NCBI RefSeq assembly: GCF_008000895.1
Contig: NZ_CP042823.1
Span: forward strand, 4,133,001 to 4,197,000
Length of the DNA stretch: 64,000 nucleotides
Source of the DNA: Methylobacterium sp. WL1
GTDB lineage: Bacteria > Pseudomonadota > Alphaproteobacteria > Rhizobiales > Beijerinckiaceae
Direction of reading: 5' to 3'
Of this stretch, positions 1 through 64,000 are shown piece after piece (positions within the stretch are counted from its first letter, which is position 1; each line of letters starts with the position of its first letter). Both the position numbers and the translations under genes were made by a program. A model generated the notes under the pieces. It was given only the letters and a program-made list of their open reading frames with translations, searched no databases and was not told the DNA's origin.

Positions 1-16
1 GGCCGACCCGGCGTCG

Positions 17-259
17 CTAGCTCTCCGCCCGGAGGCTCTTGATGATGCGGCTGGCGATCTTGCGCACGGCCTCGTCGTCCCGCGCCTCGCCCTCCGCGCG
101 GTCCCATAGGTGCGCCAAGCTGGCGTCAAGTTCATCCAGCAGTTCCGGGTGGCGGTGAGCCAGGAAGCGGATCGTGCCGAACAGCAGGTGTTCGGTGGCC
201 ATCTCGTGTCGCCGGGCGTCGGCAACTTGTTCCAGTGAGGCGGATGTTGGCTCGGTCAT
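17..259 (-). CDS. Hypothetical protein, 80 aa
   Basis: A small soluble protein I cannot assign to a family. It has no signal peptide or membrane segment. It is rich in charged residues and probably helical, with a run of His, Glu and Leu in the middle (MATEHLLFGTIRFLAHRHPE). The ATG start at 259 gives normal high-GC codon use, and no competing gene overlaps it. It is divergent from the DUF2171 gene at 424. It is probably a real gene, but no function can be inferred. Confidence 0.55.
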   Translation of the reverse strand: MTEPTSASLEQVADARRHEMATEHLLFGTIRFLAHRHPELLDELDASLAHLWDRAEGEARDDEAVRKIASRIIKSLRAES

Positions 260-378
260 GGCGGTCCAACGGTCCGGGCAGATGCCGGTTCAGTCACGTC
301 CGCACGGTGCGACCCTGCGGCACGCATCCCGAACGCTGCATCCCTGAAACCCAGGCCTGAGCTGGAATGGCGCAGCCA

Positions 379-404
379 GGAACCGCTGTGAGCAGGGCAC
401 GGTT
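379..404 (+). promoter_or_regulatory. Possible EcfG-type general stress promoter
   Basis: GGAAC at 379-383 is followed after 17 bases by GGTT at 401-404, about 20 bases before the DUF2171 start. The consensus for EcfG sigma factors of alphaproteobacteria is GGAAC-N16/17-CGTT, so the -35 element is exact and the -10 element matches at three of four bases. Small DUF2171 proteins often belong to stress regulons. This is a pattern match only. Confidence 0.35.
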
Positions 405-423
405 TGACGACTTCACAGGGAGG

Positions 424-663
424 ATGAAGATGGTGGACGCTGCGCAGATCCAGGAACACGCCGAGGTCGTCGGCTCGGACGGGGCCCATGTTGGAACCGT
501 CGATCACATCGACAAAGGCGAGATCAAACTGACCAAGCGTGATGCGGCGGCGGGCGGCCTGCACCATTACATCCCGCTCGACTTCGTTCGGGCCGTAGAG
601 GGCGGCAAGGTTCATCTCGACCGGCCGGCCGACGAGGTGAAGCGCGAGTGGTCGACCTCCTGA
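424..663 (+). CDS. DUF2171 domain protein
   Basis: This 79-aa protein belongs to the DUF2171 family, recognised from the pattern IQEHAEVVGSDGAHVGTVD followed by a basic segment and HYIPLDFV. The fold resembles a PRC-barrel-like beta domain; its biochemical role is unknown and the protein is cytoplasmic. I chose the ATG at 424 because GGGAGG lies directly upstream at 417-422; the frame is open back to 367, but those residues do not look like the family. A GGAAC-type stress promoter candidate sits just upstream. Family members are commonly small, stress-associated and present in several copies in Methylobacterium. Confidence 0.75.
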   Translation: MKMVDAAQIQEHAEVVGSDGAHVGTVDHIDKGEIKLTKRDAAAGGLHHYIPLDFVRAVEGGKVHLDRPADEVKREWSTS

Positions 664-684
664 TCGGCACGCATCGGCGCAGGC

Positions 685-1014
685 TCAACGCCGAAGACCG
701 CCGATCCAGGCGGTGAGCGGCTCCACGAAGGCTGCCCAGGTCCGGGCCCAGACGGTCCCGGTTCTGCCATCCTGCGCAGGCCCGGCTGCTATGAGCGACG
801 CCACGAACGCATCTTCCTGCACCTTGCATTCGTCGAGGGCGTTGCGTTCGTCCCCAGCCCGGCTCTGACCGGGCGGCTGATGGGCGTAGGATTCCCGCAA
901 GCAGCGATGCCACGCCCGTTCGAGCGCGCGCGGATCGGTCGCCGTCGCCATCGCTGTCGACCCAGCGTCGATCAGGACGAGCATCGCGAGGAGGCTGAGC
1001 ACGGGCGAGCGCAT
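685..1014 (-). CDS. Small secreted protein of unknown function
   Basis: A 109-aa protein with a plausible Sec signal peptide: MRSPVLSLLAMLVLIDAGSTA, a basic start followed by a hydrophobic core and small residues near position 23. The mature part is about 85 residues, has two cysteines (CLRES, DECKVQ) that could form a disulfide, and ends in an amphipathic segment rich in Trp. It matches no family I know. It is convergent with the DUF2171 gene, 21 bases away. Likely periplasmic. Confidence 0.55.
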   Translation of the reverse strand: MRSPVLSLLAMLVLIDAGSTAMATATDPRALERAWHRCLRESYAHQPPGQSRAGDERNALDECKVQEDAFVASLIAAGPAQDGRTGTVWARTWAAFVEPLTAWIGGLRR

Positions 1015-1233
1015 GACGCCTCTATGCCCGATTCGACGACCTAGTGCCTAGAACGAACAAGCAACACCTCGCGATCAGAAGCTGCCCACTCGGATGAGGC
1101 GCCAAGCCTGCGACGCCGCTCGGACCGTCGGTTGAACTTGCGGCATCGGCTTTCCCGGTCCTGGCCGCCGAACTGCAACAGTTTCCAACCCTAAGGCCCT
1201 GTAAGCCGGAGGCTCGGCAAAGGGTTACGGGAT

Positions 1234-1617
1234 ATGCGGCGCATGATGGAGAAGTGGGTACTGGGTCTCGTGCGGGTCGCGGCCTGGATCCTGGTGGCGG
1301 CGATCGTCGCCATCACGCTGGTGCCGATCGGCCTCCGTCCGGTGGTGACGGCCAATCCCAGCTTCGAGCGGGCGGCCGCCTACGCGTTGGCCGGCCTTCT
1401 TCTGACCCTGGGCTACCCGCGGCCCTGGCCGTGGATCCTGCTCGGAGCCGTGCTGCTGGCCGGCGGGCTGGAAGCCGGGCAGTCCCTCACGGGTACGCGT
1501 CACGGCCGGTTTGACGACTTCCTCGTGAAGGCGGCAGCGGCGCTGGTGGGCGGCATTGTGGGCCTCGGGTTGGCATCCTGGGTGGACCGGCGCCTCCAGG
1601 CCCGCACCAGCGGGTGA
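1234..1617 (+). CDS. VanZ-like membrane protein
   Basis: A 127-aa integral membrane protein with about four transmembrane segments (roughly residues 12-32, 45-60, 67-82 and 97-117). The segment EAGQSLTGTRHGRFDDFLVKAAAALVG resembles the VanZ family signature E-x-x-Q, Gly/Arg-x4-D. VanZ confers weak teicoplanin resistance in Gram-positives, but the role of proteobacterial members is unknown. The ATG at 1234 follows a purine-rich stretch (gggatatgcgg). A separate small gene begins about 60 bases downstream, so the two may be co-transcribed. Confidence 0.7.
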   Translation: MRRMMEKWVLGLVRVAAWILVAAIVAITLVPIGLRPVVTANPSFERAAAYALAGLLLTLGYPRPWPWILLGAVLLAGGLEAGQSLTGTRHGRFDDFLVKAAAALVGGIVGLGLASWVDRRLQARTSG

Positions 1618-1677
1618 CAGGGAAACCGCCGAGTTTCGGGGGCGTTGTCGTTCCGGACTCTCATGCGAGGTGCTGCC

Positions 1678-1974
1678 ATGTTCGGCGCAGGCAAGCTCAC
1701 GGGGCAGTTCTGGTTTCGGAAAACGTGGTCGGGCAAGCTGATTCTGCTCGTCGAGGAAGAAAGGCCGCGCTGGTTCAGCCGCAAGAAGCTGACTAAGCCG
1801 CGCTGGCGAGACGCACGGCTGCTCGATCTGGCCGAGGCGCCGATGCGTACACTGATGACCCTGGAGCGCGCCTACCGCGCCGAATACGGATCCAGCGCGA
1901 CGCTTCCGGCCGCCGCGCCGTCGGTCAATCGCGGAACGATACCAGCGCCGATCGGGCACGCAGCCAACGCCTGA
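1678..1974 (+). CDS. Hypothetical protein, 98 aa
   Basis: A basic cytoplasmic protein of unknown function. Its first half is aromatic and basic (KLTGQFWFRKTWSGKLILLVEE), which looks like a beta-hairpin-rich small domain; the last 25 residues are Ala/Pro-rich and probably disordered. The ATG at 1678 is preferred because GAGG at 1667-1670 is correctly spaced; an earlier ATG at 1663 and a TTG at 1645 are in frame. A strong hairpin follows the stop codon. Confidence 0.55.
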   Translation: MFGAGKLTGQFWFRKTWSGKLILLVEEERPRWFSRKKLTKPRWRDARLLDLAEAPMRTLMTLERAYRAEYGSSATLPAAAPSVNRGTIPAPIGHAANA

Positions 1975-1994
1975 GCGCTGCCAGGTAGAAGGGC

Positions 1995-2028
1995 GCGGGC
2001 CGAGCATGAAGGGCAGGGCTCGGCCCGC
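1995..2028. terminator. Perfect 11-bp hairpin, terminator-like
   Basis: GCGGGCCGAGC at 1995-2005 is exactly complementary to GCTCGGCCCGC at 2018-2028, with a 12-base loop. It lies 20 bases after the stop of the preceding gene. There is no long T-run, so intrinsic termination is probable but not certain. Confidence 0.5.
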
Positions 2029-2324
2029 CTGTCGTTCGGCTTCGTACCCCTCGAGGCCGCAGCGACGCCTCGAGAGACCACAGGATCGTTAAGACATCCC
2101 GAACGGGCCATCACGCGGCGGGCGCCCGGCGGCTCGACGCGCCTCGCCGTTGGGCCTGAGCCAGCGGGACGCAGTCCCACGCTTACACCGTTGCAAATCT
2201 ATGTTGGTATTCATTCGATACAACAGTCGATAACCCACGGCGTCATCTGTTTTGTGCGATTTAGCGCTTGACTGTTGACAGATACAGCGATGTTCATCGC
2301 GTACTGTCCTCGCGAGAGCTGCCC

Positions 2325-2828
2325 ATGGAAGACGACACCGCATTACCGCAAGACGATCAGACCGATGTCATTGCTCTGACCGCCGACATCGTGTCGGCAT
2401 ACGTATCCAACAATTCCGTCCCGATGCCCGAACTGGCGACCCTGCTGTCGCGTGTCCATGAAGCCCTCACGGGGCTTGGTCAGGCCGGCACACCCGCCGA
2501 GCCGGACGCCAAGAAGACCACGCCCGGCCAGATCCGGAAGTCGATCACCCCCGACGCGCTGATCAGTTTCATCGACGGCAAGCCGTACAAGACCCTGAAG
2601 CGGCACCTGAGCGGCCATGGCCTTACCATCGAGGCCTATCGAGAGCGTTTCGGGCTGCCGCGCGACTACCCGGCCACCGCTGCCAACTACTCGGCCATGC
2701 GCGCCGAGTTCGCCCGCACCGCAGGCCTCGGCCACAAGCGCCGGAAGCCTGCCGCGCACGCCTCCGAGGCCGCTGAGACGGTCGAGGCTCCGGCGGCAAA
2801 GCCCGCCCGCGCACGCAAGCCGGCGTGA
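2325..2828 (+). CDS. MucR/Ros-family regulator lacking the zinc cysteine
   Basis: A 167-aa MucR-type transcriptional regulator. The N-terminus has the family segment LTADIVSAYVSNNSV (18-32), a helix used in oligomerisation of MucR proteins. The DNA-binding domain covers roughly 70-130: DGKPYKTLKRHL, then H94-x3-H98 and YRERFGLPRDYP. The canonical first zinc ligand, a Cys three residues before the conserved Asp, is Ser81 here (S81-x2-D84-x9-H94-x3-H98). Some Ros/MucR homologues fold without zinc, so loss of function does not follow. The C-terminus is Ala/Lys-rich. I chose the ATG at 2325 because the family homology begins there and GAGAG precedes it. The upstream 100 bases are AT-rich, as expected for a regulated promoter. 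Confidence 0.85.
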   Translation: MEDDTALPQDDQTDVIALTADIVSAYVSNNSVPMPELATLLSRVHEALTGLGQAGTPAEPDAKKTTPGQIRKSITPDALISFIDGKPYKTLKRHLSGHGLTIEAYRERFGLPRDYPATAANYSAMRAEFARTAGLGHKRRKPAAHASEAAETVEAPAAKPARARKPA

Positions 2829-3205
2829 GGTTGCGCCCGCTCCGGGGCACCCCGGCGTCGGCTGCGATCCGGTAAACCCGCGACAAATCGGAGGTCTTCA
2901 TCGGGCGACGACTTCCGGTCACCGGGCTTTCGCGTTAGATCGGCTGACCAAGATCGGCAATCGAACCGACGGGCCGCGAGGAAACCCGAGATGATCCGCA
3001 CGCGCTGCGCTGCGGCGGCGCTCTGATGGCGTCCACGATCGACTCCGGCCCGGACGACCGGGGCGCGCCGTTCGAGTGGATGCGCACGGCCGCCTGCCTT
3101 GTCGATGTCGAAAACTCCGACGCCGGAGCGCCGAACCGGCGCGCCCGGAGCCTGCGCCTGCACCCGTGAGCGGCTCGAAGACAGCCGCCGCCGAGGAGGA
3201 TCATC
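2829..3205. other. Intergenic, 377 bp, no gene seen
   Basis: I see no convincing gene here. The only recognisable element is the strong Shine-Dalgarno sequence GAGGAGGATCATC directly before the MFS transporter start at 3206. Confidence 0.5.
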
Positions 3206-4519
3206 ATGGCTGAGTCTGAACTCGAACGGTCGGCGATGCGGCGGATCGGGTGGCGGCTGGTGCCGTTCCTGATCCTCGCCTACTTCGTGTCCTTCCTGGA
3301 CCGGGTGAATGTCGGCTTCGCGGCCATCCAGATGAACCACGATGTCGGATTGACCGCCACGCTGTTCGGCTGGGGCGCCGGGATCTTCTTCCTCGGCTAC
3401 TTCCTGATGGAGGTCCCCAGCAACCTGATGCTGGAGCGGTTCGGGGCGCGGCTCTGGATCGCCCGGATCATGGCGACCTGGGGTGTGATCTCCATGGCGA
3501 TGGCGATGGTGCAGGGTCCCTGGTCGTTCATTGCCCTGCGTTTCCTGCTGGGCGTTGCCGAGGCCGGGTTTTTCCCGGGCGTGATCCTGTACCTGACCTA
3601 CTGGTTCCCCTCGGCGTACCGGGCTCGGATCGTCGGCATCTTCATGATCTCGATCCCGATCTCGTCGTTCCTGGGCTCGCCGATCTCCGGGGCGCTGCTC
3701 GGCCTGAACGGATGGGGTCTGCGCGGCTGGCAGTGGTTGTTCATCCTGGAAGGCCTGCCCGCCGTCCTGATGGCCGGGGCCGTGCTGTGGTTCCTGCCCG
3801 ATGGGCCGCGCCACGCGAAATGGCTCCCGCCGGCCGAGCGGGACTGGCTGGAGGGACGCCTGAAGGAAGAATCCGCCCGGAACGCCGCGCGCAGCGGCGG
3901 TGCCGCCTCGCCGTCGCTTGGAACGATGCTGCGCGATCGGCGGCTGATCCTGTTCGCCGCCATCTATTTCGGCTCGACCGCCAGTAGTTACGGCCTGACC
4001 TTCTGGACCCCGCAGATCGTCAAGAGCTACGGCCTGGGCAATTTCGAGACCGGCCTGCTGAACAGCGTTCCCTACGGCGTCGCCTCCGTGGCGATGATCC
4101 TGTGGGGGCGGCACAGCGACCAGGTCGGCGAGCGGCGCTGGCACCTCGCCATCCCGTTCCTGGTCCTGGCCGCAGGGCTGGCAGGCGGGACCGTCCTGAA
4201 TGGGATCCTGCCGCTGGTCGGGGCGCTGACCGTCGCGGCGGTCGGCGTCTACATGCTGAAGGGGCCGTTCTGGGCCCTGGCGACCGAGGAGCTGCCGCCG
4301 GCTGCGGCGGCTGCCAGCATCGCGGCGATCAACGCTGTGGGCAATCTCGGCGGATTCCTAGGCCCCTACCTGATCGGCGCGATCAAGGATGCCACCGGCA
4401 GCTTCACTCTGAGCCTGACGCCGCTGATCCTGTTCGCGCTGATTTCGGCCGGACTGTCGCTCGTTCCTGGCCGGGCACGCGCCGCGCCGGGCGCCTCGCG
4501 AACAGCGTCGGCCCGCTGA
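3206..4519 (+). CDS. MFS transporter, anion:cation symporter type
   Basis: A 437-aa inner-membrane permease with twelve predicted transmembrane helices and a central cytoplasmic loop near residues 205-235. The N-terminal pattern RRIGWRLVPFLILAYFVSFLDRVNVGFA and the following MNHDVGLTATLFGWGAGIFF are typical of the anion:cation symporter (ACS) family, which imports organic acids such as phthalate, tartrate, galactonate or hexuronates with protons. The substrate cannot be predicted. No catabolic genes adjoin it. The ATG at 3206 follows an excellent GGAGG. Length and topology are normal for the family. Confidence 0.85.
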   Translation: MAESELERSAMRRIGWRLVPFLILAYFVSFLDRVNVGFAAIQMNHDVGLTATLFGWGAGIFFLGYFLMEVPSNLMLERFGARLWIARIMATWGVISMAMAMVQGPWSFIALRFLLGVAEAGFFPGVILYLTYWFPSAYRARIVGIFMISIPISSFLGSPISGALLGLNGWGLRGWQWLFILEGLPAVLMAGAVLWFLPDGPRHAKWLPPAERDWLEGRLKEESARNAARSGGAASPSLGTMLRDRRLILFAAIYFGSTASSYGLTFWTPQIVKSYGLGNFETGLLNSVPYGVASVAMILWGRHSDQVGERRWHLAIPFLVLAAGLAGGTVLNGILPLVGALTVAAVGVYMLKGPFWALATEELPPAAAAASIAAINAVGNLGGFLGPYLIGAIKDATGSFTLSLTPLILFALISAGLSLVPGRARAAPGASRTASAR

Positions 4520-4680
4520 CTATCGGCTCCGTCAGCCGACCGAGTTGGGCGGAGGCCGACCTATGCTAGAGCTTGCCGACACCGGAGCCGTGCCCGACCG
4601 AATAGCGGTCGAGCACGGCTCACGGTCGTCGGTCCGACGCGTGTGCGGCGGGCGATAATGGGATCTGTGGGGTCGACGGC

Positions 4681-5736
4681 GTGCGTGCTGGTTCCCGATT
4701 GTCCGAGCGCTGGTTCAACGTCGCCCTCTGGCTCGTCGCACTGCTGTTCGCCTGGTTCCTGATCGGGCTGGGCTCCCTAGTCGTTGGCGACCTGCCGCAG
4801 GTGGAGCAGCACTACACCCTCGAGCAGTTCCTCGGATCCGACCAAGCCCGGGCCTCGACCGACGCGCTGAAGCAAATCCGCCGCGAGATGGACGACAGCC
4901 GGCGCCGGACGGAGCGGGACCAACTCGCCCTCGATGCCGCCCAGGCGGCCTCGGAAGGCGCCCGCGAGACCTTCGCCAATTGGCTAAAGACCAGGGATGC
5001 GACCCAGCGCGTCGATCAGGATCCGGGACTCATCGCACGCACCCGGCAGCTCGACGCACTCAAGGACGCCGAGCGGACGATCGAGGAGCGGCTGGCCGGG
5101 CTTGCCGAAACGCAGCGCACGCTGTCCGAGCGGGAGCAGGACCAGAGCCGGGTGGACGGCGAACTCCGCGCGGCGGCTCAGCAGAAGCTCGACTCGGCGG
5201 AGCGTGGCCAGGAACTCCGGGTGTTCGGCTACCGGCTCGCTCTGACCCTGCCGCTGCTGGTGCTCGCCGGATGGCTGCTGCTGAAGCGGCGGAACACGCG
5301 CAACTGGCCGTTCGTCTGGGGCTTCGCGTTCGCCGCCGCCTTCGCGTTCTTCGTCGAGCTGGTCCCGTACATGCCGAGCTACGGCGGCTACGTGCAGTAC
5401 GGTGTCGGCGTGGTCGTAACGCTGGTCGGCGGTCGGGCGGCGATCAACGCCCTGCATGCCTACCGCGCACGTCAGGCGCTGGTCGAGACACGGCCCAACG
5501 AGGAGCGCCGCACCGAGATCGCCACCGATCAGGCTCTGGCCCGACTTGCCAAGAAGGTCTGCCCGGGCTGCGAGCGGCCGGTCGCGCTCGGCGATCCGAA
5601 CACGAATTTCTGCCCCCATTGCGGGCTCGGCCTGTTCGAGGATTGCCAAGCCTGCACGCAGCGCAAGAGCACCTTCGAGCGGTTCTGCCACGCCTGCGGC
5701 ACCCCGGGGGCCGGTGCGGTCCTGCCGGCAGCTTAA
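4681..5736 (+). CDS. Membrane protein with coiled coil and C-terminal zinc ribbons
   Basis: A 351-aa protein of unknown function. It has one N-terminal transmembrane helix (about 13-37), a long charged helical segment (about 60-170, many Glu/Arg/Gln heptads), two or three further transmembrane helices (about 180-255), then a cytoplasmic tail with cysteine pairs. CPGC and CPHC near 293-313 form one zinc ribbon; a second set (CQAC, CHAC) follows. This is the architecture of a membrane-anchored sensor or scaffold. The start is the GTG at 4681. The stop lies only 10 bases from the convergent kinase gene. Confidence 0.65.
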   Translation: MRAGSRLSERWFNVALWLVALLFAWFLIGLGSLVVGDLPQVEQHYTLEQFLGSDQARASTDALKQIRREMDDSRRRTERDQLALDAAQAASEGARETFANWLKTRDATQRVDQDPGLIARTRQLDALKDAERTIEERLAGLAETQRTLSEREQDQSRVDGELRAAAQQKLDSAERGQELRVFGYRLALTLPLLVLAGWLLLKRRNTRNWPFVWGFAFAAAFAFFVELVPYMPSYGGYVQYGVGVVVTLVGGRAAINALHAYRARQALVETRPNEERRTEIATDQALARLAKKVCPGCERPVALGDPNTNFCPHCGLGLFEDCQACTQRKSTFERFCHACGTPGAGAVLPAA

Positions 5737-5746
5737 GGCGTCGCCT

Positions 5747-6976
5747 TCACTCCACCGAGGCTGGTGTGGGCCGTCCGACGACCCGGCTCAGCACGCGCCC
5801 GAGCTGGTCGGCGGAATAGGGCTTGTGTAGCAACTCGAAGCCGTGGGTGCCTTCCTGGGCCAGGACGTGGCTGTAGCCCGAGGTCAGCAGCACCGGCAGG
5901 TCCGGAAGGCGGCGCGCCAGCTCCTGGGCGAGCGCCAGGCCGCCCATCCCGGGCATGACCACGTCCGAGAACACCACCTCGAACCCGCCGCCGTCCCGGC
6001 CGAGCCGCTCGAGCGCCGCCTCGGCGTTGGCCGCCCAGACGGTTTCGTAGCCGAGATCCTGCAGGATCTGGGTGGCGAACTGACCGACCTCGACATTGTC
6101 CTCGACCACCAGGACCCGCTGCCCGGTGCCGAGCGGCGAGACTGTCGCCGGGACGCCCTCCGCCTCGTCGATCCCGCGATCGACCTCGACCTGCGGCAGA
6201 TACAGGGTGAAGGTCGCCCCCTGCCCCGGCGCGCTGGTGACGTCGACGTTGCCGCCCGACTGCTTGGCGAATCCGAACACCTGGCTGAGGCCGAGGCCGG
6301 TGCCCTTGCCGACCTCCTTGGTGGTGAAGAACGGCTCGAACAGACGACCCAGGTCGGCCCCCGAGATCCCTGAGCCGGTATCGGTCAGCGACACCGCCAC
6401 GAAGGCGGTGTCGGCCCCGGCATGCCCGCGGATCGCCGGCATAGTCCGACCGCCGGCGAGCCGCAGGGTCAGCGTGCCCTCCCCGTTCATGGCGTCCCGG
6501 GCGTTGACCGCCATGTTCACCAGGGCGGTCTCGAACTGGCTGACGTCGGCCCGGATATGGCAGGGCTCGTCCGGGACCTCGGCGATCACCCGGACGCGGG
6601 CGCCGATCACGGTGTCGAGCATGTCGGCGATCCCGCGGACCTTCTGCCCAACATGGAACACCTCGGGCTTGAGCGCCTGCCGCCGGGCGAAGGCGAGGAG
6701 CTGGCCGGTGAGCTTGGCGGCGCGGTCCACCGTGTCGGAGACCGCATCGAGGTAGCGGGTCTTGCGCGCCTCCGGCAGATCGGGCCGGCGCAGGAAGTCC
6801 ACCGAGGAACGGATGATCGTCAGCAGGTTGTTGAAGTCGTGTGCGACACCGCCTGTGAGCTGGCCAACCGCCTCCATCTTCTGCGACTGACGCAGGGCGT
6901 CTTCGGCGCGCATCAGTTCGCTGGTCCGCTCGGCAACACGCTGCTCCAGCGTGTCGGTAAGGGTGCGCAGCATCAT
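5747..6976 (-). CDS. Histidine kinase with receiver domain (3' part of split hybrid kinase)
   Basis: A 409-aa protein with HisKA (H-box GGVAHDFNNLL, phospho-acceptor His46), HATPase_c (N-box about 154-162, DTGSG at 199-203, GKGTGLGL at 223-230) and a C-terminal receiver with VEDN at 291-294 and phospho-acceptor Asp338 in FSDVVMPG. It autophosphorylates and passes phosphate to its own receiver. Its ATG overlaps the stop of the upstream PAS gene (ATGA at 6973-6976). The upstream bases in this frame encode AERDRAI, which continues the PAS protein if one G is restored near 6996-6997. The two genes are therefore probably halves of one hybrid kinase; translational coupling of two proteins is the alternative. 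Confidence 0.85.
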   Translation of the reverse strand: MMLRTLTDTLEQRVAERTSELMRAEDALRQSQKMEAVGQLTGGVAHDFNNLLTIIRSSVDFLRRPDLPEARKTRYLDAVSDTVDRAAKLTGQLLAFARRQALKPEVFHVGQKVRGIADMLDTVIGARVRVIAEVPDEPCHIRADVSQFETALVNMAVNARDAMNGEGTLTLRLAGGRTMPAIRGHAGADTAFVAVSLTDTGSGISGADLGRLFEPFFTTKEVGKGTGLGLSQVFGFAKQSGGNVDVTSAPGQGATFTLYLPQVEVDRGIDEAEGVPATVSPLGTGQRVLVVEDNVEVGQFATQILQDLGYETVWAANAEAALERLGRDGGGFEVVFSDVVMPGMGGLALAQELARRLPDLPVLLTSGYSHVLAQEGTHGFELLHKPYSADQLGRVLSRVVGRPTPASVE

Positions 6977-7887
6977 GATGGCGCGGTCGCGCTCGGCTCG
7001 ATGGCCCGGCGGTCCTCAACATTGATCAGCACCCCCGGGAAGCTCAGCGGCGTCCCGTCCGGAGCGCGGTCGACCCGGCCGTTCGCCTCGATCCAGTAGT
7101 ACTTCCCGTCGGTGCGCCGCACCCGGTACTGGTGCGCGTACGCCCCCCCGCGGGCGATGACCTCGTTGATCGCCGCGATCAGCCCCTGCCGGTCTTCGGG
7201 ATGGACCGTAGCGATTACCTGCTCGAGGCTGAGCCCGACCCGGCCGAGGGCCGGATCGAGGCCGAAGCTGCGGGCGAAGGCCTCGTCCACGGTGAACGCG
7301 TCGGCGGGCAGATCCCACACCCAGGTGCCGATGATCGCGCCGGCCGACAGGGCGAGCTGGATGCGGTCGGCATAGAGCTGAGCCAGCGCCTGGCTCGCCT
7401 TCAGCCGCTGCTCCGCGAGCACGCGCTCGGTGGTCTCGACCACGACTGCGATCACCCCGGCCGGCTGCCCGGCCTCGTCGAGCACCGGCGAGTAGTCGAG
7501 ATTCATCCAGACCTGCTCGGGTCGGCCGTAGCGGTGCAGAGTGAGTTCCTGATCCTTGTAGGACAGCGTGCCGCCGGCGAGCCCCACCCGCATCACGTTG
7601 TCGTTGAAGTCGGCGACCTCAGGCCAGCCCTCGCGGACCTTCGAGCCGAGGAGCTGCGGGTGCCGGCCGCCCGCGAAAGCCGAGTAGGCATCGTTGTAGA
7701 TCATGATGCCGTCCGCGCCCCAGAGCAGCACGATCGGCACCGGCGACAGCAGCACGGTGCTGACCGCGGAGCGCAGGCTCTGAGACCAGCGGGCGATTGG
7801 ACCCAGCGGCGTCGTCGCCCAGTCGTAGGCCCGGACGATCGCGCCCAGTTCGCCGCCTCCAGGCAGAAATGCGGCCGTGGCGCTCAT
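6973..7887 (-). CDS. PAS-domain sensor (5' part of split hybrid kinase)
   Basis: A 304-aa soluble protein with two PAS folds: about 15-145 (WATTPLGPIARWSQSLRS, ending in the PAC-like YSPVLDEAGQPAGVIAVV) and about 165-295 (a PAS_3-like domain ending in PDGTPLSFPGVLINVEDRR). Helices link it to a kinase domain in most relatives. It has no transmembrane segment, so it senses a cytoplasmic signal. The last residues EPSATAPS are out of register; the sister frame reads EAERDRAI and runs into the kinase. A single missing G in GAG(G)CCGAG at about 6996 explains the break. Confidence 0.8.
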   Translation of the reverse strand: MSATAAFLPGGGELGAIVRAYDWATTPLGPIARWSQSLRSAVSTVLLSPVPIVLLWGADGIMIYNDAYSAFAGGRHPQLLGSKVREGWPEVADFNDNVMRVGLAGGTLSYKDQELTLHRYGRPEQVWMNLDYSPVLDEAGQPAGVIAVVVETTERVLAEQRLKASQALAQLYADRIQLALSAGAIIGTWVWDLPADAFTVDEAFARSFGLDPALGRVGLSLEQVIATVHPEDRQGLIAAINEVIARGGAYAHQYRVRRTDGKYYWIEANGRVDRAPDGTPLSFPGVLINVEDRRAIEPSATAPS

Positions 7888-8362
7888 GGCTCGCTCGAAC
7901 TGCGCGGTCCTGCAGCAGCCCCTCGCACCGCCAGACCGGGCTCGCGATCGGTCGCGCAGGCTCGGTTGGCGGTGTCATGCACGTGCATCGCAGCCCCCGG
8001 TTCGGGCTTCGGCAAGATTGATACGGGTTCGCACACAGCCATGGCAGCGGCATCGCCCGTGGGGGGAAGGCTTACAAGCATCCGGTTGGCCGTCACCGCG
8101 TATTTTCGTCCAGAGGAAACGTCCTGAGACCCGCCCGCCACACGCCGCTCGACGGCTCACGACGGGGCCGGGCACGACGGAGCCGGGATTGATCGGCGTC
8201 TGGAGCGAACGCGCATCCCGGCGGTTCGGTCGCAATCCAGCCGGATCCGCAGCGCCACGACTGCGACGTACGGAACCGGGCACGCGCGAACGGTCTTGGA
8301 CCAACGGCGGCCCATGAGAACCGACCTCGGCCGCGCTTGCTGGCCGCCGGGCGCATTCATAG
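7888..8362. other. Intergenic, 475 bp, divergent promoter region
   Basis: The region lies between the divergent PAS sensor gene and selO. I found no convincing gene, hairpin or operator. It must hold the promoters of both. Confidence 0.4.
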
Positions 8363-9847
8363 ATGGCGTCGATGACCCCGATCCCATTCGACAACAGCTA
8401 CGCCCGCCTCCCGGAGCGCTTCTATGCGTCCCGCGCGCCGACGCCGGTGGCGGCACCGCGCCTGATCCGGCTGAACCGAGCGTTGGCCCAGGACCTCGGC
8501 CTCGATCCGGACTGGCTGGCCGGTTCCGAGGGCGTCGCGGCTTTGGCGGGCAACCGTGTCCCGGAGGGCGCGGCACCGCTCGCAGCGGCCTATGCCGGGC
8601 ACCAGTTCGGCCAGTTCGTACCGCAGCTCGGCGACGGCCGTGCGGTCCTGCTCGGCGAGGTGATCGACCGGGCGGGACAGCGCCGCGACATCCAGTTGAA
8701 GGGGTCCGGCCCGACACCGTTCTCCCGACGGGGCGACGGCCGCGCAGCGCTGGGGCCCGTGCTGCGCGAGTACCTCGTCAGCGAAGCCATGGCGGCGCTC
8801 GGCATTCCGACCACCCGGGCACTCGCCGCCGTCGCGACCGGCGAGCCGGTGGCGCGCGAGACGGTCCTGCCCGGCGCAATCCTGACCCGCGTGGCGGCGA
8901 GCCATATCCGGGTTGGCACGTTCCAATTCTTCGCCGCGCGGAGCGACGTCGAGGGTCTGCGGGCACTCGCCGACCACGTGATCGCCCGGCACTATCCCGA
9001 TGCGGCCGGTGCGGAGAAACCTTACCGGGCACTGCTGGAAGGCGTCGTCGCCCGCCAAGCCGAACTGGTGGCCCGCTGGCTCTTGGTCGGCTTCGTCCAC
9101 GGGGTGATGAACACCGACAACATGTCGGTGGCGGGCGAGACCATCGATTACGGCCCCTGCGCCTTCCTGGACGCCTACGATCCCCGGACGGTGTTCAGCT
9201 CCATCGACCGGAACGGCCGCTATGCCTATGGCGAGCAGCCCCGGATCGCGCTTTGGAACCTGACGCGCCTGGCTGAGACGCTGCTGCCGCTGCTCGATCC
9301 GGACGAGACCGAGGCGGTCGCGCAGGCCGAAGCGGCGCTGGCCGGCTACGCGCCGCGCTTCGAGGCCGCCTATCAGGGCGGTCTCAATGCCAAGCTCGGC
9401 CTGTCCGACATCCGGGACGGCGACCCCGCGCTGGCAGGCGACCTCCTGAAGCGTATGGCAGAGAATCAGGCGGACTTCACCCGCACGTTCCGGGCCTTGT
9501 GCGCGGTCGCGGAACGACCGGAGACCGGCGCCGATCCGCGCGACCTGTTTGTCGATCCGACGGCCTATGACGACTGGGCGTCGCGCTGGCGCGCCCGCCT
9601 GGCCCAGGACGGCCGCAGCCCTGCGGCGGTCGCGGCGGCGATGCGGCAGGTCAACCCCTCCTACATCCCGCGCAACCACCGGGTCGAGGAGATGATCGAG
9701 GCGGCAGTGGAGCGTGACGACTTCGCTCCCTTCGAAGCCTTTCTGGCGGTGCTGTCGCGCCCCTACGAGGACCAGCCCGCGGCCGCCCCTTATGCCGAGC
9801 CACCCGAGGGCGGCGGGGTCGGATACCGCACGTTCTGCGGTACCTGA
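8363..9847 (+). CDS. selO: Protein adenylyltransferase SelO (YdiU/UPF0061)
   Basis: A 494-aa pseudokinase-fold enzyme that transfers AMP from ATP to Ser, Thr or Tyr of protein targets; in bacteria and mitochondria it adjusts redox homeostasis. Family landmarks are all present: [12 protein letters not shown] at the N-terminus, [37 protein letters not shown], and the metal-binding motif [10 protein letters not shown] followed by [15 protein letters not shown]. The C-terminus ends TFCGT; the Cys occupies the place of the redox-active selenocysteine or cysteine of the family. The start could equally be the ATG at 8372. Confidence 0.95.
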
Positions 9848-9860
9848 GCCGACCCCGCAC

Positions 9861-10088
9861 TCAGCGTTGCGGCCAAGCGTAGATCTCGTGAAGGCTGCCG
9901 CCGTACCTGAACCAATGCACGCCCGTCGCTGGATTGAAGCCGTGATCCTCATGAGACGCGGCGATCGACGAGACGAGCGCCTGCGCCACATCCCGATCTG
10001 AAATCTCGTACGCGAGCAAGCGCGGATGATCCGCGTCGACCTGCGCCCGATCGCGAAGAAAGATGGAATACGATTTCATCTTCATCAC
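9861..10088 (-). CDS. Hypothetical protein, 75 aa
   Basis: A small acidic-to-neutral soluble protein with no signal or membrane segment. It has the look of a compact alpha/beta domain (SYSIFLRDRAQVDADHPRLL, HWFRYGGSLHEIYAWPQR). I do not recognise the family. The codon use matches its neighbours and the gene is convergent with selO, 13 bases apart. Two or three Met codons at the start make the exact initiation uncertain. Confidence 0.55.
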   Translation of the reverse strand: MMKMKSYSIFLRDRAQVDADHPRLLAYEISDRDVAQALVSSIAASHEDHGFNPATGVHWFRYGGSLHEIYAWPQR

Positions 10089-10542
10089 ACCTGAGACAAC
10101 CTGCTGGACGGAAGCAGATGTCGAAGGCGAGGCATTTGTTCAACATCGCCGAGCAACGAGGTTAATGCTTTTTAAGACAAATTCGAGCATTTTATCTACC
10201 AAATGCTGTCCTGCATGCGCCACCAGGCATCCCGAAAACGCATCGGGGCGGAAGCGTTATCGGTCTGGATTCGCTTCCTAGAATTGGTTACCTGCCTGCC
10301 CGGGGCGGTACGTGCCGCCCTGGGGCGTGGAAACCTCTTGCTCGACGGTTTGGTGCCGGCCGCGATGGCACCCGAATCCTTGACCGCGTGGGTCGGGGAG
10401 CCTGCGGCGTATGTCCAGGTGTTCCGGCACTAAAGGTCGTAGGGACCGTTCGAGCACGGTTTTCCAACTCCCCGACTATGGATGGTTCAGGAGGCTTGTC
10501 TGCGGGGACGTACCGCGGACACGAGCCTGTCGGGGGTGGCCC
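10089..10542. other. Intergenic, 454 bp, partly AT-rich
   Basis: The first 130 bases are clearly AT-richer than the surroundings (about 10130-10210), consistent with promoters for the divergent genes at 10088 and 10543. No gene or structured element is supported. Confidence 0.35.
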
Positions 10543-10728
10543 ATGGGCTCCGATGTTCCCGAACTGCGTGCGCGCCAGCTTGCCGCTCTGCGGGCTGCCT
10601 ACGAGGCCTGTACCAGACAGGCCGACGATCGTGCCGTCACCGGTGCGGCGCTGCACACACGCGTGCTGCTGGGCCGGATCCTGGTCCTCCTGGGCGGGTT
10701 GGAGGAGCGGGCGCCCCCCCGGCGATAG
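10543..10728 (+). CDS. Small hypothetical protein, 61 aa
   Basis: An Arg/Leu-rich helical protein (ELRARQLAALRAAYEAC, LLGRILVLLGGLEERA). The ATG at 10543 follows the purine run GGGGG at 10532-10536, a usable ribosome site. The frame is open further upstream, but that part has shadow-like composition. Function unknown; a chance frame is possible. Confidence 0.35.
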   Translation: MGSDVPELRARQLAALRAAYEACTRQADDRAVTGAALHTRVLLGRILVLLGGLEERAPPRR

Positions 10729-10885
10729 CGCTACTCCCGGTCGTGCCGCCGTCAGGCAGGTCCGGCGCGGCGAGATTCACCGTACCGGCCAAGTCCGTTT
10801 CGTCTCCACATCGGCGGGAGGGACTCCAGCGTGCCGGCAGTTCGACCGGATGCTAGGCTCGGGCTTCCCATATCCGGGTCCCACG

Positions 10886-11986
10886 ATGCGTCTCATCAAC
10901 ACGCTACACGTCGGAACGCGCGGTCTTGCCTGGACGGCGCTGCTCGGAGCCGGGCTGATCGCGCGCGCTGCCGCCGCGAGGGCGGATGAGCGCCCGAGCT
11001 ACGAGAGCGACCGGCGCGGCATCTTCCTGACCTTCCTCAACGCACCCGGTCCCGGCGAAGCGATCGCTCGCTCACCGCGTTTCAGCCTGTCCTTCGGAGG
11101 CGAGACCCGCCCGGTGCTCGTCGATACCGGCTCAACCGGCATCGTCGTGTCGGCCGGGCGCATCCCGGATGTCGACGCCCTGCCGAGCCGGCCCGGTCGC
11201 CTGACCTACACGAGTTCCGGCCGGATCATGATCGGCCGCTGGGTGACGGTGCCGGTGACCCTGTCGGGCCGCGACGGCGCCAGGGTCTCGACGCGGCCGC
11301 TTCCCGTGCTGGCGGTCGACCGGATCGACTGCACAGAGAAGGCCCGCTCCTGCACCCCGGAGGATGCCCCCGGGCACGTGGCCATGCTGGGGATCGGCTT
11401 CGGGCGCGAGGACGACAGCCAGACCCAGAGCACGCCGGACACCAATCCGCTGCTCAACGCCGAGCCGCCGGGTCCCGGTCCGGTCCATCGCGGCTACGTC
11501 GTGACCAGGACGGGGGTGCATGTCGGGCTGACACGCGCCAACACCCGGGGACGCTTCCGCTTCGTGAAGCTCGATCCGCATCCGCGGGTCTCGGGCGACT
11601 GGCTCGGCGTACCGGTGTGTATCGGGGTGAATGCCCGGGAGCCGGGCGCCTGCGGTCGCGCGCTGATCGATACCGGCGTGACCGACATGTTCCTGACGCT
11701 CCCGCGCGAGCAAGTCACTGAGAGCCTCCGTACCGATGGCGCCGGCCACCGCGCGCTCGCCCCCGGGACGCGGCTGCGCTTCCGCTTCGGCGACGCGGCC
11801 GGCTACGCGATCACGAGCGGCGATACCGCCTCGCCCCTGGCGCCGGAGCGCATCGTCCTCAACACCACGCGTCCGCTGCCCTTCGTCAATACCGGTCTGC
11901 GCCTGCTCAACGGCTTCGACGTCCTGTACGACGCCGACGGCGGCTTCTACGCCTTCCGCGCCCGGCAGACGGATGATGAGCCCTGA
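10886..11986 (+). CDS. Secreted protein with two DTG motifs, pepsin-like aspartic protease fold candidate
   Basis: A 366-aa protein with an N-terminal signal peptide (about 1-33, hydrophobic TALLGAGLIARAAAARA). It contains VDTGSTGIVVSAG (Asp80) and IDTGVTDMFLTLP (Asp262), both in the hydrophobic-hydrophobic-DTG pattern of aspartic proteases. The 182-residue separation matches the 183 residues between the two catalytic Asp of pepsin, which suggests a bilobal single-chain enzyme rather than a dimeric retropepsin. Four Cys lie between the motifs. Such proteins are usually annotated as hypothetical in bacteria, and activity is unproven. The ATG at 10886 is chosen because the signal peptide starts there; the frame stays open far upstream. 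A LprI-type gene follows after 26 bases. Confidence 0.65.
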   Translation: MRLINTLHVGTRGLAWTALLGAGLIARAAAARADERPSYESDRRGIFLTFLNAPGPGEAIARSPRFSLSFGGETRPVLVDTGSTGIVVSAGRIPDVDALPSRPGRLTYTSSGRIMIGRWVTVPVTLSGRDGARVSTRPLPVLAVDRIDCTEKARSCTPEDAPGHVAMLGIGFGREDDSQTQSTPDTNPLLNAEPPGPGPVHRGYVVTRTGVHVGLTRANTRGRFRFVKLDPHPRVSGDWLGVPVCIGVNAREPGACGRALIDTGVTDMFLTLPREQVTESLRTDGAGHRALAPGTRLRFRFGDAAGYAITSGDTASPLAPERIVLNTTRPLPFVNTGLRLLNGFDVLYDADGGFYAFRARQTDDEP

Positions 11987-12012
11987 AGCCCGCCTCGGCC
12001 CTGGAACCTGCC

Positions 12013-12417
12013 ATGCTGCGAACCGCCCTCATAGGAGTCCTGATCGCCCTGCCGGCCGTCGGCTCCGCCGTGGGGGCGGACTGCACGCAGGCGCCCGATC
12101 AGACGGCGGCGAATCTCTGCGCGGCCCAGAATTTCGCGCAGGCCGATGCGGAACTGAACCGGCGCTACGCCGCCCTGCGCGACAAGCTCGACAGCAACGG
12201 GCGGCACAACCTGGTGGCGGCGCAGCGGGCCTGGATCGCCTTCCGCGACCTCGAGTGCAACCTGCGCACCGGCTACGACGCCTCCGCGCCCGATTCCAAC
12301 GGAACGATCGCGCCCCTGCTCGACGGCACCTGCAAGACCGAGTTGACCCGCCAGCGCATCCAGGACCTGACCGCACAGATCAAGTGCCCGGGCGGCGACC
12401 TCGCCTGCGCACCCTGA
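12013..12417 (+). CDS. LprI-family (DUF1311) secreted protein
   Basis: A 134-aa periplasmic protein with a clear signal peptide (about 1-22, ending VGA before DCTQAPDQ). The mature region carries the DUF1311/LprI pattern: a Cys pair, a helix ADAELNRRYAALRDKL, and QRAWIAFRDLEC, followed by C-terminal cysteines. LprI of Mycobacterium inhibits lysozyme; most proteobacterial members are uncharacterised envelope proteins. It lies 26 bases after the DTG-motif protein on the same strand, so both secreted products are probably co-expressed. Confidence 0.85.
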   Translation: MLRTALIGVLIALPAVGSAVGADCTQAPDQTAANLCAAQNFAQADAELNRRYAALRDKLDSNGRHNLVAAQRAWIAFRDLECNLRTGYDASAPDSNGTIAPLLDGTCKTELTRQRIQDLTAQIKCPGGDLACAP

Positions 12418-12435
12418 GCGGGATACGGACCGGCC

Positions 12436-12756
12436 TCAGATCACCTCGTAGGCGAACAGGAAGGCGACGCCGGTGATGCCCATGAGCCCGAGCAGGAAGA
12501 AGTTGTCCGCCACCTGCTCGGCGAAGCGGCTGATGCGCGGCCGGGCCTCGAGCCGCGTCGACAGGTAGGACAGGATCGCGCTCAGCAGGAACAGGACGGC
12601 GACGATGCCGCTGAAGACGTCGACCTGGCTGGGACCGGAATAGTGCTCCAGCAGCTTCACCAGACCAATCAGCGTGGTGCTGATTCCGATCATCGTGCTG
12701 GCGGTCGGGAGGATGTGACGGGATTTCTCCCCGTCCTTCACACCGGGCAGGCCCAC
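12436..12756 (-). CDS. Small inner-membrane protein, three helices
   Basis: A 106-aa integral membrane protein with transmembrane segments at about 20-38, 45-63 and 83-105. The first lies in STMIGISTTLIGLVKLLEHY, a pattern I associate with an uncharacterised small membrane family common in Hyphomicrobiales. No enzymatic residues are visible. It is convergent with the LprI gene, separated by 18 bases. The start Met is preceded by GGAGGGACGAT. Confidence 0.65.
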   Translation of the reverse strand: MGLPGVKDGEKSRHILPTASTMIGISTTLIGLVKLLEHYSGPSQVDVFSGIVAVLFLLSAILSYLSTRLEARPRISRFAEQVADNFFLLGLMGITGVAFLFAYEVI

Positions 12757-13351
12757 CGATCGTCCCTCCTCGCGCCGCGTCCAATCCCGGGACGGTATGC
12801 GCGGGACGGATTGATAACCGGTATGCGCATCGGTGTAGTCCCAGCGAAGACACCGGGTGTCCGACAGCCCGATCGTCGGTCAGACCGCGCGTTAACTCGG
12901 GCCGTGGCCGCGCGATCCCGCGCAGTCACTGCGAAATGTACGACCTGCGGCCGCGGAACGCTGACTTAACGCGAAGACCTGCGCACGTGGGGCGGACGCG
13001 GCCGGCCGGTCCGCGCCCCGGCCGGCGTGACGCCGCCGATCCAGGTCGATGGGTGCGGGTTCCGTGTCCCGATCGGTGAGCCGGTCGTGCCGGGCGAGGG
13101 CCAAGCGTCCGATCGTCGGCGCTGCCAGTCGCCCCCTTCCCGGTTGCGGACGTGCGGCGGGGTGATGATCGCGTCCCACGCAGGGATCTCTGCAATCCGG
13201 ACGGCCTATCGCCGAGCGATGATTTTAATCCCGGCCTTATTTATGGATCAGGGTATTTACCGAAAGCCTTAATACGTGGATAATAGCAACATCAAAACCT
13301 ATTCAAGATGCCATCAAGAAATATTGCGCAATCTCTACGTGGGAAAATAAC
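12757..13351. other. Intergenic, 595 bp, AT-rich at its right end
   Basis: No convincing gene is present. About 13195-13350 is markedly AT-rich compared with the rest of the window, and it directly precedes an orphan glycosyltransferase whose first codons are also AT-rich. This composition suggests either a strong promoter region or horizontally acquired DNA. Confidence 0.4.
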
Positions 13352-14374
13352 ATGGAAGACAGAGAACTAAAGCTTGCGATCATAATAAATTGTCATAATT
13401 ATGAAGATTACGTTCGAAATGCGATCGCAAGCGTACTCTCCCAGGACACGACCCACCGCGATGTCATCGTCGTCGATGATGGATCGACTGATCGTTCGTG
13501 GGAGGTAATCGAGCAGTTCAAGGTTCGCGCGTTCAGGAAAGAGAACGGCGGTCAAGTCAGCGCCTGCCGATACGGCGTGTCAAAAACGGATGCCCCGTTC
13601 ATCCTGTTCTTGGATGCCGACGACGAACTCGTTCCGGGCTCGATACAGACGATCATCCAGCATCTCGATGCGGACGTTGCGAAGCTACAGTTCCCATTGC
13701 TTCGCATCGACAGCAACGGCACGCCGCTCGGCACGTCTTTTCCGAATCTGGCGAAAGGCCGGGCGCGCGCCACGTTCGTCAAGGCCATCGAGAGGGCGGG
13801 GACCTACATCTCGCCACCGACCTCGGGCAACGTGTTTCGCAGGGACCTGTGCGCGCTCCTGGAGGACGCCCATTACGATTCGGCCGTCGACGGCGTGATG
13901 CTGCTCGCCGCGCCGTTCCACGGTGACGTCGTGAGCCTGTCCGAACCGCTCGGCCGCTACAGATTGCACAACAAGAACAAGTCCGGCACCAACCGGACAC
14001 CGACGGTGGCCCTGATCAGAAAGCACCAGAAACGGTTCGTCGATCGGCTGGAACATCTTAGAACCGCACTGCCCGACAGGGATGGATCCTGCAAAATCGC
14101 CTCACCGACCCGTATGTACATGCATGCTCGGTACAATAATTACTGCGATATACTGGAGATGCGCCGCATCACCTGGGCGGGCGTCGTCGTCACGATCCGA
14201 TCGTTCCCGACCTGGTACAGCCCGCTCAGGCGCGTATCCGTCGTGCTGTTCCTGCTGGCCTGCACAATCCTGCCGCGCCGGACGGTCAGATCGATCCTGG
14301 AGGCGCGTCTGACCGGGAGTTGGAGGCCTGTCGTGTCGAACATCCGCACCTTGGGCATGGCCCGGTCGGGCTGA
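13352..14374 (+). CDS. GT2-family glycosyltransferase
   Basis: A 340-aa inverting glycosyltransferase of family 2. The GT-A fold is shown by LAIIINCHNYEDYVRNAI, the nucleotide-binding VVDDGSTDRSW (about 40-50) and the DxD-type LFLDADDEL (about 89-97). The C-terminal part has hydrophobic helices (about 270-310) that may tether it to the membrane. The donor and acceptor sugars are unknown, and no other glycan genes adjoin it; the large cluster begins 19 kb away. The opening codons are AT-rich unlike the neighbours, a sign of possible transfer. Confidence 0.85.
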   Translation: MEDRELKLAIIINCHNYEDYVRNAIASVLSQDTTHRDVIVVDDGSTDRSWEVIEQFKVRAFRKENGGQVSACRYGVSKTDAPFILFLDADDELVPGSIQTIIQHLDADVAKLQFPLLRIDSNGTPLGTSFPNLAKGRARATFVKAIERAGTYISPPTSGNVFRRDLCALLEDAHYDSAVDGVMLLAAPFHGDVVSLSEPLGRYRLHNKNKSGTNRTPTVALIRKHQKRFVDRLEHLRTALPDRDGSCKIASPTRMYMHARYNNYCDILEMRRITWAGVVVTIRSFPTWYSPLRRVSVVLFLLACTILPRRTVRSILEARLTGSWRPVVSNIRTLGMARSG

Positions 14375-14800
14375 TGGGCCGCAAGCCGGCCTTTGCCCGC
14401 ATCCGGCAGCGATCGGGGACCATCGGCCCCGGTAGGGAGAGGCGGCACACGCGCGCCAGACGTGGGACGACCGGTGCCCACGCCGGCGAGCACCGGAACC
14501 GGAGCGCAAGACGAAGCGATCGCGGAGACGGCAATGGCGAGATCTCCGGGGCGTCAGGCTTGCCCGCGATAGTCCGTCCGGGCTCTTTTTGCCGACCGGC
14601 CCAGAACGTGCTTGGATGCAGACGCCGGAACGACGCATCTCGATAGAGGCATCGGTTCCGGATGTCTGCGCGGGGCCCGATGCCGGGCCCGCTCATCTTC
14701 GGAGGCCTGCCGACCGGCATGAAGGACGCCATTTCTTGCTGTCCAAGGGGCGTCGCGTCCGGGAGCGCGACGCGTCCGCACCGGGCGGTGGCGCGCTAGG
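14375..14800. other. Intergenic, 426 bp, no gene seen
   Basis: GC-rich DNA between the glycosyltransferase and the FAD oxidase. No supported gene, operator or terminator was identified. Confidence 0.35.
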
Positions 14801-16051
14801 ATGGCGGCCGCGGAGCCACCGGACGTCATCGTCGTCGGAGCGGGCGTCGTCGGGCTGTCCGCCGCCCTGGTCCTGCGCGCGCGCGGCCTGTCGGTCACGG
14901 TGCTCGATCGGGAGGGCCCGGCGGCCGGGGCGAGCGCGGGCAATGCCGGCGCCTTCGCGTTCTCCGACATCCTGCCGCTGGCCTCGCCCGGCATCCTCAG
15001 GAGGGCGCCGCGCTGGCTGCTCGATCCGCTCGGGCCGCTCTCGGTGCCGCCGGCCTACGCGCCCCGGATCCTGCCCTGGATGCTGCGCTTCTGGCGAGCC
15101 TGCGCGCCGGATCGCGTCCGCCGGGCGACCGCCGCCCAGACCGCGCTCATGGACCTGTCGCGGGACACGCTGGAGCCATTCCTCGAGGCCACCGGCACGC
15201 GGGGGATGCTGTGCAAGGACGGCAACCTCCAGGTCTACGAGGGAAAGCCGGAATTCGACGCCGCCCTCCCCGGCTGGGACGTCCGCGCCGATCACGGCAT
15301 CGCCTTCCAGCACCTCGACGCCGCCGCGATGGCGGCGATCCAGCCGGGCCTGGCGCCCCGCTTCACGCACGGGACGTTCACCCCCGGCTGGTACTCGATC
15401 GCCGAACCGAAAACCTACGTGCTCGCCCTGGCCGAGCGCCTGCGGGACGAAGGCGGCGCGATCGCGCGGGCCGAGGTCACGGCGCTGCGCCCCACAGCCG
15501 ACGGCATCGCCGTGGTGACATCCGCCGGCACCCGCATGGCCGGGCAGGTCGTGGTCGCGGCCGGGGCCTTCTCGCACCGCCTTGCCCGCACCTTGGGCGA
15601 GCGGATCCCGCTGGAGACGGAGCGGGGCTACAACACGACCCTGCCCGAGGGCGCCCTCGACCTGCGCACGCAGGTCACCTTCGGGGGCCACGGCTTCGTG
15701 GTGACGCGGCTCTCCTGCGGGATCCGGGTCGGCGGCGCGGTGGAACTCGGCGGCCTCGACCGGCCGCCGGATTTCCGGCGCTCGGAGGCGATGCTGCGCA
15801 AGGCCAAGACCTTCCTGCCGGGCCTCAAAACCGAGGGCGGCCAGCCCTGGATGGGCTTCCGACCGTCGCTGCCCGACTCGTTGCCCGCCATCGGTCGGGC
15901 CGCGTCCACCCGCCGGGTCGTCTACGCCTTCGGGCACGGTCATCTGGGGCTGACCCAGTCGGCGGGCACCGCGCGCCTCGTCGCCGACCTCGTCACCGGC
16001 GCGCCGCCGTCCATCGACCTCGCGCCGTTCTCGCCCCAGCGCTTCCGATAG
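14801..16051 (+). CDS. FAD-dependent D-amino acid (probably D-hydroxyproline) oxidoreductase
   Basis: A 416-aa DadA/DAO-type flavoenzyme. The N-terminal dinucleotide-binding site is VIVVGAGVVGLSAALVLRA, followed by EGPAAGASAGNAG, which is typical of D-amino acid dehydrogenases. The C-terminal part contains GFRPSLPDSLPAIGRA and FGHGHLGLTQSAGTARLVAD, which close the FAD site. Immediately downstream (10 bases) is a 4-hydroxyproline epimerase, so the likely substrate is cis-4-hydroxy-D-proline, oxidised to the pyrroline carboxylate. The remaining pathway genes are not in the window. The substrate is inferred from context. Confidence 0.85.
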   Translation: MAAAEPPDVIVVGAGVVGLSAALVLRARGLSVTVLDREGPAAGASAGNAGAFAFSDILPLASPGILRRAPRWLLDPLGPLSVPPAYAPRILPWMLRFWRACAPDRVRRATAAQTALMDLSRDTLEPFLEATGTRGMLCKDGNLQVYEGKPEFDAALPGWDVRADHGIAFQHLDAAAMAAIQPGLAPRFTHGTFTPGWYSIAEPKTYVLALAERLRDEGGAIARAEVTALRPTADGIAVVTSAGTRMAGQVVVAAGAFSHRLARTLGERIPLETERGYNTTLPEGALDLRTQVTFGGHGFVVTRLSCGIRVGGAVELGGLDRPPDFRRSEAMLRKAKTFLPGLKTEGGQPWMGFRPSLPDSLPAIGRAASTRRVVYAFGHGHLGLTQSAGTARLVADLVTGAPPSIDLAPFSPQRFR

Positions 16052-16061
16052 GGCTTCGCCT

Positions 16062-17063
16062 ATGGCCAACCACACCTTCTCGTGCCTCGACGGCCATACC
16101 TGCGGCAACCCGGTCCGCCTCGTCTCGGGCGGGGGCCCGATCCTCGAAGGCGGCACCATGCTGGAGAAGCGCGCCCATTTCCTGCGCACCTACGACTGGA
16201 TCCGCACCGGGCTGATGTTCGAGCCGCGCGGCCACGACATGATGTCGGGCGCGATCCTGTATCCGCCGACGCGGCCCGATTGCGACGTCGCGGTGCTGTT
16301 CATCGAGACCAGCGGCTGCCTGCCGATGTGCGGCCACGGCACCATCGGCACGGTCACCATGGCGATCGAGAACGGCCTGGTCACGCCGCGCGCGCCGGGG
16401 CGGCTCTCGATCGACGCGCCGGCCGGCAAGGTGGACATCACCTACCGGCAGGAGGGCCGTTTCGTGGAGGAGGTGCGGCTGCGCAACGTGCCGGGCTTCC
16501 TGCACGCCGAAGGGCTGACCGCGCATCTCGATGGGGTCGGCGAGATCGTGGTGGACGTCGCCTACGGGGGCAACTTCTATGCGATCGTCGAGCCCCAAAA
16601 AAACTTCCGGGACATGGCCGATCACACCGCCGGGGACCTCATCGCCCGGTCGCCGAAGCTGCGCGCGGCGCTCAACGCCACGTACGACTTCGTCCATCCG
16701 GAGCATCCGGAGATCCGGGGCCTGTCACACATCCTGTGGACCGGCGCGCCGCGCCACCCCGAGGCCCAGGCCCGCAACGCCGTGTTCTACGGCGACAAGG
16801 CGATCGATCGCTCGCCCTGCGGCACCGGCACCTCGGCCCGGATGGCGCAGCTCGCCGCCAAGGGGCGCCTCGGGGTGGGCGACGATTTCGTGCACGAATC
16901 GATCATCGGCTCGCTGTTCCGCGGCCGGGTCGAGGCCGCGACCACGGTGGCCGGCAAGCCCGCGATCGTGCCCTCGGTGGCGGGCTGGGCGCGCCAGACC
17001 GGCATCAACACCATCTTCATCGACGACCGCGATCCGTTCGCGCACGGCTTCGTGGTGGCGTAG
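16062..17063 (+). CDS. 4-hydroxyproline 2-epimerase
   Basis: A 333-aa cofactor-independent epimerase of the proline racemase family. It converts trans-4-hydroxy-L-proline to cis-4-hydroxy-D-proline by two-base chemistry. Both catalytic cysteines are present: MCGHGTIG near residue 90 and SPCGTGTSARMAQLA near 250. The two-Cys form separates it from 3-hydroxyproline dehydratases, which carry Thr at the second site. The opening MANHTFSCLDGHTCGNPVRLV is typical of 4-hydroxyproline epimerases. It forms a two-gene unit with the upstream FAD enzyme. Confidence 0.9.
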   Translation: MANHTFSCLDGHTCGNPVRLVSGGGPILEGGTMLEKRAHFLRTYDWIRTGLMFEPRGHDMMSGAILYPPTRPDCDVAVLFIETSGCLPMCGHGTIGTVTMAIENGLVTPRAPGRLSIDAPAGKVDITYRQEGRFVEEVRLRNVPGFLHAEGLTAHLDGVGEIVVDVAYGGNFYAIVEPQKNFRDMADHTAGDLIARSPKLRAALNATYDFVHPEHPEIRGLSHILWTGAPRHPEAQARNAVFYGDKAIDRSPCGTGTSARMAQLAAKGRLGVGDDFVHESIIGSLFRGRVEAATTVAGKPAIVPSVAGWARQTGINTIFIDDRDPFAHGFVVA

Positions 17064-17105
17064 CTCCCAGCGGGTCCGCGTCGAAGTCGCCGTGCCCGCG
17101 GTTCC

Positions 17106-17606
17106 TCAGGGCGCGAGCCGGGTGAACACGTAGTCGTGGTCCCGGACGTTGGCCTGATGGCAGGCGAAGCAGGTCTCGTGCTGGGCCGCGTCCGTGGGCT
17201 TGCCGTCGATGAAGCGGCCGAACCCCCAGCCGCCGGTTTCCGGGTAGCGCTTCGAATCCTTGACCATGACCTGGACCGTGGTCGCCGCCCCGGGGACGAA
17301 GGCCGGCTCGAATTTCCCGGAGGGGGTGCGTTTCCAGGCGCGCTTCACCAGGATCGTCCCGTCCGGGAAGGGCAGCGTGCCCGACCGGTAGGCCTGCAGC
17401 GCCGGGGCGTTGCCCACCACCGCGCGCAGCTCGTCGAGGGCGCCGGTCTCCTGCGCGACCCCGATGAGCGGCCAGTCGCGAAAACCGTCCGGAACGGTCA
17501 CGCCGTAGAGCGGCGACGCTTCGGGCGCGGTCCCGGCACGGAGGGCGGCGGCGCCCAGCAGGGCGGCCGCCAGCAAGCTGGACGCAGCAACGGTGATGGC
17601 ACGCAT
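17106..17606 (-). CDS. Cytochrome P460-like haem protein
   Basis: A 166-aa secreted protein with a signal peptide (about 1-27) and a single c-type haem motif CFACH near residue 147, preceded by the family region VKDSKRYPETGGWGFGRF. Cytochrome P460 proteins oxidise hydroxylamine in nitrifiers, using a haem cross-linked to Lys; many homologues are uncharacterised periplasmic proteins. Length and motif position fit the family. It sits 45 bases downstream of a Tat-exported hydrolase on the same strand. Confidence 0.8.
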   Translation of the reverse strand: MRAITVAASSLLAAALLGAAALRAGTAPEASPLYGVTVPDGFRDWPLIGVAQETGALDELRAVVGNAPALQAYRSGTLPFPDGTILVKRAWKRTPSGKFEPAFVPGAATTVQVMVKDSKRYPETGGWGFGRFIDGKPTDAAQHETCFACHQANVRDHDYVFTRLAP

Positions 17607-17651
17607 CGCAGGCTCCTGTGCCGTCTCAGGCCGATCCGGACGCGGGGGACC

Positions 17652-18737
17652 TCAGGCCGAGGCCGCATCGATGACGGCCTGCGCGAAGGCGTGCGGCGCC
17701 TCCTGGGGCAGGTTGTGGCCGATCCCGCCGGTGATCGGCCGGTGCGCGTAGCGGCCGGTGAATTTCCCGGCATAGGTCGCAGGCTCCGGATGCGGGGCGC
17801 CGTTGGCGTCGCCCTCGAGCGTGATCGTCGGCACGGCGATCTCCGGCGCCCGGGCCAGCCGGTCCTCCAGGGCCTCGTAGCGCCGCTCGCCCTCGGCGAG
17901 CCCGAGCTGCCAGCGGTAATTGTGGACGACGATGCCGACATGGTCGGGGTTGTCGAAGGACTGGGCGCTGCGGGCGAAGGTCGCGTCGTCGAACGCCCAG
18001 CGCGGCGAGGCGCTCTGCCAGATCAGCCGGGCGAAGGCGTCGCGATACGCCTCGTAGCCGGCCCGGCCCCGGCTGGTGGCGAAGTAGAACTGGTACCACC
18101 AGGACAGCTCGGCCCTCGGCGGCAGCGGCGCCTTGCCGGCCTCCTGGCTGCCGATCAGGTAGCCGCTCACCGAGACGAGGGCGCGGCACCGGTCCGGCCA
18201 GAGCGCCGCGACGATGCAGGCCGTCCGGGCGCCCCAGTCGAAGCCGCCGAGCACGGCGCGGGGGATGCCGAGGGCGTCCATGAGGGCGATGACGTCCACC
18301 GCCAGCGCCGCCTGCTCGCCGTTGCGGACCGCGTCCGTGGCCAGGAAGCGGGTCGTCCCGTAGCCGCGCAGATGCGGAACGATCACCCGATGGCCCGCTG
18401 CGGCGAGGATCGGGACGACCTCCGCGAAGGCGTGGATGTCGTAGGGCCAGCCGTGCAGCAGGATGACCGCCGGACCGTCGGCGGGGCCGGCCTCGGCATA
18501 GCCGACATCGAGCATTCCGGCCTCGACCTGCTTCAGCGTGCCGGGCATGGGGCGAGGAACCGGGCGAGGGACGGGGCGAGGGATGGAACCGTCCGCGGGG
18601 GCTCCGGTCTCGGCCCGCGCGACGCCGATGCGGCCGAACTCCGCGAATGCCAGGGCCGCGGCCGTGGCGCCGAGGAGCCGGCGGCGGCTCCGGTCGATGG
18701 TCTCGGGGGGATGTTCAGGATGCGTGGCGGCTTTCAT
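17652..18737 (-). CDS. Tat-exported alpha/beta hydrolase, epoxide hydrolase-like
   Basis: A 361-aa hydrolase with a twin-arginine leader (RSRRRLLGATAAALAFAEFG, about 17-36) followed by a low-complexity repeat of PRPVPRP. The catalytic fold shows the oxyanion HGWPYDIHAF, the nucleophile elbow GGFDWGARTA with Asp as nucleophile, and a C-terminal His in GGIGHNLPQEAP. An Asp nucleophile in this context fits epoxide hydrolases and haloalkane dehalogenases. It is exported folded to the periplasm. The substrate is unknown. The adjacent P460-like gene is probably co-transcribed. Confidence 0.85.
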   Translation of the reverse strand: MKAATHPEHPPETIDRSRRRLLGATAAALAFAEFGRIGVARAETGAPADGSIPRPVPRPVPRPMPGTLKQVEAGMLDVGYAEAGPADGPAVILLHGWPYDIHAFAEVVPILAAAGHRVIVPHLRGYGTTRFLATDAVRNGEQAALAVDVIALMDALGIPRAVLGGFDWGARTACIVAALWPDRCRALVSVSGYLIGSQEAGKAPLPPRAELSWWYQFYFATSRGRAGYEAYRDAFARLIWQSASPRWAFDDATFARSAQSFDNPDHVGIVVHNYRWQLGLAEGERRYEALEDRLARAPEIAVPTITLEGDANGAPHPEPATYAGKFTGRYAHRPITGGIGHNLPQEAPHAFAQAVIDAASA

Positions 18738-18951
18738 GGGCGGCCTCCGTTTTGACGGATCTTCGAGTGCGCGAAGACTGCATCACGGGCCGGCAACGCG
18801 CTTGAAGACGGCTTTCAGAAGCGCTCGACTCTTACCGCGCGGCGCCTGTGCCCGTCCATCGTCCTGAACGGTGGCCGACGATCTTCGGGACGGCGCCGTT
18901 CCTCACGGCGTTGCGGATCCGGTCCTCGCTCGGATCCCCGCCACGATCGGA

Positions 18952-20014
18952 TCACTGGGACAGGGTGCGCAGCTCGCCGCGGGCGAGGCCGACCAGGGTC
19001 CGACCGAGGAGCCACAGGACCACCAGCGTCGCCAGGGCCAGGAGCGCCAGGGCGGTGCCGTCGGCGAGCGCGCCCGGCATCGCGGTCGCGACACGCAGGG
19101 ACGCCACCGCGGCGGCGGCGAGCGGGAAGCTCACCGCCCACCAGGCGACCCGGAACGGGCAGGCCTGGACGAGGCGGGCGAGCTTGGGCAGCAGCACCGC
19201 CAGCAGGAACAGCGCGACGGTGTAGAGCGCCTCCGCGAACAGGTCGATCGTCCCGGTGGTCGCCACGTAGGTCGAGAACCCGACCGCGAACGGGGCGATC
19301 AGGATCAGCAGCGCCGGCTGCAGCGCCACCGGAAGCGGCGCCTCGAACAGCAGGCGCGACAGGATCAGCGTGAACAGCGGCACCGCGAAGAACAGGCCGA
19401 CCGCGAGCCCGAACATCATGACCGCGTGCATCGGCGGAAGGCCCAGTCCCGGCAGGGCAAGCGGCACGTCGAGGAGGCCCACCACCGGGACGATCCAGGC
19501 CGGCGTCGCGTGCGCCGCCTGCTGGCGCTCGCTCAGCCAGCGGGTCACGATCAGCCACGCGAACAGGGTCATGCCCACGGCGCCCAGAACCCACAGGACC
19601 TGCGCGACGAGCAGGTTCGCTCGCGCCAGCGGGATCGGCAGCAGCAGCAGGCTGATCAGCGGCGTCCCGAACAGGTTTCCGGCGATCGGATGGAGAAACT
19701 CGGCGCGCACCGCCTGCGGGGCGATGGCAGCCTTCACGGCGTAGCCCGCCGCGATCGCCACGAAGGCGGCGAGCGCGGCCAATCCCAGGGCATCCGCGAT
19801 CCAGGCCGGCGCGGCATAGCGGGCCTGGGCCAGGCTCCAGGCGACGCTGAGGCCGGTCAGGCCCATCACCGCGGCGAACAGGCCGACCGGCAGCGCCGCG
19901 AGCTGCCGCCAGCCCGCCGGGGCGGCCGGCGGCGTGTCGGGGGCCTTGTTGCGCGGTCAGGGCGGTCTCGGGCGGATCCGCGATCCGCACGCCCGGCGCG
20001 ACCATATCCAGCAT
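18952..20014 (-). pseudogene. TehA/SLAC1-type anion channel, frameshifted near its start
   Basis: This gene encodes a TDT/SLAC1-family membrane protein with about ten transmembrane helices, as in tellurite-resistance protein TehA and sulfite or nitrate channels. The 305-residue downstream frame begins abruptly with MMGLTGLSVAW, lacking most of helix 1. Upstream, in the frame shifted by one, lies a proper start: ATG at 20014 with GGAGG correctly spaced, encoding MLDMVAPGVRIADPPETAL. Removing one base from the run of five G (plus strand) at 19939-19943 joins both into TAQQGPDTPPAAPAGWRQL. It is a recent frameshift or a sequencing error. It follows the molybdenum hydroxylase large-subunit gene by 72 bases. 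Confidence 0.75.
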
Positions 20015-20086
20015 CGGCTGCCTCCAAGATGGCCCCGGCGAGCCCGGCCCCCGTCGCCGGCCTACCGGACGCGTCCCCAAAACTCG

Positions 20087-22349
20087 TCAGGCCGTGGTGA
20101 GCCTGGTGTTGGCGATCGGGAGGGCGCGGATGCGCTGCCCGGTGAGGGCCGCGACCGCGTTCAGCACGGCGGGCGGCACCCCCGGAAGCCCCGGCTCGCC
20201 GACGCCGCCCATGGGCGCGCCGCTCTCGACGATGCGCACGTGGACCGCCGGCATGTGCTCCCGGCGCAGGATCGGGTAGGTGTCGTAATTCTGCGACTGG
20301 CGTACGCCGTCGCGGTAGACGATCTGCTCGAACAGCACCGACGAGAGGCCCAGGGCCGCGGCCGACTCGACCTGGGCCCGCACGATCGCCGGGTTGACCA
20401 CGCTGCCGGGATCGAACGCGATCCACAGGGTGTGGACCCGCGCCTCGCCGCCCTCGACCGACACCTCGGCGATCGTGGCCGTCTCCGACCCGAACGGCGA
20501 GGCCATGGCGAGGCCGCGGGCGCGCGTGCCGCCCTCGGCCGCGTAGGGGCCCGCGCCGCCAGCCGCCGGACATCTCGGCCACCGCCGCGAGCAGCGCCAG
20601 GTGGCGCGGGCTGTCCTTCAGGAGCGCCTGGCGCAGCGCGAACGGGTCCTGCCCGCCCCCTTGCGCGATCTCGTCGAGGAAGCTCTCGTAGAACGCGTCG
20701 TTCATCGAGTGGCCGACGGAGCGCCAGAACGCGATGGTCACCGGGTGGGCGAGCTTGGTGAAGGTCATCCGCCGGTTCGGGATGGCGTAGGGCTTCTCGA
20801 CGATCCCCTCCACGGCGGAGGAATCGATCGGGTTCTTGAACAGCGCCCCGAAATAGCGCCCGATCGGCCCCTCGCCGACGGTGCGGACCGCGATGGCGCT
20901 CGGCCGGCCCTCTGCGTCGAGGGCGGCCCGGAAGCGGCTGTAGCTGAGCGGGCGCAGGGCGTCGGAGCGGAACTCCTCCTCGCGCGACCACAGCACCTTC
21001 ACCGGACGCTTGGTCGCCTGCGCGAGGCGGATCGCCTGCGGGAACGGGTTGCCGGGCCCGTAGGCGAAGTGGCGGCCGAAGAAGCCGCCGAGCATCGGCG
21101 AATGGATCCGCACCTGCGCCGGCTGCAGGCCCGCGGCCTGGGCGGAGATCGCCTGGAACAGCTCCGGCATCTGGTTGGGCAGCCAGAGGTCGAGCGTCCC
21201 ATCCTCGGCAAAGCGCGCGAGCGCCGAGGGCGGCTCGAGCTGGGCATGGGCGAGATAGGGTGCCTCGTACTCCGCCTCGATGACCTTGGCCGCCTTGGCG
21301 AAGGCGTCGGCGGTGTCGCCCACCGCCTCGGCCGCGAGGCCCGGATCGGTGGAAGCCTTGAGCGCCGCCACCATCCCGTCGGACGAGAAGTCGGCCGCGA
21401 CCGTGTCGAGCCCGCCGGGCTTGGGCGCCGACCAGCGCACGGTGAGCGCCTCGACCGCCTTGCGGGCCCGCCACCAGCTGTCGGCCGCGACCGCGACGGC
21501 GCCCGGCAGGCGATGCACCGAATGGACGCCCGGCATCGCCCGGATGTCCGCCTCGTTGGTGAGCGCCTCCGGCTCGGTGCCGAGATGCGGGGCGTGCTGC
21601 ACGGCCGCGTACAGCATGCCGTCGAGTTTCTGGTCGATCGCGTAGACCGCCCGCCCGGTCGCCTTGTCGTGCACGTCGAGCCGCGGGACCGGCTGGCGGA
21701 TATACCGGAAGGTCGCCGGGTCACGCAGCTGCACGGCCTCGTTCGGCTTCAGCAGCAGGGCGTCGGCCGCCAGGTCACCGTAGGGCAGCGACCGGTTGGT
21801 CGCCGCGTGCAGCACGACCCCGTCGCGGGTGGTGAGTTCGGCCTCCGGGACCTTGAGCCGGGCCGCGGCGGCGCGGATCAGCATGTCGCGGGCGGTCGCG
21901 CCGAGCCGGCGCATCACCGCGTAGCTGGAGCGGGTCGAGAAGCTGCCGCCGGTCATGCGCAGCCCGTTCACCACGGCATAGTCGGGACCGGGCGGCGAGC
22001 ATTCCACGACGAACCGCGCAGGCGGCACGTCGAGCTCCTCGCCGACGATCTGCGCGATGCCGGTGGCGATGCCCTGACCGCCCTCGACGAAGGGGCTGAG
22101 CAGCTTGACGGTGCCGTCCGGGTGGATCTCCAGGAAGGCGGCGACCCGGGTGCCGGGCTTGGGCGCGATCGCGCCCGCTCCCTCCGCGGGCCCTTGCGCC
22201 TGGGCGCGGGCGCTGCGGCCGGGGAGCGCCACGCTGAGCACCAGCGCGCTGCCGGCGGCCGTCAGGAAGCCGCGCCGCGATGCCTCGCGCGGCATCGGTT
22301 CGACCACGGTCACGGCGTCCGCCGGGGCCGGAGCGAGAAACTGTTCCAT
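20087..22349 (-). pseudogene. IorB-type molybdopterin hydroxylase large subunit, frameshifted
   Basis: A xanthine-oxidase-family large subunit that binds molybdenum cytosine dinucleotide and hydroxylates aldehydes or N-heterocycles in the periplasm. It has a Tat leader (REASRRGFLTAAGSALVL) and family segments such as SPFVEGGQGIATGIAQIVGEE, MLGGFFGRHF and WRSVGHSMNDAFYESFLDE. The frame breaks after EMSGGWRRGP: the next residues are unrelated to the family. The rest lies in the shifted frame, from YAAEGGTRARGLAMASPFG to the stop at 20087, including FDPGSVVNPAIVRAQVE. Removing one base of GGGG at 20546-20549 (plus strand) restores a protein of about 753 residues. Its small subunit lies 10 bases upstream. 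Confidence 0.8.
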
Positions 22350-22359
22350 GCCGCTCTCC

Positions 22360-22806
22360 TCAGGCCGAGGCCTGCCGCACGGCGGCGGCGATGGCGTTGT
22401 AGGTTCCGCAGCGGCACAGGTTGGTCATCGCGTCGGCGATGTCGGCGTCGGTGGGGCGCGGCGTCTGCTTGAGCAGGGCGGTCGCGGCCATGACCTGACC
22501 CGACTGGCAATAGCCGCATTGGGGCACCTGAAGCGCCACCCAGGCCGCCACGACCTTTTGGCCGACCGCGTCCTGCTCCACCGCCTCGATCGTGGCGACG
22601 GGCTGCGTGCCGACGCTCTCGATCGGGATCTGGCAGGAGCGCGTCGCCTGGCCGTCCAGCAGCACCGTGCAGGCGCCGCATTGGCCGATACCGCACCCGT
22701 ACTTGGTGCCGGTCAGGCCCAGCGTATCACGCAGGACGAACAGTAATGGCGTGTCGGGCTCGGCATCGACTGCATGCTGGCGACCATTGATCGACAGGTT
22801 CACCAT
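22360..22806 (-). CDS. IorA-type [2Fe-2S] subunit of molybdenum hydroxylase
   Basis: A 148-aa iron-sulfur subunit that relays electrons from the molybdenum site. The N-terminal plant-type cluster is seen in YGCGIGQCGACTVLLDG, with a further Cys in RSCQIP. The C-terminal four-helix cluster domain has QCGYCQSGQVM and LCRCGTY. The length and arrangement match isoquinoline 1-oxidoreductase and related aldehyde dehydrogenase alpha subunits. It is the first gene of a unit with the frameshifted large subunit and the TehA-like channel; the GlxA regulator upstream is encoded on the same strand. Confidence 0.9.
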   Translation of the reverse strand: MVNLSINGRQHAVDAEPDTPLLFVLRDTLGLTGTKYGCGIGQCGACTVLLDGQATRSCQIPIESVGTQPVATIEAVEQDAVGQKVVAAWVALQVPQCGYCQSGQVMAATALLKQTPRPTDADIADAMTNLCRCGTYNAIAAAVRQASA

Positions 22807-22946
22807 GATCGTGTCCGTCCGAATATCAGCAGGGCCTGCACCATGCTTAAGCGTGGCCCTGCCCGCGGCCTACGCCATAAAGGCCACGTTTTCGGACATC
22901 GCCCACGGCCGCAGCCCGCCGGCACCGCCCGCGGACATGGTCCGCG

Positions 22947-23903
22947 TCACATCACGGCGAGCGGCCCGGCAGCCTGGCGGATTCGCCGGGGGACCTCGCC
23001 GTAGACCCGGAGGAACGACCGGCGCATCCGCTCCCGGTTGGCGAACCCGACCGCCTGGGCGATGGCCTCCAGCGGCAGCCGGCTCTCCTCCAGCATCAGC
23101 TTGGCCGCATCGACCCGGATCGTCTCGACGGCCTTGGCCGGGGAGGTCCCGGTCTCGGCGCGGAACAGGCGCGTCAGCTGGCGCGGGCTCAGGCAAGCCA
23201 CCGCCGCCAGGTCCTCGGCCGTCAGCGGCTTGCCCGGGTTGCGCCGGGCGTAGTCCAGCACCCTCTGGATCCGATCGGTGGGGGGATCGACATCGAGCAG
23301 GGCCGAGCGCTGCGCCTGGCCGCCGGACCGGCGCCGCTCCATCACCAGCCCCCGGGCGACCGAGGTGGCGAGGTCCCGGCCGTGGTCGCGCTCGACCATG
23401 CCGACCGCGAGGTCGATGGCCGCCGACATGCCGGCCGAGGTCCAGATGTTGTCGTCGGCGATGTAGATCTTGTCGACGTCGAGCTTGCAGGCGGGGTAGC
23501 GCGCGCGGAAATGGGGCGCGAAATACCAGTGCGTGGTCGCGCGCCGCCCGTCGAGTATCCCTGCATCGGCCAGGGTGAAGGCCCCCAGGCACAGGCCGGC
23601 GAGCCTGCGTGTCCCCTGCGCGGCGGCGCGGATATAGGCGGCGAGCCCCGGCGCAGTCGTCGGGATGCCGACGCCGGCCGCGACCAGGATCGTGTCGAAG
23701 GCGTCCGGCTCGGCCAGCGGCTCGGTGGCGACGTCGGCGCCCAGTCCGGCCCGGAGCCGGCCGCCCAACTCGGAATGCAGGCGGACGTCGTAGAGCTTCT
23801 CGCCCGCATACCAATTCGCCATCTCGAACGGCGAGGTGACGGCCAGACCCATGAAGTCGAAATCGGGACAGAGGACGAGGCCGATGCGACGCGTCGCTGC
23901 CAT
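22947..23903 (-). CDS. GlxA-family AraC-type transcriptional regulator
   Basis: A 318-aa regulator combining a DJ-1/PfpI-like N-terminal domain (about 1-190; LAGLCLGAFTLADAGIL, THWYFAPHF) with a C-terminal AraC helix-turn-helix pair (about 225-305; LTAEDLAAVACLSPRQLTRLFRAETG and IAQAVGFANRERMRRSFLRVYG). Such proteins sense small nitrogenous metabolites and activate nearby catabolic genes. It lies 140 bases upstream of, and on the same strand as, the IorA-type gene, its most likely target. The ATG at 23903 is chosen because homology starts at MAATRRIGLVLCPDFDFMG; the frame is open further upstream. Confidence 0.85.
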   Translation of the reverse strand: MAATRRIGLVLCPDFDFMGLAVTSPFEMANWYAGEKLYDVRLHSELGGRLRAGLGADVATEPLAEPDAFDTILVAAGVGIPTTAPGLAAYIRAAAQGTRRLAGLCLGAFTLADAGILDGRRATTHWYFAPHFRARYPACKLDVDKIYIADDNIWTSAGMSAAIDLAVGMVERDHGRDLATSVARGLVMERRRSGGQAQRSALLDVDPPTDRIQRVLDYARRNPGKPLTAEDLAAVACLSPRQLTRLFRAETGTSPAKAVETIRVDAAKLMLEESRLPLEAIAQAVGFANRERMRRSFLRVYGEVPRRIRQAAGPLAVM

Positions 23904-24250
23904 GAAGAACCGTCCCGTTCCACCCCGGTATCGGCTTTTATAGTAGCATTCCTTTCGAGAGAGGGCGAACGGTAGAAGCACATCCCGACGTGCGCGACGC
24001 GGTTTTCGCACCGGATACGGGTCAACCGCCGGGCGGACGGAGCGCATGACCGACGCAGGCGCCGCGGATCCTTCGGGCCGGACGCGCGATCTCGACGCCC
24101 GCCGGACTCAGCGAAGGGCGAATCGGAAGCACCGATCCCTCAAGATCGCAATGAAGCAGGACGCCAGCCGCGAACGATACATTCTTCCCATCGTATTGCA
24201 CAACACCACGACGATTCTTCCGTCTTGTCCTGTTCGCCGATCGAAGACGA
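23904..24250. other. Intergenic, 347 bp, divergent promoter region
   Basis: Locally AT-rich DNA (about 23925-23960 and 24160-24260) between the divergent GlxA regulator and serA. It probably contains the promoters of both. No palindrome was recognised. Confidence 0.35.
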
Positions 24251-25540
24251 TTGACGACGAACAGCGCCGCGCAGATCGTGATACTCTGCAACATCCCTTC
24301 CGCAGAGGTGCCGGTTTTGCCTACGGAACGCATCGTCCTGAGCGAGAACATCGCCGCCACGGCCCACGCGATCTTCGCGCAGGCGGGATTCGGCGCGGTC
24401 CAACCGCTGTCCCACGCCTTCGGCCTCGCCGAGGCGGCGCGCCTCGCCGACACCAACGTGCTCGGGATCCGCTCGCGGACCACGGTCACGGCGGAGCTGC
24501 TCGACGCGCTGCCCGACCTGACCGTCATCGGGTGCTTCAGCGTCGGGACCAATCAGGTCGATCTCGAGAGCGCCCGGGCGCGGGGCGTGCCCGTCTTCAA
24601 CGCGCCGTTTTCGAACACGCGCAGCGTCGCCGAACTCACGATCGGCGAGATCGTGATGCTGCTGCGGAGCATCCTGCCGCGCTCGGCCTCCGCGCATGCG
24701 GGCGGATGGGACAAATCCGCGACGGGCGCCTTCGAGGTCCGCGGCAAGACACTGGGGATCGTCGGCTACGGCAATATCGGCTCGCAGCTGTCCAATCTCG
24801 CCGAGGCGATGGGCATGCGCGTCATCTTCCACGACCTGACCGACAAGCTGCGCCACGGCAACACCGAGCCGGTGGACAGCCTGGAGACCCTGCTCGCCCT
24901 GAGCGACGTGGTCAGCCTGCACGTTCCCGAGACCCCGGCGACGCACGGGCTCATGAACGCGGCACGGATCCGCGCCATGAAGCCCGGCGCCTACCTGATC
25001 AACAACAGCCGCGGGACGGTGGTGGACCTGGAGGCCCTGGCCGGGGCGCTGCGGGAGGGCCGTCTCGGCGGCGCGGCGATCGACGTCTTCCCGGTCGAGC
25101 CGACCTCCAACGCGGAGCGCTTCGTCTCGCCGCTCCAGGGCCTCGCGAACGTGATCCTGACCCCGCATATCGGCGGATCGACGGAAGAAGCGCAGGACCG
25201 CATCGGCGCGGAGGTCGCCCGCAAGCTGGTGGAGTATGCCCAGACCGGCTCGACGCTGGGCGCCGTCAACTTCCCGCAGGTGCAATTGCCACCGCGCCTG
25301 TCCGGCGCACGCTTCCTCCACGTGCACCGGAACGTGCCCGGCGTCCTGGGCAAGATCAATACGGTCTTCTCGGGCCGCGCGCTCAACATCGACGCGCAGT
25401 ATCTGCAGACCGATGGCGATTTCGGCTACGTGGTCGTGGATGCGTCGGTGGAGCGGACGGAGGCGGATGCGGTTCTCCAGGCGCTCCGGAGCATCGACGG
25501 CACCGTGCGCGCCCGGCGCCTGGTGCCCCGGGCCGCGTGA
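24251..25540 (+). CDS. serA: D-3-phosphoglycerate dehydrogenase (SerA, ACT type)
   Basis: This enzyme oxidises 3-phosphoglycerate with NAD, the first step of serine synthesis. The sequence follows the E. coli-type SerA closely: SRTTVTAELLDALP, IGCFSVGTNQVDLE, FNAPFSNTRSVAELTIGE, the Rossmann motif GIVGYGNIGSQL, NNSRGTVVDLEAL with the catalytic Arg, and TPHIGGSTEEAQ with the catalytic His. A C-terminal ACT domain (HRNVPGVLGKINTVF, QYLQTDGDFGYVVVD) would give serine feedback inhibition. The frame opens with a TTG at 24251, but a TTG at 24317 (LPTERIVLSENIA) preceded by AGAGG is a likelier start. Confidence 0.92.
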   Translation: MTTNSAAQIVILCNIPSAEVPVLPTERIVLSENIAATAHAIFAQAGFGAVQPLSHAFGLAEAARLADTNVLGIRSRTTVTAELLDALPDLTVIGCFSVGTNQVDLESARARGVPVFNAPFSNTRSVAELTIGEIVMLLRSILPRSASAHAGGWDKSATGAFEVRGKTLGIVGYGNIGSQLSNLAEAMGMRVIFHDLTDKLRHGNTEPVDSLETLLALSDVVSLHVPETPATHGLMNAARIRAMKPGAYLINNSRGTVVDLEALAGALREGRLGGAAIDVFPVEPTSNAERFVSPLQGLANVILTPHIGGSTEEAQDRIGAEVARKLVEYAQTGSTLGAVNFPQVQLPPRLSGARFLHVHRNVPGVLGKINTVFSGRALNIDAQYLQTDGDFGYVVVDASVERTEADAVLQALRSIDGTVRARRLVPRAA

Positions 25541-25769
25541 GCGGTACCGGCGTGGAGCAGTACGGCCCGGGCAGAAACCCGTCTTTCCACGAACGCCGCC
25601 CGTATTCGTCGCTGCTCCGAAGCTTTGCTTTCCTGCATTCAAAATTTCTGGCAGCTTGTGAGTCCTCGAACGCGGGCGGAGCCGGTCTCCGCCGGCGTCC
25701 GGGATCGTTCGTCGCCGCGCCGGGGCCGTCGGCGGCCGGCGCCGCGCGACGTCCAAGGGAGACCCTCGC

Positions 25770-26825
25770 ATGCCGCTTCCATCATCGGGGCCGCGCTCGA
25801 CCCTGACCTCGCTCGCGGTCATCGCGGCCGTCTGCGTCGGCGCGACCGGGGCGCTCGCCTACACGGCGGGCTGGCTCTCGCCCGACCGCCTGACGTCCAC
25901 GAAGCTCGTCGACGCGCTCGCGCCGCCGACCGGCCCGGTTCCCGGGTATCGCCGCAACCACGCCAAGGGCATCTGCTTCACCGGAACGTTCGAGGCCAAC
26001 GGCCAGGGCAGCGCGCTCTCGCGGGCACGCATCTTTGAGGCCGGGCACCATCCGGCGCTGGGGCGGTTCAACCTCGGCACCCCCAATCCGGGCGCGCCGG
26101 ATGCCACCGTCCGGGTGCGGGGCCTCGGGCTGCAGATCACGTCGGACGACGGCGCGGTGTGGCGCACCGCCATGATCAACGCGCCGGTCTTCCCGGTTTC
26201 CACCCCGGAGGCGTTCTACGCCCTGCTGCGGGTCCCGGCGAGCAAGGAGCCGAACGCGATGGCGGCCTTCGTCGCCGCGCATCCGGGGTTCGCCCCGTTC
26301 GGCGCCTGGGCCAAGAGCCCCGACTGGACCGAGAGCTACGCGCAGGAGCCCTACAACAGCCTCAACGCCTTCCTGGTGACCGACGCGTCCGGCGCCGAGC
26401 GGGCCGTGCGCTGGTCGTTCCGTCCCGAAGCGCAGGCGGTGCGGATCACGCCCGAGGATCTGGACAAGCGCGGCCCCGCCTACCTGGAGCAGGAGATCGC
26501 GGACCGGGTCGCGGCCGCGCCGCAACGCTGGACCCTGGTCCTCACCGTCGCCGAGCCCGGCGACCCGACCGCCGATCCGAGCCGGGCCTGGCCGGAGGGA
26601 CGGCGCAGCGTGGAGGCGGGCACCCTGGTGGTTCGGCGCATCGAACCCGAGGCGGACGGCCCCTGCCGCGACATCAACTTCGATCCGACGATCCTGCCGG
26701 ATGGCATCCGGGTCTCCGACGACCCGTTCCCGGCGGCGCGCTCGGCGGCCTACGCGCGATCCTACGACCTCCGCACCGCGGAGGAGAAGGATTATCCTGG
26801 GCGCACGGCGGAGGCGCGGCGATGA
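25770..26825 (+). CDS. Membrane-anchored catalase-family peroxidase
   Basis: A 351-aa haem protein of the small catalase-like (SrpA-type) family. An N-terminal hydrophobic segment (about 10-33) anchors or exports it. The distal haem site is YRRNHAKGICFTGTFEANGQG, with His around residue 64; the proximal ligand is the Tyr of ARSAAYARSYDLR near 333. These proteins lack the C-terminal parts of true catalases and act mainly as organic peroxidases. The stop codon overlaps the start of a cytochrome b561 gene (ATGA at 26822-26825), suggesting that b561 feeds electrons to the periplasmic peroxidase. Confidence 0.88.
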   Translation: MPLPSSGPRSTLTSLAVIAAVCVGATGALAYTAGWLSPDRLTSTKLVDALAPPTGPVPGYRRNHAKGICFTGTFEANGQGSALSRARIFEAGHHPALGRFNLGTPNPGAPDATVRVRGLGLQITSDDGAVWRTAMINAPVFPVSTPEAFYALLRVPASKEPNAMAAFVAAHPGFAPFGAWAKSPDWTESYAQEPYNSLNAFLVTDASGAERAVRWSFRPEAQAVRITPEDLDKRGPAYLEQEIADRVAAAPQRWTLVLTVAEPGDPTADPSRAWPEGRRSVEAGTLVVRRIEPEADGPCRDINFDPTILPDGIRVSDDPFPAARSAAYARSYDLRTAEEKDYPGRTAEARR

Positions 26826-27382
26826 CGACAGACAGGACGCGCTTCACGGGCGGCCAGCGGCTGCTGCACTGGTCGATGGCGGCGTGCATCATCGCGATGT
26901 TCTTCATCGGGGTCGGCATGGTCTCGACGATCATGCCCACATACGTGCCGTTGCTGGCGACCCATAAGACGCTGGGCGTGGCGATCTTCGTCCTCGCCCT
27001 GATCCGGCTGGCGGTGCGGGCGCGAAGCGGGAGCCCGCCCCTGCCGGCCGACCTGCCGGCGCCGATGAAGCTCGCCGCGCACCTGTCCCATTACGGGCTC
27101 TACGCGCTGATGTTCGCCATGCCGCTTCTGGGCTGGGCGATGCTGTCGGCCGGGGCCTACCCGGTCGTGCTCTACGGCGGCCTACGCCTGCCCGCGATCC
27201 TACCGCAGAACGCCGCGCTCCATACGCTGCTGTGGAACGCGCATTCCTATCTCGCCTTCGCGTTCTTCGCCCTGGTGCTGACCCATGTGGCGGCGGCGCT
27301 GTTCCACGCGCTGGTGCGCCGGGACGGCGTGTTCGAGGCGATGGCCCCGGTCGGGTCGCGGAGCGGCGCGGCGCCCCGATGA
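26822..27382 (+). CDS. Cytochrome b561
   Basis: A 186-aa inner-membrane dihaem b-type cytochrome with four transmembrane helices. Haem-ligand His residues are visible in QRLLHWSMA (helix 1), LATHKTLGVA (helix 2), LLWNAHSYLAF (helix 3) and LVLTHVAAALFHALV (helix 4). It transfers electrons from quinol, probably to the catalase-like peroxidase whose stop codon overlaps its ATG. The pairing recurs in other proteobacteria and implies a functional complex, which is inference here. Confidence 0.9.
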   Translation: MTTDRTRFTGGQRLLHWSMAACIIAMFFIGVGMVSTIMPTYVPLLATHKTLGVAIFVLALIRLAVRARSGSPPLPADLPAPMKLAAHLSHYGLYALMFAMPLLGWAMLSAGAYPVVLYGGLRLPAILPQNAALHTLLWNAHSYLAFAFFALVLTHVAAALFHALVRRDGVFEAMAPVGSRSGAAPR

Positions 27383-27409
27383 GCCGGCGTCCGGCGCTCG
27401 GGCACCGCT

Positions 27410-27787
27410 CTAGCGCAGCACGCCCTCGGCCAGGGCGCGCTGGATGCCGCGCACGTCGGCGCCCTTCTTGAGGGTGCGCTCGATCGGCTGCGGCGTGCCC
27501 GAGACCCAGATCTTGAGCTCGGCATCGAGATCGAAGGTGCCGGCGGTCTCCACCGAGAAGCGGACCACCGCCCGGTAGGGAATCGAGGTGAATTCGACCT
27601 TGCTGCCGGTGACGCCCTGCACGTCGATCAGGATGATCCGGCGTTCCGTGAACACGAACACGTCCCGGATGATCTTGAACGCCAGGCGCGCCGTCTCGCC
27701 GTCGATCAGGATGCCCGCGAGCCTTCGCTCGAGTGAGGCGGCGTCGACTTCGGCGCCGTGTCCCAGCAATCCATCCAGCAGACCCAT
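27410..27787 (-). CDS. Bacterial PH-domain protein
   Basis: A 125-aa soluble protein of the bacterial pleckstrin-homology type. The pattern is MGLLDGLLGHGAEVD, then ILIDGETARLAFKIIRDVFVFTERRIILID, a beta-rich core, and a C-terminal helix (RTLKKGADVRGIQRALAEG). Bacterial PH domains form ring-like oligomers of unknown role. The ATG at 27787 is chosen because the family start MGLLD occurs there. It is convergent with the cytochrome b561 gene, 27 bases away. Confidence 0.8.
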   Translation of the reverse strand: MGLLDGLLGHGAEVDAASLERRLAGILIDGETARLAFKIIRDVFVFTERRIILIDVQGVTGSKVEFTSIPYRAVVRFSVETAGTFDLDAELKIWVSGTPQPIERTLKKGADVRGIQRALAEGVLR

Positions 27788-27873
27788 GGCTCGAATGCTC
27801 GCTTCGCCTGTTCCGGGGCCGACACCATGCCGGCCGGGTCCCGCGCCGGCAACAGGGCGGCGGTCCGAACCGG

Positions 27874-29301
27874 TCATCCGACGCGTTGGCGTTTCGAAGG
27901 GCGGGCGCTAAAGCCAACGCCATGTTCGATGACGCAGCCGCTCGACGCTATCTCGCGGGACTGGCCCCGGTCGCTGAAGGGTCGGTGCGCTGGCTCATCC
28001 ATGACCAGGCCCGGCACTGGGTTTCGGTCGTGGACACCGCGCTGGCGTCGCTGCGGCAGGATTGCGCGCATGTCCTGAGCACGCTGCCGGAGGAGGATCC
28101 GAACGACTCCCTGGTCGAGGCGATCCGCGCGTTCCTCGCCGAAGGGCCTGACCGCACCCCGCACGTCATCGCCCTCTCGTGCGCCCTGCTGATGCAAGGC
28201 ACCGGCGACCGCGAGACGGTCTTCGCGCGGATCCAGTCCGGCGTCATGGCGACCCTTGTTGACGCCGAGGACGTGGTGGTCAGGCCCGTCGCCGCATGAC
28301 GCGACAGCGGCGCGCGCCGACGCGTTGCCCCGCCCGGTTGCCGGCGTCTCGACGAGGGCCGCGTGCGCTGGCCGGTGACGCCGCCCGCCCCGAACGCGGC
28401 CCGCGGTCTCACCGACGACGAGGTTGAGGGTCCGGGCGGCGGGGGCGATGTCCACGCGCCGCCCCCAGTCGAAGGCGAGGAAATCCTGCTCGATCCCGTC
28501 GGCGAACACGACGCCGCCCTCGTTCATCCGGGAGGTCACGGCCAGGGCCGCGTCGGCGAGCTTGCCCGCGCGCAGGCCCGTCGCGGTGGCGACGCTCGGA
28601 AACGGCTCGCGCACCCAGTAGCCGACCGCCGCCTCCTCGACGCCGACAGCGAGGGCGATGTGGGTCGCGTCGCTGATCGACCGGGCCCAGCCGGTCAGGC
28701 CGGTCCCGGACGCCACGATCAGGCCGCTCGACGACTGGTCCTCCGCCCGGCCGCGATCCTCGATCCGGTAGCGCGCGGATTGGTGGCTGCGGTGGCCGAC
28801 GAAGATCTCGTTCAACGCCAGCAGCCGCTCGCCGCCGTCGAGCACCGCCTGCACCATGGTGCGGCGCTCGATCCGCGCGGCTCCGGCGACGCTGGCCGGA
28901 AGCAGCGCCGCCAGCCGCCCCACAGGGGCGCGCGCCAGGATGCCGTCGTAGAGGTCGGGCGCCGGATTGACGCCGACCACCGGCTGCCCGTCGAGATACT
29001 TCGCGACGTTGGCCACGAGCCCGTCCTGGCCCACCGCGACCACGACGTCCTCGGGGGCGAACAGGAAGCGATCGAGGTCGGGGCGGCGCACCAGCGCCTG
29101 GCGCCACTCCGTCGGCACGCAAGCGCGGGCCTGCGCGAGGACCGCGTGGACGCGCGCGTGGCGCTCCTCGATCTCCGCGATCGACTGCCCGCGGCTCTCC
29201 AGGAAGAACCGGACCTGGCCGCGGGTCGCGTGCCGGATCAGCAGCAGTTCGTAATCGGTGTCGCGGATCACGAAGACCACCCGGGGCGTGACCCCTGCCA
29301 T
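27874..29301 (-). CDS. NAD kinase-like protein with a read-through C-terminus
   Basis: The first 297 residues (to about 28412) resemble the NAD kinase/diacylglycerol kinase fold: VVAVGQDGLVANVAKYL in the position of the GGDGT loop, GVNPAPDLYDGIL, and SSGLIVASGTGLTGWARS corresponding to the TGSTAY-type motif. The GGDG loop is changed to GQDG, so catalysis is uncertain. The frame then continues for about 178 residues of unrelated, antisense-like sequence. A TGA in another frame lies exactly at the natural end (28409-28411), so a small indel may have removed the stop. It is the third gene of the NrtR-SPFH unit, 12 bases after the SPFH gene. Confidence 0.65.
   Translation of the reverse strand: MAGVTPRVVFVIRDTDYELLLIRHATRGQVRFFLESRGQSIAEIEERHARVHAVLAQARACVPTEWRQALVRRPDLDRFLFAPEDVVVAVGQDGLVANVAKYLDGQPVVGVNPAPDLYDGILARAPVGRLAALLPASVAGAARIERRTMVQAVLDGGERLLALNEIFVGHRSHQSARYRIEDRGRAEDQSSSGLIVASGTGLTGWARSISDATHIALAVGVEEAAVGYWVREPFPSVATATGLRAGKLADAALAVTSRMNEGGVVFADGIEQDFLAFDWGRRVDIAPAARTLNLVVGETAGRVRGGRRHRPAHAALVETPATGRGNASARAAVASCGDGPDHHVLGVNKGRHDAGLDPREDRLAVAGALHQQGAREGDDVRGAVRPFGEERADRLDQGVVRILLRQRAQDMRAILPQRRQRGVHDRNPVPGLVMDEPAHRPFSDRGQSREIASSGCVIEHGVGFSARPSKRQRVG
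27922..28299 (+). CDS. Hypothetical helical protein, 125 aa
   Basis: A soluble, mostly helical protein (FDDAAARRYLAGLAPVAEGSVRWLIHDQ, WVSVVDTALASLRQDC) that I cannot assign. It has good composition and an ATG start shortly after the divergent PH-domain gene. It lies entirely antisense to the C-terminal read-through of the NAD-kinase-like gene. Since the kinase homology ends before this overlap, this frame is likely the true one. Confidence 0.55.
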   Translation: MFDDAAARRYLAGLAPVAEGSVRWLIHDQARHWVSVVDTALASLRQDCAHVLSTLPEEDPNDSLVEAIRAFLAEGPDRTPHVIALSCALLMQGTGDRETVFARIQSGVMATLVDAEDVVVRPVAA

Positions 29302-29313
29302 GGCCCGCCCCCC

Positions 29314-30300
29314 TCAGCGCGTCGCGGCCGGCAGCGGCACGGCCCGGCGGAATTCGCCCAGGGCCGCCGCGAGCAGGTCGGGCGTGACGTTGAGGTGCTC
29401 GATCGTGTCGAGCTTGCCGGCGAATTCCCGTGCGGCGAGCCCGAGCAGCACGGCCGGCGGCATGTCGCGGTAGATCGCGGCGCGCTGCTGCTCGGCCTCG
29501 GCGCGGGCGCCCTCGACGAGCCGGATCCGCTCGGCCTCGGCGGCCGCCTCGAGCCCCTGGGCTTCGGCGAGGCCGGCCGCCCGGTCGCGGGCGTTCTGCG
29601 TCTCCTGCACGATCAGGAGCGTCTCGCGCCGGGCCAGCTCGGTCTTGGTCGCGAGTTCGTTCTCCGCGATGGCCCGCTCCTTCTCGACCGCGAGGGCACG
29701 GCGGGCGAAGGTCGCCTCGTCGGCCTTCTGCTGCAGCGCCTCGTAGGTCGGCGTCTGCAGGGCGCGTTCCAGCTCGCTGGTGGGTGCGAGGTTGGTGAGC
29801 CGCACCGACACCGCCGCGACCCCGATCTCGGCGAGCGCCGGGGCCGATGCCAGGACCGCCTCGAGGATCACCCGCAGCGGCTCGGGGCCTGCATCGAGCA
29901 GGGCACCGATCGGCGCGGCGCCGAGATACTGCAGGACCGCCTGGCCGGCGATGCCGCTGAGGCGCGCCTCGATCTGCTCGACCGGCTCGCCCTGCAGGCG
30001 GCCGGTGGCGAGGTTGATCGAGAAATCGACCCGGCGTGCCAGCAGTTCGGGATCGACCACGTGCCAGCCGACCGTCCCCTGCACCGCGACCGTCTGGAAG
30101 TCCCGGCTGCGGCCGCGCACGAACAGCGTCATCTCGCGGTCGTCCACCGGCACCTCGCTGATGCTGGCGGTCTCGGGCCTGAACCAGAAGACCAGTCCCC
30201 GGCCGCTCTGCCGGACGCGGCCGCTGCTGTAGCGGATGACGTGGCGGCTCGCCTCGCTCCTCAGCTGGGCGATCAGGCCGATGTTGCGGATCGTAGCCAT
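29314..30300 (-). CDS. SPFH/band 7 domain protein
   Basis: A 328-aa protein with an N-terminal SPFH (stomatin/prohibitin/flotillin/HflK) domain (about 1-190; GLVFWFRPETASISEVPVD, VQGTVGWHVVDPELLARRVD) and a long charged coiled coil (about 190-290, many Ala/Glu/Arg). It lacks an obvious N-terminal membrane helix, so any membrane attachment would be peripheral. SPFH proteins build oligomeric scaffolds that organise membrane proteins. The ATG at 30300 follows a perfect AGGAGG. It lies 17 bases after the NrtR-type regulator and 12 before the NAD-kinase-like gene, in a clear operon. Confidence 0.85.
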   Translation of the reverse strand: MATIRNIGLIAQLRSEASRHVIRYSSGRVRQSGRGLVFWFRPETASISEVPVDDREMTLFVRGRSRDFQTVAVQGTVGWHVVDPELLARRVDFSINLATGRLQGEPVEQIEARLSGIAGQAVLQYLGAAPIGALLDAGPEPLRVILEAVLASAPALAEIGVAAVSVRLTNLAPTSELERALQTPTYEALQQKADEATFARRALAVEKERAIAENELATKTELARRETLLIVQETQNARDRAAGLAEAQGLEAAAEAERIRLVEGARAEAEQQRAAIYRDMPPAVLLGLAAREFAGKLDTIEHLNVTPDLLAAALGEFRRAVPLPAATR

Positions 30301-30317
30301 GATGTCCTCCTTGCGGG

Positions 30318-31043
30318 TCAACGGGACGGTCGGAACCGGTAGAGTTCGGCGGGGCGGAACGCCGTGCCGGCCTCGCGCGCGCCGGTCGGCTCCAGCCAGC
30401 CGCGGTCGAGCATGCGGCGGCGGAAGGCGGGCTTGTTGAGCGACGTACCGAGGATCGCCGCGTGCACGTCCTGCAGCTGCCGGAGCGTGAAGTGCTCCGG
30501 CAGGAGCGCGAAGGCGACGTCCGAATAGTCGAGCTTGCCGCGCAGCCGCAGCACGGCCAGCGCCAGGATGTCGGCATGGTCGAAGGCCAGCGCGAGCGGG
30601 TCCCCGTCCTCCGGCAGGGCCGAGACGGGGCCGCCGGCCTCGCCCTCCCAGGGCACCGCGACGCTCGCGGCCGTCAGGCCTCGTTTACCCGCGAGCGCTT
30701 CCGCGAAGGTCCGCTCCGGCAGCAGCGCCAAGTAGGCCACGGAGACGATGCGCATGCGCGGATCGCGGTCCAGGGCGCCGAAGGTGTAGAGCTGTTCGAG
30801 GCGCGCTTGCGGGATCCCGGCCTTCTCCCGCAGGACCCGCCAGGCCGCCGCGTCCAGGGTCTCGGCGATGCCGACGAAGCCGCCCGGCAGCGCCCAGCGC
30901 CCGGCATGGGGATGCTGCGTGCGCTCCGTCAGGAGCGCCGTCAGGCGCCCCTGACGCAGGCCGAGCAGGACGAGATCGACGGCGAGCGCCGGCCGCTCGT
31001 AGGAGGCGGGGTCATATCCGGCGAGGAACTCGGGTTCGGTCAT
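30318..31043 (-). CDS. NrtR-family regulator (Nudix-like domain plus winged helix)
   Basis: A 241-aa protein with an N-terminal Nudix fold (about 15-150) and a C-terminal winged helix (about 165-241; YSDVAFALLPEHFTLRQLQDVHAAIL). The Nudix box spans 55-77: GFVGIAETLDAAAWRVLREK. The catalytic REL is RVL and the EE pair is EK, so hydrolysis is probably lost, as in the NrtR regulators that bind ADP-ribose and control NAD metabolism. A 19-bp perfect palindrome lies 10 bases upstream of the ATG at 31043, consistent with autoregulation of the regulator-SPFH-kinase operon. Confidence 0.8.
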   Translation of the reverse strand: MTEPEFLAGYDPASYERPALAVDLVLLGLRQGRLTALLTERTQHPHAGRWALPGGFVGIAETLDAAAWRVLREKAGIPQARLEQLYTFGALDRDPRMRIVSVAYLALLPERTFAEALAGKRGLTAASVAVPWEGEAGGPVSALPEDGDPLALAFDHADILALAVLRLRGKLDYSDVAFALLPEHFTLRQLQDVHAAILGTSLNKPAFRRRMLDRGWLEPTGAREAGTAFRPAELYRFRPSR

Positions 31044-31052
31044 GGCGCCAAC

Positions 31053-31071
31053 TATGCTCAACTTGAGCATA
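31053..31071. promoter_or_regulatory. 19-bp perfect palindrome, probable NrtR operator
   Basis: TATGCTCAACTTGAGCATA reads identically on both strands around the central C at 31062. It sits immediately before the NrtR-type start codon, where a repressor would block transcription of its own operon. Alphaproteobacterial NrtR sites are imperfect palindromes of similar length, but I have not compared a consensus. Confidence 0.65.
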
Positions 31072-31876
31072 ACTAAGACGCAGATTGCTTATAAGTCAAG
31101 GAGCCACCGGGTTCAGGCGCGGAGCGGGCGCCCCGATCCGCCGGGGCGCGACCGGCCTGGGAGAATGGGCGCCGAAGACGGGCGACGCGTCGCGTGGCCG
31201 CCGGAAGCCGTGCGCGAGAACCCGATGTGCGAGCCGGCCTCACGGGTTCGATCCGCCCCGCGGCATGGCCTGCGGGCGGCGCGAACCGGTTTGCCGGGGC
31301 ACGGCCAAGGCACGACGCGCAGGTGAGGAGGCGCCTATGAAGCAGCGCCGATCGTTCGAACACTTAACATGCGTCAATAGAAAATCATCGAAACAAATAT
31401 TTCCCTCGAAGGTTATCGCCTCAAGAACCGGCATCATCGTCGCGTTATGCAGCTGAACCGTCTTACCAAGAACGTCCGCTGGGCCTGTCATGTCGGACGA
31501 GACGGGCGCTCTGTTTCCTTTCCAGCGCGCCGCTGCTGCGCGGGCTCGTCCGGGACGAGACGAAGACTGTGCTCCGCGTGCGGAGAGCGGGACGGCTCGT
31601 CCGCGTCGCTCGGGCGGCCAACGGTCGGCGGCGGGCCGATCCGGCGCGCGGATCACGCTTCGTGCCGGACGACCGAGAGGACGGCGACGTTGTGCGCGAC
31701 GGCGACGTTGTGCGCGACGGCGACCTGGAAAACCTAAGTCCACCTCGGGCCGCCGCACGGCTCGACAACGGGACCGCCTCGCATCCGGCCGCCGTGCCCG
31801 GATGGCTGCACCGTCTTCGCGACACCGGATGCGTCCGCGCCCCGACCCACCCGCGTCAGAGAATGGAGATCCGCGG
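31072..31876. other. Intergenic, 805 bp, with an 18-bp tandem repeat
   Basis: No convincing gene is present. An AT-rich stretch at about 31365-31450 may contain promoters. At 31680-31724 the unit GACGGCGACGTTGTGCGC occurs twice and a half in tandem. Several frames are open here, but their Arg-rich composition is typical of shadow frames. Confidence 0.4.
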
Positions 31877-32737
31877 ATGACGAATTTCCCAAAACCCCCC
31901 TTCGAGCGGCAGCGCCCGCTGACGCCCCCGGCCCGCGACGCCGACATGGATCCCCGGCCCGATTATGGCGAGGCGCATTACCGGGGGTCGGGACGTCTCA
32001 CCGGGCGCAAGACCGTGATCACCGGCGCCGACAGCGGCATCGGCCGCGCGGTGGCCCTCGCCTTCGCCCGCGAGGGCGCCGATGTGCTGGTCAGCTACTA
32101 CGACGAGCACGATGACGCGCAGGAGACCTGCCGCCTCGTCGAGGAGGCCGGTCGCAAGGCCGTGGCGGTGCCGGGCGACGTCAAGGACGCCGCGCATTGT
32201 CGCGCGATCATCGATCGGGCGGTGGCCGAGTTCGGGCAGGTGGACGTGCTCGTCAACAACGCGGCGCACCAGAAGACCTTCGCGTCGCCGGAAGACATCT
32301 CCGATACGGAATGGGAGATCACCTTCGCCACGAACATCCACGCGATGTTCTACCTGGTGAAGGCGGCGCTGCCGCACATGAAGGCGGGCGCCGCGATCAT
32401 CAACACAACCTCGGTCAACGCCGATACGCCGAGCCCGCAATTGCTCGCCTACGCGACCACCAAGGGCGCCATTCAGAACTTCACCGGCGGCCTCGCGCAG
32501 ATGTTGGCCGAACGGGAGATCCGGGTGAACTGCGTCGCGCCCGGGCCCGTCTGGACGCCTCTGATCCCCTCCACGATGCCGCCCGAGAAGGTGCGGACCT
32601 TCGGCTCGCAGGTGCCGATGCAACGCCCCGGCCAGCCGTGTGAGCTCGCCCCCGTCTACGTCCTGCTGGCGAGCGCGGAATCGAGTTACGTCTCGGGCGC
32701 GACCATCGCCGTGACGGGCGGCAAGCCGATCCTCTGA
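31877..32737 (+). CDS. SDR-family oxidoreductase
   Basis: A 286-aa short-chain dehydrogenase/reductase with a 40-residue N-terminal extension. It shows the cofactor motif TGADSGIGRAVAL, NNAAHQ, the catalytic Ser in NTTSVNAD, YATTKGA (Tyr-x3-Lys) and the structural CVAPGPVWTPLIP. The extension and overall pattern match the YghA/YdaD-type general stress dehydrogenases of soil bacteria. The substrate is unknown. The ATG at 31877 is chosen because homology begins at MTNFPKPPFERQRPLTPP. Three small hydrophilic genes follow on the same strand. Confidence 0.9.
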   Translation: MTNFPKPPFERQRPLTPPARDADMDPRPDYGEAHYRGSGRLTGRKTVITGADSGIGRAVALAFAREGADVLVSYYDEHDDAQETCRLVEEAGRKAVAVPGDVKDAAHCRAIIDRAVAEFGQVDVLVNNAAHQKTFASPEDISDTEWEITFATNIHAMFYLVKAALPHMKAGAAIINTTSVNADTPSPQLLAYATTKGAIQNFTGGLAQMLAEREIRVNCVAPGPVWTPLIPSTMPPEKVRTFGSQVPMQRPGQPCELAPVYVLLASAESSYVSGATIAVTGGKPIL

Positions 32738-32852
32738 TCCCGATGGCTGCCGACCGCAGGCGGAGCCTGCGCGCGACGGAGATGCCCGAGGCGCGCGGGC
32801 ATCCCTGTCGAGCGTCCGCGCTCGCGCCGGATACGCATTCCAGGAGGCTGGC

Positions 32853-33032
32853 ATGACCCGCGAAACCCGTGAGCCGGTGTCCGGGAAACCGGATTCCACG
32901 GGGCCCAACGCGCGACCGCGCAAGAGCACGATCGCCCAGACCGGCGAAGGTATTCCTGACGACAGCGGCCGTCCGGTTCAAGTCGACGAAGCGGAGGCGA
33001 AGCGTATCGCACAGAACATCCGCAAGCTTTAG
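32853..33032 (+). CDS. Small hydrophilic protein, 59 aa
   Basis: This small gene is read directly from the sequence: ATG at 32853, TAG at 33030, with an excellent CAGGAGG ribosome site at 32841-32847. The product begins MTRETREPVSGKPDSTGPNA and ends IAQNIRKL. It is highly charged and low in hydrophobic residues, so probably disordered. No family is recognised. It lies between the SDR and two similar small genes, which suggests a group of stress-associated small proteins. Confidence 0.6.
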   Translation: MTRETREPVSGKPDSTGPNARPRKSTIAQTGEGIPDDSGRPVQVDEAEAKRIAQNIRKL

Positions 33033-33137
33033 CGTAAGACGACAGATCTTCCATGCGCCATCGCCGATCACGGGAACAGGCGCGCCGTGACAGCGATTGC
33101 CATCGATGTATCGGTCTCGTGACGAGAGGAGCCCAGC

Positions 33138-33323
33138 ATGACGGCGAAGCCACCGCCCGTTCCACCGGCCAACCAGTCCGACAAGGGGCCCGGAAGCGCA
33201 CCCGAGACGCCGGTGGCCACCGGTCCGAAGGGATCCGGCCAGACCAAGAACCCCGATTCGGTGGGTCAGTCCGGCAATTCGAAGATCAACACCACGAACC
33301 AGGGCTATCAGCAGGACCGCTAA
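33138..33323 (+). CDS. Small disordered protein, 61 aa
   Basis: A 61-aa protein rich in Pro, Gly, Ser, Asn and Gln (SVGQSGNSKINTTNQGYQQD) with almost no hydrophobic residues; it must be intrinsically disordered. GAGAGGAG precedes the ATG. Its stop codon overlaps the start of the next gene (TAATG at 33321-33325), so both are translated together. The composition resembles hydrophilin-type desiccation or stress proteins; that role is inference. Confidence 0.6.
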   Translation: MTAKPPPVPPANQSDKGPGSAPETPVATGPKGSGQTKNPDSVGQSGNSKINTTNQGYQQDR

Positions 33324-33541
33324 TGAGCAGCTCGCAGAAGACGCCCGCGGCCGACCGCCACCACGGCGGCCCCGGCAGCAGCCATCAGGATGCCTCGAAG
33401 CCGCAGCCGGAGGCGCATCGCGGCCCCGCCCCGGGCAGCCCGACCAGCGATTCCCGGTCGCACGTCTCCGGGGGCGGCGGGGAGCGTGACAGCCATCATA
33501 CCCACACCGCCGCCGGCAAGGCCGCGAGCCGCTCGCACTGA
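33323..33541 (+). CDS. Small His/Ser/Gly-rich protein, 72 aa
   Basis: A 72-aa low-complexity protein, rich in His, Ser, Gly and Pro (DRHHGGPGSSHQDASKPQPE, ERDSHHTHTAAGK). Eight or more His in pairs could bind metal, but this is only compositional. The ATG overlaps the stop of the preceding gene. A perfect hairpin follows the stop. Probably disordered and co-expressed with its neighbour. Confidence 0.5.
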   Translation: MSSSQKTPAADRHHGGPGSSHQDASKPQPEAHRGPAPGSPTSDSRSHVSGGGGERDSHHTHTAAGKAASRSH

Positions 33542-33549
33542 GCGGGATC

Positions 33550-33577
33550 GCGGGTGGCCCTTTTGTCGGCCACCCGC
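33550..33577. terminator. Bidirectional terminator hairpin
   Basis: GCGGGTGGCC at 33550-33559 pairs perfectly with GGCCACCCGC at 33568-33577 around a loop containing TTTT. It lies between the small His-rich gene and the convergent last gene of the glycan cluster, 1 base from the latter's stop, so it can serve both. Confidence 0.7.
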
Positions 33578-33578
33578 G

Positions 33579-35336
33579 TCAGCCCCCGAGCACGTGCCGC
33601 AGCTGCTGCGTGTAGCGCGCGCACGATCGTCGATGACGACCGACTTCGAGCGGATCGTGCGCGCCCTCCCCCGCCATGTCCGCAGCGCCGAGTTGGAAGG
33701 CGAGGTAACAGGGCGTCAGGACGGCAAGGAGTTCGGGGTCGACCGGGTACCCGCCCACGCGTTCCACGATCGTGGCGAGGTGCCCTTGCGCGTCCTCCGG
33801 AAGCGGGAGTTCGACGGCCGCTCCGACGATGTCCCAGGCGATGTCCTGGCACCCCACGAGATCGTGGGCGGCATGGTGGTCGAGGGCGTCGCATTTCAGC
33901 AGGCCGCCATCGGGTCGGACCAGGAATTCCCAGGGTTGCATCCGGCCATCGATCTCGACCGGACGCGCGCGGTCGGCGAGCAAGGCCATGCGGGATCCGG
34001 CCATGCGGGGTCCGACCCAGGCGTCGAGCCGTTCGGCCCAGTCCGGCCCGAGGGCCTCGCCGACGTTGTGTCGCGCCATCGCGACGAGTTCGCTCAGGCG
34101 TGCGCCGCGTTCCGGCCCGCTCGGGAAATGTCGGGCCCGGAAGCCGAGGTAGCGACCGACCCAGTCGATGAGCGCGCCTGGCGCCACGGGGCCGAGATCG
34201 AGGGGCCGGCCATCCGCGACCCAGCGCTCGACGAGGAAGCCGTGGCGATACCCTGCGACCGGCGGCGTGAACCCGGCCGCGTGCAGGGCGCGGGCGCGGT
34301 CGAGCTTCGCGCGGCCGGCGGGGCCGAGACCGGCGAACTTGAGGTGCCAGAGCGTGCCGCCCGCCCGGAGCAGGAATTTCCGCTTCTCCTGTTGCGCATT
34401 GACGGGCGGCCACGCATCCGCGCCGCGGCCCTGGAACGCGCGCCAGCGCCCGCCCGAGATCTCGATCGGGGGCGCCTGCACGGGGCCGACCAGATCGGCC
34501 ACCCAGGACGCGAGCCCGCCATTGGCCAGCACCACATCCCCGAACGGAACGGTGTGGCGCGTCGCGCGCCGCCAGCGTGCCTGGTCCCGTTCGGTCGCTT
34601 GCGGTCCCGGCGTCCCCGTGTGGCTCGGGAACAGGGTAAGCCGATCCTCGGCGATCCCGAGATGCGCGAGGGTGTCCATGACCGCGCCGAACGAACTTCC
34701 GGACAGGCCCGGTCCCTCGTCGACGATCGCGAATCCCGCCGGGTCGCCCGCGGTCAAGGCTGCCGCGAAGGCACCGTCCAGGGCCAACGCACGCCGGAAC
34801 GGGTGGCCGACGGGGCGCACCGTCCGCAGGTCGGACGATCCGAGGCCGGCCGCCACCATGGCGCCGAGGGGGACCCCGATGCTGCGGATGCCGACGACGC
34901 GGGTGGTCGCGGCCAGGGCGGCCCCCGCCGCGGCTATCGCGTAGCTCTCAGGATAGAGCGCGTAGAAGGCGAAGCCTTCGGCCCAGCGCGTGGTGATGCG
35001 CGCGGGCAGCCGCGTCGCGGCCAGGGCGGACAGGTCCGGGGTGCCGGGCGGCGTTCCGAACCCCGTCCGCCACGAGTCCCAGACCGATCGGGCAAGGTCC
35101 AACAGCAGCGCGGTCGTGGCGTCTCGGGCGGGGCAGGCCAAGTCCCGGCCGTGATCGTGGAACGTCGCGTCGGCGATCCCCTGCGCGAGTTCCCCGGCCT
35201 CGATCAGGGCGGCGACCCGGGCGCCGTGCCGGCGGATGCCGGGCGGCTCCTCCGCCACGGCGCGCAGCAGGGTCGCCAGCGTGGCGAGCCGGTCGCGGGG
35301 ATCGCCGGTCCGGCTCGCCTTACCGTAGACCAGCAC
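33579..35336 (-). CDS. Phosphoribosyltransferase-like / kinase-like fusion protein
   Basis: A 585-aa protein of unknown function. The N-terminal half (about 1-290) resembles a phosphoribosyltransferase: VVGIRSIGVPLGAMVAAG and the PRPP-loop-like FAIVDEGPGLSGSSFGAV. The C-terminal half (about 310-560) resembles an aminoglycoside phosphotransferase or lipopolysaccharide kinase fold (KFLLRAGGTLWHLKFAG; PWEFLVRPDGGLLKCDALDH; GCQDIAWDIVGAAVE), but the usual HxDxxxxN catalytic loop is not evident. It is the last gene of the large glycan cluster, starting with GTG 9 bases after the glycosidase stop. A role in modifying or activating a sugar is inferred from context only. Confidence 0.65.
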   Translation of the reverse strand: MLVYGKASRTGDPRDRLATLATLLRAVAEEPPGIRRHGARVAALIEAGELAQGIADATFHDHGRDLACPARDATTALLLDLARSVWDSWRTGFGTPPGTPDLSALAATRLPARITTRWAEGFAFYALYPESYAIAAAGAALAATTRVVGIRSIGVPLGAMVAAGLGSSDLRTVRPVGHPFRRALALDGAFAAALTAGDPAGFAIVDEGPGLSGSSFGAVMDTLAHLGIAEDRLTLFPSHTGTPGPQATERDQARWRRATRHTVPFGDVVLANGGLASWVADLVGPVQAPPIEISGGRWRAFQGRGADAWPPVNAQQEKRKFLLRAGGTLWHLKFAGLGPAGRAKLDRARALHAAGFTPPVAGYRHGFLVERWVADGRPLDLGPVAPGALIDWVGRYLGFRARHFPSGPERGARLSELVAMARHNVGEALGPDWAERLDAWVGPRMAGSRMALLADRARPVEIDGRMQPWEFLVRPDGGLLKCDALDHHAAHDLVGCQDIAWDIVGAAVELPLPEDAQGHLATIVERVGGYPVDPELLAVLTPCYLAFQLGAADMAGEGAHDPLEVGRHRRSCARYTQQLRHVLGG

Positions 35337-35345
35337 GGCTGCCGC

Positions 35346-36245
35346 TCATCCGGCGCGCGCCGGTGCGTAGCGGCGCACCATGTCGGCGCAGAACGCGGCG
35401 AACTCCGCGGGCTCCTGCGGCGCGCTGGTGTGATGGGGTGCGATGCCGCGATGCTCCGGGGTGAAGCAGAAGGTCACGGTGACGTCGAAATCGCGCAGCG
35501 CGTCCATCTGCCGGTCGAACCAGTCGAGGGCGTTCGGCCGGAAGCTGTCGGCCCAGGACAGGCCCGTGCGCAGATAGGTCACGCCGAGGCGCTTCATCCA
35601 GGCCACCGCATCGTCCAGGCGGTGATCCTCGAAGTGGAACCACTGGCAGAGCCCGAGGGCCGGGGTGTGCTTGGCGAAAGCCGCGAGCGCGAGCTTCGGC
35701 GTGCCGTCCTGGCGCAGCAGGCCCATGTGGAAGTGCCGGTAGTAGGACGAGCCCTCCGCCTCCCGGTGGCGGGTGGTCGCCTCCCACTCGCGGGGCAGAT
35801 CGTAGAGGCTGTACCAGTGGATGCGCGGCGCGCGCCCGATCAGCAGTTCGGCGGTGCGGGCGAGCCCCCAGGCCTGCACCTCCTCAGCTCCGAAGGTCGA
35901 GACGCCGACTTCCGAGACCCAGATCGGCAGCGGCGTGACGGCGCGGATCTCCGCGATCTTCTGCGGCCATTCGTGGATCTGCCAGAGGTTCCAGTCGAGC
36001 GGGAAGCCGTGCACCGCGACCGCGTCCACCGCATCGAGGACGCCCTGGCTCTCCATGCGGCGGATGAAGAGCGGGTCGATCGGCGAGATGCCGCCGAGGA
36101 CCCGCGGCACGCTCGGATTGACGGCGTGGATCGCCTCGCCGGCCGCCTTCGCCATGGCGCCGAAGCGCAACCAGTCGGGATCGATCTCGGGGTCCCAGTG
36201 CGATTTGTTGTTCGGCTCGTTCCAGAGCATCACCGCTTCGATCAC
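35346..36245 (-). CDS. GH39-like glycoside hydrolase (beta-xylosidase type)
   Basis: A 299-aa clan GH-A (TIM-barrel) protein. The acid/base Glu lies in MLWNEPNNKSHWDPE and the nucleophile Glu in IWVSEVGVSTFG, with HWYSLYDLP following. Cytoplasmic: no signal peptide. The GTG start at 36245 overlaps the stop of the methyltransferase gene (GTGA), so translation is coupled. The frame is open much further upstream, but there it only shadows the methyltransferase gene. Within this cluster it may trim or transglycosylate a glycan precursor rather than degrade food polysaccharide. Confidence 0.75.
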   Translation of the reverse strand: MIEAVMLWNEPNNKSHWDPEIDPDWLRFGAMAKAAGEAIHAVNPSVPRVLGGISPIDPLFIRRMESQGVLDAVDAVAVHGFPLDWNLWQIHEWPQKIAEIRAVTPLPIWVSEVGVSTFGAEEVQAWGLARTAELLIGRAPRIHWYSLYDLPREWEATTRHREAEGSSYYRHFHMGLLRQDGTPKLALAAFAKHTPALGLCQWFHFEDHRLDDAVAWMKRLGVTYLRTGLSWADSFRPNALDWFDRQMDALRDFDVTVTFCFTPEHRGIAPHHTSAPQEPAEFAAFCADMVRRYAPARAG

Positions 36246-37045
36246 AGGTGGGAATCCTCGGCTGTCGGGGAATCGGGCCGCGGGCCGGGTGCCGGCGCCG
36301 GGTGGACGGCACCGGCGCCCGGCGGAAGGGGCGCGCAGCGGCAGACGTAGACCTCCTCCTCCGGGTGGGCGGCGATCGCGAAGCCGCTCGCGCGCAGCAT
36401 CGCCTCGGTGCAGGCCCGGTTGGGGACCCACCAGTTGGTCCAGTCGTTCGCGTAGCGATGCTCGATGAAGTGCAGCTTCGGGTAGCCGGGCTCGGCGAAA
36501 TGGCCGACATCCCAGAAATCGTAATTCTCGGCGACCGGAGCGATGTCCGGCGCCCCGCGCTGCATGGACTGGAACACGAGCAGGTCGCGGGCCGCGTGCG
36601 TGCGGATCAGGTCCAGGGCCAGGAGCGGGTGGCGCAGGTGGTAGAGCACGCCCATGAACAGCACGACGTCGAAGCGTTCGCCGAGCGCCCCGACATCGTA
36701 GACCGAGAGGTTGCGGAACTCGATGTCCTGGCCGGTCCGCGCGGCGGCGAAGCGGGCCTGTTCCAGGTAGCGCGCGTCGGAATCCAGACCGAGCACCCGC
36801 GCGGCGCCGCGGCGCTTCATCTCGATGGCGTAGAAGCCGCCGTTGCAGCCGATGTCCAGCACGCTCTTGCCGGTGAGATCGGCCGGGATCGCGTCGGCGA
36901 AGCGCCGCCATTTCACCCGCGGGTAATCCCCCAGGAAATGGTTCGGCGCGGTCGGCACGCCGTCGAGCTCGATGTTGTGGAACCAGTCCCCCAGCGCGTC
37001 GATCTCGCGGCGCAGGATGGCGTTCTCCTCGGCCAGGCTCATCAT
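36242..37045 (-). CDS. SAM-dependent methyltransferase, Rta_06860-like family
   Basis: A 267-aa class I methyltransferase. The SAM site is VLDIGCNGGFYAIEMKRRGA, with the acidic loop VLGLDSD and the post-motif LFMGVLYHLRHPLLALDLI. The N-terminal helix ENAILRREIDALGDWFHNIEL precedes it. As far as I recall, this matches the TIGR04290 family (named from Ramlibacter tataouinensis), which is associated with oligosaccharide-type gene clusters. It probably O-methylates a sugar or cyclitol. The two consecutive Met codons leave the start at 37045 or 37042. Its 3' end is rich in Pro and overlaps the glycosidase start. Confidence 0.8.
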   Translation of the reverse strand: MMSLAEENAILRREIDALGDWFHNIELDGVPTAPNHFLGDYPRVKWRRFADAIPADLTGKSVLDIGCNGGFYAIEMKRRGAARVLGLDSDARYLEQARFAAARTGQDIEFRNLSVYDVGALGERFDVVLFMGVLYHLRHPLLALDLIRTHAARDLLVFQSMQRGAPDIAPVAENYDFWDVGHFAEPGYPKLHFIEHRYANDWTNWWVPNRACTEAMLRASGFAIAAHPEEEVYVCRCAPLPPGAGAVHPAPAPGPRPDSPTAEDSHL

Positions 37046-37062
37046 CAGGCTTCCTCCGGGCG

Positions 37063-37857
37063 TCAGGGGATGGACAGCGCGCAGGCTTTCGCGGCGGGCT
37101 CGCCGAGGGAGAGGCGTCCGGGTCCTCCGGTCCGCTCGGCCTCGCCGAGGAGCGCGATGGCGGCGCGATACCCGTCGAGGGTACCGGCATCGACGTAGGA
37201 TCGTCCGGCCCGGATCCCCCGCGCCTGCCCGCCCCCGGCCAGGTAGGCGTTGACCAGGGTGCCGACATAGTCGTCGGCGCAGCCCCGCGACTGCCAGAGC
37301 GCGTGCAGCGCGCCGAGGGTTCGCCCCGGCATCTTGAAGGCCCCCCAGATCCAGCGGGAGGTGGCATCGCTGCGCTTCACCTGGATCTCCGTGATCCGGT
37401 CCTGCGCATCCAGGACGACCGCGTCGAAGCGTTCAGGCCGATCCACGGGGAAGAGCAGGAACGAGAGGATCGCGTCCGGAAGCGTCGTCAGGGCGTCTTC
37501 CGGAAACCAGATCGTGTCGGGAAGCCCCACGATCACCGGCTCGTCGGGGCCGATCAGCGGAAGGGCACGGAACACCGCGTCGCACAGCCCGCTCGCCCGC
37601 GGCTGAACCACGTAGGCGATCGGAACGCTGCCGTAGCCGGCGCCGTAATACTCGACGATGTCGGACTTGCCCGGTGCGATCACGAAGCAGATCCGCGTGA
37701 CCCCCGCGCGCAGCATCCGCTCCACCAGGTATTCGCTCACGGCGCAGGGGCGTGCCGCGCCCTCGCGCAGGCGGCTTCCGACCGGCAGCAGCTCCTTCGA
37801 GAAGGCAAGGGGCTGGATGCGGCTGCCCAGGCCCGCCGCCGGCACGATTCCCCACAT
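37063..37857 (-). CDS. NDP-sugar nucleotidyltransferase
   Basis: A 264-aa GT-A-fold nucleotidyltransferase like glucose-1-phosphate thymidylyl- or uridylyltransferase. The signature is MWGIVPAAGLGSRIQPLAFSKELLPVG, which holds the G-x-G-x-R and the catalytic Lys, then GLCDAVFRAL and LPDTIWFPEDAL. The Mg-binding Asp lies in GLPDT, and SYVDAGTLDGY closes the site. It would activate a sugar-1-phosphate for the glycosyltransferases in the cluster. The ATG at 37857 starts 2 bases after the stop of the upstream glycosyltransferase. Confidence 0.85.
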   Translation of the reverse strand: MWGIVPAAGLGSRIQPLAFSKELLPVGSRLREGAARPCAVSEYLVERMLRAGVTRICFVIAPGKSDIVEYYGAGYGSVPIAYVVQPRASGLCDAVFRALPLIGPDEPVIVGLPDTIWFPEDALTTLPDAILSFLLFPVDRPERFDAVVLDAQDRITEIQVKRSDATSRWIWGAFKMPGRTLGALHALWQSRGCADDYVGTLVNAYLAGGGQARGIRAGRSYVDAGTLDGYRAAIALLGEAERTGGPGRLSLGEPAAKACALSIP

Positions 37858-37859
37858 GC

Positions 37860-38975
37860 TCAAGGCTCCGCGCTGAGTTCGGGCTGGCGCGCATCGACGG
37901 CGGATGCGCATCCGGGCAGGTCCGCGAGGATCCGCTCGAGGGCATCGACCCGCCGGGCCGCGGTGTGATCGGTCAGGGTCCGGTCGCGGCCCGCCTCCGC
38001 GACCCGCCGGAGTTCGGTATCGGTGAGGTCCATGGCGGCGCAGACGTCGTCCGCGTCGCGCGCGATCAGGATCTCCGCGCCGGGCCGGTAGAAGGCATCG
38101 AGCCCGGCCCAGTCGTCGCTCAGCACGGCGGCGCCGCAGGCCGCGGCCTCGAACACCCGGCCGGACGGGCACCACCCCGTCTCGGCCATGGCGGCCCGCG
38201 TCACGTTGAGCGTGAGCCGCGAGGAGGAGAAGAAGGCAGCGTGCTCCTCGGGGACGACGTGATGCACGAAGTGGATGTTCGGCCCCCAGGGGAAGTCCGC
38301 GGGGTATTGCGCCCCGCCGATCAGGAAGCGGCGCTCCGGACGGCGCCGGGCCGGCTCGACGAGGAGGTCCGCGACGCCGGCCTGCCGGTCGGCCGCGTAG
38401 GTCCCGAGATAGGAGAGGTCCGAACGGTAGCGCACGATGGCGGCCGCGGGGCGGTGCACGGCGGGGTCGACATGCCCGTAGAGCGGCGCCACCCGGCCTG
38501 CCCCGAGCTCGTCCCGCAGGGCGGTCAGGGCGCGGCCGCCGGTGTAGCTCAGCACGAGGTCGAAGCCGGCCAGACCGTCGGGCCCGATATACGAGACCGC
38601 CTCGCCGCGCCGCAGGCGCGCCAGCGTCACGGGCGTGTCGAGGTCGTAGAAGACGCGCTTCGCCCGAGAGGCGTTGAGCACGAGATCGGTGGCCGCACCC
38701 GCGTCCGGGCAATAGGACGTCACCATGGCGACATCCGCGTCGGCCAGCTCGCGCGCCGCGCGGGCCTCGACCGCACTCCAGGCCTCGAACAGGACGAGCT
38801 GGCCGCCTGGCAGCGCGGCGAGGTCGCGATGCGCGCGGTAATACGGCACGTCGCGCTCGAAGAAGACGACGTGATGCCCGCGTTCCGCCATGGCGCGGCA
38901 GAGGCCCCGCCACAGGGTCGCATGACCGTTGCCCCAGGCGGAGCTGACGGTGAGTCCGAAGACGATCAGCTTCAT
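37860..38975 (-). CDS. CgeB-like glycosyltransferase (paralogue 1)
   Basis: A 371-aa GT-B glycosyltransferase of the CgeB/DUF3880 type. The N-terminus is MKLIVFGLTVSSAWGNGHAT, followed by FYDLDTPVTLARL, FDLVLSYTGG, SYLGTYAADRQ and the donor-site LNVTRAAMAETGWCPSGRVF with EAAACGAAVLSD. It closely parallels the gene at 41809, so both descend from a duplication. In Bacillus CgeB is involved in spore-surface maturation; here the acceptor is unknown. The ATG at 38975 lies 7 bases from the upstream phosphatase gene. Confidence 0.85.
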   Translation of the reverse strand: MKLIVFGLTVSSAWGNGHATLWRGLCRAMAERGHHVVFFERDVPYYRAHRDLAALPGGQLVLFEAWSAVEARAARELADADVAMVTSYCPDAGAATDLVLNASRAKRVFYDLDTPVTLARLRRGEAVSYIGPDGLAGFDLVLSYTGGRALTALRDELGAGRVAPLYGHVDPAVHRPAAAIVRYRSDLSYLGTYAADRQAGVADLLVEPARRRPERRFLIGGAQYPADFPWGPNIHFVHHVVPEEHAAFFSSSRLTLNVTRAAMAETGWCPSGRVFEAAACGAAVLSDDWAGLDAFYRPGAEILIARDADDVCAAMDLTDTELRRVAEAGRDRTLTDHTAARRVDALERILADLPGCASAVDARQPELSAEP

Positions 38976-38982
38976 CGTGGCC

Positions 38983-39567
38983 TCATGCGATGGCCGGTTG
39001 CTCGTTCAGGCCGAGGAGGCGCCCGCCCCCCGGCCAGAGTTCCACGAGGCTCAGCGAGCCGGGATCGACCGCGATCCGGTCGTAGGCGTCGAGGGACAGC
39101 CCGAGGACCGTCACGAGGGCCGCCCGAATCACGTCGCAGTGGCTCACCAGCACGCAGGTCCCGCTGAGCCGCTCGAGGAGCCCGAGGATGCGGCCCTGCG
39201 CCTCCGCCATGCTCTCCCCGCCCGGCGTACGGGCCGTCGCACGCGCCTCGTTCCAGCACCGCCAGAGCGGGTCGTCCGCGAGGTCCGCGAAGCTGCGGCC
39301 GGTCCAGTCGCCGAACGCGATCTCGTTGAGTTCCGGCGCGACGGCGATCGGCCGGCCCAGGCGAGCCGCGATGGGCTCGGCGGTCTCCAGGGCGCGCCGC
39401 TGCGGGCTGGACAGGATTTCGGTGGCGCCGGAGCCCGCGAGCCGGCCGGCCAGCGCCGCCGCCTCGGCGTGGCCGCGTGCACCGAGCGCAACACCGGGCA
39501 TCCGCCCGCACAGGACCCCGTGCACGCGGTCGTGCGAGGCGTGGCGCACGAGGTAGGCCCGGGTCAC
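38983..39567 (-). CDS. Histidine phosphatase (phosphoglycerate mutase-like)
   Basis: A 194-aa branch-1 histidine phosphatase. The catalytic signature is YLVRHASHD (His of RHG/RHA type), the proton donor is the Glu in [12 protein letters not shown], and the second His is in [10 protein letters not shown]. The third residue of the canonical RHG is Ala. It overlaps the inositol-phosphate synthase gene by GTGA and starts with GTG, so the two are translated together. A phosphatase next to this synthase suggests it dephosphorylates inositol-1-phosphate or a sugar phosphate of the pathway; that is inference. Confidence 0.8.
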
Positions 39568-40676
39568 GTCGGCTCCGGCGACCCGGACGGCTCCGGATCG
39601 GGCAGGCCGGCGATGAAGCGGAGCGCCCGCTCCCGCGCCTCGTGATCGGTGAACTGGCGCGGCGGCGCCTTCATGAAGTAGCTCGACGGGCCGATCAGGG
39701 CGCCTCCGGTGCCACGGTCCCGGGCGAGCTTGGCGCAGCGCACGGCATCGATCACGATGCCGGCCGAGTTCGGCGAATCCCAGACTTCGAGCTTCAGCTC
39801 GATGTTGAGCGGCGTTCCGCCGAAGGCCGTGCCCTCGAGCCGGATATGCGCCCATTTGCGATCGGTGAGCCACGGCACGTGGTCGCTCGGACCGACATGG
39901 ATGTCGTGAGGGGCGAGGGGCACGTCGAGCTGGCTGGTGACGGCGCGGGTCTTCGAGAGCTTCTTCGATTCCAGCCGCTCCCGCTCCAGCATGTTCTTGA
40001 AATCGGCGTTGCCGCCGAAGTTGAGCTGGTAGGTCCGATCGAGGCGGACGCCGCGCTCGCGCAGGAGGTTGGCGAGCATCCGGTGCACGATCGTGGCGCC
40101 GACCTGGCTCTTGATGTCGTCGCCGATCAGCGGCAGCCCGCGCGCCTCGAACCGCGCCCGCCATGCCGGGTTCGAGGCGATGAAGACCGGGATGCAATTG
40201 ACCAGTGCGCAGCCCGCCCGCAGGGCGCAGTCGGCGTAGTATTCGGCGGCGCGCTCGGAGCCGACCGGCAGGTAGCAGACGAGGACGTCGGTGCGGGTCC
40301 GCTCGAGTTCCGCCGCGACGTCGATGGGCGTCTCGTCCGATTCCGGCACGTCGGCCCGCAGGTAGGTCCCGAGCCCGTCGAGCGTCGGCCCGCGCCGCAC
40401 CACGACCCCGCTCGCCGGCACGTCGGCGAAACGCTGCGTGTTGTTCGGCGGCGCGAGGATCGCATCCGCGAGGTCGCGCCCGACTTTTCCGGCGTTGATG
40501 TCGAAGGCGCAGACCACCTCGATATCGGCGACGTGATAGCCGCCGAGCGCGACGTTCATCAGCCCCGGCACGGTCTCTTCGGGGCTCGCGGCACGGTAGT
40601 AGTGCAGGCCCTGCACAAACGATGAGGCGCAGTTGCCGACGCCGACGAGGCCGACGCGTACTTTCGGTCCACCCAT
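39564..40676 (-). CDS. ino1: myo-Inositol-1-phosphate synthase
   Basis: A 370-aa NAD-dependent enzyme that converts glucose-6-phosphate to 1L-myo-inositol-1-phosphate. The prokaryotic (actinobacterial-like) short form is recognised by [45 protein letters not shown] with the catalytic Lys, [12 protein letters not shown] and [20 protein letters not shown]. Its presence indicates that the product of this cluster contains inositol or an inositol-derived unit. The ATG at 40676 is chosen because GGAGG lies just upstream; an earlier ATG at 40688 would put that ribosome site within the coding region. Confidence 0.9.
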
Positions 40677-40745
40677 CACGACCTCCACGGGCGCACTGGC
40701 ATTCGGGTTGCGGACGGCGATCGATGTTCTCCCGCGGGGGCGCCG

Positions 40746-41774
40746 TCACTCCGCGGCAAGGATGCGGTCCCGCGGCGGCTGCGCCGGTGTCGCGACCTCC
40801 GGCGGCGCGACCTCCTGGGGCGCGACCTCCTGCGCGAACCAGGCGATCGTGGCCGTGAGTCCGTCCTGGAGGGCCACGGTGGGGGACCAGCCGAGCAGGT
40901 CCCGCGCCCGCGTGATATCGGGCTTGCGGCGGCGCGGATCGTCGATCGGGAGCGGCCGCTCGACCACCCGCGAGGCGGTCCCCGTCAGGCCGACGACGCG
41001 CTCGACTAGGTCGCCGATCGTCAGCTCGCTCGGGTTTCCGAGGTTCACCGGGCCGCCCGGCACCGTGTCCCGCGCCATCAGGCGCATCAGGCCGTCGACC
41101 AGGTCGCTGACGTAGCAGAACGAACGGGTCTGGCTGCCGTCGCCGTAGATCGTGATGTCCGAGCCCGCGAGGGCTTGGCAGATGACGTTCGAGACGACGC
41201 GCCCGTCATCCGCCCGCATGCGCGGCCCGTAGGTGTTGAAGATGCGGGCCACCCGCACGTCCGTGCCGTGGCCGCGCTCGAAATCGAAGACCAGGGTCTC
41301 CGCCGCCCGCTTGCCTTCGTCGTAACAGGCCCGTGGGCCGGTCGGGTTCACATTGCCCCAGTAGGATTCCCGCTGCGGGTGGACATCGGGATCGCCGTAG
41401 ACCTCGCTGGTCGAGGCCTGGAGGAAGCGGGCTCCGTCCGCCCGGGCCCGTTCCAGCAGGCGGTTGGTCCCCAGCACGCTGGTCATCATCGTGTGGACCG
41501 GGTTCGCCTGGTAGTGCGGCGGCGAGGCCGCACAGGCGAAATTGAAGATCCGGTCGAACCGCGGCAGGTGCGGCAGCGGATCGACGAGGTCCGCCTCCAG
41601 GAAGTCGAAGCGGGGCTCGCGCCGAAGATGATCGAGATTAGCCTGGCGCCCGGTCAGAAGGTTGTCGAGGCAGGTCACGCGTGCGCCGTCGGCGAGCAGA
41701 GCATCGGTCAGGTGAGAGCCGATAAAACCGGCTCCTCCTGCCACAAGAACTTTGAGTTCCCTCTCTCCCGGCAT
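40746..41774 (-). CDS. UDP-glucuronate decarboxylase-like NAD-dependent epimerase
   Basis: A 342-aa extended SDR. Evidence is VLVAGGAGFIGSHLTDALL, FACAASPPHYQ, the catalytic TSEVYGDP and the UXS-type signature ACYDEGKRAAETL, then RIFNTYGPRMRADDGRVVSN. These residues fit UDP-xylose synthase, which makes UDP-xylose from UDP-glucuronate. The C-terminal tail carries a short repeat of EVAPQEVAPPEVA that is not part of the fold. It has its own Shine-Dalgarno sequence (AAAGGA) 34 bases after the preceding glycosyltransferase gene, and 69 bases separate it from ino1. Confidence 0.85.
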   Translation of the reverse strand: MPGERELKVLVAGGAGFIGSHLTDALLADGARVTCLDNLLTGRQANLDHLRREPRFDFLEADLVDPLPHLPRFDRIFNFACAASPPHYQANPVHTMMTSVLGTNRLLERARADGARFLQASTSEVYGDPDVHPQRESYWGNVNPTGPRACYDEGKRAAETLVFDFERGHGTDVRVARIFNTYGPRMRADDGRVVSNVICQALAGSDITIYGDGSQTRSFCYVSDLVDGLMRLMARDTVPGGPVNLGNPSELTIGDLVERVVGLTGTASRVVERPLPIDDPRRRKPDITRARDLLGWSPTVALQDGLTATIAWFAQEVAPQEVAPPEVATPAQPPRDRILAAE

Positions 41775-41808
41775 GACGCTATCCTTTTCTGAGACCAATC
41801 TCTATTGA

Positions 41809-42936
41809 TCAGACCATCGGCGACATTTCGCCAAGTACTGGTCGCGCTGCGATGTTCCCGCGGCGGCCGGCGGCTTCGCGCAGGTGGGCCTCGAGTTCCG
41901 CGGCCCGGTGCCCGGCGCTGTGGCGCGCGAGAACCCGGGCGCGCGCGGCGTCCGCGAGCCTCCGGCGCTCGGTCTCGGGCTGCCCTTCGAGCAGGCCCAG
42001 GACCTCCCCGGCGGTCTCGACCGGCAGGATCTCGCGCCCCGGAGCCAGCACGGTCTCCAGGCCGTCCCAGCGGTCGGTGAGGATCGGCGTGCCGCAGGCG
42101 GCGGCTTCGAACAGGCGGACGCTCGGGCTGTAGCCGGCTCGGATCATGTCGGCCCGGGTCACGTTCAGCGTGTAGCGGCTCGCCGCGTAGAAGGCCGGGT
42201 GATCCCGCGGCGCGACGTGTTCGATCCGCTCGACGTTGCGCGGCCAGTCCACGGCGTCGGGATATTGCGGGCCCGCCACCACGAAGCGCAGGTGCGGGGC
42301 CTGCCGGGCCGCGTCCACGAGGAGCCGCGTCAGGGTCGGCTGCCGATCCGGGCTGTAGGTCCCGAGATAGGAGAGGTCCCAGCGCGCGTCCCGCGCCAGC
42401 GCCGGATATGCTTCGGGATCGACCGAGCAATAGAGCTGGCGCGCCGCGGGCGAGCCGTAGCGCGCCTCGATCCGGCGCAGGGTCGGACCGCCGGTGAAGG
42501 ATAGGTAGAGGTCGTAGGCGCGGATCAGGTCGGGCGTGAGATACCCGTGGTCACGGGCCTCGAGCTTCGCCAGGGTGACGGGCGTGTCGATGTCGTAGAA
42601 GGCGCAGACCGATCGGGTCCAGGCGCGGACGCGCCGGCCGGCCGCGGCACCCTCCGGCACGTAGGAGCCCACGATCACCGCGTCGGCGGCGGCGATCCGG
42701 TCGCGGAACCGTTCGAGATCCGCGAGATCGCGGTAGAAGGCGAGGTCGCAATAATCCGGGGCCGTCAGATCGCGGTGCTCGGCGTACCAGGGCACCTCGC
42801 GCTCCAGGAACAGGATCGCGTGCCCGCGCCGGGCGAAGGCCTTCAGGAGCGTCCGGTAGGTGGTGGCGTGGCCGTTGCCCCAGGACGAGGACAGGCTGAG
42901 CCCGAGGACGACGAGACGGAGCGGGGCGCCGGTCAC
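41809..42936 (-). CDS. CgeB-like glycosyltransferase (paralogue 2)
   Basis: A 375-aa GT-B glycosyltransferase, close in motif order to the gene at 37860: VLGLSLSSSWGNGHATTYR, FYDIDTPVTLAKLE, YDLYLSFTGGPT, LSYLGTYSPDRQ, LNVTRADMIRAGYSPSVRLF and EAAACGTPILTD. It would transfer a nucleotide-activated sugar in the cytoplasm. GTG start at 42936, overlapping the previous gene's stop as GTGA. A UXS-type gene follows after 34 bases. Confidence 0.85.
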   Translation of the reverse strand: MTGAPLRLVVLGLSLSSSWGNGHATTYRTLLKAFARRGHAILFLEREVPWYAEHRDLTAPDYCDLAFYRDLADLERFRDRIAAADAVIVGSYVPEGAAAGRRVRAWTRSVCAFYDIDTPVTLAKLEARDHGYLTPDLIRAYDLYLSFTGGPTLRRIEARYGSPAARQLYCSVDPEAYPALARDARWDLSYLGTYSPDRQPTLTRLLVDAARQAPHLRFVVAGPQYPDAVDWPRNVERIEHVAPRDHPAFYAASRYTLNVTRADMIRAGYSPSVRLFEAAACGTPILTDRWDGLETVLAPGREILPVETAGEVLGLLEGQPETERRRLADAARARVLARHSAGHRAAELEAHLREAAGRRGNIAARPVLGEMSPMV

Positions 42937-44027
42937 GCGACGCTCCGTTCGCGCTTGCGCGCGCAGACCGCGCGCAGGATCGCGTCGACCTCCGCGCCCC
43001 GATGCGCGTAGGTGTGTTCGCGGGTGATCCGGGCGCGGGCGGCGGCTCCGATCGAACGCGCGCGCTCGGGGGTCAGCCCGGCCACGTGGTCGGCGACGTC
43101 CTGGCCGTCGCGGGCGACCAGAACCTCCGCGCCGTCCCGGAGGAACAGCTCGAGCCCGGTCCAGGCGTCGGTGATCAGGCAGGCGCCGGCGCCCGCCGCC
43201 TCGAACACGCGGGTCGCGGGCGAGAAGCCCACCGCCGCCATGCTGTCGCGGGCGATGTTGAGCACCGCGCGCGGCGTCGTGTTGAAGGCGTTGTGCTCGC
43301 GCGTGTAGACGTGCCCGAGCGCGCGGACGTTGGCCGGCATGGCCTTGCCGTCCCAGCCGTTGCCGCCGATCAGGAAGGACCGATCCGGCAGCCGCGCCGC
43401 GGCGCCGAGGAAGAACGTCTCCACGCGCGCCTCCCGGTCCGGCAGGCGGTTGCCCAGGAAGGCGAGGTCGGCCGCGAAGCGCGGATCGGCCGGAACCGGG
43501 TGATGGGTGTCGGGATCGAGCGCGTTGTAGATCGGGATGCAGCGCGCCGCGCCGAAGCCCTCGTAGGCGGCGATCACCGGCGGACCGCCGCCATAGGTGA
43601 GAACGAGGTCCAGCGCCGGCATCGCGCGGCGCAGGGCGTGCCCCGGATCCTGCGCGATCTCGGCGAGGGTCGCGGGGGCGTCGACATCCCAGAAGATGCG
43701 GATCGCGTCGGGACGGGAGGCCGCGACGAGGCCGGCCAGCAACGCGTCGTCGAACACGCCGACGCCGCTCGCCTTCACGACCACGTCCGCCTGGGCCGCC
43801 TCCGCCACGACGGCGCGCATCGCCTCCGGCGTCGCGGGATACACGCGCACGTCGGCGTAGGGCGGCGGGTCGATGTCGCGGTGCTTCTGCCGGTCGTAGG
43901 CGTCCGGCTCGTAGAAGGTGATGCGGTGGCCGCGCGCCGCGAGGTCCCGCAGCAGGCCGCGGTAATACGTGGCCGCGCCGTTCCAGTAGGAGGAGAGCAG
44001 GCTCGATCCGTAGAAAGCGATCCTCAT
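42933..44027 (-). CDS. CgeB-like glycosyltransferase (paralogue 3)
   Basis: A 364-aa GT-B glycosyltransferase of the CgeB type. It begins MRIAFYGSSLLSSYWNGAAT and shows FWDVDAPATLAEI, LDLVLTYGGGPPVI, LAFLGNRLPDREARV, LNIARDSMAAVGFSPATRVF and EAAGAGACLITD. The domain plan is the same as paralogues 1 and 2, but it is more distant. The ATG overlaps the preceding stop (ATGA at 44024-44027) and has GGAGAGG upstream. Confidence 0.85.
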   Translation of the reverse strand: MRIAFYGSSLLSSYWNGAATYYRGLLRDLAARGHRITFYEPDAYDRQKHRDIDPPPYADVRVYPATPEAMRAVVAEAAQADVVVKASGVGVFDDALLAGLVAASRPDAIRIFWDVDAPATLAEIAQDPGHALRRAMPALDLVLTYGGGPPVIAAYEGFGAARCIPIYNALDPDTHHPVPADPRFAADLAFLGNRLPDREARVETFFLGAAARLPDRSFLIGGNGWDGKAMPANVRALGHVYTREHNAFNTTPRAVLNIARDSMAAVGFSPATRVFEAAGAGACLITDAWTGLELFLRDGAEVLVARDGQDVADHVAGLTPERARSIGAAARARITREHTYAHRGAEVDAILRAVCARKRERSVA

Positions 44028-45136
44028 GCGCACCTCTCCTGCAGGGTTGGGGCGCGCAGCCGCTGGACGACACGCAGAAGCTCCTCGGCCCGGTGGCCGC
44101 AGGTATGACGGGCTCGGATCACCGCGAGGCCGTTCTGGACGAGGCTGCGCCGCAGTTCGGCATCGTCGCGCAGGGCGCGCAGGGCACGCTCCATCTCCGC
44201 GCCGCTGCGGGCGACGAGGTAATCCATGCCCGGCCGGAACAGGCGCTCGGCATCCTCCCAGGGCGAACAGACCAGGGGGATGCCGCAGGCCAGCGCCTCG
44301 AACACCCGGATGGTCGGAATGCCGGGCAGCCGCTCCACGTAGAAGCGGCGCGGCACGTGCACGGTGGCGCTGTGACGGGCGAACAGCGCCGGGGCGGCCG
44401 CGTTGGCGGCCCAGCCGTGATAGCGCGCGCCGTAGCGGGCGAGAGTCGCCAGGGCGGCCTCGGGATAGCGAACGCCGTAGACGTCGAGGGGCAGGCCCAC
44501 CGCCTGCGCGGGCCCGAACAGGAAGCTCTCCAGCTCGGCGCCGCGCTCGTCGTCGCCCCAGTTGCCGATCCAGACCAGACCCTGCCGCGGGCCCTCCACG
44601 ATCGGCGGATGGAACAGCCGGATATCGGCGGCCTCGTGCCAGACGAAGACCCGGTCGCCCCAGCCCCAATCGCGATACACCGCGGCCAGGGCTTCGCCGA
44701 AGGCCAGCACGCCGTCGTAGCCCGACAGATCGAAGCGCCGCATCGTCTCCGGCTCGCTGACCGCCCGGTGATGCGTGTCGTGGAACAGAAGCGTGTCGAA
44801 CGCGCCGCGCTTGCGGGCCGCGCCGAGCGCCGCGACGAGGGCGGGCGCGTTCCACTCGTGCACGATGACGAGGTCGGCCCGCGCGGCACACTCCACCGCC
44901 GGCTCGATCGCGTCGTAGATTTCGGCCTGCAGCTCCGGGTAGGCGGCCCGGAACGGCGCAAGCCCCGCCTCGCCGTGGTCGCGCAGGAGGTTCGCCAGGC
45001 TCCAGGCCCCGCGGGGCTCGAACGACTGGACCTCGTGCCCGCGCCGGATCAGCTCGCGGAGGACGCCGCGCAGGAAATGGGCGTTGCCGTGGTTCCAGCA
45101 CGCGGCGAGCGAGTGGGTGAAGTAGGCGATCCTCAT
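44024..45136 (-). CDS. CgeB-like glycosyltransferase (paralogue 4)
   Basis: A 370-aa GT-B glycosyltransferase. It begins MRIAYFTHSLAACWNHGNAH and continues with FLRGVLRELIRRGHEVQSFE, VHEWNAPALV, VWIGNWGDDERGAELESF and VFEALACGIPLVCSPWEDAE. A His-rich HDTHHRAVSEPETM segment around residue 138 is distinctive. It is translationally coupled to both neighbours by ATGA overlaps. Its sugar and acceptor are unknown. Confidence 0.85.
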   Translation of the reverse strand: MRIAYFTHSLAACWNHGNAHFLRGVLRELIRRGHEVQSFEPRGAWSLANLLRDHGEAGLAPFRAAYPELQAEIYDAIEPAVECAARADLVIVHEWNAPALVAALGAARKRGAFDTLLFHDTHHRAVSEPETMRRFDLSGYDGVLAFGEALAAVYRDWGWGDRVFVWHEAADIRLFHPPIVEGPRQGLVWIGNWGDDERGAELESFLFGPAQAVGLPLDVYGVRYPEAALATLARYGARYHGWAANAAAPALFARHSATVHVPRRFYVERLPGIPTIRVFEALACGIPLVCSPWEDAERLFRPGMDYLVARSGAEMERALRALRDDAELRRSLVQNGLAVIRARHTCGHRAEELLRVVQRLRAPTLQERCA

Positions 45137-46281
45137 GCGGCCGCTCCCTGTCGGGCGGCGCGAATCCCGGGGCCGGCGCGGAGCGCCTCGAACACGTCGA
45201 GGACGGAAGCCGTCGCGGCGGCGACCGTGTAGCGACCCGCCCGTTCCTGCGCCGCCCGCCCGAGGCGCGCACGCCGGTCCGGGTCGGTCGCGAGGCCATC
45301 CAGCAGGCCGGCGACCGCGTCCGCGTCGTCGGCCTCGACGAACAGGGCGGCATCCGCCCACACTTCCCGGAAGGTCGGCAGGTCCGACAGCACGAGGGCA
45401 CAGCCGGCCTGGGCCGCCTCCAGGACGGCGAGGCCGAACGGCTCGTAGCGGGCCAGCGAGACGAAGATCGGTCGCCCGGAGAGTTCCGCCGCGATGCCGG
45501 CCTCGTCGAGTTCGCCCAGAACCGTGAGGTGGACCGGCCGGACGCGCTCGCCGTTGGGGCCCGTCACCGGACCGGCCGCCCGCACCGGCAGGGCGGTCCT
45601 GGCCGCGACGCGGTCGAGACCGGCGCAGTTCTTGGCCCGGTCCCACAACCGGCCGGCCGTGAAGGCGAAGGGCACCGGATCGGTGCCGGGGGAAGCGACG
45701 GAAGCCAGATCAGGGGCCAGCTGCCGCCGACCGTTGTGGACGGCCCTCGGCGGCCGGGACAGACCGGCGCGGGCCGTCGCGTCCGCGAACGCCCGGCTCG
45801 GAGCCAGGAGCGCGTCGGCGCGGCGGCACCCGCGTGCGACGAGTTCCGCCCGCCACGCCAGATCCCCGGGGAGCGGCCCGGTCCCGGCCGCCGCCCACCA
45901 GGTCGCTACGCAGGAATGGCAGACCGCGACGACGGGCACCGGGAAGTCCGCAGCCGCCGCGAAGGCGGGGCTGTGCAGGTGGACGAGATCGGCCCCGACC
46001 GCGCGGGCCGTCCGCGCCAGCGCTTCGCCGGCCCCCGTCACCGCGCCGGGATCCGTCGCCATCCAGTCGAGGGGCAGCCCGGTCCTGACGAGGCGGCACC
46101 CGGCGTCTTCGGCACGTGCGGCCTGCGCCGCGGACGGGTCCGGACCGAGCACGGCGAGCGTCACGCCGACACCGGCTTCGACGAGCCCCCCGGCGAGGTC
46201 GACCGCGTAGGACCAGACGCCGCCGACGGCGTCGGCGGTCATCAGGACGTGGAAGCGCTGCCGCGTCAGGTCCGTCCGCAT
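45133..46281 (-). CDS. GT4-family glycosyltransferase
   Basis: A 382-aa retaining GT-B glycosyltransferase of family 4. Evidence is the N-terminal VLMTADAVGGVWSYAVDLAGGL with acceptor-loop glycines, ADLVHLHSPAFAAAADFPVP, FTAGRLWDRAKNCAGLD and the donor-binding ARYEPFGLAVLEAAQAGCAL, with the EX7E-type pattern. It has no membrane segment. The start overlaps the radical SAM gene's end by 16 bases, and its stop overlaps the next gene by ATGA. Confidence 0.85.
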   Translation of the reverse strand: MRTDLTRQRFHVLMTADAVGGVWSYAVDLAGGLVEAGVGVTLAVLGPDPSAAQAARAEDAGCRLVRTGLPLDWMATDPGAVTGAGEALARTARAVGADLVHLHSPAFAAAADFPVPVVAVCHSCVATWWAAAGTGPLPGDLAWRAELVARGCRRADALLAPSRAFADATARAGLSRPPRAVHNGRRQLAPDLASVASPGTDPVPFAFTAGRLWDRAKNCAGLDRVAARTALPVRAAGPVTGPNGERVRPVHLTVLGELDEAGIAAELSGRPIFVSLARYEPFGLAVLEAAQAGCALVLSDLPTFREVWADAALFVEADDADAVAGLLDGLATDPDRRARLGRAAQERAGRYTVAAATASVLDVFEALRAGPGIRAARQGAAA

Positions 46282-47558
46282 GCCGCCTCCAGTTCGCGAA
46301 GCGTCAGCGGCCGCTCGTCCTGGATGTCGCTGAACGCGTCGAAGAGGCCGAGGTAATGGGCGTGCGCCCGCTCCCAGGCCGCATCGTCCGGCTCGCCCCA
46401 GAGGCGCCGGTAATCGGGGGAGCTGGGATAGGGGTAGAGCGGCACGGGATCGTTCGCCCAGACGCCCCGCCCGCGCAGGCGATCGCGCCACTGCGCCACC
46501 ATCGCGGGGTCGTCGCCCGCGACCTTGATCAGGTTCGCCTGCACGAACGGCACGGTCCTGCGGGCGTGGATCAGCCGCTCTGCGAGTTCGTCGGTGGTGG
46601 CGCGGCACTTCTTGTCGAGGGCGGCCCGGCCCTCGACCGTCAGGCTCTCGATGCCGGCCTCGATCGAGACGCATCCGGCCGCCCCGAGCAGATCCAGCAT
46701 GTCCGGCTTCCACAGGTCGATCCGGGTCTGGATGCCGAAGCGCAGGTCGCGCGCGACCAGGGCTTCGAGGAGCGGCTTCTGGGGCAGGAAGATCTCGTCG
46801 ATGAAGTAGACGTAGGTGACGCCCTGGGCGATCAGCCCGTCGATCTCGGCGAGGACGGGTTCGAGATCGCGCCGGCGATACGCGTCGCGAAAGTCGATCT
46901 TCGCGCAGAAACTGCAGGTATACGGGCAGCCTCGCGAGGCCTCGACCTCGGCGCCGGGACCGTCGGGCTCCCGGTCGAAGCGGTGGTGGTGGTGGGTGTG
47001 GCGCGCGATCCACTCCGCCGGCCAGCGCAGTGCCGGGGCATCGCTGAACCTGGCCGCGTGCGGGCCCCCGGTAATCCGCACGCCGTCGTCGTCGCGGTAG
47101 GCGATCGACGGCACGCTCCGGAGCTCCTGCGCCTGTGCGAGACGCAGGACGATCTCCTCGCACTCTCCGCGCACGACCGCGTCGACGTCGAGCTTCTCCA
47201 GGGTCGGGCGCGGGGTCGCCGAGCCGTGCGGTCCGACCGCGACCGTGCGGCCTCCGCGCCCGGCGAGGGCGTCCAGGAAGGCGCGCGGCACCCGCAATTC
47301 CGGTGGGGCGCAGCGCCAGAACAGGTAGGTCGGCGCGGTCGTCACCACGGTCATGTCGGCGCCGAACGCCGCGACCTTCTCGGCGGCCTGCGCGTGCGTG
47401 AGCCGGCAGAGGTGCGCATCGAGCATCAGCACGTCGTGGCCCGCGGCGGTCAGGAGCGCGGCGCTGTAGCCGAGTTCGAGCGCGAGATGGGGCTCGCGGC
47501 AGCCGAAATAGATGCTGTTGCGGTAATCCCAGGCGGGATTGACGAGGGCGACCTTCAT
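46266..47558 (-). CDS. B12-binding-domain radical SAM protein
   Basis: A 430-aa radical SAM enzyme. The N-terminal part (about 1-150) is a cobalamin-binding-like Rossmann domain (MKVALVNPAWDYRNSIYFG; LGYSAALLTAAGHDVLMLDA) without a clear DxHxxG cobalamin motif. The [4Fe-4S] site is EASRGCPYTCSFCAKIDF (C-x3-C-x2-C), followed by VYFIDEIFLPQ and SIEAGIESLT. As far as I recall it matches TIGR04295, a family tied to the same clusters as the TIGR04290 methyltransferase. A chemically difficult methylation, epimerisation or C-C bond step on the glycan is likely. ATGA overlap with the upstream epimerase. Confidence 0.85.
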   Translation of the reverse strand: MKVALVNPAWDYRNSIYFGCREPHLALELGYSAALLTAAGHDVLMLDAHLCRLTHAQAAEKVAAFGADMTVVTTAPTYLFWRCAPPELRVPRAFLDALAGRGGRTVAVGPHGSATPRPTLEKLDVDAVVRGECEEIVLRLAQAQELRSVPSIAYRDDDGVRITGGPHAARFSDAPALRWPAEWIARHTHHHHRFDREPDGPGAEVEASRGCPYTCSFCAKIDFRDAYRRRDLEPVLAEIDGLIAQGVTYVYFIDEIFLPQKPLLEALVARDLRFGIQTRIDLWKPDMLDLLGAAGCVSIEAGIESLTVEGRAALDKKCRATTDELAERLIHARRTVPFVQANLIKVAGDDPAMVAQWRDRLRGRGVWANDPVPLYPYPSSPDYRRLWGEPDDAAWERAHAHYLGLFDAFSDIQDERPLTLRELEAACGRT

Positions 47559-48664
47559 CCGGCCGCTCCCATCAGAGGCCTGTCCCGATCGCGCAGGCCG
47601 TGGGTCGCGCCGCCGTCCCGTTCCTGGGTGAGCCAGGCGGCGAGATCGGCCACGCCCTGCCGCCACGGCATCGGGGCCGGAAGGCCGAGGATCGCGGCGG
47701 CGCGGCGCGTGTCGGACACGTAGTAGCGCTGGTCGCCGGCGCGCCACTCCGAGAAGCGGTGATCGACCGGGCGCCCCACGAGCGTCTCGATATGGGCGAG
47801 GACCTGGCGCAGGCTCACGGCATTGTCCGGACCGCCGCCGAGGTTGAAGGCCTGGCCGGCGATGCTCTCGATCCGCGCCCAGGCCGCCCGGTAGGCCGTG
47901 ACCGCGTCCGAGACGTGCAGGATGTCGCGGACCTGCCGCCCGTCCCCGTAGATGCTGATGGGCCGGCCCGCGAGGGCGCTGATCAGGAAATGTGCGACCC
48001 AGCCCTGGTCCTCGGTGCCCATCTGGCGCGGGCCATAGATGCAGCTCATCCGCAGGACCGCGGTCGGGATGCCGAAGCTGCGGGCGTAGTCGAGGACGTA
48101 CTGGTCGGCGCCACCCTTCGAGCAGCCGTAGGGCGTGTGGAAATCGAGGGGCTGGCGCTCCGCGATGCCCCAGCGCCTGATCTCGGGATCGGCGGGGACG
48201 TAGGCGTCGTTCGCGGCGGTCACCGGCAGATCGGGCAGGTTGCCGTAGACCTTGTTGGTCGACGCGAAGACGAAAGGCACCCGCCGCGCGCGCGCGGCTT
48301 CGAGCACCGTGATCGTGCCGCCGAGATTGACCGTGAAATCCTCTCGCGGCGCGACGAGGCTCGTGGTCACGGCGACCTGGGCCGCGAGGTGGAAGACGAC
48401 ATCCGCCTCGGCCACGCAATCCGCGACCAGGTCCGCATCGCGAACGTCGCCGGTCACCGCCGTCAGAGCGGCGGGATGGCGCTCTACCAGCCAGGCCAGG
48501 TTCGCCGCGACGCCCGGGCGCGCCAGGGTGTCGAGGACGACGACGCGGTGTCCGGCCGAGGCCAGGCTGTCGGCGAGGTTCGCACCGATGAAGCCGGCGC
48601 CGCCGGTGATCAGGACGCTGCAGCCGGCCGGGTCGCCCGGCGGACGGGGGCGGGCCGCCGTCAC
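47555..48664 (-). CDS. NAD-dependent sugar epimerase, CDP-paratose 2-epimerase-like
   Basis: A 369-aa extended SDR. The sequence shows SVLITGGAGFIGANLADSLA, FHLAAQVAVTTSL, FASTNKVYGNLPDLPV, PYGCSKGGADQYVLDYARSF with the Tyr-x3-Lys pair, and SCIYGPRQMGTEDQGWVAHF. This last pattern is characteristic of CDP-tyvelose/CDP-paratose 2-epimerase-like enzymes. The true substrate is probably another NDP-sugar. GTG start at 48664 overlapping the stop of the upstream gene (GTGA). Confidence 0.85.
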   Translation of the reverse strand: MTAARPRPPGDPAGCSVLITGGAGFIGANLADSLASAGHRVVVLDTLARPGVAANLAWLVERHPAALTAVTGDVRDADLVADCVAEADVVFHLAAQVAVTTSLVAPREDFTVNLGGTITVLEAARARRVPFVFASTNKVYGNLPDLPVTAANDAYVPADPEIRRWGIAERQPLDFHTPYGCSKGGADQYVLDYARSFGIPTAVLRMSCIYGPRQMGTEDQGWVAHFLISALAGRPISIYGDGRQVRDILHVSDAVTAYRAAWARIESIAGQAFNLGGGPDNAVSLRQVLAHIETLVGRPVDHRFSEWRAGDQRYYVSDTRRAAAILGLPAPMPWRQGVADLAAWLTQERDGGATHGLRDRDRPLMGAAG

Positions 48665-49788
48665 GCGACGAGCCCCCGGGCTTCGAGTTCCCGGCGGGCC
48701 TCGGTCACGCGGTCGACGGCCTGCTGCTCGGCGACCCAGGCCGCCAGTTCGGCGACCCCGTCGGCGAAATCGCGCTGCGGGGCGAAGCCCAGGTCCCGCT
48801 GGATCCGACCGATGTCGGCGATGCAGTGCCGGATGTCGCCCGTCCGGGCCTGGGCGATGATCTCCGGCGCGAGATGCGGCTTGCCCATGGCCCGCGCGAG
48901 GATCTCGGCGACCTCGCGGACCGACCGGTCCCGGCCGCTCCCGACATTGTAGACGTTCCCGGGTGCCCGCGGGTGCTCGAGCGCCAGCACGAAGGCCTCG
49001 GCCACGTCCTCGACATGGACGAAGTCGCGGCGCTGCTCGCCGTCCTCGAAGATCATCGGCGGCTGCCCGTTGTGCAGCCGCGCGGCGAAGATCGCGAGGA
49101 CGCCCGTGTAGGGGTTCGAGAGCGCCTGCCCCGGCCCGTAGACGTTCCAGAGCCGCAGGGCGACGCCTTCCATGCCGTAGACCGGGCTGAGCGTCAGGGT
49201 CAGGCGCTCCTGCACGTACTTGGTCAGGGCGTAGACCGACGCTAGGGTCGGGGCCTTCCACTCGGGGGTCGGCACGGGCACGAGCGGATGCCCTTGCGCA
49301 TCCACCGGGTCCCAGGGCTCGCCCGGGCGCCTCGGCCCGCGCACCGCGTCCTGGACGATGCTGCCGTCCCCGGCCCGGTAGAGACCCTCGCCGTAGATGC
49401 TCATCGAGGAGGCGACAACCACGCGTCGCACCGGCCGGTCGATGAGCTGCTGGAACAGTGCGGCGGTGCCGCAATCGTTGACCGAGACGTACCGCTCGAC
49501 CGCGTACATGCTCTGGCCGACGCCGACCTCGGCGGCGAGGTGTACGATCGCGCCCACACCGTCCAGGGCTCGTATCAAAGCGGCTGCGTCGCGGACGTCG
49601 CCCTCGATGAACTCGACCTCGTGCGGCAACCGTTTCGGTTCTGCTTCCGTCCCGTGAACCTGCTCGATCAGGCTGTCGAGGACACGGACCCTGTAGTTGC
49701 GGGTCAGCAGCGCGCGCGCCAGATGGGATCCGATGAAACCGGCGCCGCCGGTGATGAGGACGGTCTCTCTCAAACGCGCTGCCTCCAT
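48661..49788 (-). CDS. NAD-dependent sugar epimerase/dehydratase, first gene of the glycan cluster
   Basis: A 375-aa extended SDR with VLITGGAGFIGSHLARALL, VHLAAEVGVGQSMY, SSMSIYGEGLY, ASVYALTKYVQERL (Tyr-x3-Lys) and RLWNVYGPGQALSNPYTGVL. An insertion of about 40 residues after the catalytic Ser region (VRGPRRPGEPWDP) is typical of a subgroup of dTDP-glucose dehydratase/UDP-galactose epimerase-like proteins. The ATG at 49788 is chosen because GGAGG-like CATGGAGGC surrounds it and homology begins there. It heads a 15-gene minus-strand array. Confidence 0.85.
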   Translation of the reverse strand: MEAARLRETVLITGGAGFIGSHLARALLTRNYRVRVLDSLIEQVHGTEAEPKRLPHEVEFIEGDVRDAAALIRALDGVGAIVHLAAEVGVGQSMYAVERYVSVNDCGTAALFQQLIDRPVRRVVVASSMSIYGEGLYRAGDGSIVQDAVRGPRRPGEPWDPVDAQGHPLVPVPTPEWKAPTLASVYALTKYVQERLTLTLSPVYGMEGVALRLWNVYGPGQALSNPYTGVLAIFAARLHNGQPPMIFEDGEQRRDFVHVEDVAEAFVLALEHPRAPGNVYNVGSGRDRSVREVAEILARAMGKPHLAPEIIAQARTGDIRHCIADIGRIQRDLGFAPQRDFADGVAELAAWVAEQQAVDRVTEARRELEARGLVA

Positions 49789-50336
49789 GCTCGCACGCCC
49801 AAGCGGGGATGCGGTCCGGCACAGGTCCAATTCGGTGGATCGAAGCTTCGCAGAAGAAGCCCCGGTTACAGTAGATCGCGCCCCACACCCGCGGGACCGG
49901 CAATCGGCTGCAGTCGACAACCTGACACAGCAGGCGCTATGCTGCTGAAAGAGCCTTCGATTTGTTCAACTTACCTCTGAAAATCGAACCGAAAAATATC
50001 CTGGTTTAGATTCGGCCGGCGAATTGGCGCCTATTCTGCACATCGGCTCCGTGGCGCCGACATGTCCGCCCGTGGCGCTGAAGCAGGCGATGCAGGGGTG
50101 GAATGGCCGTGCAAGGGGTCGCAGAGTCGAGCGGGCGCATGCCCGCATGCATCCGTCGCGGATCAGGCGATCTGCGGCGGACAGGGCCGCTCGGCCCGCA
50201 CCCCGTGTGCGATATCCGACGCTTTGTATTGCGACCGTTGGACAGGGTATCGATGCACGAAGCGCTGATCTAAACAGCCCCCGCCGGATGGCGAATACGG
50301 GATCGTATTCCCCGTGCGTGACCCAGGTGAGAGGCG
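49789..50336. other. Intergenic, 548 bp, divergent promoter region of the glycan cluster
   Basis: It separates the glycan cluster from the divergent Crp-family gene. About 49935-50010 is AT-rich and is the best candidate for the cluster promoter. I saw no clear TTGAT-N4-ATCAA or TGTGA-N6-TCACA box. No gene is supported. Confidence 0.4.
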
Positions 50337-51122
50337 ATGCAGGACGACGATAGGACGAATACCGGTGGCGGTGCGAAGCCTCCCGCCGGGGCAACGAACA
50401 ATCCTCTGATCGCGAAGCTCGAGAGCTTGGCCAAGCTCTCGGCGGAGGACAAGGACGTGCTGCAGCGGATCAGCGCGAACCCGCAGGTCATCGAGCCCGG
50501 GACCGCCCTGATCCGGGAGGGTGACAAACCGGACGGCGTCTACCTGATCCTCGACGGCATCGCCTGCCGCTACAAGCTCCGGGCGAGCGGCGCGCGCCAG
50601 ATCATGGCCTACCTGGTTCCGGGCGATTACTGCGACCTCGACGTGGCGCTGCTGAAGGCCATGGACCATGCGATCGGCACGCTCTCCACGTGTCACGTGG
50701 TGCGGATCGACCTCCTCACCATCCAGGGCCTGCTCGAACGCCATCCCGGCATCACTCACGCCCTGCGGCTGGCGACCCTGGTGGACGAGGCGACCCTGCG
50801 CGAATGGCTGGTCAACATCGGCCGCCGCTCCGCGGACGAGCGCATCGCGCATCTGCTCTGCGAATTGCTGTTGCGGCTGCGCGCCGTCGGCCGCACGGCC
50901 GGCCAGGGCCAGAGCTACGCGCTTCCGGTCACCCAGGATGATCTGGCCGACACCACCGGGCTGGCCGCCGTGCACGTCAACCGCGTCCTGATCAACCTGC
51001 AGCGGCGCGGCCTGATCGCGTTCTCGGGGCAGCAGGTGACGATCTCGGATCTCGCGGGCCTGGAGGCGTTCGCCGAGTTCAAGCCGAACTATCTGCATCT
51101 CGGGGGGAGGGACGCGGCATGA
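50337..51122 (+). CDS. Crp/Fnr-family transcriptional regulator
   Basis: A 261-aa regulator with an N-terminal cyclic-nucleotide-binding-like beta-roll (about 35-155; VIEPGTALIREGDKPDGVYLI, MAYLVPGDYCDLD) and a C-terminal winged helix (about 170-240; LPVTQDDLADTTGLAAVHVN, RVLINLQRRGLI). It lacks the N-terminal Cys cluster of Fnr, so it does not bind an Fe-S cluster in that way. It is divergent from the glycan cluster and could regulate it. Its stop overlaps the next gene (ATGA at 51119-51122). Confidence 0.88.
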   Translation: MQDDDRTNTGGGAKPPAGATNNPLIAKLESLAKLSAEDKDVLQRISANPQVIEPGTALIREGDKPDGVYLILDGIACRYKLRASGARQIMAYLVPGDYCDLDVALLKAMDHAIGTLSTCHVVRIDLLTIQGLLERHPGITHALRLATLVDEATLREWLVNIGRRSADERIAHLLCELLLRLRAVGRTAGQGQSYALPVTQDDLADTTGLAAVHVNRVLINLQRRGLIAFSGQQVTISDLAGLEAFAEFKPNYLHLGGRDAA

Positions 51123-51367
51123 GCCTACGCCTTCAACCCGTGCAGGTCGGCACCGGGAGCGAGGATCAGGAGAGCCAGCTCGTCTTTCACGAAGGCTTCC
51201 TCGTCGCGGTCCTCGTGCGGCTCTCGGACCTGCACGAGGCCGATGCCGGCAAGTGGTTCCTCGAGGCCGGGTTCGGCGTGGTGGACGATCCGTGCCCGCC
51301 GACATTCGCCGACATCGAGGCGGCGCAGGACTGGATCTGCGGACGGCTCGGCCTTCAAGTCGTCTGA
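51119..51367 (+). CDS. Hypothetical protein, 82 aa
   Basis: A small acidic soluble protein with a Trp in each half (DAGKWFLEAGFG, AAQDWICGRLG). It starts within the stop of the Crp-family gene, so its level follows that of the regulator. No family is recognised. The tight coupling suggests a partner or modulator of the regulator; that is inference. Confidence 0.6.
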   Translation: MSLRLQPVQVGTGSEDQESQLVFHEGFLVAVLVRLSDLHEADAGKWFLEAGFGVVDDPCPPTFADIEAAQDWICGRLGLQVV

Positions 51368-51489
51368 GTGCGACCCGCGCCGGGCGGGATCGGGCCGGGC
51401 GCGCCGGTCGGATCTCGCCATGAGAGCGTGGGTGAGGCCGCCGGGGCGCGGTTCCTGTCGTCCAGGACGATGCGCGACCTTCCCGATCC

Positions 51490-51597
51490 GCATCGTCTCT
51501 TTCCGAAAGCCGGTGGCCACCTTTCGGGACGATGCTTGATCTCCTCGATCCGCATCGTCTCCTTCCGAAAGCCGGTGGCCACCTTTCGGGACGATGC
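51490..51597. repeat. Two tandem 46-bp palindromic elements
   Basis: Two nearly identical units, 51490-51535 and 51552-51597, are separated by 16 bases. Each has an outer stem GCATCGTC/GACGATGC and an inner stem CCGAAA/TTTCGG around the self-complementary GGTGGCCACC. The two differ at only one or two bases in the arm. A degenerate third copy (TCGTCCAGGACGATGC) lies at about 51459-51474. These look like REP/MITE-like extragenic palindromes, and their position after convergent genes would also let them act as terminators. Confidence 0.75.
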
Positions 51598-51598
51598 G

Positions 51599-53929
51599 CT
51601 AGCCTGCGGCGTCCGCCAGCTGCGGTTCCAGCACGCGGTCGCCTTCCGGGTGCACGGTGACCGGGACGGTCTTGGCCGCGGGCGTCTTGCTGCCGACGGC
51701 ATAGTGCCAGATCGGCATCAGGACGTTGCATTCCGGGTAGTACCCGCCGATGCACCCGATCGGGACGTCGTAGGCGACGACGAGCATGCCGGCGAGCCGA
51801 CGGTCGACGCCGTCGTCGGCGCATGTCTTCAGCGTCACGGCCTGCCCGACCTTCAAACCCAGGCGGTCGATGTCCGAGCGGTTCATCAGCACCACCTTGC
51901 GGGTGTTGTTGATGCCGCGGAACCGGTCATCGTAGCCGTAGACCGTGGTGTTGAACTGGTCGTTGCTGCGCAGCGTCATCAGGCGCAGCACGTCGTGCCC
52001 GACATCGGGCATGTCCGCATCCTCGTCTAGCCCGCCCGGCGTGACGAAATTGGCCCGGCCCGTATCGGTGCGCCACTCGCGCCGCTTCACCGGCAGGTCG
52101 CGCTGGAAGCCGCCGGGCTCCCACATGCGCCGCTCGTAGTCCCAGAACGAATCCGGCAGCGTCGCGCTGATCTCCCGGCGGATCTCGGCGTAGTCGGTCA
52201 TGTAATCCGTCCACCGCACCCGCGGGTTCGGATCGAGCACCTTGAGGGCGAGTTCGCAGATCAGGCGGATCTCGCTGATCAGGTGCGGCGAGGCGGGCTT
52301 GCGCAGGCCGCGGTTGCCGTGGACGCATGCCGAGGTGTCCTCCATGGAGAGGACCTGCTGGCCGGCCGCGGTCTCATCGATCTCCAGTCGCCCGATCACC
52401 GGCAGGATGTAGCTGATCTCCCCCGGAAGCAGCGCGCTTCGGTTGAGCTTGGTGATCACGTTGACGGTCAGGCGCAACCGGCGCCAGGCCGGCTCCATCT
52501 GACCGTGATCGGGGATGGCGCGCACGAAGTTGCCGCCGAGCATCACGAAGGCCCGGACATCGCCTTTGAGGACGGCCTCGCAGGCCTCGACCGTGTTGTA
52601 TCCGGGCTCGCGGGGCGGCTCGAAATCGAACTGCTCGCCGAGCCGCGTGAGCGGGAACAGCTCGGGCTTCTCGGTGATCCCGACCGTGCGCTGCCCCTGG
52701 ACGTTGGAATGCCCGCGCACCGGGCAGATCCCGGCGCCATCGCGACCCATATTGCCGCGCAGCATCAAGAGGTTCACCAGCATCTGCACGGTTTCGACCC
52801 CGGCCCGGTGCTGGGTCAGCCCCATGCCGTAGACGCCGATCACGGTCCGCGACCGGCTGTAGACCATCGCGGTCGATTCCATGTCCGCCCGGTGCAGCCC
52901 CGAGCGGCGCTCGAGCACGTCCCAGTCTTGTGCCCGCAACCAGGCCACGAAGGTCTCGAAGCCGTGCGTGTGGTCCTTGATGAAGGCTTCATCGAGCACC
53001 GCCGCCCCGCCGGCCGTCAGCGCCTCGTCGTGCAGGGCCACCACCGCCTTGCAGATCCCGGTGAGCGCCGCGAGGTCGCCGCCCGCCTTGACCTGATGGT
53101 ATTGCGAGCTGATCCGGGTGTCCTTGCGGGTCAGCATTTCCGTCGGCGATTGCGGGTTCAGGAAGCGCTCGAGCCCGCGTTCGCGCAGGGGGTTGTATGT
53201 GATGATCGGCACGCCGCGCCGACTCGCCTCCTGCAACGGGTGGAGCATGCGCGGCGAGTTGCTGCCCGGGTTCTGGCCGAAGAAGAGCAGGCAGTCGGCC
53301 TTGGCGAAGTCGTCGAGCGCCACGGTGCCGATGGCCTGCCCGATGCTCGCCGGCAAGGCGACCGAGGTCGTCTCGTGGCACATGTTGGAACTGTCCGGCA
53401 GGTTGTTGTTGCCGTAGATCCGGGCGAAGAGCTGGTAGAGGTAGCTGCCCTCGTTGGACAGGCGGCCGGAGCTGTAGAACACCGTTCCCTTCTTGCGGTC
53501 CTCGACCGCGCGCAATTCGCGGGCGATCTCCTCGACCGCATGGCCCCATGACACCGGCACGTAGGTGTCGCTGGTCGCATCGTAGCGCAGCGGATGCGTC
53601 AGGCGGCCGGTCTGTTCGAGATGGTAATCGTCCCAGTCGCGGAGTTCGGTCACCGTGTGGGCGGCGAAGAAGTCGGGCGTGCACCGGTGGGATGTCAGCT
53701 CCCAGGCGACGGCCTTGACCCCGTTCTCACAGAACTCGAACGGGAGCGGGCTTGCCGGCTTCACCCAGGCGCAGCTGTTGCACTGGTAGCCGTCGACCTT
53801 GTTGTGACGCGTCAACGCGACCGGGACACTCGCCAGGACGCCCTCACGCCTCAGGATGTTGCCGACCGAGAACGCCGATCCCCATCCGCCGGAGGGACGT
53901 CGGTAGGGCTTGAACGTCGGCTTTTCCAA
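51599..53929 (-). CDS. FdhF/YdeP-family molybdopterin oxidoreductase (Fdh4A-like)
   Basis: A 776-aa molybdenum/tungsten bis-pterin enzyme related to formate dehydrogenase alpha subunits. The N-terminus has a [4Fe-4S]-type set CNSCAWVKPASPLPFEFC. The substrate-site residue is Cys in SSNMCHETTSVAL, where FdhF has selenocysteine. Further landmarks are FFGQNPGSNSPRMLHPL, GMGLTQHRAGVETVQ, RGHSNVQGQRTVG and the C-terminal LRSNDQFNTTVYGYDDRFRG. In M. extorquens the fourth formate dehydrogenase, Fdh4A, is of this type. The best start is the TTG at 53929: GGAG lies 8 bases upstream and homology begins at LEKPTFKPYRRPSGGWGS. Confidence 0.85.
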   Translation of the reverse strand: MEKPTFKPYRRPSGGWGSAFSVGNILRREGVLASVPVALTRHNKVDGYQCNSCAWVKPASPLPFEFCENGVKAVAWELTSHRCTPDFFAAHTVTELRDWDDYHLEQTGRLTHPLRYDATSDTYVPVSWGHAVEEIARELRAVEDRKKGTVFYSSGRLSNEGSYLYQLFARIYGNNNLPDSSNMCHETTSVALPASIGQAIGTVALDDFAKADCLLFFGQNPGSNSPRMLHPLQEASRRGVPIITYNPLRERGLERFLNPQSPTEMLTRKDTRISSQYHQVKAGGDLAALTGICKAVVALHDEALTAGGAAVLDEAFIKDHTHGFETFVAWLRAQDWDVLERRSGLHRADMESTAMVYSRSRTVIGVYGMGLTQHRAGVETVQMLVNLLMLRGNMGRDGAGICPVRGHSNVQGQRTVGITEKPELFPLTRLGEQFDFEPPREPGYNTVEACEAVLKGDVRAFVMLGGNFVRAIPDHGQMEPAWRRLRLTVNVITKLNRSALLPGEISYILPVIGRLEIDETAAGQQVLSMEDTSACVHGNRGLRKPASPHLISEIRLICELALKVLDPNPRVRWTDYMTDYAEIRREISATLPDSFWDYERRMWEPGGFQRDLPVKRREWRTDTGRANFVTPGGLDEDADMPDVGHDVLRLMTLRSNDQFNTTVYGYDDRFRGINNTRKVVLMNRSDIDRLGLKVGQAVTLKTCADDGVDRRLAGMLVVAYDVPIGCIGGYYPECNVLMPIWHYAVGSKTPAAKTVPVTVHPEGDRVLEPQLADAAG

Positions 53930-54048
53930 GAGGCGCACTCCGAACCTGAATGACAAGGAAACACCTGCCGTCGATCCGTGTTTCCCGAAAACCGCACACA
54001 CTTGCGAATAATACCCACCCATATCTTATGTTTATAACAGAGGTTAAT

Positions 54049-54534
54049 ATGACCGTTGGATACGACTACATGCTGAGGAAACCTTCGGGACCCAGTGCCC
54101 CGAAGATGTTCCTGGATACGCGCGTGGTGCCGGCCGTCGTCAATATCGCCGGCGGTGTGGAAGTTGCTTTGAACCGGGCCTCGGCACGAACCGGGCTCCA
54201 CCCGATGCTCCTGCTCGTCGGCATCGCGACCGCGGCGATCGTCGTGGGTCGCCGGGTACGGGCGGAGCCGCTAGGCGGGCTGTCGCGGCGCGTGAGGCGC
54301 ACGTCTTTCGACCCGCCTCCCCTTGCCCGCCTCCCCTTGCCTGGCCCCTTGCCCGGCCCCCTTGCCCGGCGGCCTTGGTCGCACAGGTTGAGGCCGGCTC
54401 GTGCAGACGGACCAGCGCCGACCGGAGGTCCGTGGTGCTGCGCCAGCGCGGCCCCGCCACGGATTCGCTTCGCCGGGAGGCTTTCGAAGCCTCGGCGAAA
54501 AAAGAAGGGGCCAGCCACTAGACGACCGGTCTAA
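54049..54534 (+). CDS. Small membrane protein with a doubtful repeat-rich tail
   Basis: The frame begins MTVGYDYMLRKPSGPSAPKM after AGAGG and has one hydrophobic helix (GLHPMLLLVGIATAAIVVG, about residues 47-65). The first 75 residues look like a real one-helix protein. The remaining 85 are Arg/Pro-rich and pass through the CCCCTTGCC repeat at 54316-54370, ending inside the nemR operator. The natural stop may have been lost by repeat slippage. Function unknown. Confidence 0.45.
   Translation: MTVGYDYMLRKPSGPSAPKMFLDTRVVPAVVNIAGGVEVALNRASARTGLHPMLLLVGIATAAIVVGRRVRAEPLGGLSRRVRRTSFDPPPLARLPLPGPLPGPLARRPWSHRLRPARADGPAPTGGPWCCASAAPPRIRFAGRLSKPRRKKKGPATRRPV
54316..54370. repeat. Short tandem repeat, CCCCTTGCC-type
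   Basis: Four imperfect copies of a 12-15 base unit containing CCCCTTGCC occur in tandem. Unit lengths vary by one or two bases through changes in the C-runs, as expected of slipped-strand mispairing. Confidence 0.6.
54519..54533. promoter_or_regulatory. NemR-type operator upstream of nemR
   Basis: TAGACGACCGGTCTA, an inverted repeat TAGAC-N5-GTCTA, lies 20 bases upstream of the nemR ATG. The same box occurs at 55207-55221. E. coli NemR also binds a TAGAC/GTCTA-type palindrome, so this is most likely the autoregulatory site. Confidence 0.75.
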
Positions 54535-54553
54535 TCAGGGCTATCTCAGCGTC

Positions 54554-55150
54554 ATGGCACGCCTCAACACGCATACCGACACCCGGCAGGAGATTCTCGA
54601 CACCGCCTACGGCCTGGTGGGCGCGAAGGGGTTTTCCGGGGTCGGGCTCAACGAGATCCTGGCTTCGGCCGGGGTCCCGAAGGGATCGTTCTACCACTAC
54701 TTCGGCTCGAAGGAGGCTTTCGGCGAGGCGCTCCTGGCCGATTACTTCGAGGGGTATCTCGCCGCTCTGGATGCGACGCTCGCCGAGCCCGGCTTGGACC
54801 ACGCCGAGCGCCTGATGAACTACTGGCGCAAATGGCAGGCGACGCAGGGCAGCGTCGATTATCAGCGCAAGTGCCTGGCGGTGAAGCTCGCCGCGGAAGT
54901 CTCGGACCTGTCCGAGGCCATGCGGCTCGCCCTCAAGGGCGGGACCGCCGGGATCATCGAACGGCTGGCGCGGGCGATCGAGGCGGGGGCCGCGGAGGGC
55001 TCCTTGAAGGTGGAGGGCACGTCCCACGCCACCGCCGAGGCGCTCTATCACGTGTGGCTCGGCGCGAGCCTGATGGCGAAGATCGTGCGGACCGACGCGC
55101 CGTTCGAGGCCGCGATGACGACGACGCGACAGATCCTCGGACTCGCCTGA
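54554..55150 (+). CDS. nemR: NemR-type TetR regulator, electrophile and bleach sensor
   Basis: A 198-aa TetR-family repressor. The N-terminal helix-turn-helix is LNEILASAGVPKGSFYHYFG. The C-terminal domain follows E. coli NemR closely: CLAVKLAAEVSDLSEAMR and LYHVWLGASLMAKI. Cys107 matches NemR Cys106, the residue that reacts with hypochlorite, methylglyoxal and N-ethylmaleimide; NemR Cys116 is Ser117 here. Matching operators lie upstream of its own gene and of the next gene group. It should release DNA when electrophiles modify Cys107, inducing itself and the DJ-1-amidase unit. The ATG at 54554 is chosen because homology starts there. Confidence 0.88.
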   Translation: MARLNTHTDTRQEILDTAYGLVGAKGFSGVGLNEILASAGVPKGSFYHYFGSKEAFGEALLADYFEGYLAALDATLAEPGLDHAERLMNYWRKWQATQGSVDYQRKCLAVKLAAEVSDLSEAMRLALKGGTAGIIERLARAIEAGAAEGSLKVEGTSHATAEALYHVWLGASLMAKIVRTDAPFEAAMTTTRQILGLA

Positions 55151-55206
55151 CGCGAGCCCGAGGTACGGCGCGGGCGGCCGAACCGTGCCTGCTCGTGCCG
55201 AACTTT

Positions 55207-55221
55207 TAGACGACTGGTCTA
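55207..55221. promoter_or_regulatory. NemR-type operator upstream of the DJ-1/amidase unit
   Basis: TAGACGACTGGTCTA is identical to the upstream box in both half-sites and in 14 of 15 positions. It lies 65 bases before the small secreted gene at 55287. The repeated box links nemR to this downstream unit. Confidence 0.75.
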
Positions 55222-55286
55222 CTCAAGCGAACAATGAAGCCTCCCCGAACCGGCGGAGGCGAGGACACCACGCAAGGAGCGAGCTC

Positions 55287-55529
55287 ATGCCCCACGGAAC
55301 GAAGACTGCAGCCGTCCCCGCCCTCGTCACCGCCGGGTTGATGAGCGCCGCCCTGCTCGGCACCTCCGCGGCCACGGCGCAGGAGCGGATCACCCTGGAG
55401 ACCATCGGCGCAGTCCGCATGGCCGGCAGCAGGCTCGACGACGGCCACCGCGTGAACCCGCAGGTTCGGCCGGCCGAGACGGGATCCGCGCAAGAGCAGC
55501 GCGCGGACGATCCGTCGAAGGCGCACTGA
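55287..55529 (+). CDS. Small secreted protein, 80 aa
   Basis: An 80-aa protein with a convincing signal peptide (about 1-32; VTAGLMSAALLGTSAATAQ). The mature part is about 48 residues, hydrophilic and rich in Arg/Gln/Asp, without cysteines. GGAGC precedes the ATG. It is the first gene after the second NemR-type operator, so it should respond to electrophiles. Similar small periplasmic proteins accompany stress enzymes in this group, but none is characterised. Confidence 0.6.
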   Translation: MPHGTKTAAVPALVTAGLMSAALLGTSAATAQERITLETIGAVRMAGSRLDDGHRVNPQVRPAETGSAQEQRADDPSKAH

Positions 55530-55628
55530 CGCCGCCTCGGCGTCCCCCATGCCATGTGAAATCCCGGCCGATCGATCGATCGGCTGCCGGAAGCTTCCCT
55601 TCGACCTGAACGATCACGGAGAACGACA

Positions 55629-56312
55629 ATGAAGATCCTGATGGTGCTGACCTCCCACGATCAGCTCGGCGACACCGGCCGCAAAACCGGTTTCTGGCTG
55701 GAAGAGCTCGCCGCGCCCTACTACGTGTTCAAGGATGCCGGCGCCGAGATCGTGCTGGCCTCGCCCCGGGGCGGACGGCCGCCGCTGGACCCGAAGAGCA
55801 GCGAGCCGGGTTCGCAGACCGACGCGACGCGCCGGTTCGAGGCGGACGAGGAAGCGCTGACGGCGCTCGAGACCACGACCCGGCTCGATGCCGTCTCCCA
55901 TGACGGGTTCGACGCCGTGTTCTATCCGGGCGGCCACGGTCCGCTTTGGGACCTGGCCGAGGACCCGGTCTCGATCAGGCTGATCGAGACGACGCTGGCG
56001 GCCGGCAAGCCCGTCACCCTCGTCTGCCATGCCCCCGGCGTCCTGCGCCACGCGAAGGCCCCCGACGGGACGCCGCTCGTCCAGGGCAAGGCCGTCACCG
56101 GGTTAACGAACACCGAGGAGGAGGCGGTCGGCCTCACCGAGGTCGTTCCCTTCCTGGTCGAGGATGCGCTGCGCCAGAACGGCGGCCGGTTCTCCAAGGC
56201 CGGCGACTGGGCGCCGTACGTGGTGGCCGACGGCCTGCTCATCACCGGCCAGAACCCGGCCTCTTCCGGGCCGGCCGCCGAGCGTCTCCTCGCGCATCTC
56301 GCGAACGGCTGA
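55629..56312 (+). CDS. DJ-1/PfpI-family type 1 glutamine amidotransferase-like protein
   Basis: A 227-aa protein of the DJ-1/Hsp31 superfamily. The nucleophilic elbow is LVCHAPGVLRHAKAPDG, and FYPGGHGPLWDLAEDP provides the GGHG motif. The length and the N-terminal MKILMVLTSHDQLGDTGRKTGFWLEE match the Hsp31-type class I glyoxalase III/protein deglycase group. It would detoxify methylglyoxal or act as a chaperone. NemR of E. coli responds to methylglyoxal, which makes the link to the operator at 55207 functionally coherent. AT-rich spacing and ACGGAGAACGACA precede the ATG. Confidence 0.88.
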   Translation: MKILMVLTSHDQLGDTGRKTGFWLEELAAPYYVFKDAGAEIVLASPRGGRPPLDPKSSEPGSQTDATRRFEADEEALTALETTTRLDAVSHDGFDAVFYPGGHGPLWDLAEDPVSIRLIETTLAAGKPVTLVCHAPGVLRHAKAPDGTPLVQGKAVTGLTNTEEEAVGLTEVVPFLVEDALRQNGGRFSKAGDWAPYVVADGLLITGQNPASSGPAAERLLAHLANG

Positions 56313-56459
56313 CGACACCACCCTCCGTCCCCGGACACCGTCCGCCCGCGCATCCGCGCGGGCGGCGACCGGCCCCGGGGCGACGCCGCCGGCCCGACAG
56401 AGGTCCGCACGTCGGCAGAAGCCTCCCCCCTCGACATCCATCGCGAAGGACACCGGCCC

Positions 56460-57869
56460 ATGACAAACGATATCGTCTTCTCGGACGCGACCCAGCTCGC
56501 CGCGCTGATCCGCACCCGCCAGGTCTCGCCGGTGGAGGTCATGCAGGCCCACCTCGACCGCATCGCGGCCGTCGATCCCAAGGTCAACGCCATCGTCACC
56601 GTGGCGGAGCGGGCGCTCGACGGCGCCCGCGCGGCCGAAGCCGCGATCCTAGCCGGGGGCGAGATCGGGCCCCTGCACGGGGTGCCGTTCACCGTCAAGG
56701 ATTCGATCGACACCGCCGGCGTCCCGACCCAGCGCGGGTCGCCGATCTTCCGGGGCCGCATCCCCACCGCGGACGCCACGAGCGTCGCCCGCCTCAAGGC
56801 CGCCGGGGCGATCCTGCTGGCCAAGACCAACCTGCCGGAATTCTCCTACTGGATCGAGAGCGACAACCTGCTCTCCGGTCGCTCGAACAACCCCTGGGAC
56901 CTCGAGCGGACGCCCGGCGGGTCGAGCGGGGGCGAGTCGGCGGCCATCGCGGCGGGTATGTCGCCGCTGGGCCTCGGCACCGACCTCGCCATCTCGGTCC
57001 GGGGCCCGGCCGCGCAGACCGGGATCGTCTCGCTGAAGCCGACCCACGGGCGGGTGCCGATGACGGGGATCTGGCCGCGCGCGCCGCGGCGCTTCTGGCA
57101 TGTCGGCCCGATGGCCCGCTCCATCCGGGACCTCGCGCTGGCCTTCTCGCTCCTGTCCGGTCCCGACGGCGAGGACGGCTACGCGTCCCGCACCGTCGCC
57201 GCCGATGCCGGCCTGGGCTCCGCGCCCGGCCGTCCGCTCCGGGTGGGCTGGCTGGTCGAGCCGGGCTTCGGCCCGATCGATCCCGAGGTCGCCGCCACCG
57301 TCCGGGCGGCGGCCGAGGCCCTCAAGGCCGCGGGCTGCGTCGTGGAGGCCGTGCGCATCCCGGCGCTGGAGCGTGACTTCGCCCTCGACGTCTTCAACAC
57401 GCTGCACGTCATGGAGATGAAGCCGGCCTTCAGGGAGGCGACGGAGGGCCGGAGCCGGGACGAGATCTACACCATGGCCAGGACCATGCTGGCGCTCCCG
57501 GACTCGTCGATGGACGACTACATCGCGGCCGAGCAGGCGGCGGAGCGGCTGCGGGACGGCTACGCCGACTACTTCCGGCGCTACGACGCGCTGATCACCC
57601 CGGTCCTGCCGATCCCGGCCCACAAGCACGGCGTCACGCACTTCGTCATCAACGGGCAGACCGTCGACGCCACCTACCTCCAGGGCGCGACCGTGCCGCT
57701 GAACGTCACCGGCCTGCCCGGCCTGTCGATGCGGTTCGGGACGAGCGGCGAGGGACTGCCGATCAACGTCCAGGTCGTTGCCAGCTGGCAGGCCGAATCG
57801 ACGATCCTGCACGTCGCCGCGCTGCTGGAGGCGGCGAGCCCGGTGCGTGGGCTGCACCCGAACCTGTAG
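56460..57869 (+). CDS. Amidase-signature-family hydrolase
   Basis: A 469-aa amidase. The Ser-cisSer-Lys triad is Lys80 (FTVKDSIDTAG), Ser155 (PGGSSGGES) and Ser179 (GTDLAISVRGPA). In most family members the last segment reads GTDxGGSxR; here the two Gly before the Ser are replaced by Ala-Ile, changing the oxyanion region. It hydrolyses an amide of unknown identity in the cytoplasm. It follows the DJ-1 gene by 147 bases on the same strand and may belong to the same NemR-type regulated unit, though the gap would permit a separate promoter. Confidence 0.85.
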   Translation: MTNDIVFSDATQLAALIRTRQVSPVEVMQAHLDRIAAVDPKVNAIVTVAERALDGARAAEAAILAGGEIGPLHGVPFTVKDSIDTAGVPTQRGSPIFRGRIPTADATSVARLKAAGAILLAKTNLPEFSYWIESDNLLSGRSNNPWDLERTPGGSSGGESAAIAAGMSPLGLGTDLAISVRGPAAQTGIVSLKPTHGRVPMTGIWPRAPRRFWHVGPMARSIRDLALAFSLLSGPDGEDGYASRTVAADAGLGSAPGRPLRVGWLVEPGFGPIDPEVAATVRAAAEALKAAGCVVEAVRIPALERDFALDVFNTLHVMEMKPAFREATEGRSRDEIYTMARTMLALPDSSMDDYIAAEQAAERLRDGYADYFRRYDALITPVLPIPAHKHGVTHFVINGQTVDATYLQGATVPLNVTGLPGLSMRFGTSGEGLPINVQVVASWQAESTILHVAALLEAASPVRGLHPNL

Positions 57870-57979
57870 GCCGCCGTCGCGCTTGTCCCGCGGGATCGCG
57901 CTTACGACGCCGGATGCTGCCTCCAACTCACGATCGGCGCCCCGACCTGACGCGCTGCCCCGTCGGGGCGCAGATGCGC

Positions 57980-58162
57980 CTACCGCTTCTTGCCCAGCTC
58001 CGCGGCGATGTCCTTCGTCATCCGGCCGACCTTCCGATGCGCCGCCGTCAGCTGGTCCTGGGTGACGCCCCAGCGCTTCATCCAGAACTCGACGGCCTTG
58101 CGTTCCGACAGATCGAGCCGGTCCTTATCGATGAAGCCACGCTTGTCCTTGAGGCCAGCCAT
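57980..58162 (-). CDS. DUF3606 protein, 60 aa
   Basis: A 60-aa basic helical protein of the DUF3606 family: FIDKDRLDLSERKAVEFWMK followed by RWGVTQDQLTAAHRKVG and IAAELGK. The pattern suggests a helix-turn-helix-like fold; the function is unknown. It is common in several copies in soil alphaproteobacteria. It is convergent with the amidase gene. Confidence 0.85.
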   Translation of the reverse strand: MAGLKDKRGFIDKDRLDLSERKAVEFWMKRWGVTQDQLTAAHRKVGRMTKDIAAELGKKR

Positions 58163-58249
58163 GGGAAATCCTGTTGTGTTGGTGACTGCGGGTTAGGAGG
58201 AGGCGCGCGACGAACCTCTCGGGCGCGAGACATGCGGGGGAATCGCAGC

Positions 58250-58625
58250 GATGCCCAGACCCATGGGGCCACGCAGCGCACCGATGCGGCGGGTTGCCCG
58301 GCCGGTCGGCGCTCTTGTGATGGAAGTCGGCGCGCAGGAACGCGGCGCCCTGTGTCGGGCTGCCGGCCATGTCGGGCGCCGCGGCGGGGGAGGCGAAGTC
58401 CCGGTGATGGTGCTCGCGCGGGCGCGGCAGACCGGTCAAAGCGGCGTGGATCGGATCCTGCGCGGGCGGTCGCGGACTGTCCGCGAGGGCGTCGCGGGTG
58501 GGCGCCCTCGCAAACGGCGCGCTCATCAGGACGACCGATCCGAACACGTCGGGCCGGGCCAGGGAGCAGAAGCCCGCGACCCAGGAGCCGAAATCGTGAC
58601 CGGCGATGAGCCCGGGAAAGGCGTG
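58250..58625 (-). pseudogene. Remnant of an epoxide hydrolase-like alpha/beta hydrolase
   Basis: Minus-strand DNA encodes AFPGLIAGHDFGSWVAGFCS followed by LARPDVFGSVVLMSAPFA, which is the nucleophile elbow (GHDFGSW, Asp nucleophile) and following strand of an epoxide hydrolase. Further on, LPRPREHHHRDFASPAAAPDM and FLRADFHHKSADRPGN correspond to the cap-domain region in which functional relatives have HYQWYYST and AYYHYKSADWPGN. The N-terminal third and the C-terminal His region are absent. It is a decayed gene, not functional. Confidence 0.6.
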
Positions 58626-58775
58626 AGCATGACCACACTGTGAAGACGTCTGATCCAGTCAGCCCGGGGGCCCGTCCCCATCGCGGTTCAGGCTCCCACA
58701 CGGATTGAAGTGACGGATCGTGACAGCGTTGCAAACGCAGCGTCGGGATCAGCGCGCCAGGCCGAAACAGAAATG

Positions 58776-58810
58776 AAAAACACCCCGGGAGCGGGTGCTC
58801 CCAGGGTGTT
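58776..58810 (-). terminator. Intrinsic terminator of the outer-membrane protein gene
   Basis: On the minus strand, AACACCCTGGGAGC pairs with GCTCCCGGGGTGTT around an ACCC loop, followed by TTTTTCATTTCTGTTT. It is a classic rho-independent terminator about 150 bases after the stop of the gene ending at 58963. Confidence 0.85.
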
Positions 58811-58962
58811 GCCGACCTCACGGCCAGATTGATCGGGCTGGGGATCCGGAGGCCGACAAGTTGCCGGCGCCTTCCGCGGCGGGGAGCGAGGAGGAGGACC
58901 AACACCTCTCGCCCGCCGGCCACATCTCCCGGCGTTGAGGCCGGGAGGAGCGCGATCCGATA

Positions 58963-59796
58963 CTAGTACGAGCCGAACTTGTAGTTCAGGCCGGCGCGGA
59001 CGACGGCGAACTCGTCGTCGCGACGACCGATGGCGCTGTAGGCCACCGGGACGAGGTTGGCGGCGTTGACGACCAGGGCGCCCTGGTTGCGGTTGCCGCG
59101 CTCCAGGTTGACGTACAGACCTTCGATCTTGAACGTCACGGCCGAGGACCGGAAGAAGTTCAGGAACGACTCGGTGGGGAGGGCGAACTCGACACCGCCG
59201 CCGACGGCGTAGCCGGTGCGGAAGCTGTCGTTGCCGGCGTAGCCGCCGAACGAGCGGTCGGCGCTGCCCGAGCCGTAGGCGAAGCCGCCGGTGCCGTACA
59301 CGAGGGTGCGGTCGAAGGCGTAGCCGAGGCGGCCGCGCACGGTGCCGAAGTAGTCGAGGCTCGACAGGCCGCGCGGGTCGGTGACGTAGTAGCCCGGGGC
59401 GACGGCGCCGTTCACGAAGGCGTTGTTCCGGCTACGGCCGAAGTCGAGGTACTGGGCGTCGGCCTCGATGCCGACGACCACGCCCGAACCCGGGGTGAAC
59501 TGGACGTTGTAGCCGATCTGCGCGCCGCCGGAGAAGCCGTCCTGGCTGCGGTTGCGGAAGGTGGCGGTGGTGCCGGGAACGGCGAACGGGGCCGGGATGC
59601 CGAAGGTGGAGTTGTTCGAGCGGCTGCTGGCGTCGAAGGCGTAGCCGGCGTTGAAACCCGCGTAGAAGCCGGTCCAGGTGAACACCGGCACCGGGGTGAA
59701 CACGGGCGGCGGGGCGGCGCGGCGCGGCAGGTCGGCGGCGGCAGCGGCGCCGGTCAGGGCGGTGAAGGCGGCCAGGGAGGCGAGAAGCTTGGTCAT
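58963..59796 (-). CDS. Omp25/Omp31-type outer-membrane beta-barrel protein
   Basis: A 277-aa outer-membrane protein. A signal peptide (about 1-21, ending AAAA before DLPRRAAPP) precedes the Hyphomicrobiales signature PVFTWTGFYAGFNAGYAF. The rest alternates hydrophobic and polar residues as in an eight-stranded barrel (GFSGGAQIGYNVQF, GRLGYAFDRTLVYGTGGFAYG) and ends in the C-terminal strand FAVVRAGLNYKFGSY with an aromatic final residue, as required for outer-membrane insertion. Probably abundant: its composition is strongly biased and it has a strong terminator. The ATG at 59796 is chosen because the signal peptide starts there. Confidence 0.9.
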   Translation of the reverse strand: MTKLLASLAAFTALTGAAAAADLPRRAAPPPVFTPVPVFTWTGFYAGFNAGYAFDASSRSNNSTFGIPAPFAVPGTTATFRNRSQDGFSGGAQIGYNVQFTPGSGVVVGIEADAQYLDFGRSRNNAFVNGAVAPGYYVTDPRGLSSLDYFGTVRGRLGYAFDRTLVYGTGGFAYGSGSADRSFGGYAGNDSFRTGYAVGGGVEFALPTESFLNFFRSSAVTFKIEGLYVNLERGNRNQGALVVNAANLVPVAYSAIGRRDDEFAVVRAGLNYKFGSY

Positions 59797-60380
59797 CGTG
59801 TTGGGTCCGGGATTTCTATCTGACGGTAAGGCTACCGGCCCATGAGCCAAATAGCTGTAGTTTTACGGACACACTTGTCGCCGATGAAGCAAGACGGCGT
59901 AGTAAACCATTTATGAAGCGGCTTTGTGCGCGCTAAGTATTTCGCAATGTACTGCGTCATGCGCCGTGACTAGAAGGTTGCGATTTGGTTGCATCATGCA
60001 GCGGCGGCGCCCGCGAACTGTGACCCGCAAGTCATAGCTTGGATTGTGAGGCTCACTGCAAGGTGGCACTTCACTTGGGGGCTTCACGCCACACCATGCC
60101 TATCCGGCCGCGCCCGCCGGACACATGTCATGCCGGCCGCTGCACCTCGGGAGCATGATACGGCCAACAATTCCGGTCCTCGCCTCCAGATGCGGTCGCT
60201 GCTGTTCCTGAGGAAGGCTTTCGTGGATCCGGTCGGTGGCGAGTATCGCCCTGGGTAGCAGACCTGCACCGAACGAGTTTGACCCAGCGATACGGAAGTC
60301 CCAGTCTCCGCATTTAGCGGGGCTCATAAGCGATATAGCTACGTTTATCGCTCCGTATAAAACAATACGGAGGAAAATAC
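59797..60380. other. Intergenic, 584 bp, divergent promoter region with gene remnant
   Basis: AT-rich near both ends: about 59820-59960 (outer-membrane protein promoter) and 60325-60380, which precedes the cupin gene. The middle holds a decayed fragment of a small HNH-like gene, described separately. No intact gene is supported. Confidence 0.4.
60100..60258 (+). pseudogene. Decayed fragment of a small HNH-like protein
   Basis: The plus frame reads RRTHVMPAAAPREHDTANN, then LFLRKAFVDPVGGEYRPG. This matches the second half of the protein coded at 61518 (RRTRVVPAAAHRDHDTADN; LFQRKAMGDPFGGPYA), but about 20 residues holding the second cysteine pair are deleted and the N-terminal half is unrecognisable. 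It is a relic of a second copy. Confidence 0.5.
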
Positions 60381-60851
60381 GTGGATCGGCACAGCTTCGA
60401 CCAGACCAACATCACGTGGCGCACCCTGGATTGGCTCGATCACATCGCCTTCTTCGTCTACAAGGTCGACGAGGAGAACCGGATCGTCGACGTGCTCTTC
60501 AAGTTTGCCGCCAACCAGCGGGTGATGCTGCACCGGCATCACTGCCCTTACGTCACGCTGGTCATGCAGGGCGAACTGCGGTTCTACCGCCCGAACGGTA
60601 CGCTGAAGGAGATCCGCCCCAGCGGCAGCTTCGTCTCCGGGCCCGCCCATGGCGAACCTCACGAGGAGGGCGGCGGAGATCGGGATGCGATCGTCTTCTT
60701 CAGCAACCGCAACATCGAAGACGCGCTCTACGAGTTCCTCGACAAGGACGGGCGCACGATGCAGGTGCTGGGGATCGCCGACTTCCGGGCACAGCTCGAG
60801 GCACAGATCGCAGACGGGTCAGCCGCGAAGGTGGCCGGTCGCCCCGTCTGA
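60381..60851 (+). CDS. Cupin-fold protein
   Basis: A 156-aa cytoplasmic protein with a single cupin barrel. Metal-binding-like His residues occur in VMLHRHHCPYVTLVMQGELRFY (the HxH pattern, then Glu) and in the second motif PAHGEPHEEGGGD. Substrate and activity are unknown; similar proteins are regulators or dioxygenase relatives. The GTG at 60381 is chosen because ACGGAGGAAA lies just upstream. A hairpin terminator follows the stop. Confidence 0.75.
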   Translation: MDRHSFDQTNITWRTLDWLDHIAFFVYKVDEENRIVDVLFKFAANQRVMLHRHHCPYVTLVMQGELRFYRPNGTLKEIRPSGSFVSGPAHGEPHEEGGGDRDAIVFFSNRNIEDALYEFLDKDGRTMQVLGIADFRAQLEAQIADGSAAKVAGRPV

Positions 60852-60859
60852 TGGGAAGG

Positions 60860-60887
60860 AGCCCCGCAGTTTCGCAGCCGCGGGGCT
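60860..60887. terminator. Bidirectional terminator hairpin
   Basis: AGCCCCGC at 60860-60867 pairs with GCGGGGCT at 60880-60887. It lies between the convergent cupin gene and the small His-rich secreted gene and can serve both strands. Confidence 0.65.
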
Positions 60888-60898
60888 AAACCATGGAA

Positions 60899-61123
60899 TC
60901 ACATGCGGGCGCGGCGCATGTGATGATGCCGGTGACGGGTCATGTGTCGCCGCCCCATCATGCCGGTCTGGCCACCCATCCGCTTCTGGGACGAGCTCTT
61001 CACGCTGCCCGGGTTATTCATGTTGCCTTCCGCGCTACCGCCCCCGGCGGGTGTCTGCGCCATCGCTGCTCCTGCCATCGCGACGGTGAGCGCGGCAGCG
61101 AGAGCGATTGTCTTGATCGACAT
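60899..61123 (-). CDS. Small secreted His/Met/Arg-rich protein, 74 aa
   Basis: A 74-aa protein with a signal peptide (about 1-22; IALAAALTVAMAGAAMAQ). The mature part of about 52 residues is Gly/Asn/Ser-rich and ends in a tail of His, Met and Arg (MMGRRHMTRHRHHHMRRARM). Such a tail could bind copper or another soft metal in the periplasm, but no family with known function is recognised. GGAGGAACG precedes the ATG. Confidence 0.7.
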   Translation of the reverse strand: MSIKTIALAAALTVAMAGAAMAQTPAGGGSAEGNMNNPGSVKSSSQKRMGGQTGMMGRRHMTRHRHHHMRRARM

Positions 61124-61211
61124 GGACGTTCCTCCAGACCGATCGGTTCGATCAGCCCAGGAGCAAACATCCCCGCGGTCGGTATCGTTCAGGCACCGAC
61201 GCTGATTGACG

Positions 61212-61394
61212 TTACAGATCCTGACGCCGTCGCAACCGCAGCGCCAGGATCAGAGCGCCGGGCCAAAACGCGAGGCTCAGCACCGCGACCGGCAGGATCG
61301 GGCGGTCCTTCCACCACACGATGATCACCGGCACGAACAGGCCGAGGATGGCGATGGTGAGGAACGCCCAGACTTCGACGTCGGACAGGTTCAT
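61212..61394 (-). CDS. Small two-helix membrane protein, 60 aa
   Basis: A 60-aa protein with two transmembrane helices (about 8-27 and 34-52) and a basic C-terminus (LRLRRRQDL), so the C-terminus faces the cytoplasm. WWKDRP forms a short turn between the helices. No family is recognised. Codon use fits the genome. Confidence 0.55.
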   Translation of the reverse strand: MNLSDVEVWAFLTIAILGLFVPVIIVWWKDRPILPVAVLSLAFWPGALILALRLRRRQDL

Positions 61395-61517
61395 GAGCGG
61401 TAGGTAGGGGCTTTCCTACCGCGACGCTTCCTTCACACCTGGTGGCACAATGCCGCCACCAGGCCGATCCGGCCCGAGCACCGCTCACTCTACCCGCTCG
61501 ACCGGCGCGAGCTGTCG

Positions 61518-61905
61518 ATGGCAATCCGCTTTGGTCGGGCGCAGGGCCGCTGTGAGCGCTGCGGGCGACCGCACGGGCAGATAGTCTACCACCTCGGCGA
61601 TGGGCGTCGGCGGGATGCTAGACCCGGCCGCCGGCGCGATGACTGGAGCCGTAGGATCCGGGTCAGGTCTGGCGCTGGTATCCTCGGCCGCGACCGCCGA
61701 ACCCGTGTCGTCCCGGCAGCCGCCCACCGGGATCACGACACGGCCGACAACGCGGACGCCAACCGCGCAGCCTCCTGCCATCGCGGCCACATGATCCGCG
61801 ACAGACCGGAGCACCAACGCCGACGCCGACGCACGCTGTTCCAGCGGAAGGCGATGGGGGATCCATTCGGTGGACCCTACGCCCGAGATACGGTCGAGAA
61901 AGCCG
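61518..61905 (+). pseudogene. HNH-like zinc protein, degenerate copy
   Basis: The frame begins MAIRFGRAQGRCERCGRPHG and continues to RRTRVVPAAAHRDHDTADN and LFQRKAMGDPFGGPYA. Intact relatives of this small HNH-nuclease-like family have two CxxC pairs, the second in LCQRCHM; here it is ASCHRGHM, missing one Cys. The frame does not stop at the expected end but runs on into the antisense of the next gene. Probably non-functional. It is the better preserved of two copies in the window. Confidence 0.5.
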
Positions 61906-62286
61906 TCAGCTATCCTCATCGCGGTCGAGATTGCGGATCAAGTCACCGATCGGATCGCCGTCGGCGGTCCCGCTTTGGGCAGCTGGATGTATCAAGGTGC
62001 TCGAAAGCCTGGGCAATGCCCCAACCCCCGGCGGCAGGGGCATCGTTGGGCGACGTGCCAACAGCGCGCCGCTGTCCGCCATCAACGCAGCAGGCTCACT
62101 GCCATGTAGCCTACGCGGAGGATCGGCCCAGATCGTCGGCCCGGCCGCCGTTTCATTGGCGACCATGACAACCCGCACCGTGCGCTCCGGCCTCTCGTCG
62201 TTGCCCGGATGTAGGACATGGGCGGCGGCGAGCAGCCCAAAGGCAGCAATCGCGGTGGTGACGAGGGTGGATCTGTAGTGTTCCAT
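61906..62286 (-). CDS. Secreted or membrane-anchored hypothetical protein, 126 aa
   Basis: A 126-aa protein with an N-terminal hydrophobic helix (about 7-24; LVTTAIAAFGLLAAAHVLHP) that is a signal or anchor. The remainder is Pro/Ala/Arg-rich with no cysteines and ends in an acidic stretch (DPIGDLIRNLDRDEDS). No family is recognised. The ATG at 62286 is chosen because the hydrophobic segment follows at once. It converges on the degenerate HNH-like gene. Confidence 0.5.
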   Translation of the reverse strand: MEHYRSTLVTTAIAAFGLLAAAHVLHPGNDERPERTVRVVMVANETAAGPTIWADPPRRLHGSEPAALMADSGALLARRPTMPLPPGVGALPRLSSTLIHPAAQSGTADGDPIGDLIRNLDRDEDS

Positions 62287-62546
62287 GTCGGTGGAACCGA
62301 CGGCCAAGCTTGCCGTTCCGCCTGCTCTCCCGGGATAGCTAACCGTGACTTTACGGATGCCGCTCAGCCCGGCGGCGGGAACGATCCGAGCTTTCACGAA
62401 GGCTTCTCGTCGGGAGCCACGAAGGGTTGACGAAGCCTCCGGGCAGCTACCATCCCGTCGAGGAACAGCTTCACGGGAGCACGATTACCCTAGTACCGCC
62501 CAAGGGTCCCTAAGCACTCGGGAGGCGGGTCAACGGGAGAACGCTA

Positions 62547-62819
62547 ATGAAGGCATCACTGCTTGTTGTTGCAGCCATTCTCGCCCTCGGAAGCACAGCC
62601 TTCGCTGCTGAAAGTGGAGCTGGCGGCTCAAGCCGTTCAGGAACCGCGAACAGTACCGGCCCGAACGATGCGGGCTCAGGCTCATCCCCGGGTGCGGCCG
62701 GCAGCGGCCCTTCAACTGGCGGGATGAGCCGCTCCGGCACGACGAACAGCACGGGGGCCAACGACGCTGGGTCAGGCTCGAAGCCAAACGGGACCAGCGG
62801 AACGCCTGGCAACCGCTGA
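62547..62819 (+). CDS. Small secreted Gly/Ser-rich protein with internal repeat
   Basis: A 90-aa protein with a signal peptide (about 1-20; LLVVAAILALGSTAFA). The mature part is low-complexity and contains a duplicated segment: SRSGTANSTGPNDAGSGS and SRSGTTNSTGANDAGSGS. No cysteines or metal-binding residues. It is probably disordered in the periplasm or outside the cell. GGGAG precedes the ATG and a hairpin follows the stop. Function unknown. Confidence 0.7.
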   Translation: MKASLLVVAAILALGSTAFAAESGAGGSSRSGTANSTGPNDAGSGSSPGAAGSGPSTGGMSRSGTTNSTGANDAGSGSKPNGTSGTPGNR

Positions 62820-62828
62820 ACGTCCCTC

Positions 62829-62858
62829 GAATGGGGCGGCCTCACCGCCTCCCCATTC
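62829..62858. terminator. Hairpin terminator candidate
   Basis: GAATGGGGCGGC pairs with GCCTCCCCATTC around CTCACC, with one mismatch. It lies 10 bases after the stop of the small secreted gene. There is no T-run. Confidence 0.55.
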
Positions 62859-63005
62859 ACGGCTTAGCGCTTCCAATGGAGCGTGCGGTCGCATCCGCCT
62901 GGTCGCGATACGGTCCTGTAGACACCGACCGTTAACCAGATTGTCCCTCGCTCGCCGCATGTCGGCGGTAGGCACTCTCGCTCCCGCAACGGCCGAGAGC
63001 AGAGC

Positions 63006-63260
63006 ATGACGCGCGCCGACCTCGACAAGCGCACCGCGCTGACCGTGTGGCCTGGCCATGGCCCAGCGCACGTCGCGCAGGGTCACGAGTTCCCAACGCT
63101 GCGCCAGGCTCTCGCGGCAGCCGCTAGAGCCATAGACGCAGAAGACGCGCAGCCCTGGATCATCACGGAGAACGGCGACATTCTCTCGCCGCGATGGATC
63201 AGGGCCAACGCTGGATCTAGGTGTTTGGTCCCGGCATTTGGTGGATCGGGCTTGACCTGA
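63006..63260 (+). CDS. Hypothetical protein, 3' end apparently replaced by an IS
   Basis: An 84-aa frame. The first 69 residues (MTRADLDKRTALTVWPG... to ILSPRWIRANA) look like a compact small protein of unknown function, with a helix rich in Ala (LRQALAAAARAID). The last 15 residues (GSRCLVPAFGGSGLT) are coded by DNA that belongs to the end of the transposase gene on the other strand. The original C-terminus was therefore probably cut off by IS insertion at about 63212. Confidence 0.55.
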   Translation: MTRADLDKRTALTVWPGHGPAHVAQGHEFPTLRQALAAAARAIDAEDAQPWIITENGDILSPRWIRANAGSRCLVPAFGGSGLT

Positions 63261-64000
63261 AGCGGCTGGGCTCGGCGGACCATGCTTTGCAGATGGCCTC
63301 ATAGAGGGTGAGCCCACGGAAGGTCTTGAGGCGGCGTGCGAAGTTGTAGGCGCTGACGAAGTCGGCCAGGTGAGTGCGGAGTTGCGCGTGACTGTCGGAG
63401 TGGTAGCGCTTGACCGTCAGGTCCTTGATCGTGCGGTTCATTCGCTCGACCTGACCGTTGGTCCAGGGGTGACGCGGCTTGGTTAGACGATGGTCGATAT
63501 CGTTTCGGGCGCAGGCGGACTCGAAGCTGCCGGCTCGGAATGTCTCGCCGGCTGCCATCGCCTCCTTGATGATGGAAGCGGCCGAGGCGATGTTGCCGGG
63601 CGTGGTGAAGTGGGCGCCGTTGTCGGCGAGCACCGTGTGCGCCTTGTAAGGCACGGCCTCAATAAGATGGCGGAGAAAGTCGCCTGCGACCCGCCGCGTT
63701 GCCTTCTCATGGAGTTCGACGAAGGCGAACTTGGTCGTGCGATCGATGGCGACGAATAGGTAGAGCCGACCCTCGGCCGTGTGTATTTCAGCCAGATCGA
63801 TGTGGAAGTAGCCGAGAGGGTAGGCCTTGAAGCGCGACCGCTTGGGCTTGTCGCCGTCGACCTCCAGCAATCGGCTGATACCGTGGCGTTGCAGGCAGCG
63901 GTACAGGGACGAGCGGGTCAGGTGCGGGATCGTGGCCTTCAGCGCGTAGAGGCAGTCTTCGAGCGGCAGAAGCGTGTGACGGGGAAAGGCGACAACGACC
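63217..64000 (-). mobile_element. IS481-family transposase, 5' end beyond the window
   Basis: A partial insertion-sequence transposase of at least 260 residues. The retroviral-integrase core shows the DDE triad: Asp in YFHIDLAEIH, Asp in VLADNGAHFT and Glu in NGQVERMNRTIKD. The N-terminal helix-turn-helix portion (YALKATIPHLTRSSLYRCLQ) reaches the window edge, so the start codon and left IS end lie outside. The stop is at 63217. The right IS boundary is estimated at about 63212; the inverted repeat cannot be confirmed without the other end. It interrupts the small gene at 63006. Confidence 0.85.

Follow-up and report, generated by a model that had tools for sequence, protein, structure and literature searches.

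The nearest described relatives of the genes analysed here are two protein families, TIGR04295 (B12_rSAM_oligo) and TIGR04290 (meth_Rta_06860), which NCBI curators hold as hypothetical equivalogs without assigned function; "rhizo-twelve system" is, we assume, the curators' label for the cassette in which they occur. In the titles and abstract starts of the open-licence literature, we found no paper describing this cassette or its TIGR family names. Further parallels are offered by mycothiol synthesis and by the mycobacterial methylmannose and methylglucose polysaccharide pathways, which combine cytoplasmic glycosyltransferases, a methyltransferase and a dedicated hydrolase without an exporter.

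The window, a stretch of 64,000 nucleotides from Methylobacterium sp. WL1, contains fifteen minus-strand genes (A to O) at 33579-49788, of which C scored 718 bits against TIGR04295 (curated cut-off 400) and M scored 382 bits against TIGR04290 (curated cut-off 300). The locus also has the twelve genes that are widely shared in Methylobacterium (A-J, M and N), and differs from the curated cassette in carrying K, L and O as extras. By description, it resembles the methylmannose and methylglucose polysaccharide pathways in its cytoplasmic glycosyltransferases, methyltransferase, dedicated hydrolase and lack of an exporter, whereas its UDP-xylose synthase (UXS), C2-epimerase, radical SAM enzyme and inositol-phosphate synthase (Ino1) set it apart from them. 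As in the mycothiol pathway, Ino1 adjoins an MSMEG_4193-like phosphatase, but the Ino1, phosphatase and glycosyltransferase scores all lie under the curated cut-offs.

The preliminary description had reported fifteen minus-strand genes with overlapping junctions, and this was confirmed: the span is exact, none of the fifteen frames has an internal stop, and start and stop codons overlap by 4 bp at 8 of the 14 junctions (before B, C, E, F, G, J, L and N), with a 16-bp overlap before D and gaps of 7-57 bp at the remaining five. Family assignments, made by Pfam, NCBIfam and PDB sequence searches, agreed with the families named earlier for A to M, and were weaker for N, which fell below the PF11790 cut-off, and for O, which had no Pfam match at E 0.05. 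The genes are as follows.

A, 48661..49788, minus strand: SDR-type nucleotide-sugar epimerase/dehydratase, 375 aa (PF01370)
B, 47555..48664, minus strand: predicted C2-epimerase, CDP-tyvelose/paratose type, 369 aa (247 and 236 bits to CDP-tyvelose 2-epimerases)
C, 46266..47558, minus strand: cobalamin-binding (B12-type) radical SAM enzyme (TIGR04295)
D, 45133..46281, minus strand: GT4 glycosyltransferase, 382 aa (PF13439 and PF00534)
E, 44024..45136, minus strand: CgeB-like glycosyltransferase (PF13524, 1.7e-34)
F, 42933..44027, minus strand: CgeB-like glycosyltransferase (PF13524, 4.6e-37)
G, 41809..42936, minus strand: CgeB-like glycosyltransferase (PF13524, 2.5e-39)
H, 40746..41774, minus strand: predicted UDP-glucuronate decarboxylase, UXS (359 bits to UXS)
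I, 39564..40688, minus strand: Ino1, cassette copy, mycothiol-like subtype (PF01658); alternative start possible at ATG 40676
J, 38983..39567, minus strand: histidine phosphatase, MSMEG_4193/CobC-like (PF00300)
K, 37860..38975, minus strand: CgeB-like glycosyltransferase, accessory (PF13524, 1.4e-39)
L, 37063..37863, minus strand: sugar-1-phosphate nucleotidyltransferase-like, accessory (PF00483)
M, 36242..37045, minus strand: SAM methyltransferase (TIGR04290)
N, 35346..36245, minus strand: circularly permuted GH39-like TIM barrel (Glu10, in WNEPN, and Glu112 invariant)
O, 33579..35336, minus strand: PRTase-like N-terminal half (motif only) and choline-kinase/aminoglycoside-phosphotransferase (APH)-fold C-terminal half, accessory

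Predicted enzymes and a permuted glycosidase

The nearest PDB relatives of A were a mix of epimerases and dehydratases (best 153 bits). B was closest to the solved CDP-tyvelose 2-epimerases, with 126 bits for the next family, and aligned with them over the STNKVYG and PYGCSKGxADQY stretches; we place it in the CDP-tyvelose 2-epimerase family as a predicted C2-epimerase. In C, the cluster cysteines C211, C215 and C218 were invariant in 9 of 9 aligned rows. The earlier assignment of H as a UXS was upheld at the level of prediction, since its score to solved UXS enzymes far exceeded that for the next family (146 bits) and the alignment showed that the catalytic stretch STSEVYGDPxVHPQ...RACYDEGKR is kept. 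The relatives of L were of the RmlA/GalU type (best 36 bits).

Glycosidases of clan GH-A carry their catalytic glutamate pair after strands 4 and 7. N resembles the GH39-like members of this clan in its barrel model, its WNEPN acid/base residue (E10) and its second glutamate (E112), both invariant in 30 of 30 aligned sequences. Unlike them, its chain begins at strand 4 and finishes after strand 3, and its score against PF11790 (17.3 bits) stays below the cut-off of 21. The same barrel occurs in the normal order, fused to epimerase B, in six other genomes of four families, and the two halves of N matched this fused barrel only crosswise (E 3e-32 and 6e-15). N is a natural circular permutant of a GH39-like barrel and, with a relative in this cassette that is fused and not permuted, a clean example from nature of a barrel enzyme that has undergone circular permutation. 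The fusion to a nucleotide-sugar epimerase in six genomes further suggests that the glycosidase barrel is cytoplasmic. The preliminary description had none of the following: that N is permuted, that it has a canonical fused form, the family to which B belongs, and the general-stress motifs described below.

Distribution and the inositol module

The fifteen-gene set is a real, co-inherited cassette, whose core is passed on as a unit in many bacteria associated with plants and soil. A dedicated, co-conserved pathway had been proposed earlier, together with a check for co-occurrence in other genomes, and the proposal was borne out: the same genes are clustered in Methylobacterium, Mesorhizobium, Azospirillum, Sphingomonas, Acetobacteraceae and others, and C and M, on which the check was run, co-occur at both ranks. 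Among 111 members of the genus, including the window's genome, 41 had both, 4 had C only, 1 had M only and 65 had neither (Fisher p 1.3e-24, uncorrected for kinship); the corresponding numbers among 289 members of the class were 13, 0, 1 and 275. The single class genome with M only (G197) has E-F-G-M-H, beginning at a contig edge. Matches to N were found in 12 of the 289 class genomes, every one among the 13 with C. Three genomes (G023, G014 and G019) have all of A-E, F, M and N, although these are dispersed over different sites or contigs.

Relatives of the marker radical SAM enzyme C are encoded at 269 places (tblastn, E 1e-3, in a collection that represents each species by a single genome). 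Judging by organism names, we take the best 80 of these 269 loci to be all from Alphaproteobacteria, including Mesorhizobium, Azospirillum and Methylobacterium, and plant- and soil-associated organisms appear among the names of these carriers. Core gene order was kept across many families in these 80 loci. The gene counts are lower bounds, many locus flanks coming to an end: F was found at 68 loci with a mean identity of 73%, by which it is the best conserved glycosyltransferase of the set, H at no fewer than 47, O at at least 29, K at at least 24 and L at at least 11. The core consists of A-H, M and a GH39-like barrel, and K, L and O are accessory. Three ORF clusters in the cassette loci (c12, c14 and c32) were set aside as probable antisense ORF-calling artefacts.

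Within the genus the cassette is patchy (45 of 111 members), as might be expected of a specialised-metabolite cluster making a pseudo-oligosaccharide, either aminocyclitol-like or a signal molecule. The presence of genes for Ino1, a cobalamin radical SAM enzyme and kinase/nucleotidyltransferase functions side by side resembles aminocyclitol clusters, and the choline-kinase/aminoglycoside-phosphotransferase fold of the C-terminal half of O and a PIG-L deacetylase that adjoins L in L070 would also suit this explanation. However, the set had no Pfam match to an aminotransferase or efflux family, the core order is kept across many families, and a general-stress motif was found in 13 of 31 groups (see below), and we consider this explanation improbable.

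The identification of I as Ino1 stood, with a PF01658 match and TIGR03450 as the nearest curated model. Together with phosphatase J it is a frequent but non-universal module of the cassette, as six class genomes with the cassette had no copy of either at the locus, the only place looked at. Of the inositol-containing product proposed earlier, the presence of Ino1 here was retained, but not an inositol part as a universal feature. Two Ino1 subtypes, 52-59% alike, fill the cassette in different lineages, which suggests that selection acts on inositol phosphate itself. A mycothiol-like role, in which the cassette would decorate a cofactor or low-molecular-weight thiol, or else glycosylate a protein or hopanoid, finds some encouragement in I and J being nearest to TIGR03450 and TIGR03848, the latter of which we take to be a mycothiol-associated family. 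We regard it as very improbable, given that all three models scored below their cut-offs (I, 536.3 of 638 bits; J, 153.7 of 203.85; D to MshA, 23.3 of 462.5), that no gene of the set matched a ligase family in Pfam, and that cassettes without Ino1 at the locus exist.

Promoter motifs of the general stress response

The published EcfG motif is GGAAC-N17-20-GTT (PMC6599016). We scanned for GGAAC-N16-18-GTT within 250 bp upstream of genes, and found such EcfG-type motifs before 61 of 135 first genes compared with 4 of 728 internal genes, a control that is mostly coding DNA. At 500-750 bp upstream of first genes the frequency was 3/129, and before other unit-first genes 2/72. With Mesorhizobium left out, the counts were 25 of 99 first genes versus 4 of 548 internal genes; in Mesorhizobium itself, both transcription units had the motif (A, 19/19; I, 17/17). 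The motif was also present on the opposite strand in 31 of 135 first-gene regions, for which divergent neighbours are the sole explanation offered.

By group, 13 of 31 had the motif and 18 were without any. None was found within 400 bp upstream of A in the window, nor upstream of A in 14 of its 15 near relatives (L025-L039), nor at 5/5 Methylorubrum, 8/8 Azospirillum and 7/7 M. aquaticum-clade loci. In many relatives, the general stress response (EcfG/PhyR) apparently turns the cassette on; such a link would make its role testable and point to conditions under which the molecule could be induced and found. L070, L124 and L128 have topoisomerase IB genes inside the stretch that the cassette covers; in Sphingomonas melonis, genes for topoisomerase IB and for catalase depend on EcfG (PMC6599016).

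Assembly and location of the predicted product

The analysis establishes the gene families, the co-inheritance, the permutation of N and the promoter motifs of relatives, whereas reactions, product, location and role alike are inferred. With close to an even chance, in our estimation, the cluster directs the making, in the cytoplasm, of a small, soluble hetero-oligosaccharide that bears methyl groups and is mainly a stress protectant; on this reading the oligosaccharide made here would contain xylose and inositol, be methylated and cytoplasmic, and probably have a protectant role. UDP-glucuronate from the genome's UDP-sugar dehydrogenases would be converted to UDP-xylose by H, A and B (by C2-epimerisation) would supply one or two more nucleotide sugars of an unusual kind, and C would change a sugar carbon through radical chemistry. 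In Ino1-bearing lineages, I would make inositol phosphate, a glycosyltransferase (perhaps D) would glycosylate it and J would strip the phosphate, much as MshA and a phosphatase do in mycothiol synthesis. E, F and G (and K) may then lengthen the chain and M may add an O-methyl cap, while N, as an intracellular permuted glycosidase, would trim or transglycosylate it, and L and O may decorate the oligosaccharide in some species. A bolder proposal, possible but somewhat less likely, is that a widespread alphaproteobacterial general-stress pathway makes protectants of a new intracellular class. These would be methylated oligosaccharides with an inositol cap, pentose and a sugar made by radical SAM chemistry, and their chain length would be kept by a natural, circularly permuted glycosidase with an unpermuted ancestor fused to a nucleotide-sugar epimerase.

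The many glycosyltransferases and nucleotide-sugar enzymes, and the plant- and soil-associated carriers, would also suit a surface or exported glycan (exopolysaccharide, O-chain side chain or glycolipid head group) with transporters encoded elsewhere, and EcfG of S. melonis also affects glycosyltransferase and exopolysaccharide genes (PMC6599016). As the preliminary description had stated, however, the fifteen genes had no Pfam match to a flippase, polymerase or exporter, nor to an initiating polyprenyl-phosphate transferase or an acyltransferase, and a crude hydropathy scan found no membrane segment in any of the fifteen proteins, all of which look soluble. The glycosidase-epimerase fusions in six genomes likewise speak against export. 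An exporter hidden in the flanks was also looked for: of 151 flank ORFs (130-900 aa, within 6 kb of the cassette) from 31 loci, 141 were scanned (the other 10 being 5 long unscanned and 5 scanned separately), and no family exceeded 4/141 among the first 25 of 170 families, the commonest being TctC (4/141). The absence of an exporter from the cluster and of a common transporter family from the flank families listed favours an intracellular rather than an exported product, and we consider an exported glycan unlikely, if less so than a specialised metabolite; general machinery might still export the product. Scattered transporter matches did occur among the flank families listed, to ABC ATPases (ABC_tran, 3/141) and MFS proteins (3/141), and a weakly ABC-membrane-like protein (22.8 of 28 bits) belonged to a cluster found at 3 loci.

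Conservation and co-inheritance of the cassette

All fifteen minus-strand genes listed in the preliminary description were there, and we named them A to O, from upstream to downstream: two epimerases (A; B, of the CDP-tyvelose 2-epimerase type), a B12 radical SAM protein (C, TIGR04295), a GT4 (D), CgeB-like glycosyltransferases (E, F, G, K), UXS (H), Ino1 (I), a histidine phosphatase (J), a nucleotidyltransferase-like protein (L), a methyltransferase (M, TIGR04290), a GH39-like barrel (N) and a PRTase-like/kinase-like fusion (O). Neighbouring genes overlap by 4 bp at eight of the 14 junctions and by 16 bp at one; gaps of 7–57 bp separate them at the other five. The host genome measures 6.25 Mb; at least 36 congeners were met, and the first-listed named relative was Methylobacterium crusticola (87%).

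Using tblastn, we counted each gene across 80 named loci, the best 80 of 269 relatives of C: C was seen in 80, D in 79, A and E in 77 each, B in 75, F in 68, G in 65, I in 55, J in 51, H in 47, M in 42, N in 40, O in 29, K in 24 and L in 11. Since these loci were picked via C and many stop short of the far genes, the counts for genes later in the cassette are lower bounds. Across the 80 loci the cassette splits into two modules, A-H and I-J-(K-L)-M-N; in Azospirillum, Sphingomonas, Acetobacteraceae and one Caulobacteraceae bin the two are divergent. E matched in two pieces in L043, L050, L066, L034 and L035, with ~200 additional bases between residues 183 and 184 in the last two.

Whole-genome presence tests, which are free of linkage bias, were used besides the loci. 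Among 111 genus genomes (the window's own counted in), C was found in 45, M in 42 (41 above cut-off) and both in 41, with C without M in G356, G379, G394 and G010, and M without C in G383. Among 289 sampled Alphaproteobacteria, C was found in 13, M in 14 and both in 13; the genome with M alone, G197, is 83% complete, with E-F-G-M-H running from a contig edge. The co-occurrence check proposed in the preliminary description, run on C and M (Fisher p 1.3e-24 and 1.2e-21, kinship ignored), supports a co-conserved gene set. Looked for in the congeners G023, G014 and G019, A-E, F, M and N were all present though apart, spread over separate contigs in G014 and G019; J adjoins M in G023 and G019. Among congeners without C, searches for M, N and F in G009 and G018, and for F in G001, G003, G005 and G007, found none of these genes. 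The cassette is real, widely inherited and probably for an oligosaccharide, and as far as searched it has so far been known solely as hypothetical families.

Lower-scoring, divergent or partial copies of C/M
G349:C3:209713-210855
G349:C23:228530-228838
G394:C1:418249-418935
L030:7978-8286

C in G349 and G394 matched in pieces, all in one open frame without stops; partial M copies occurred in G349 (below cut-off) and G010.

A permuted glycosidase and its fused relative

Aligned N proteins start ~8 residues ahead of the WNEPN acid/base, and the part expected to form strands 1 to 3 comes last in the chain. The stop-to-stop frames around N span just 311 (G207), 320 (G265), 323 (G023) and 315 aa (G035), leaving no room for strands 1-3 upstream, and therefore the start is not a trimming artefact. 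In the AlphaFold model (pLDDT 82, pTM 0.85), predicted residues 1-298 match whole barrels. N matched in 12 genomes of the class sample, as one stretch over the whole model in six and in part only in six, four of the latter showing a second stretch in reverse order. Once the loci of the six partly matching genomes (G093, G222 and G320, of one genus, and G075, G219 and G155) were fetched, both barrel halves stood in canonical order in all six, in each case fused to the N-terminus of B.

Canonical GH39-like barrel + CDP-tyvelose-2-epimerase-like domain, ~680 aa
L124:13420-15477
L125:4210-6250
L126:13160-15211
L127:11700-13742
L128:4914-7001
L129:11137-13167

Profile comparison matched the front of N to the fused rear (E 3.5e-32, 37% identity) and the rear of N to the fused front (E 6.5e-15, 33%), while the remaining four half-pairings gave E 0.05 or worse (probability at most 1.1%). 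Both glutamates are retained in both forms. Because strand 1 comes first as a rule in such barrels, the canonical, fused version is probably the older. The permuted glycosidase with a fused canonical relative is new here. For the L124 fusion, the best 25 NCBIfam matches fall almost wholly on the epimerase part.

Location of the product and inositol supply

On the Kyte-Doolittle scale, no 19-residue window in any of the fifteen proteins exceeds 1.77. In 141 flank proteins the top Pfam family numbered at most four, with ABC ATPase and MFS at three each among the 25 of 170 families listed; a weakly ABC-membrane-like protein was found in three loci. The product had been proposed to be either intracellular or exported by machinery elsewhere; hydropathy, the sparse flank families and the glycosidase–epimerase fusion together favour cytoplasmic synthesis and a soluble product, with export by general machinery as a less favoured alternative.

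The proposal of an inositol-containing product agrees with the dedicated Ino1 of many cassettes and is narrowed by the six fused-glycosidase loci, in which I and J were not found within the 19.5 kb read per locus; locus-made inositol is thus not part of every cassette version. Two Ino1 subtypes (77-80% alike within the second, 52-59% between) occupy different lineages and cassette positions, and the window's genome has a second, very different Ino1, 23-31% identical to cassette copies over aligned parts:

G000:C2:5716498-5716815 (L001)

From these differences, the dedicated inositol-phosphate supply looks to have been recruited repeatedly. A modular, replaceable inositol supply is new here.

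A putative stress-promoter motif and neighbouring genes

The motif tested, GGAAC-N16-18-GTT, is close to that of the general stress response regulator EcfG, GGAAC-N17-20-GTT (PMC6599016). An initial look with N15-18 found it in 35 of 76 regions (up to 400 bp before A) vs 1.46 expected from mononucleotide shuffles. With N16-18, 61/135 first genes (A, I or J) had the motif in the 250 bp before them, vs 4/728 internal genes and 3/129 regions at 500-750 bp upstream. Against a stress link, other unit-first genes had it in 2/72, and the opposite strand of first-gene regions carried it in 31/135, which we tentatively ascribe to divergent neighbours with their own promoters. At least one motif-bearing locus occurred in 13 of 31 lineage groups, whose labels we set ourselves (L058 and L132, both motif-negative, are one contig counted twice). 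Mesorhizobium had the motif at both units (A 19/19, I 17/17). Also against the link, before A it was found in 0/5 Methylorubrum, 0/8 Azospirillum, 0/7 of the M. aquaticum clade and 3/11 other Methylobacterium, and not in the window's cassette; among L025-L039 (15 loci, nearly all congeners) L033 alone had it. The stress-promoter link, seen in numerous lineages though absent from others, is new here. In L070, L124 and L128 the span of the cassette includes a gene for topoisomerase IB, which is EcfG-dependent in S. melonis (PMC6599016). L124, a locus without the motif, also has an ECF sigma gene matching PhyR_sigma2 beside A.

Neighbouring genes
window 50337-51122, divergent, directly upstream of A: Crp/Fnr-family regulator
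window 31880-32737: SDR oxidoreductase
window 25770-26825: catalase-domain gene
window 30318-31070: Nudix/NrtR-like repressor (161 bits, below NCBIfam cut-off 400)
L070:369-1154 (Dankookia): PIG-L type deacetylase adjoining L and K
L124:1147-2979: Cas1-domain gene

The Crp/Fnr-family gene is a candidate local regulator of the cassette in the host species. The L124 and L125 cassettes are also flanked by SDRs, of the same Pfam family as the window's, and the gene cluster of the PIG-L deacetylase was found too in L073 (Roseicella) and L082 (a Methylobacteriaceae bin).
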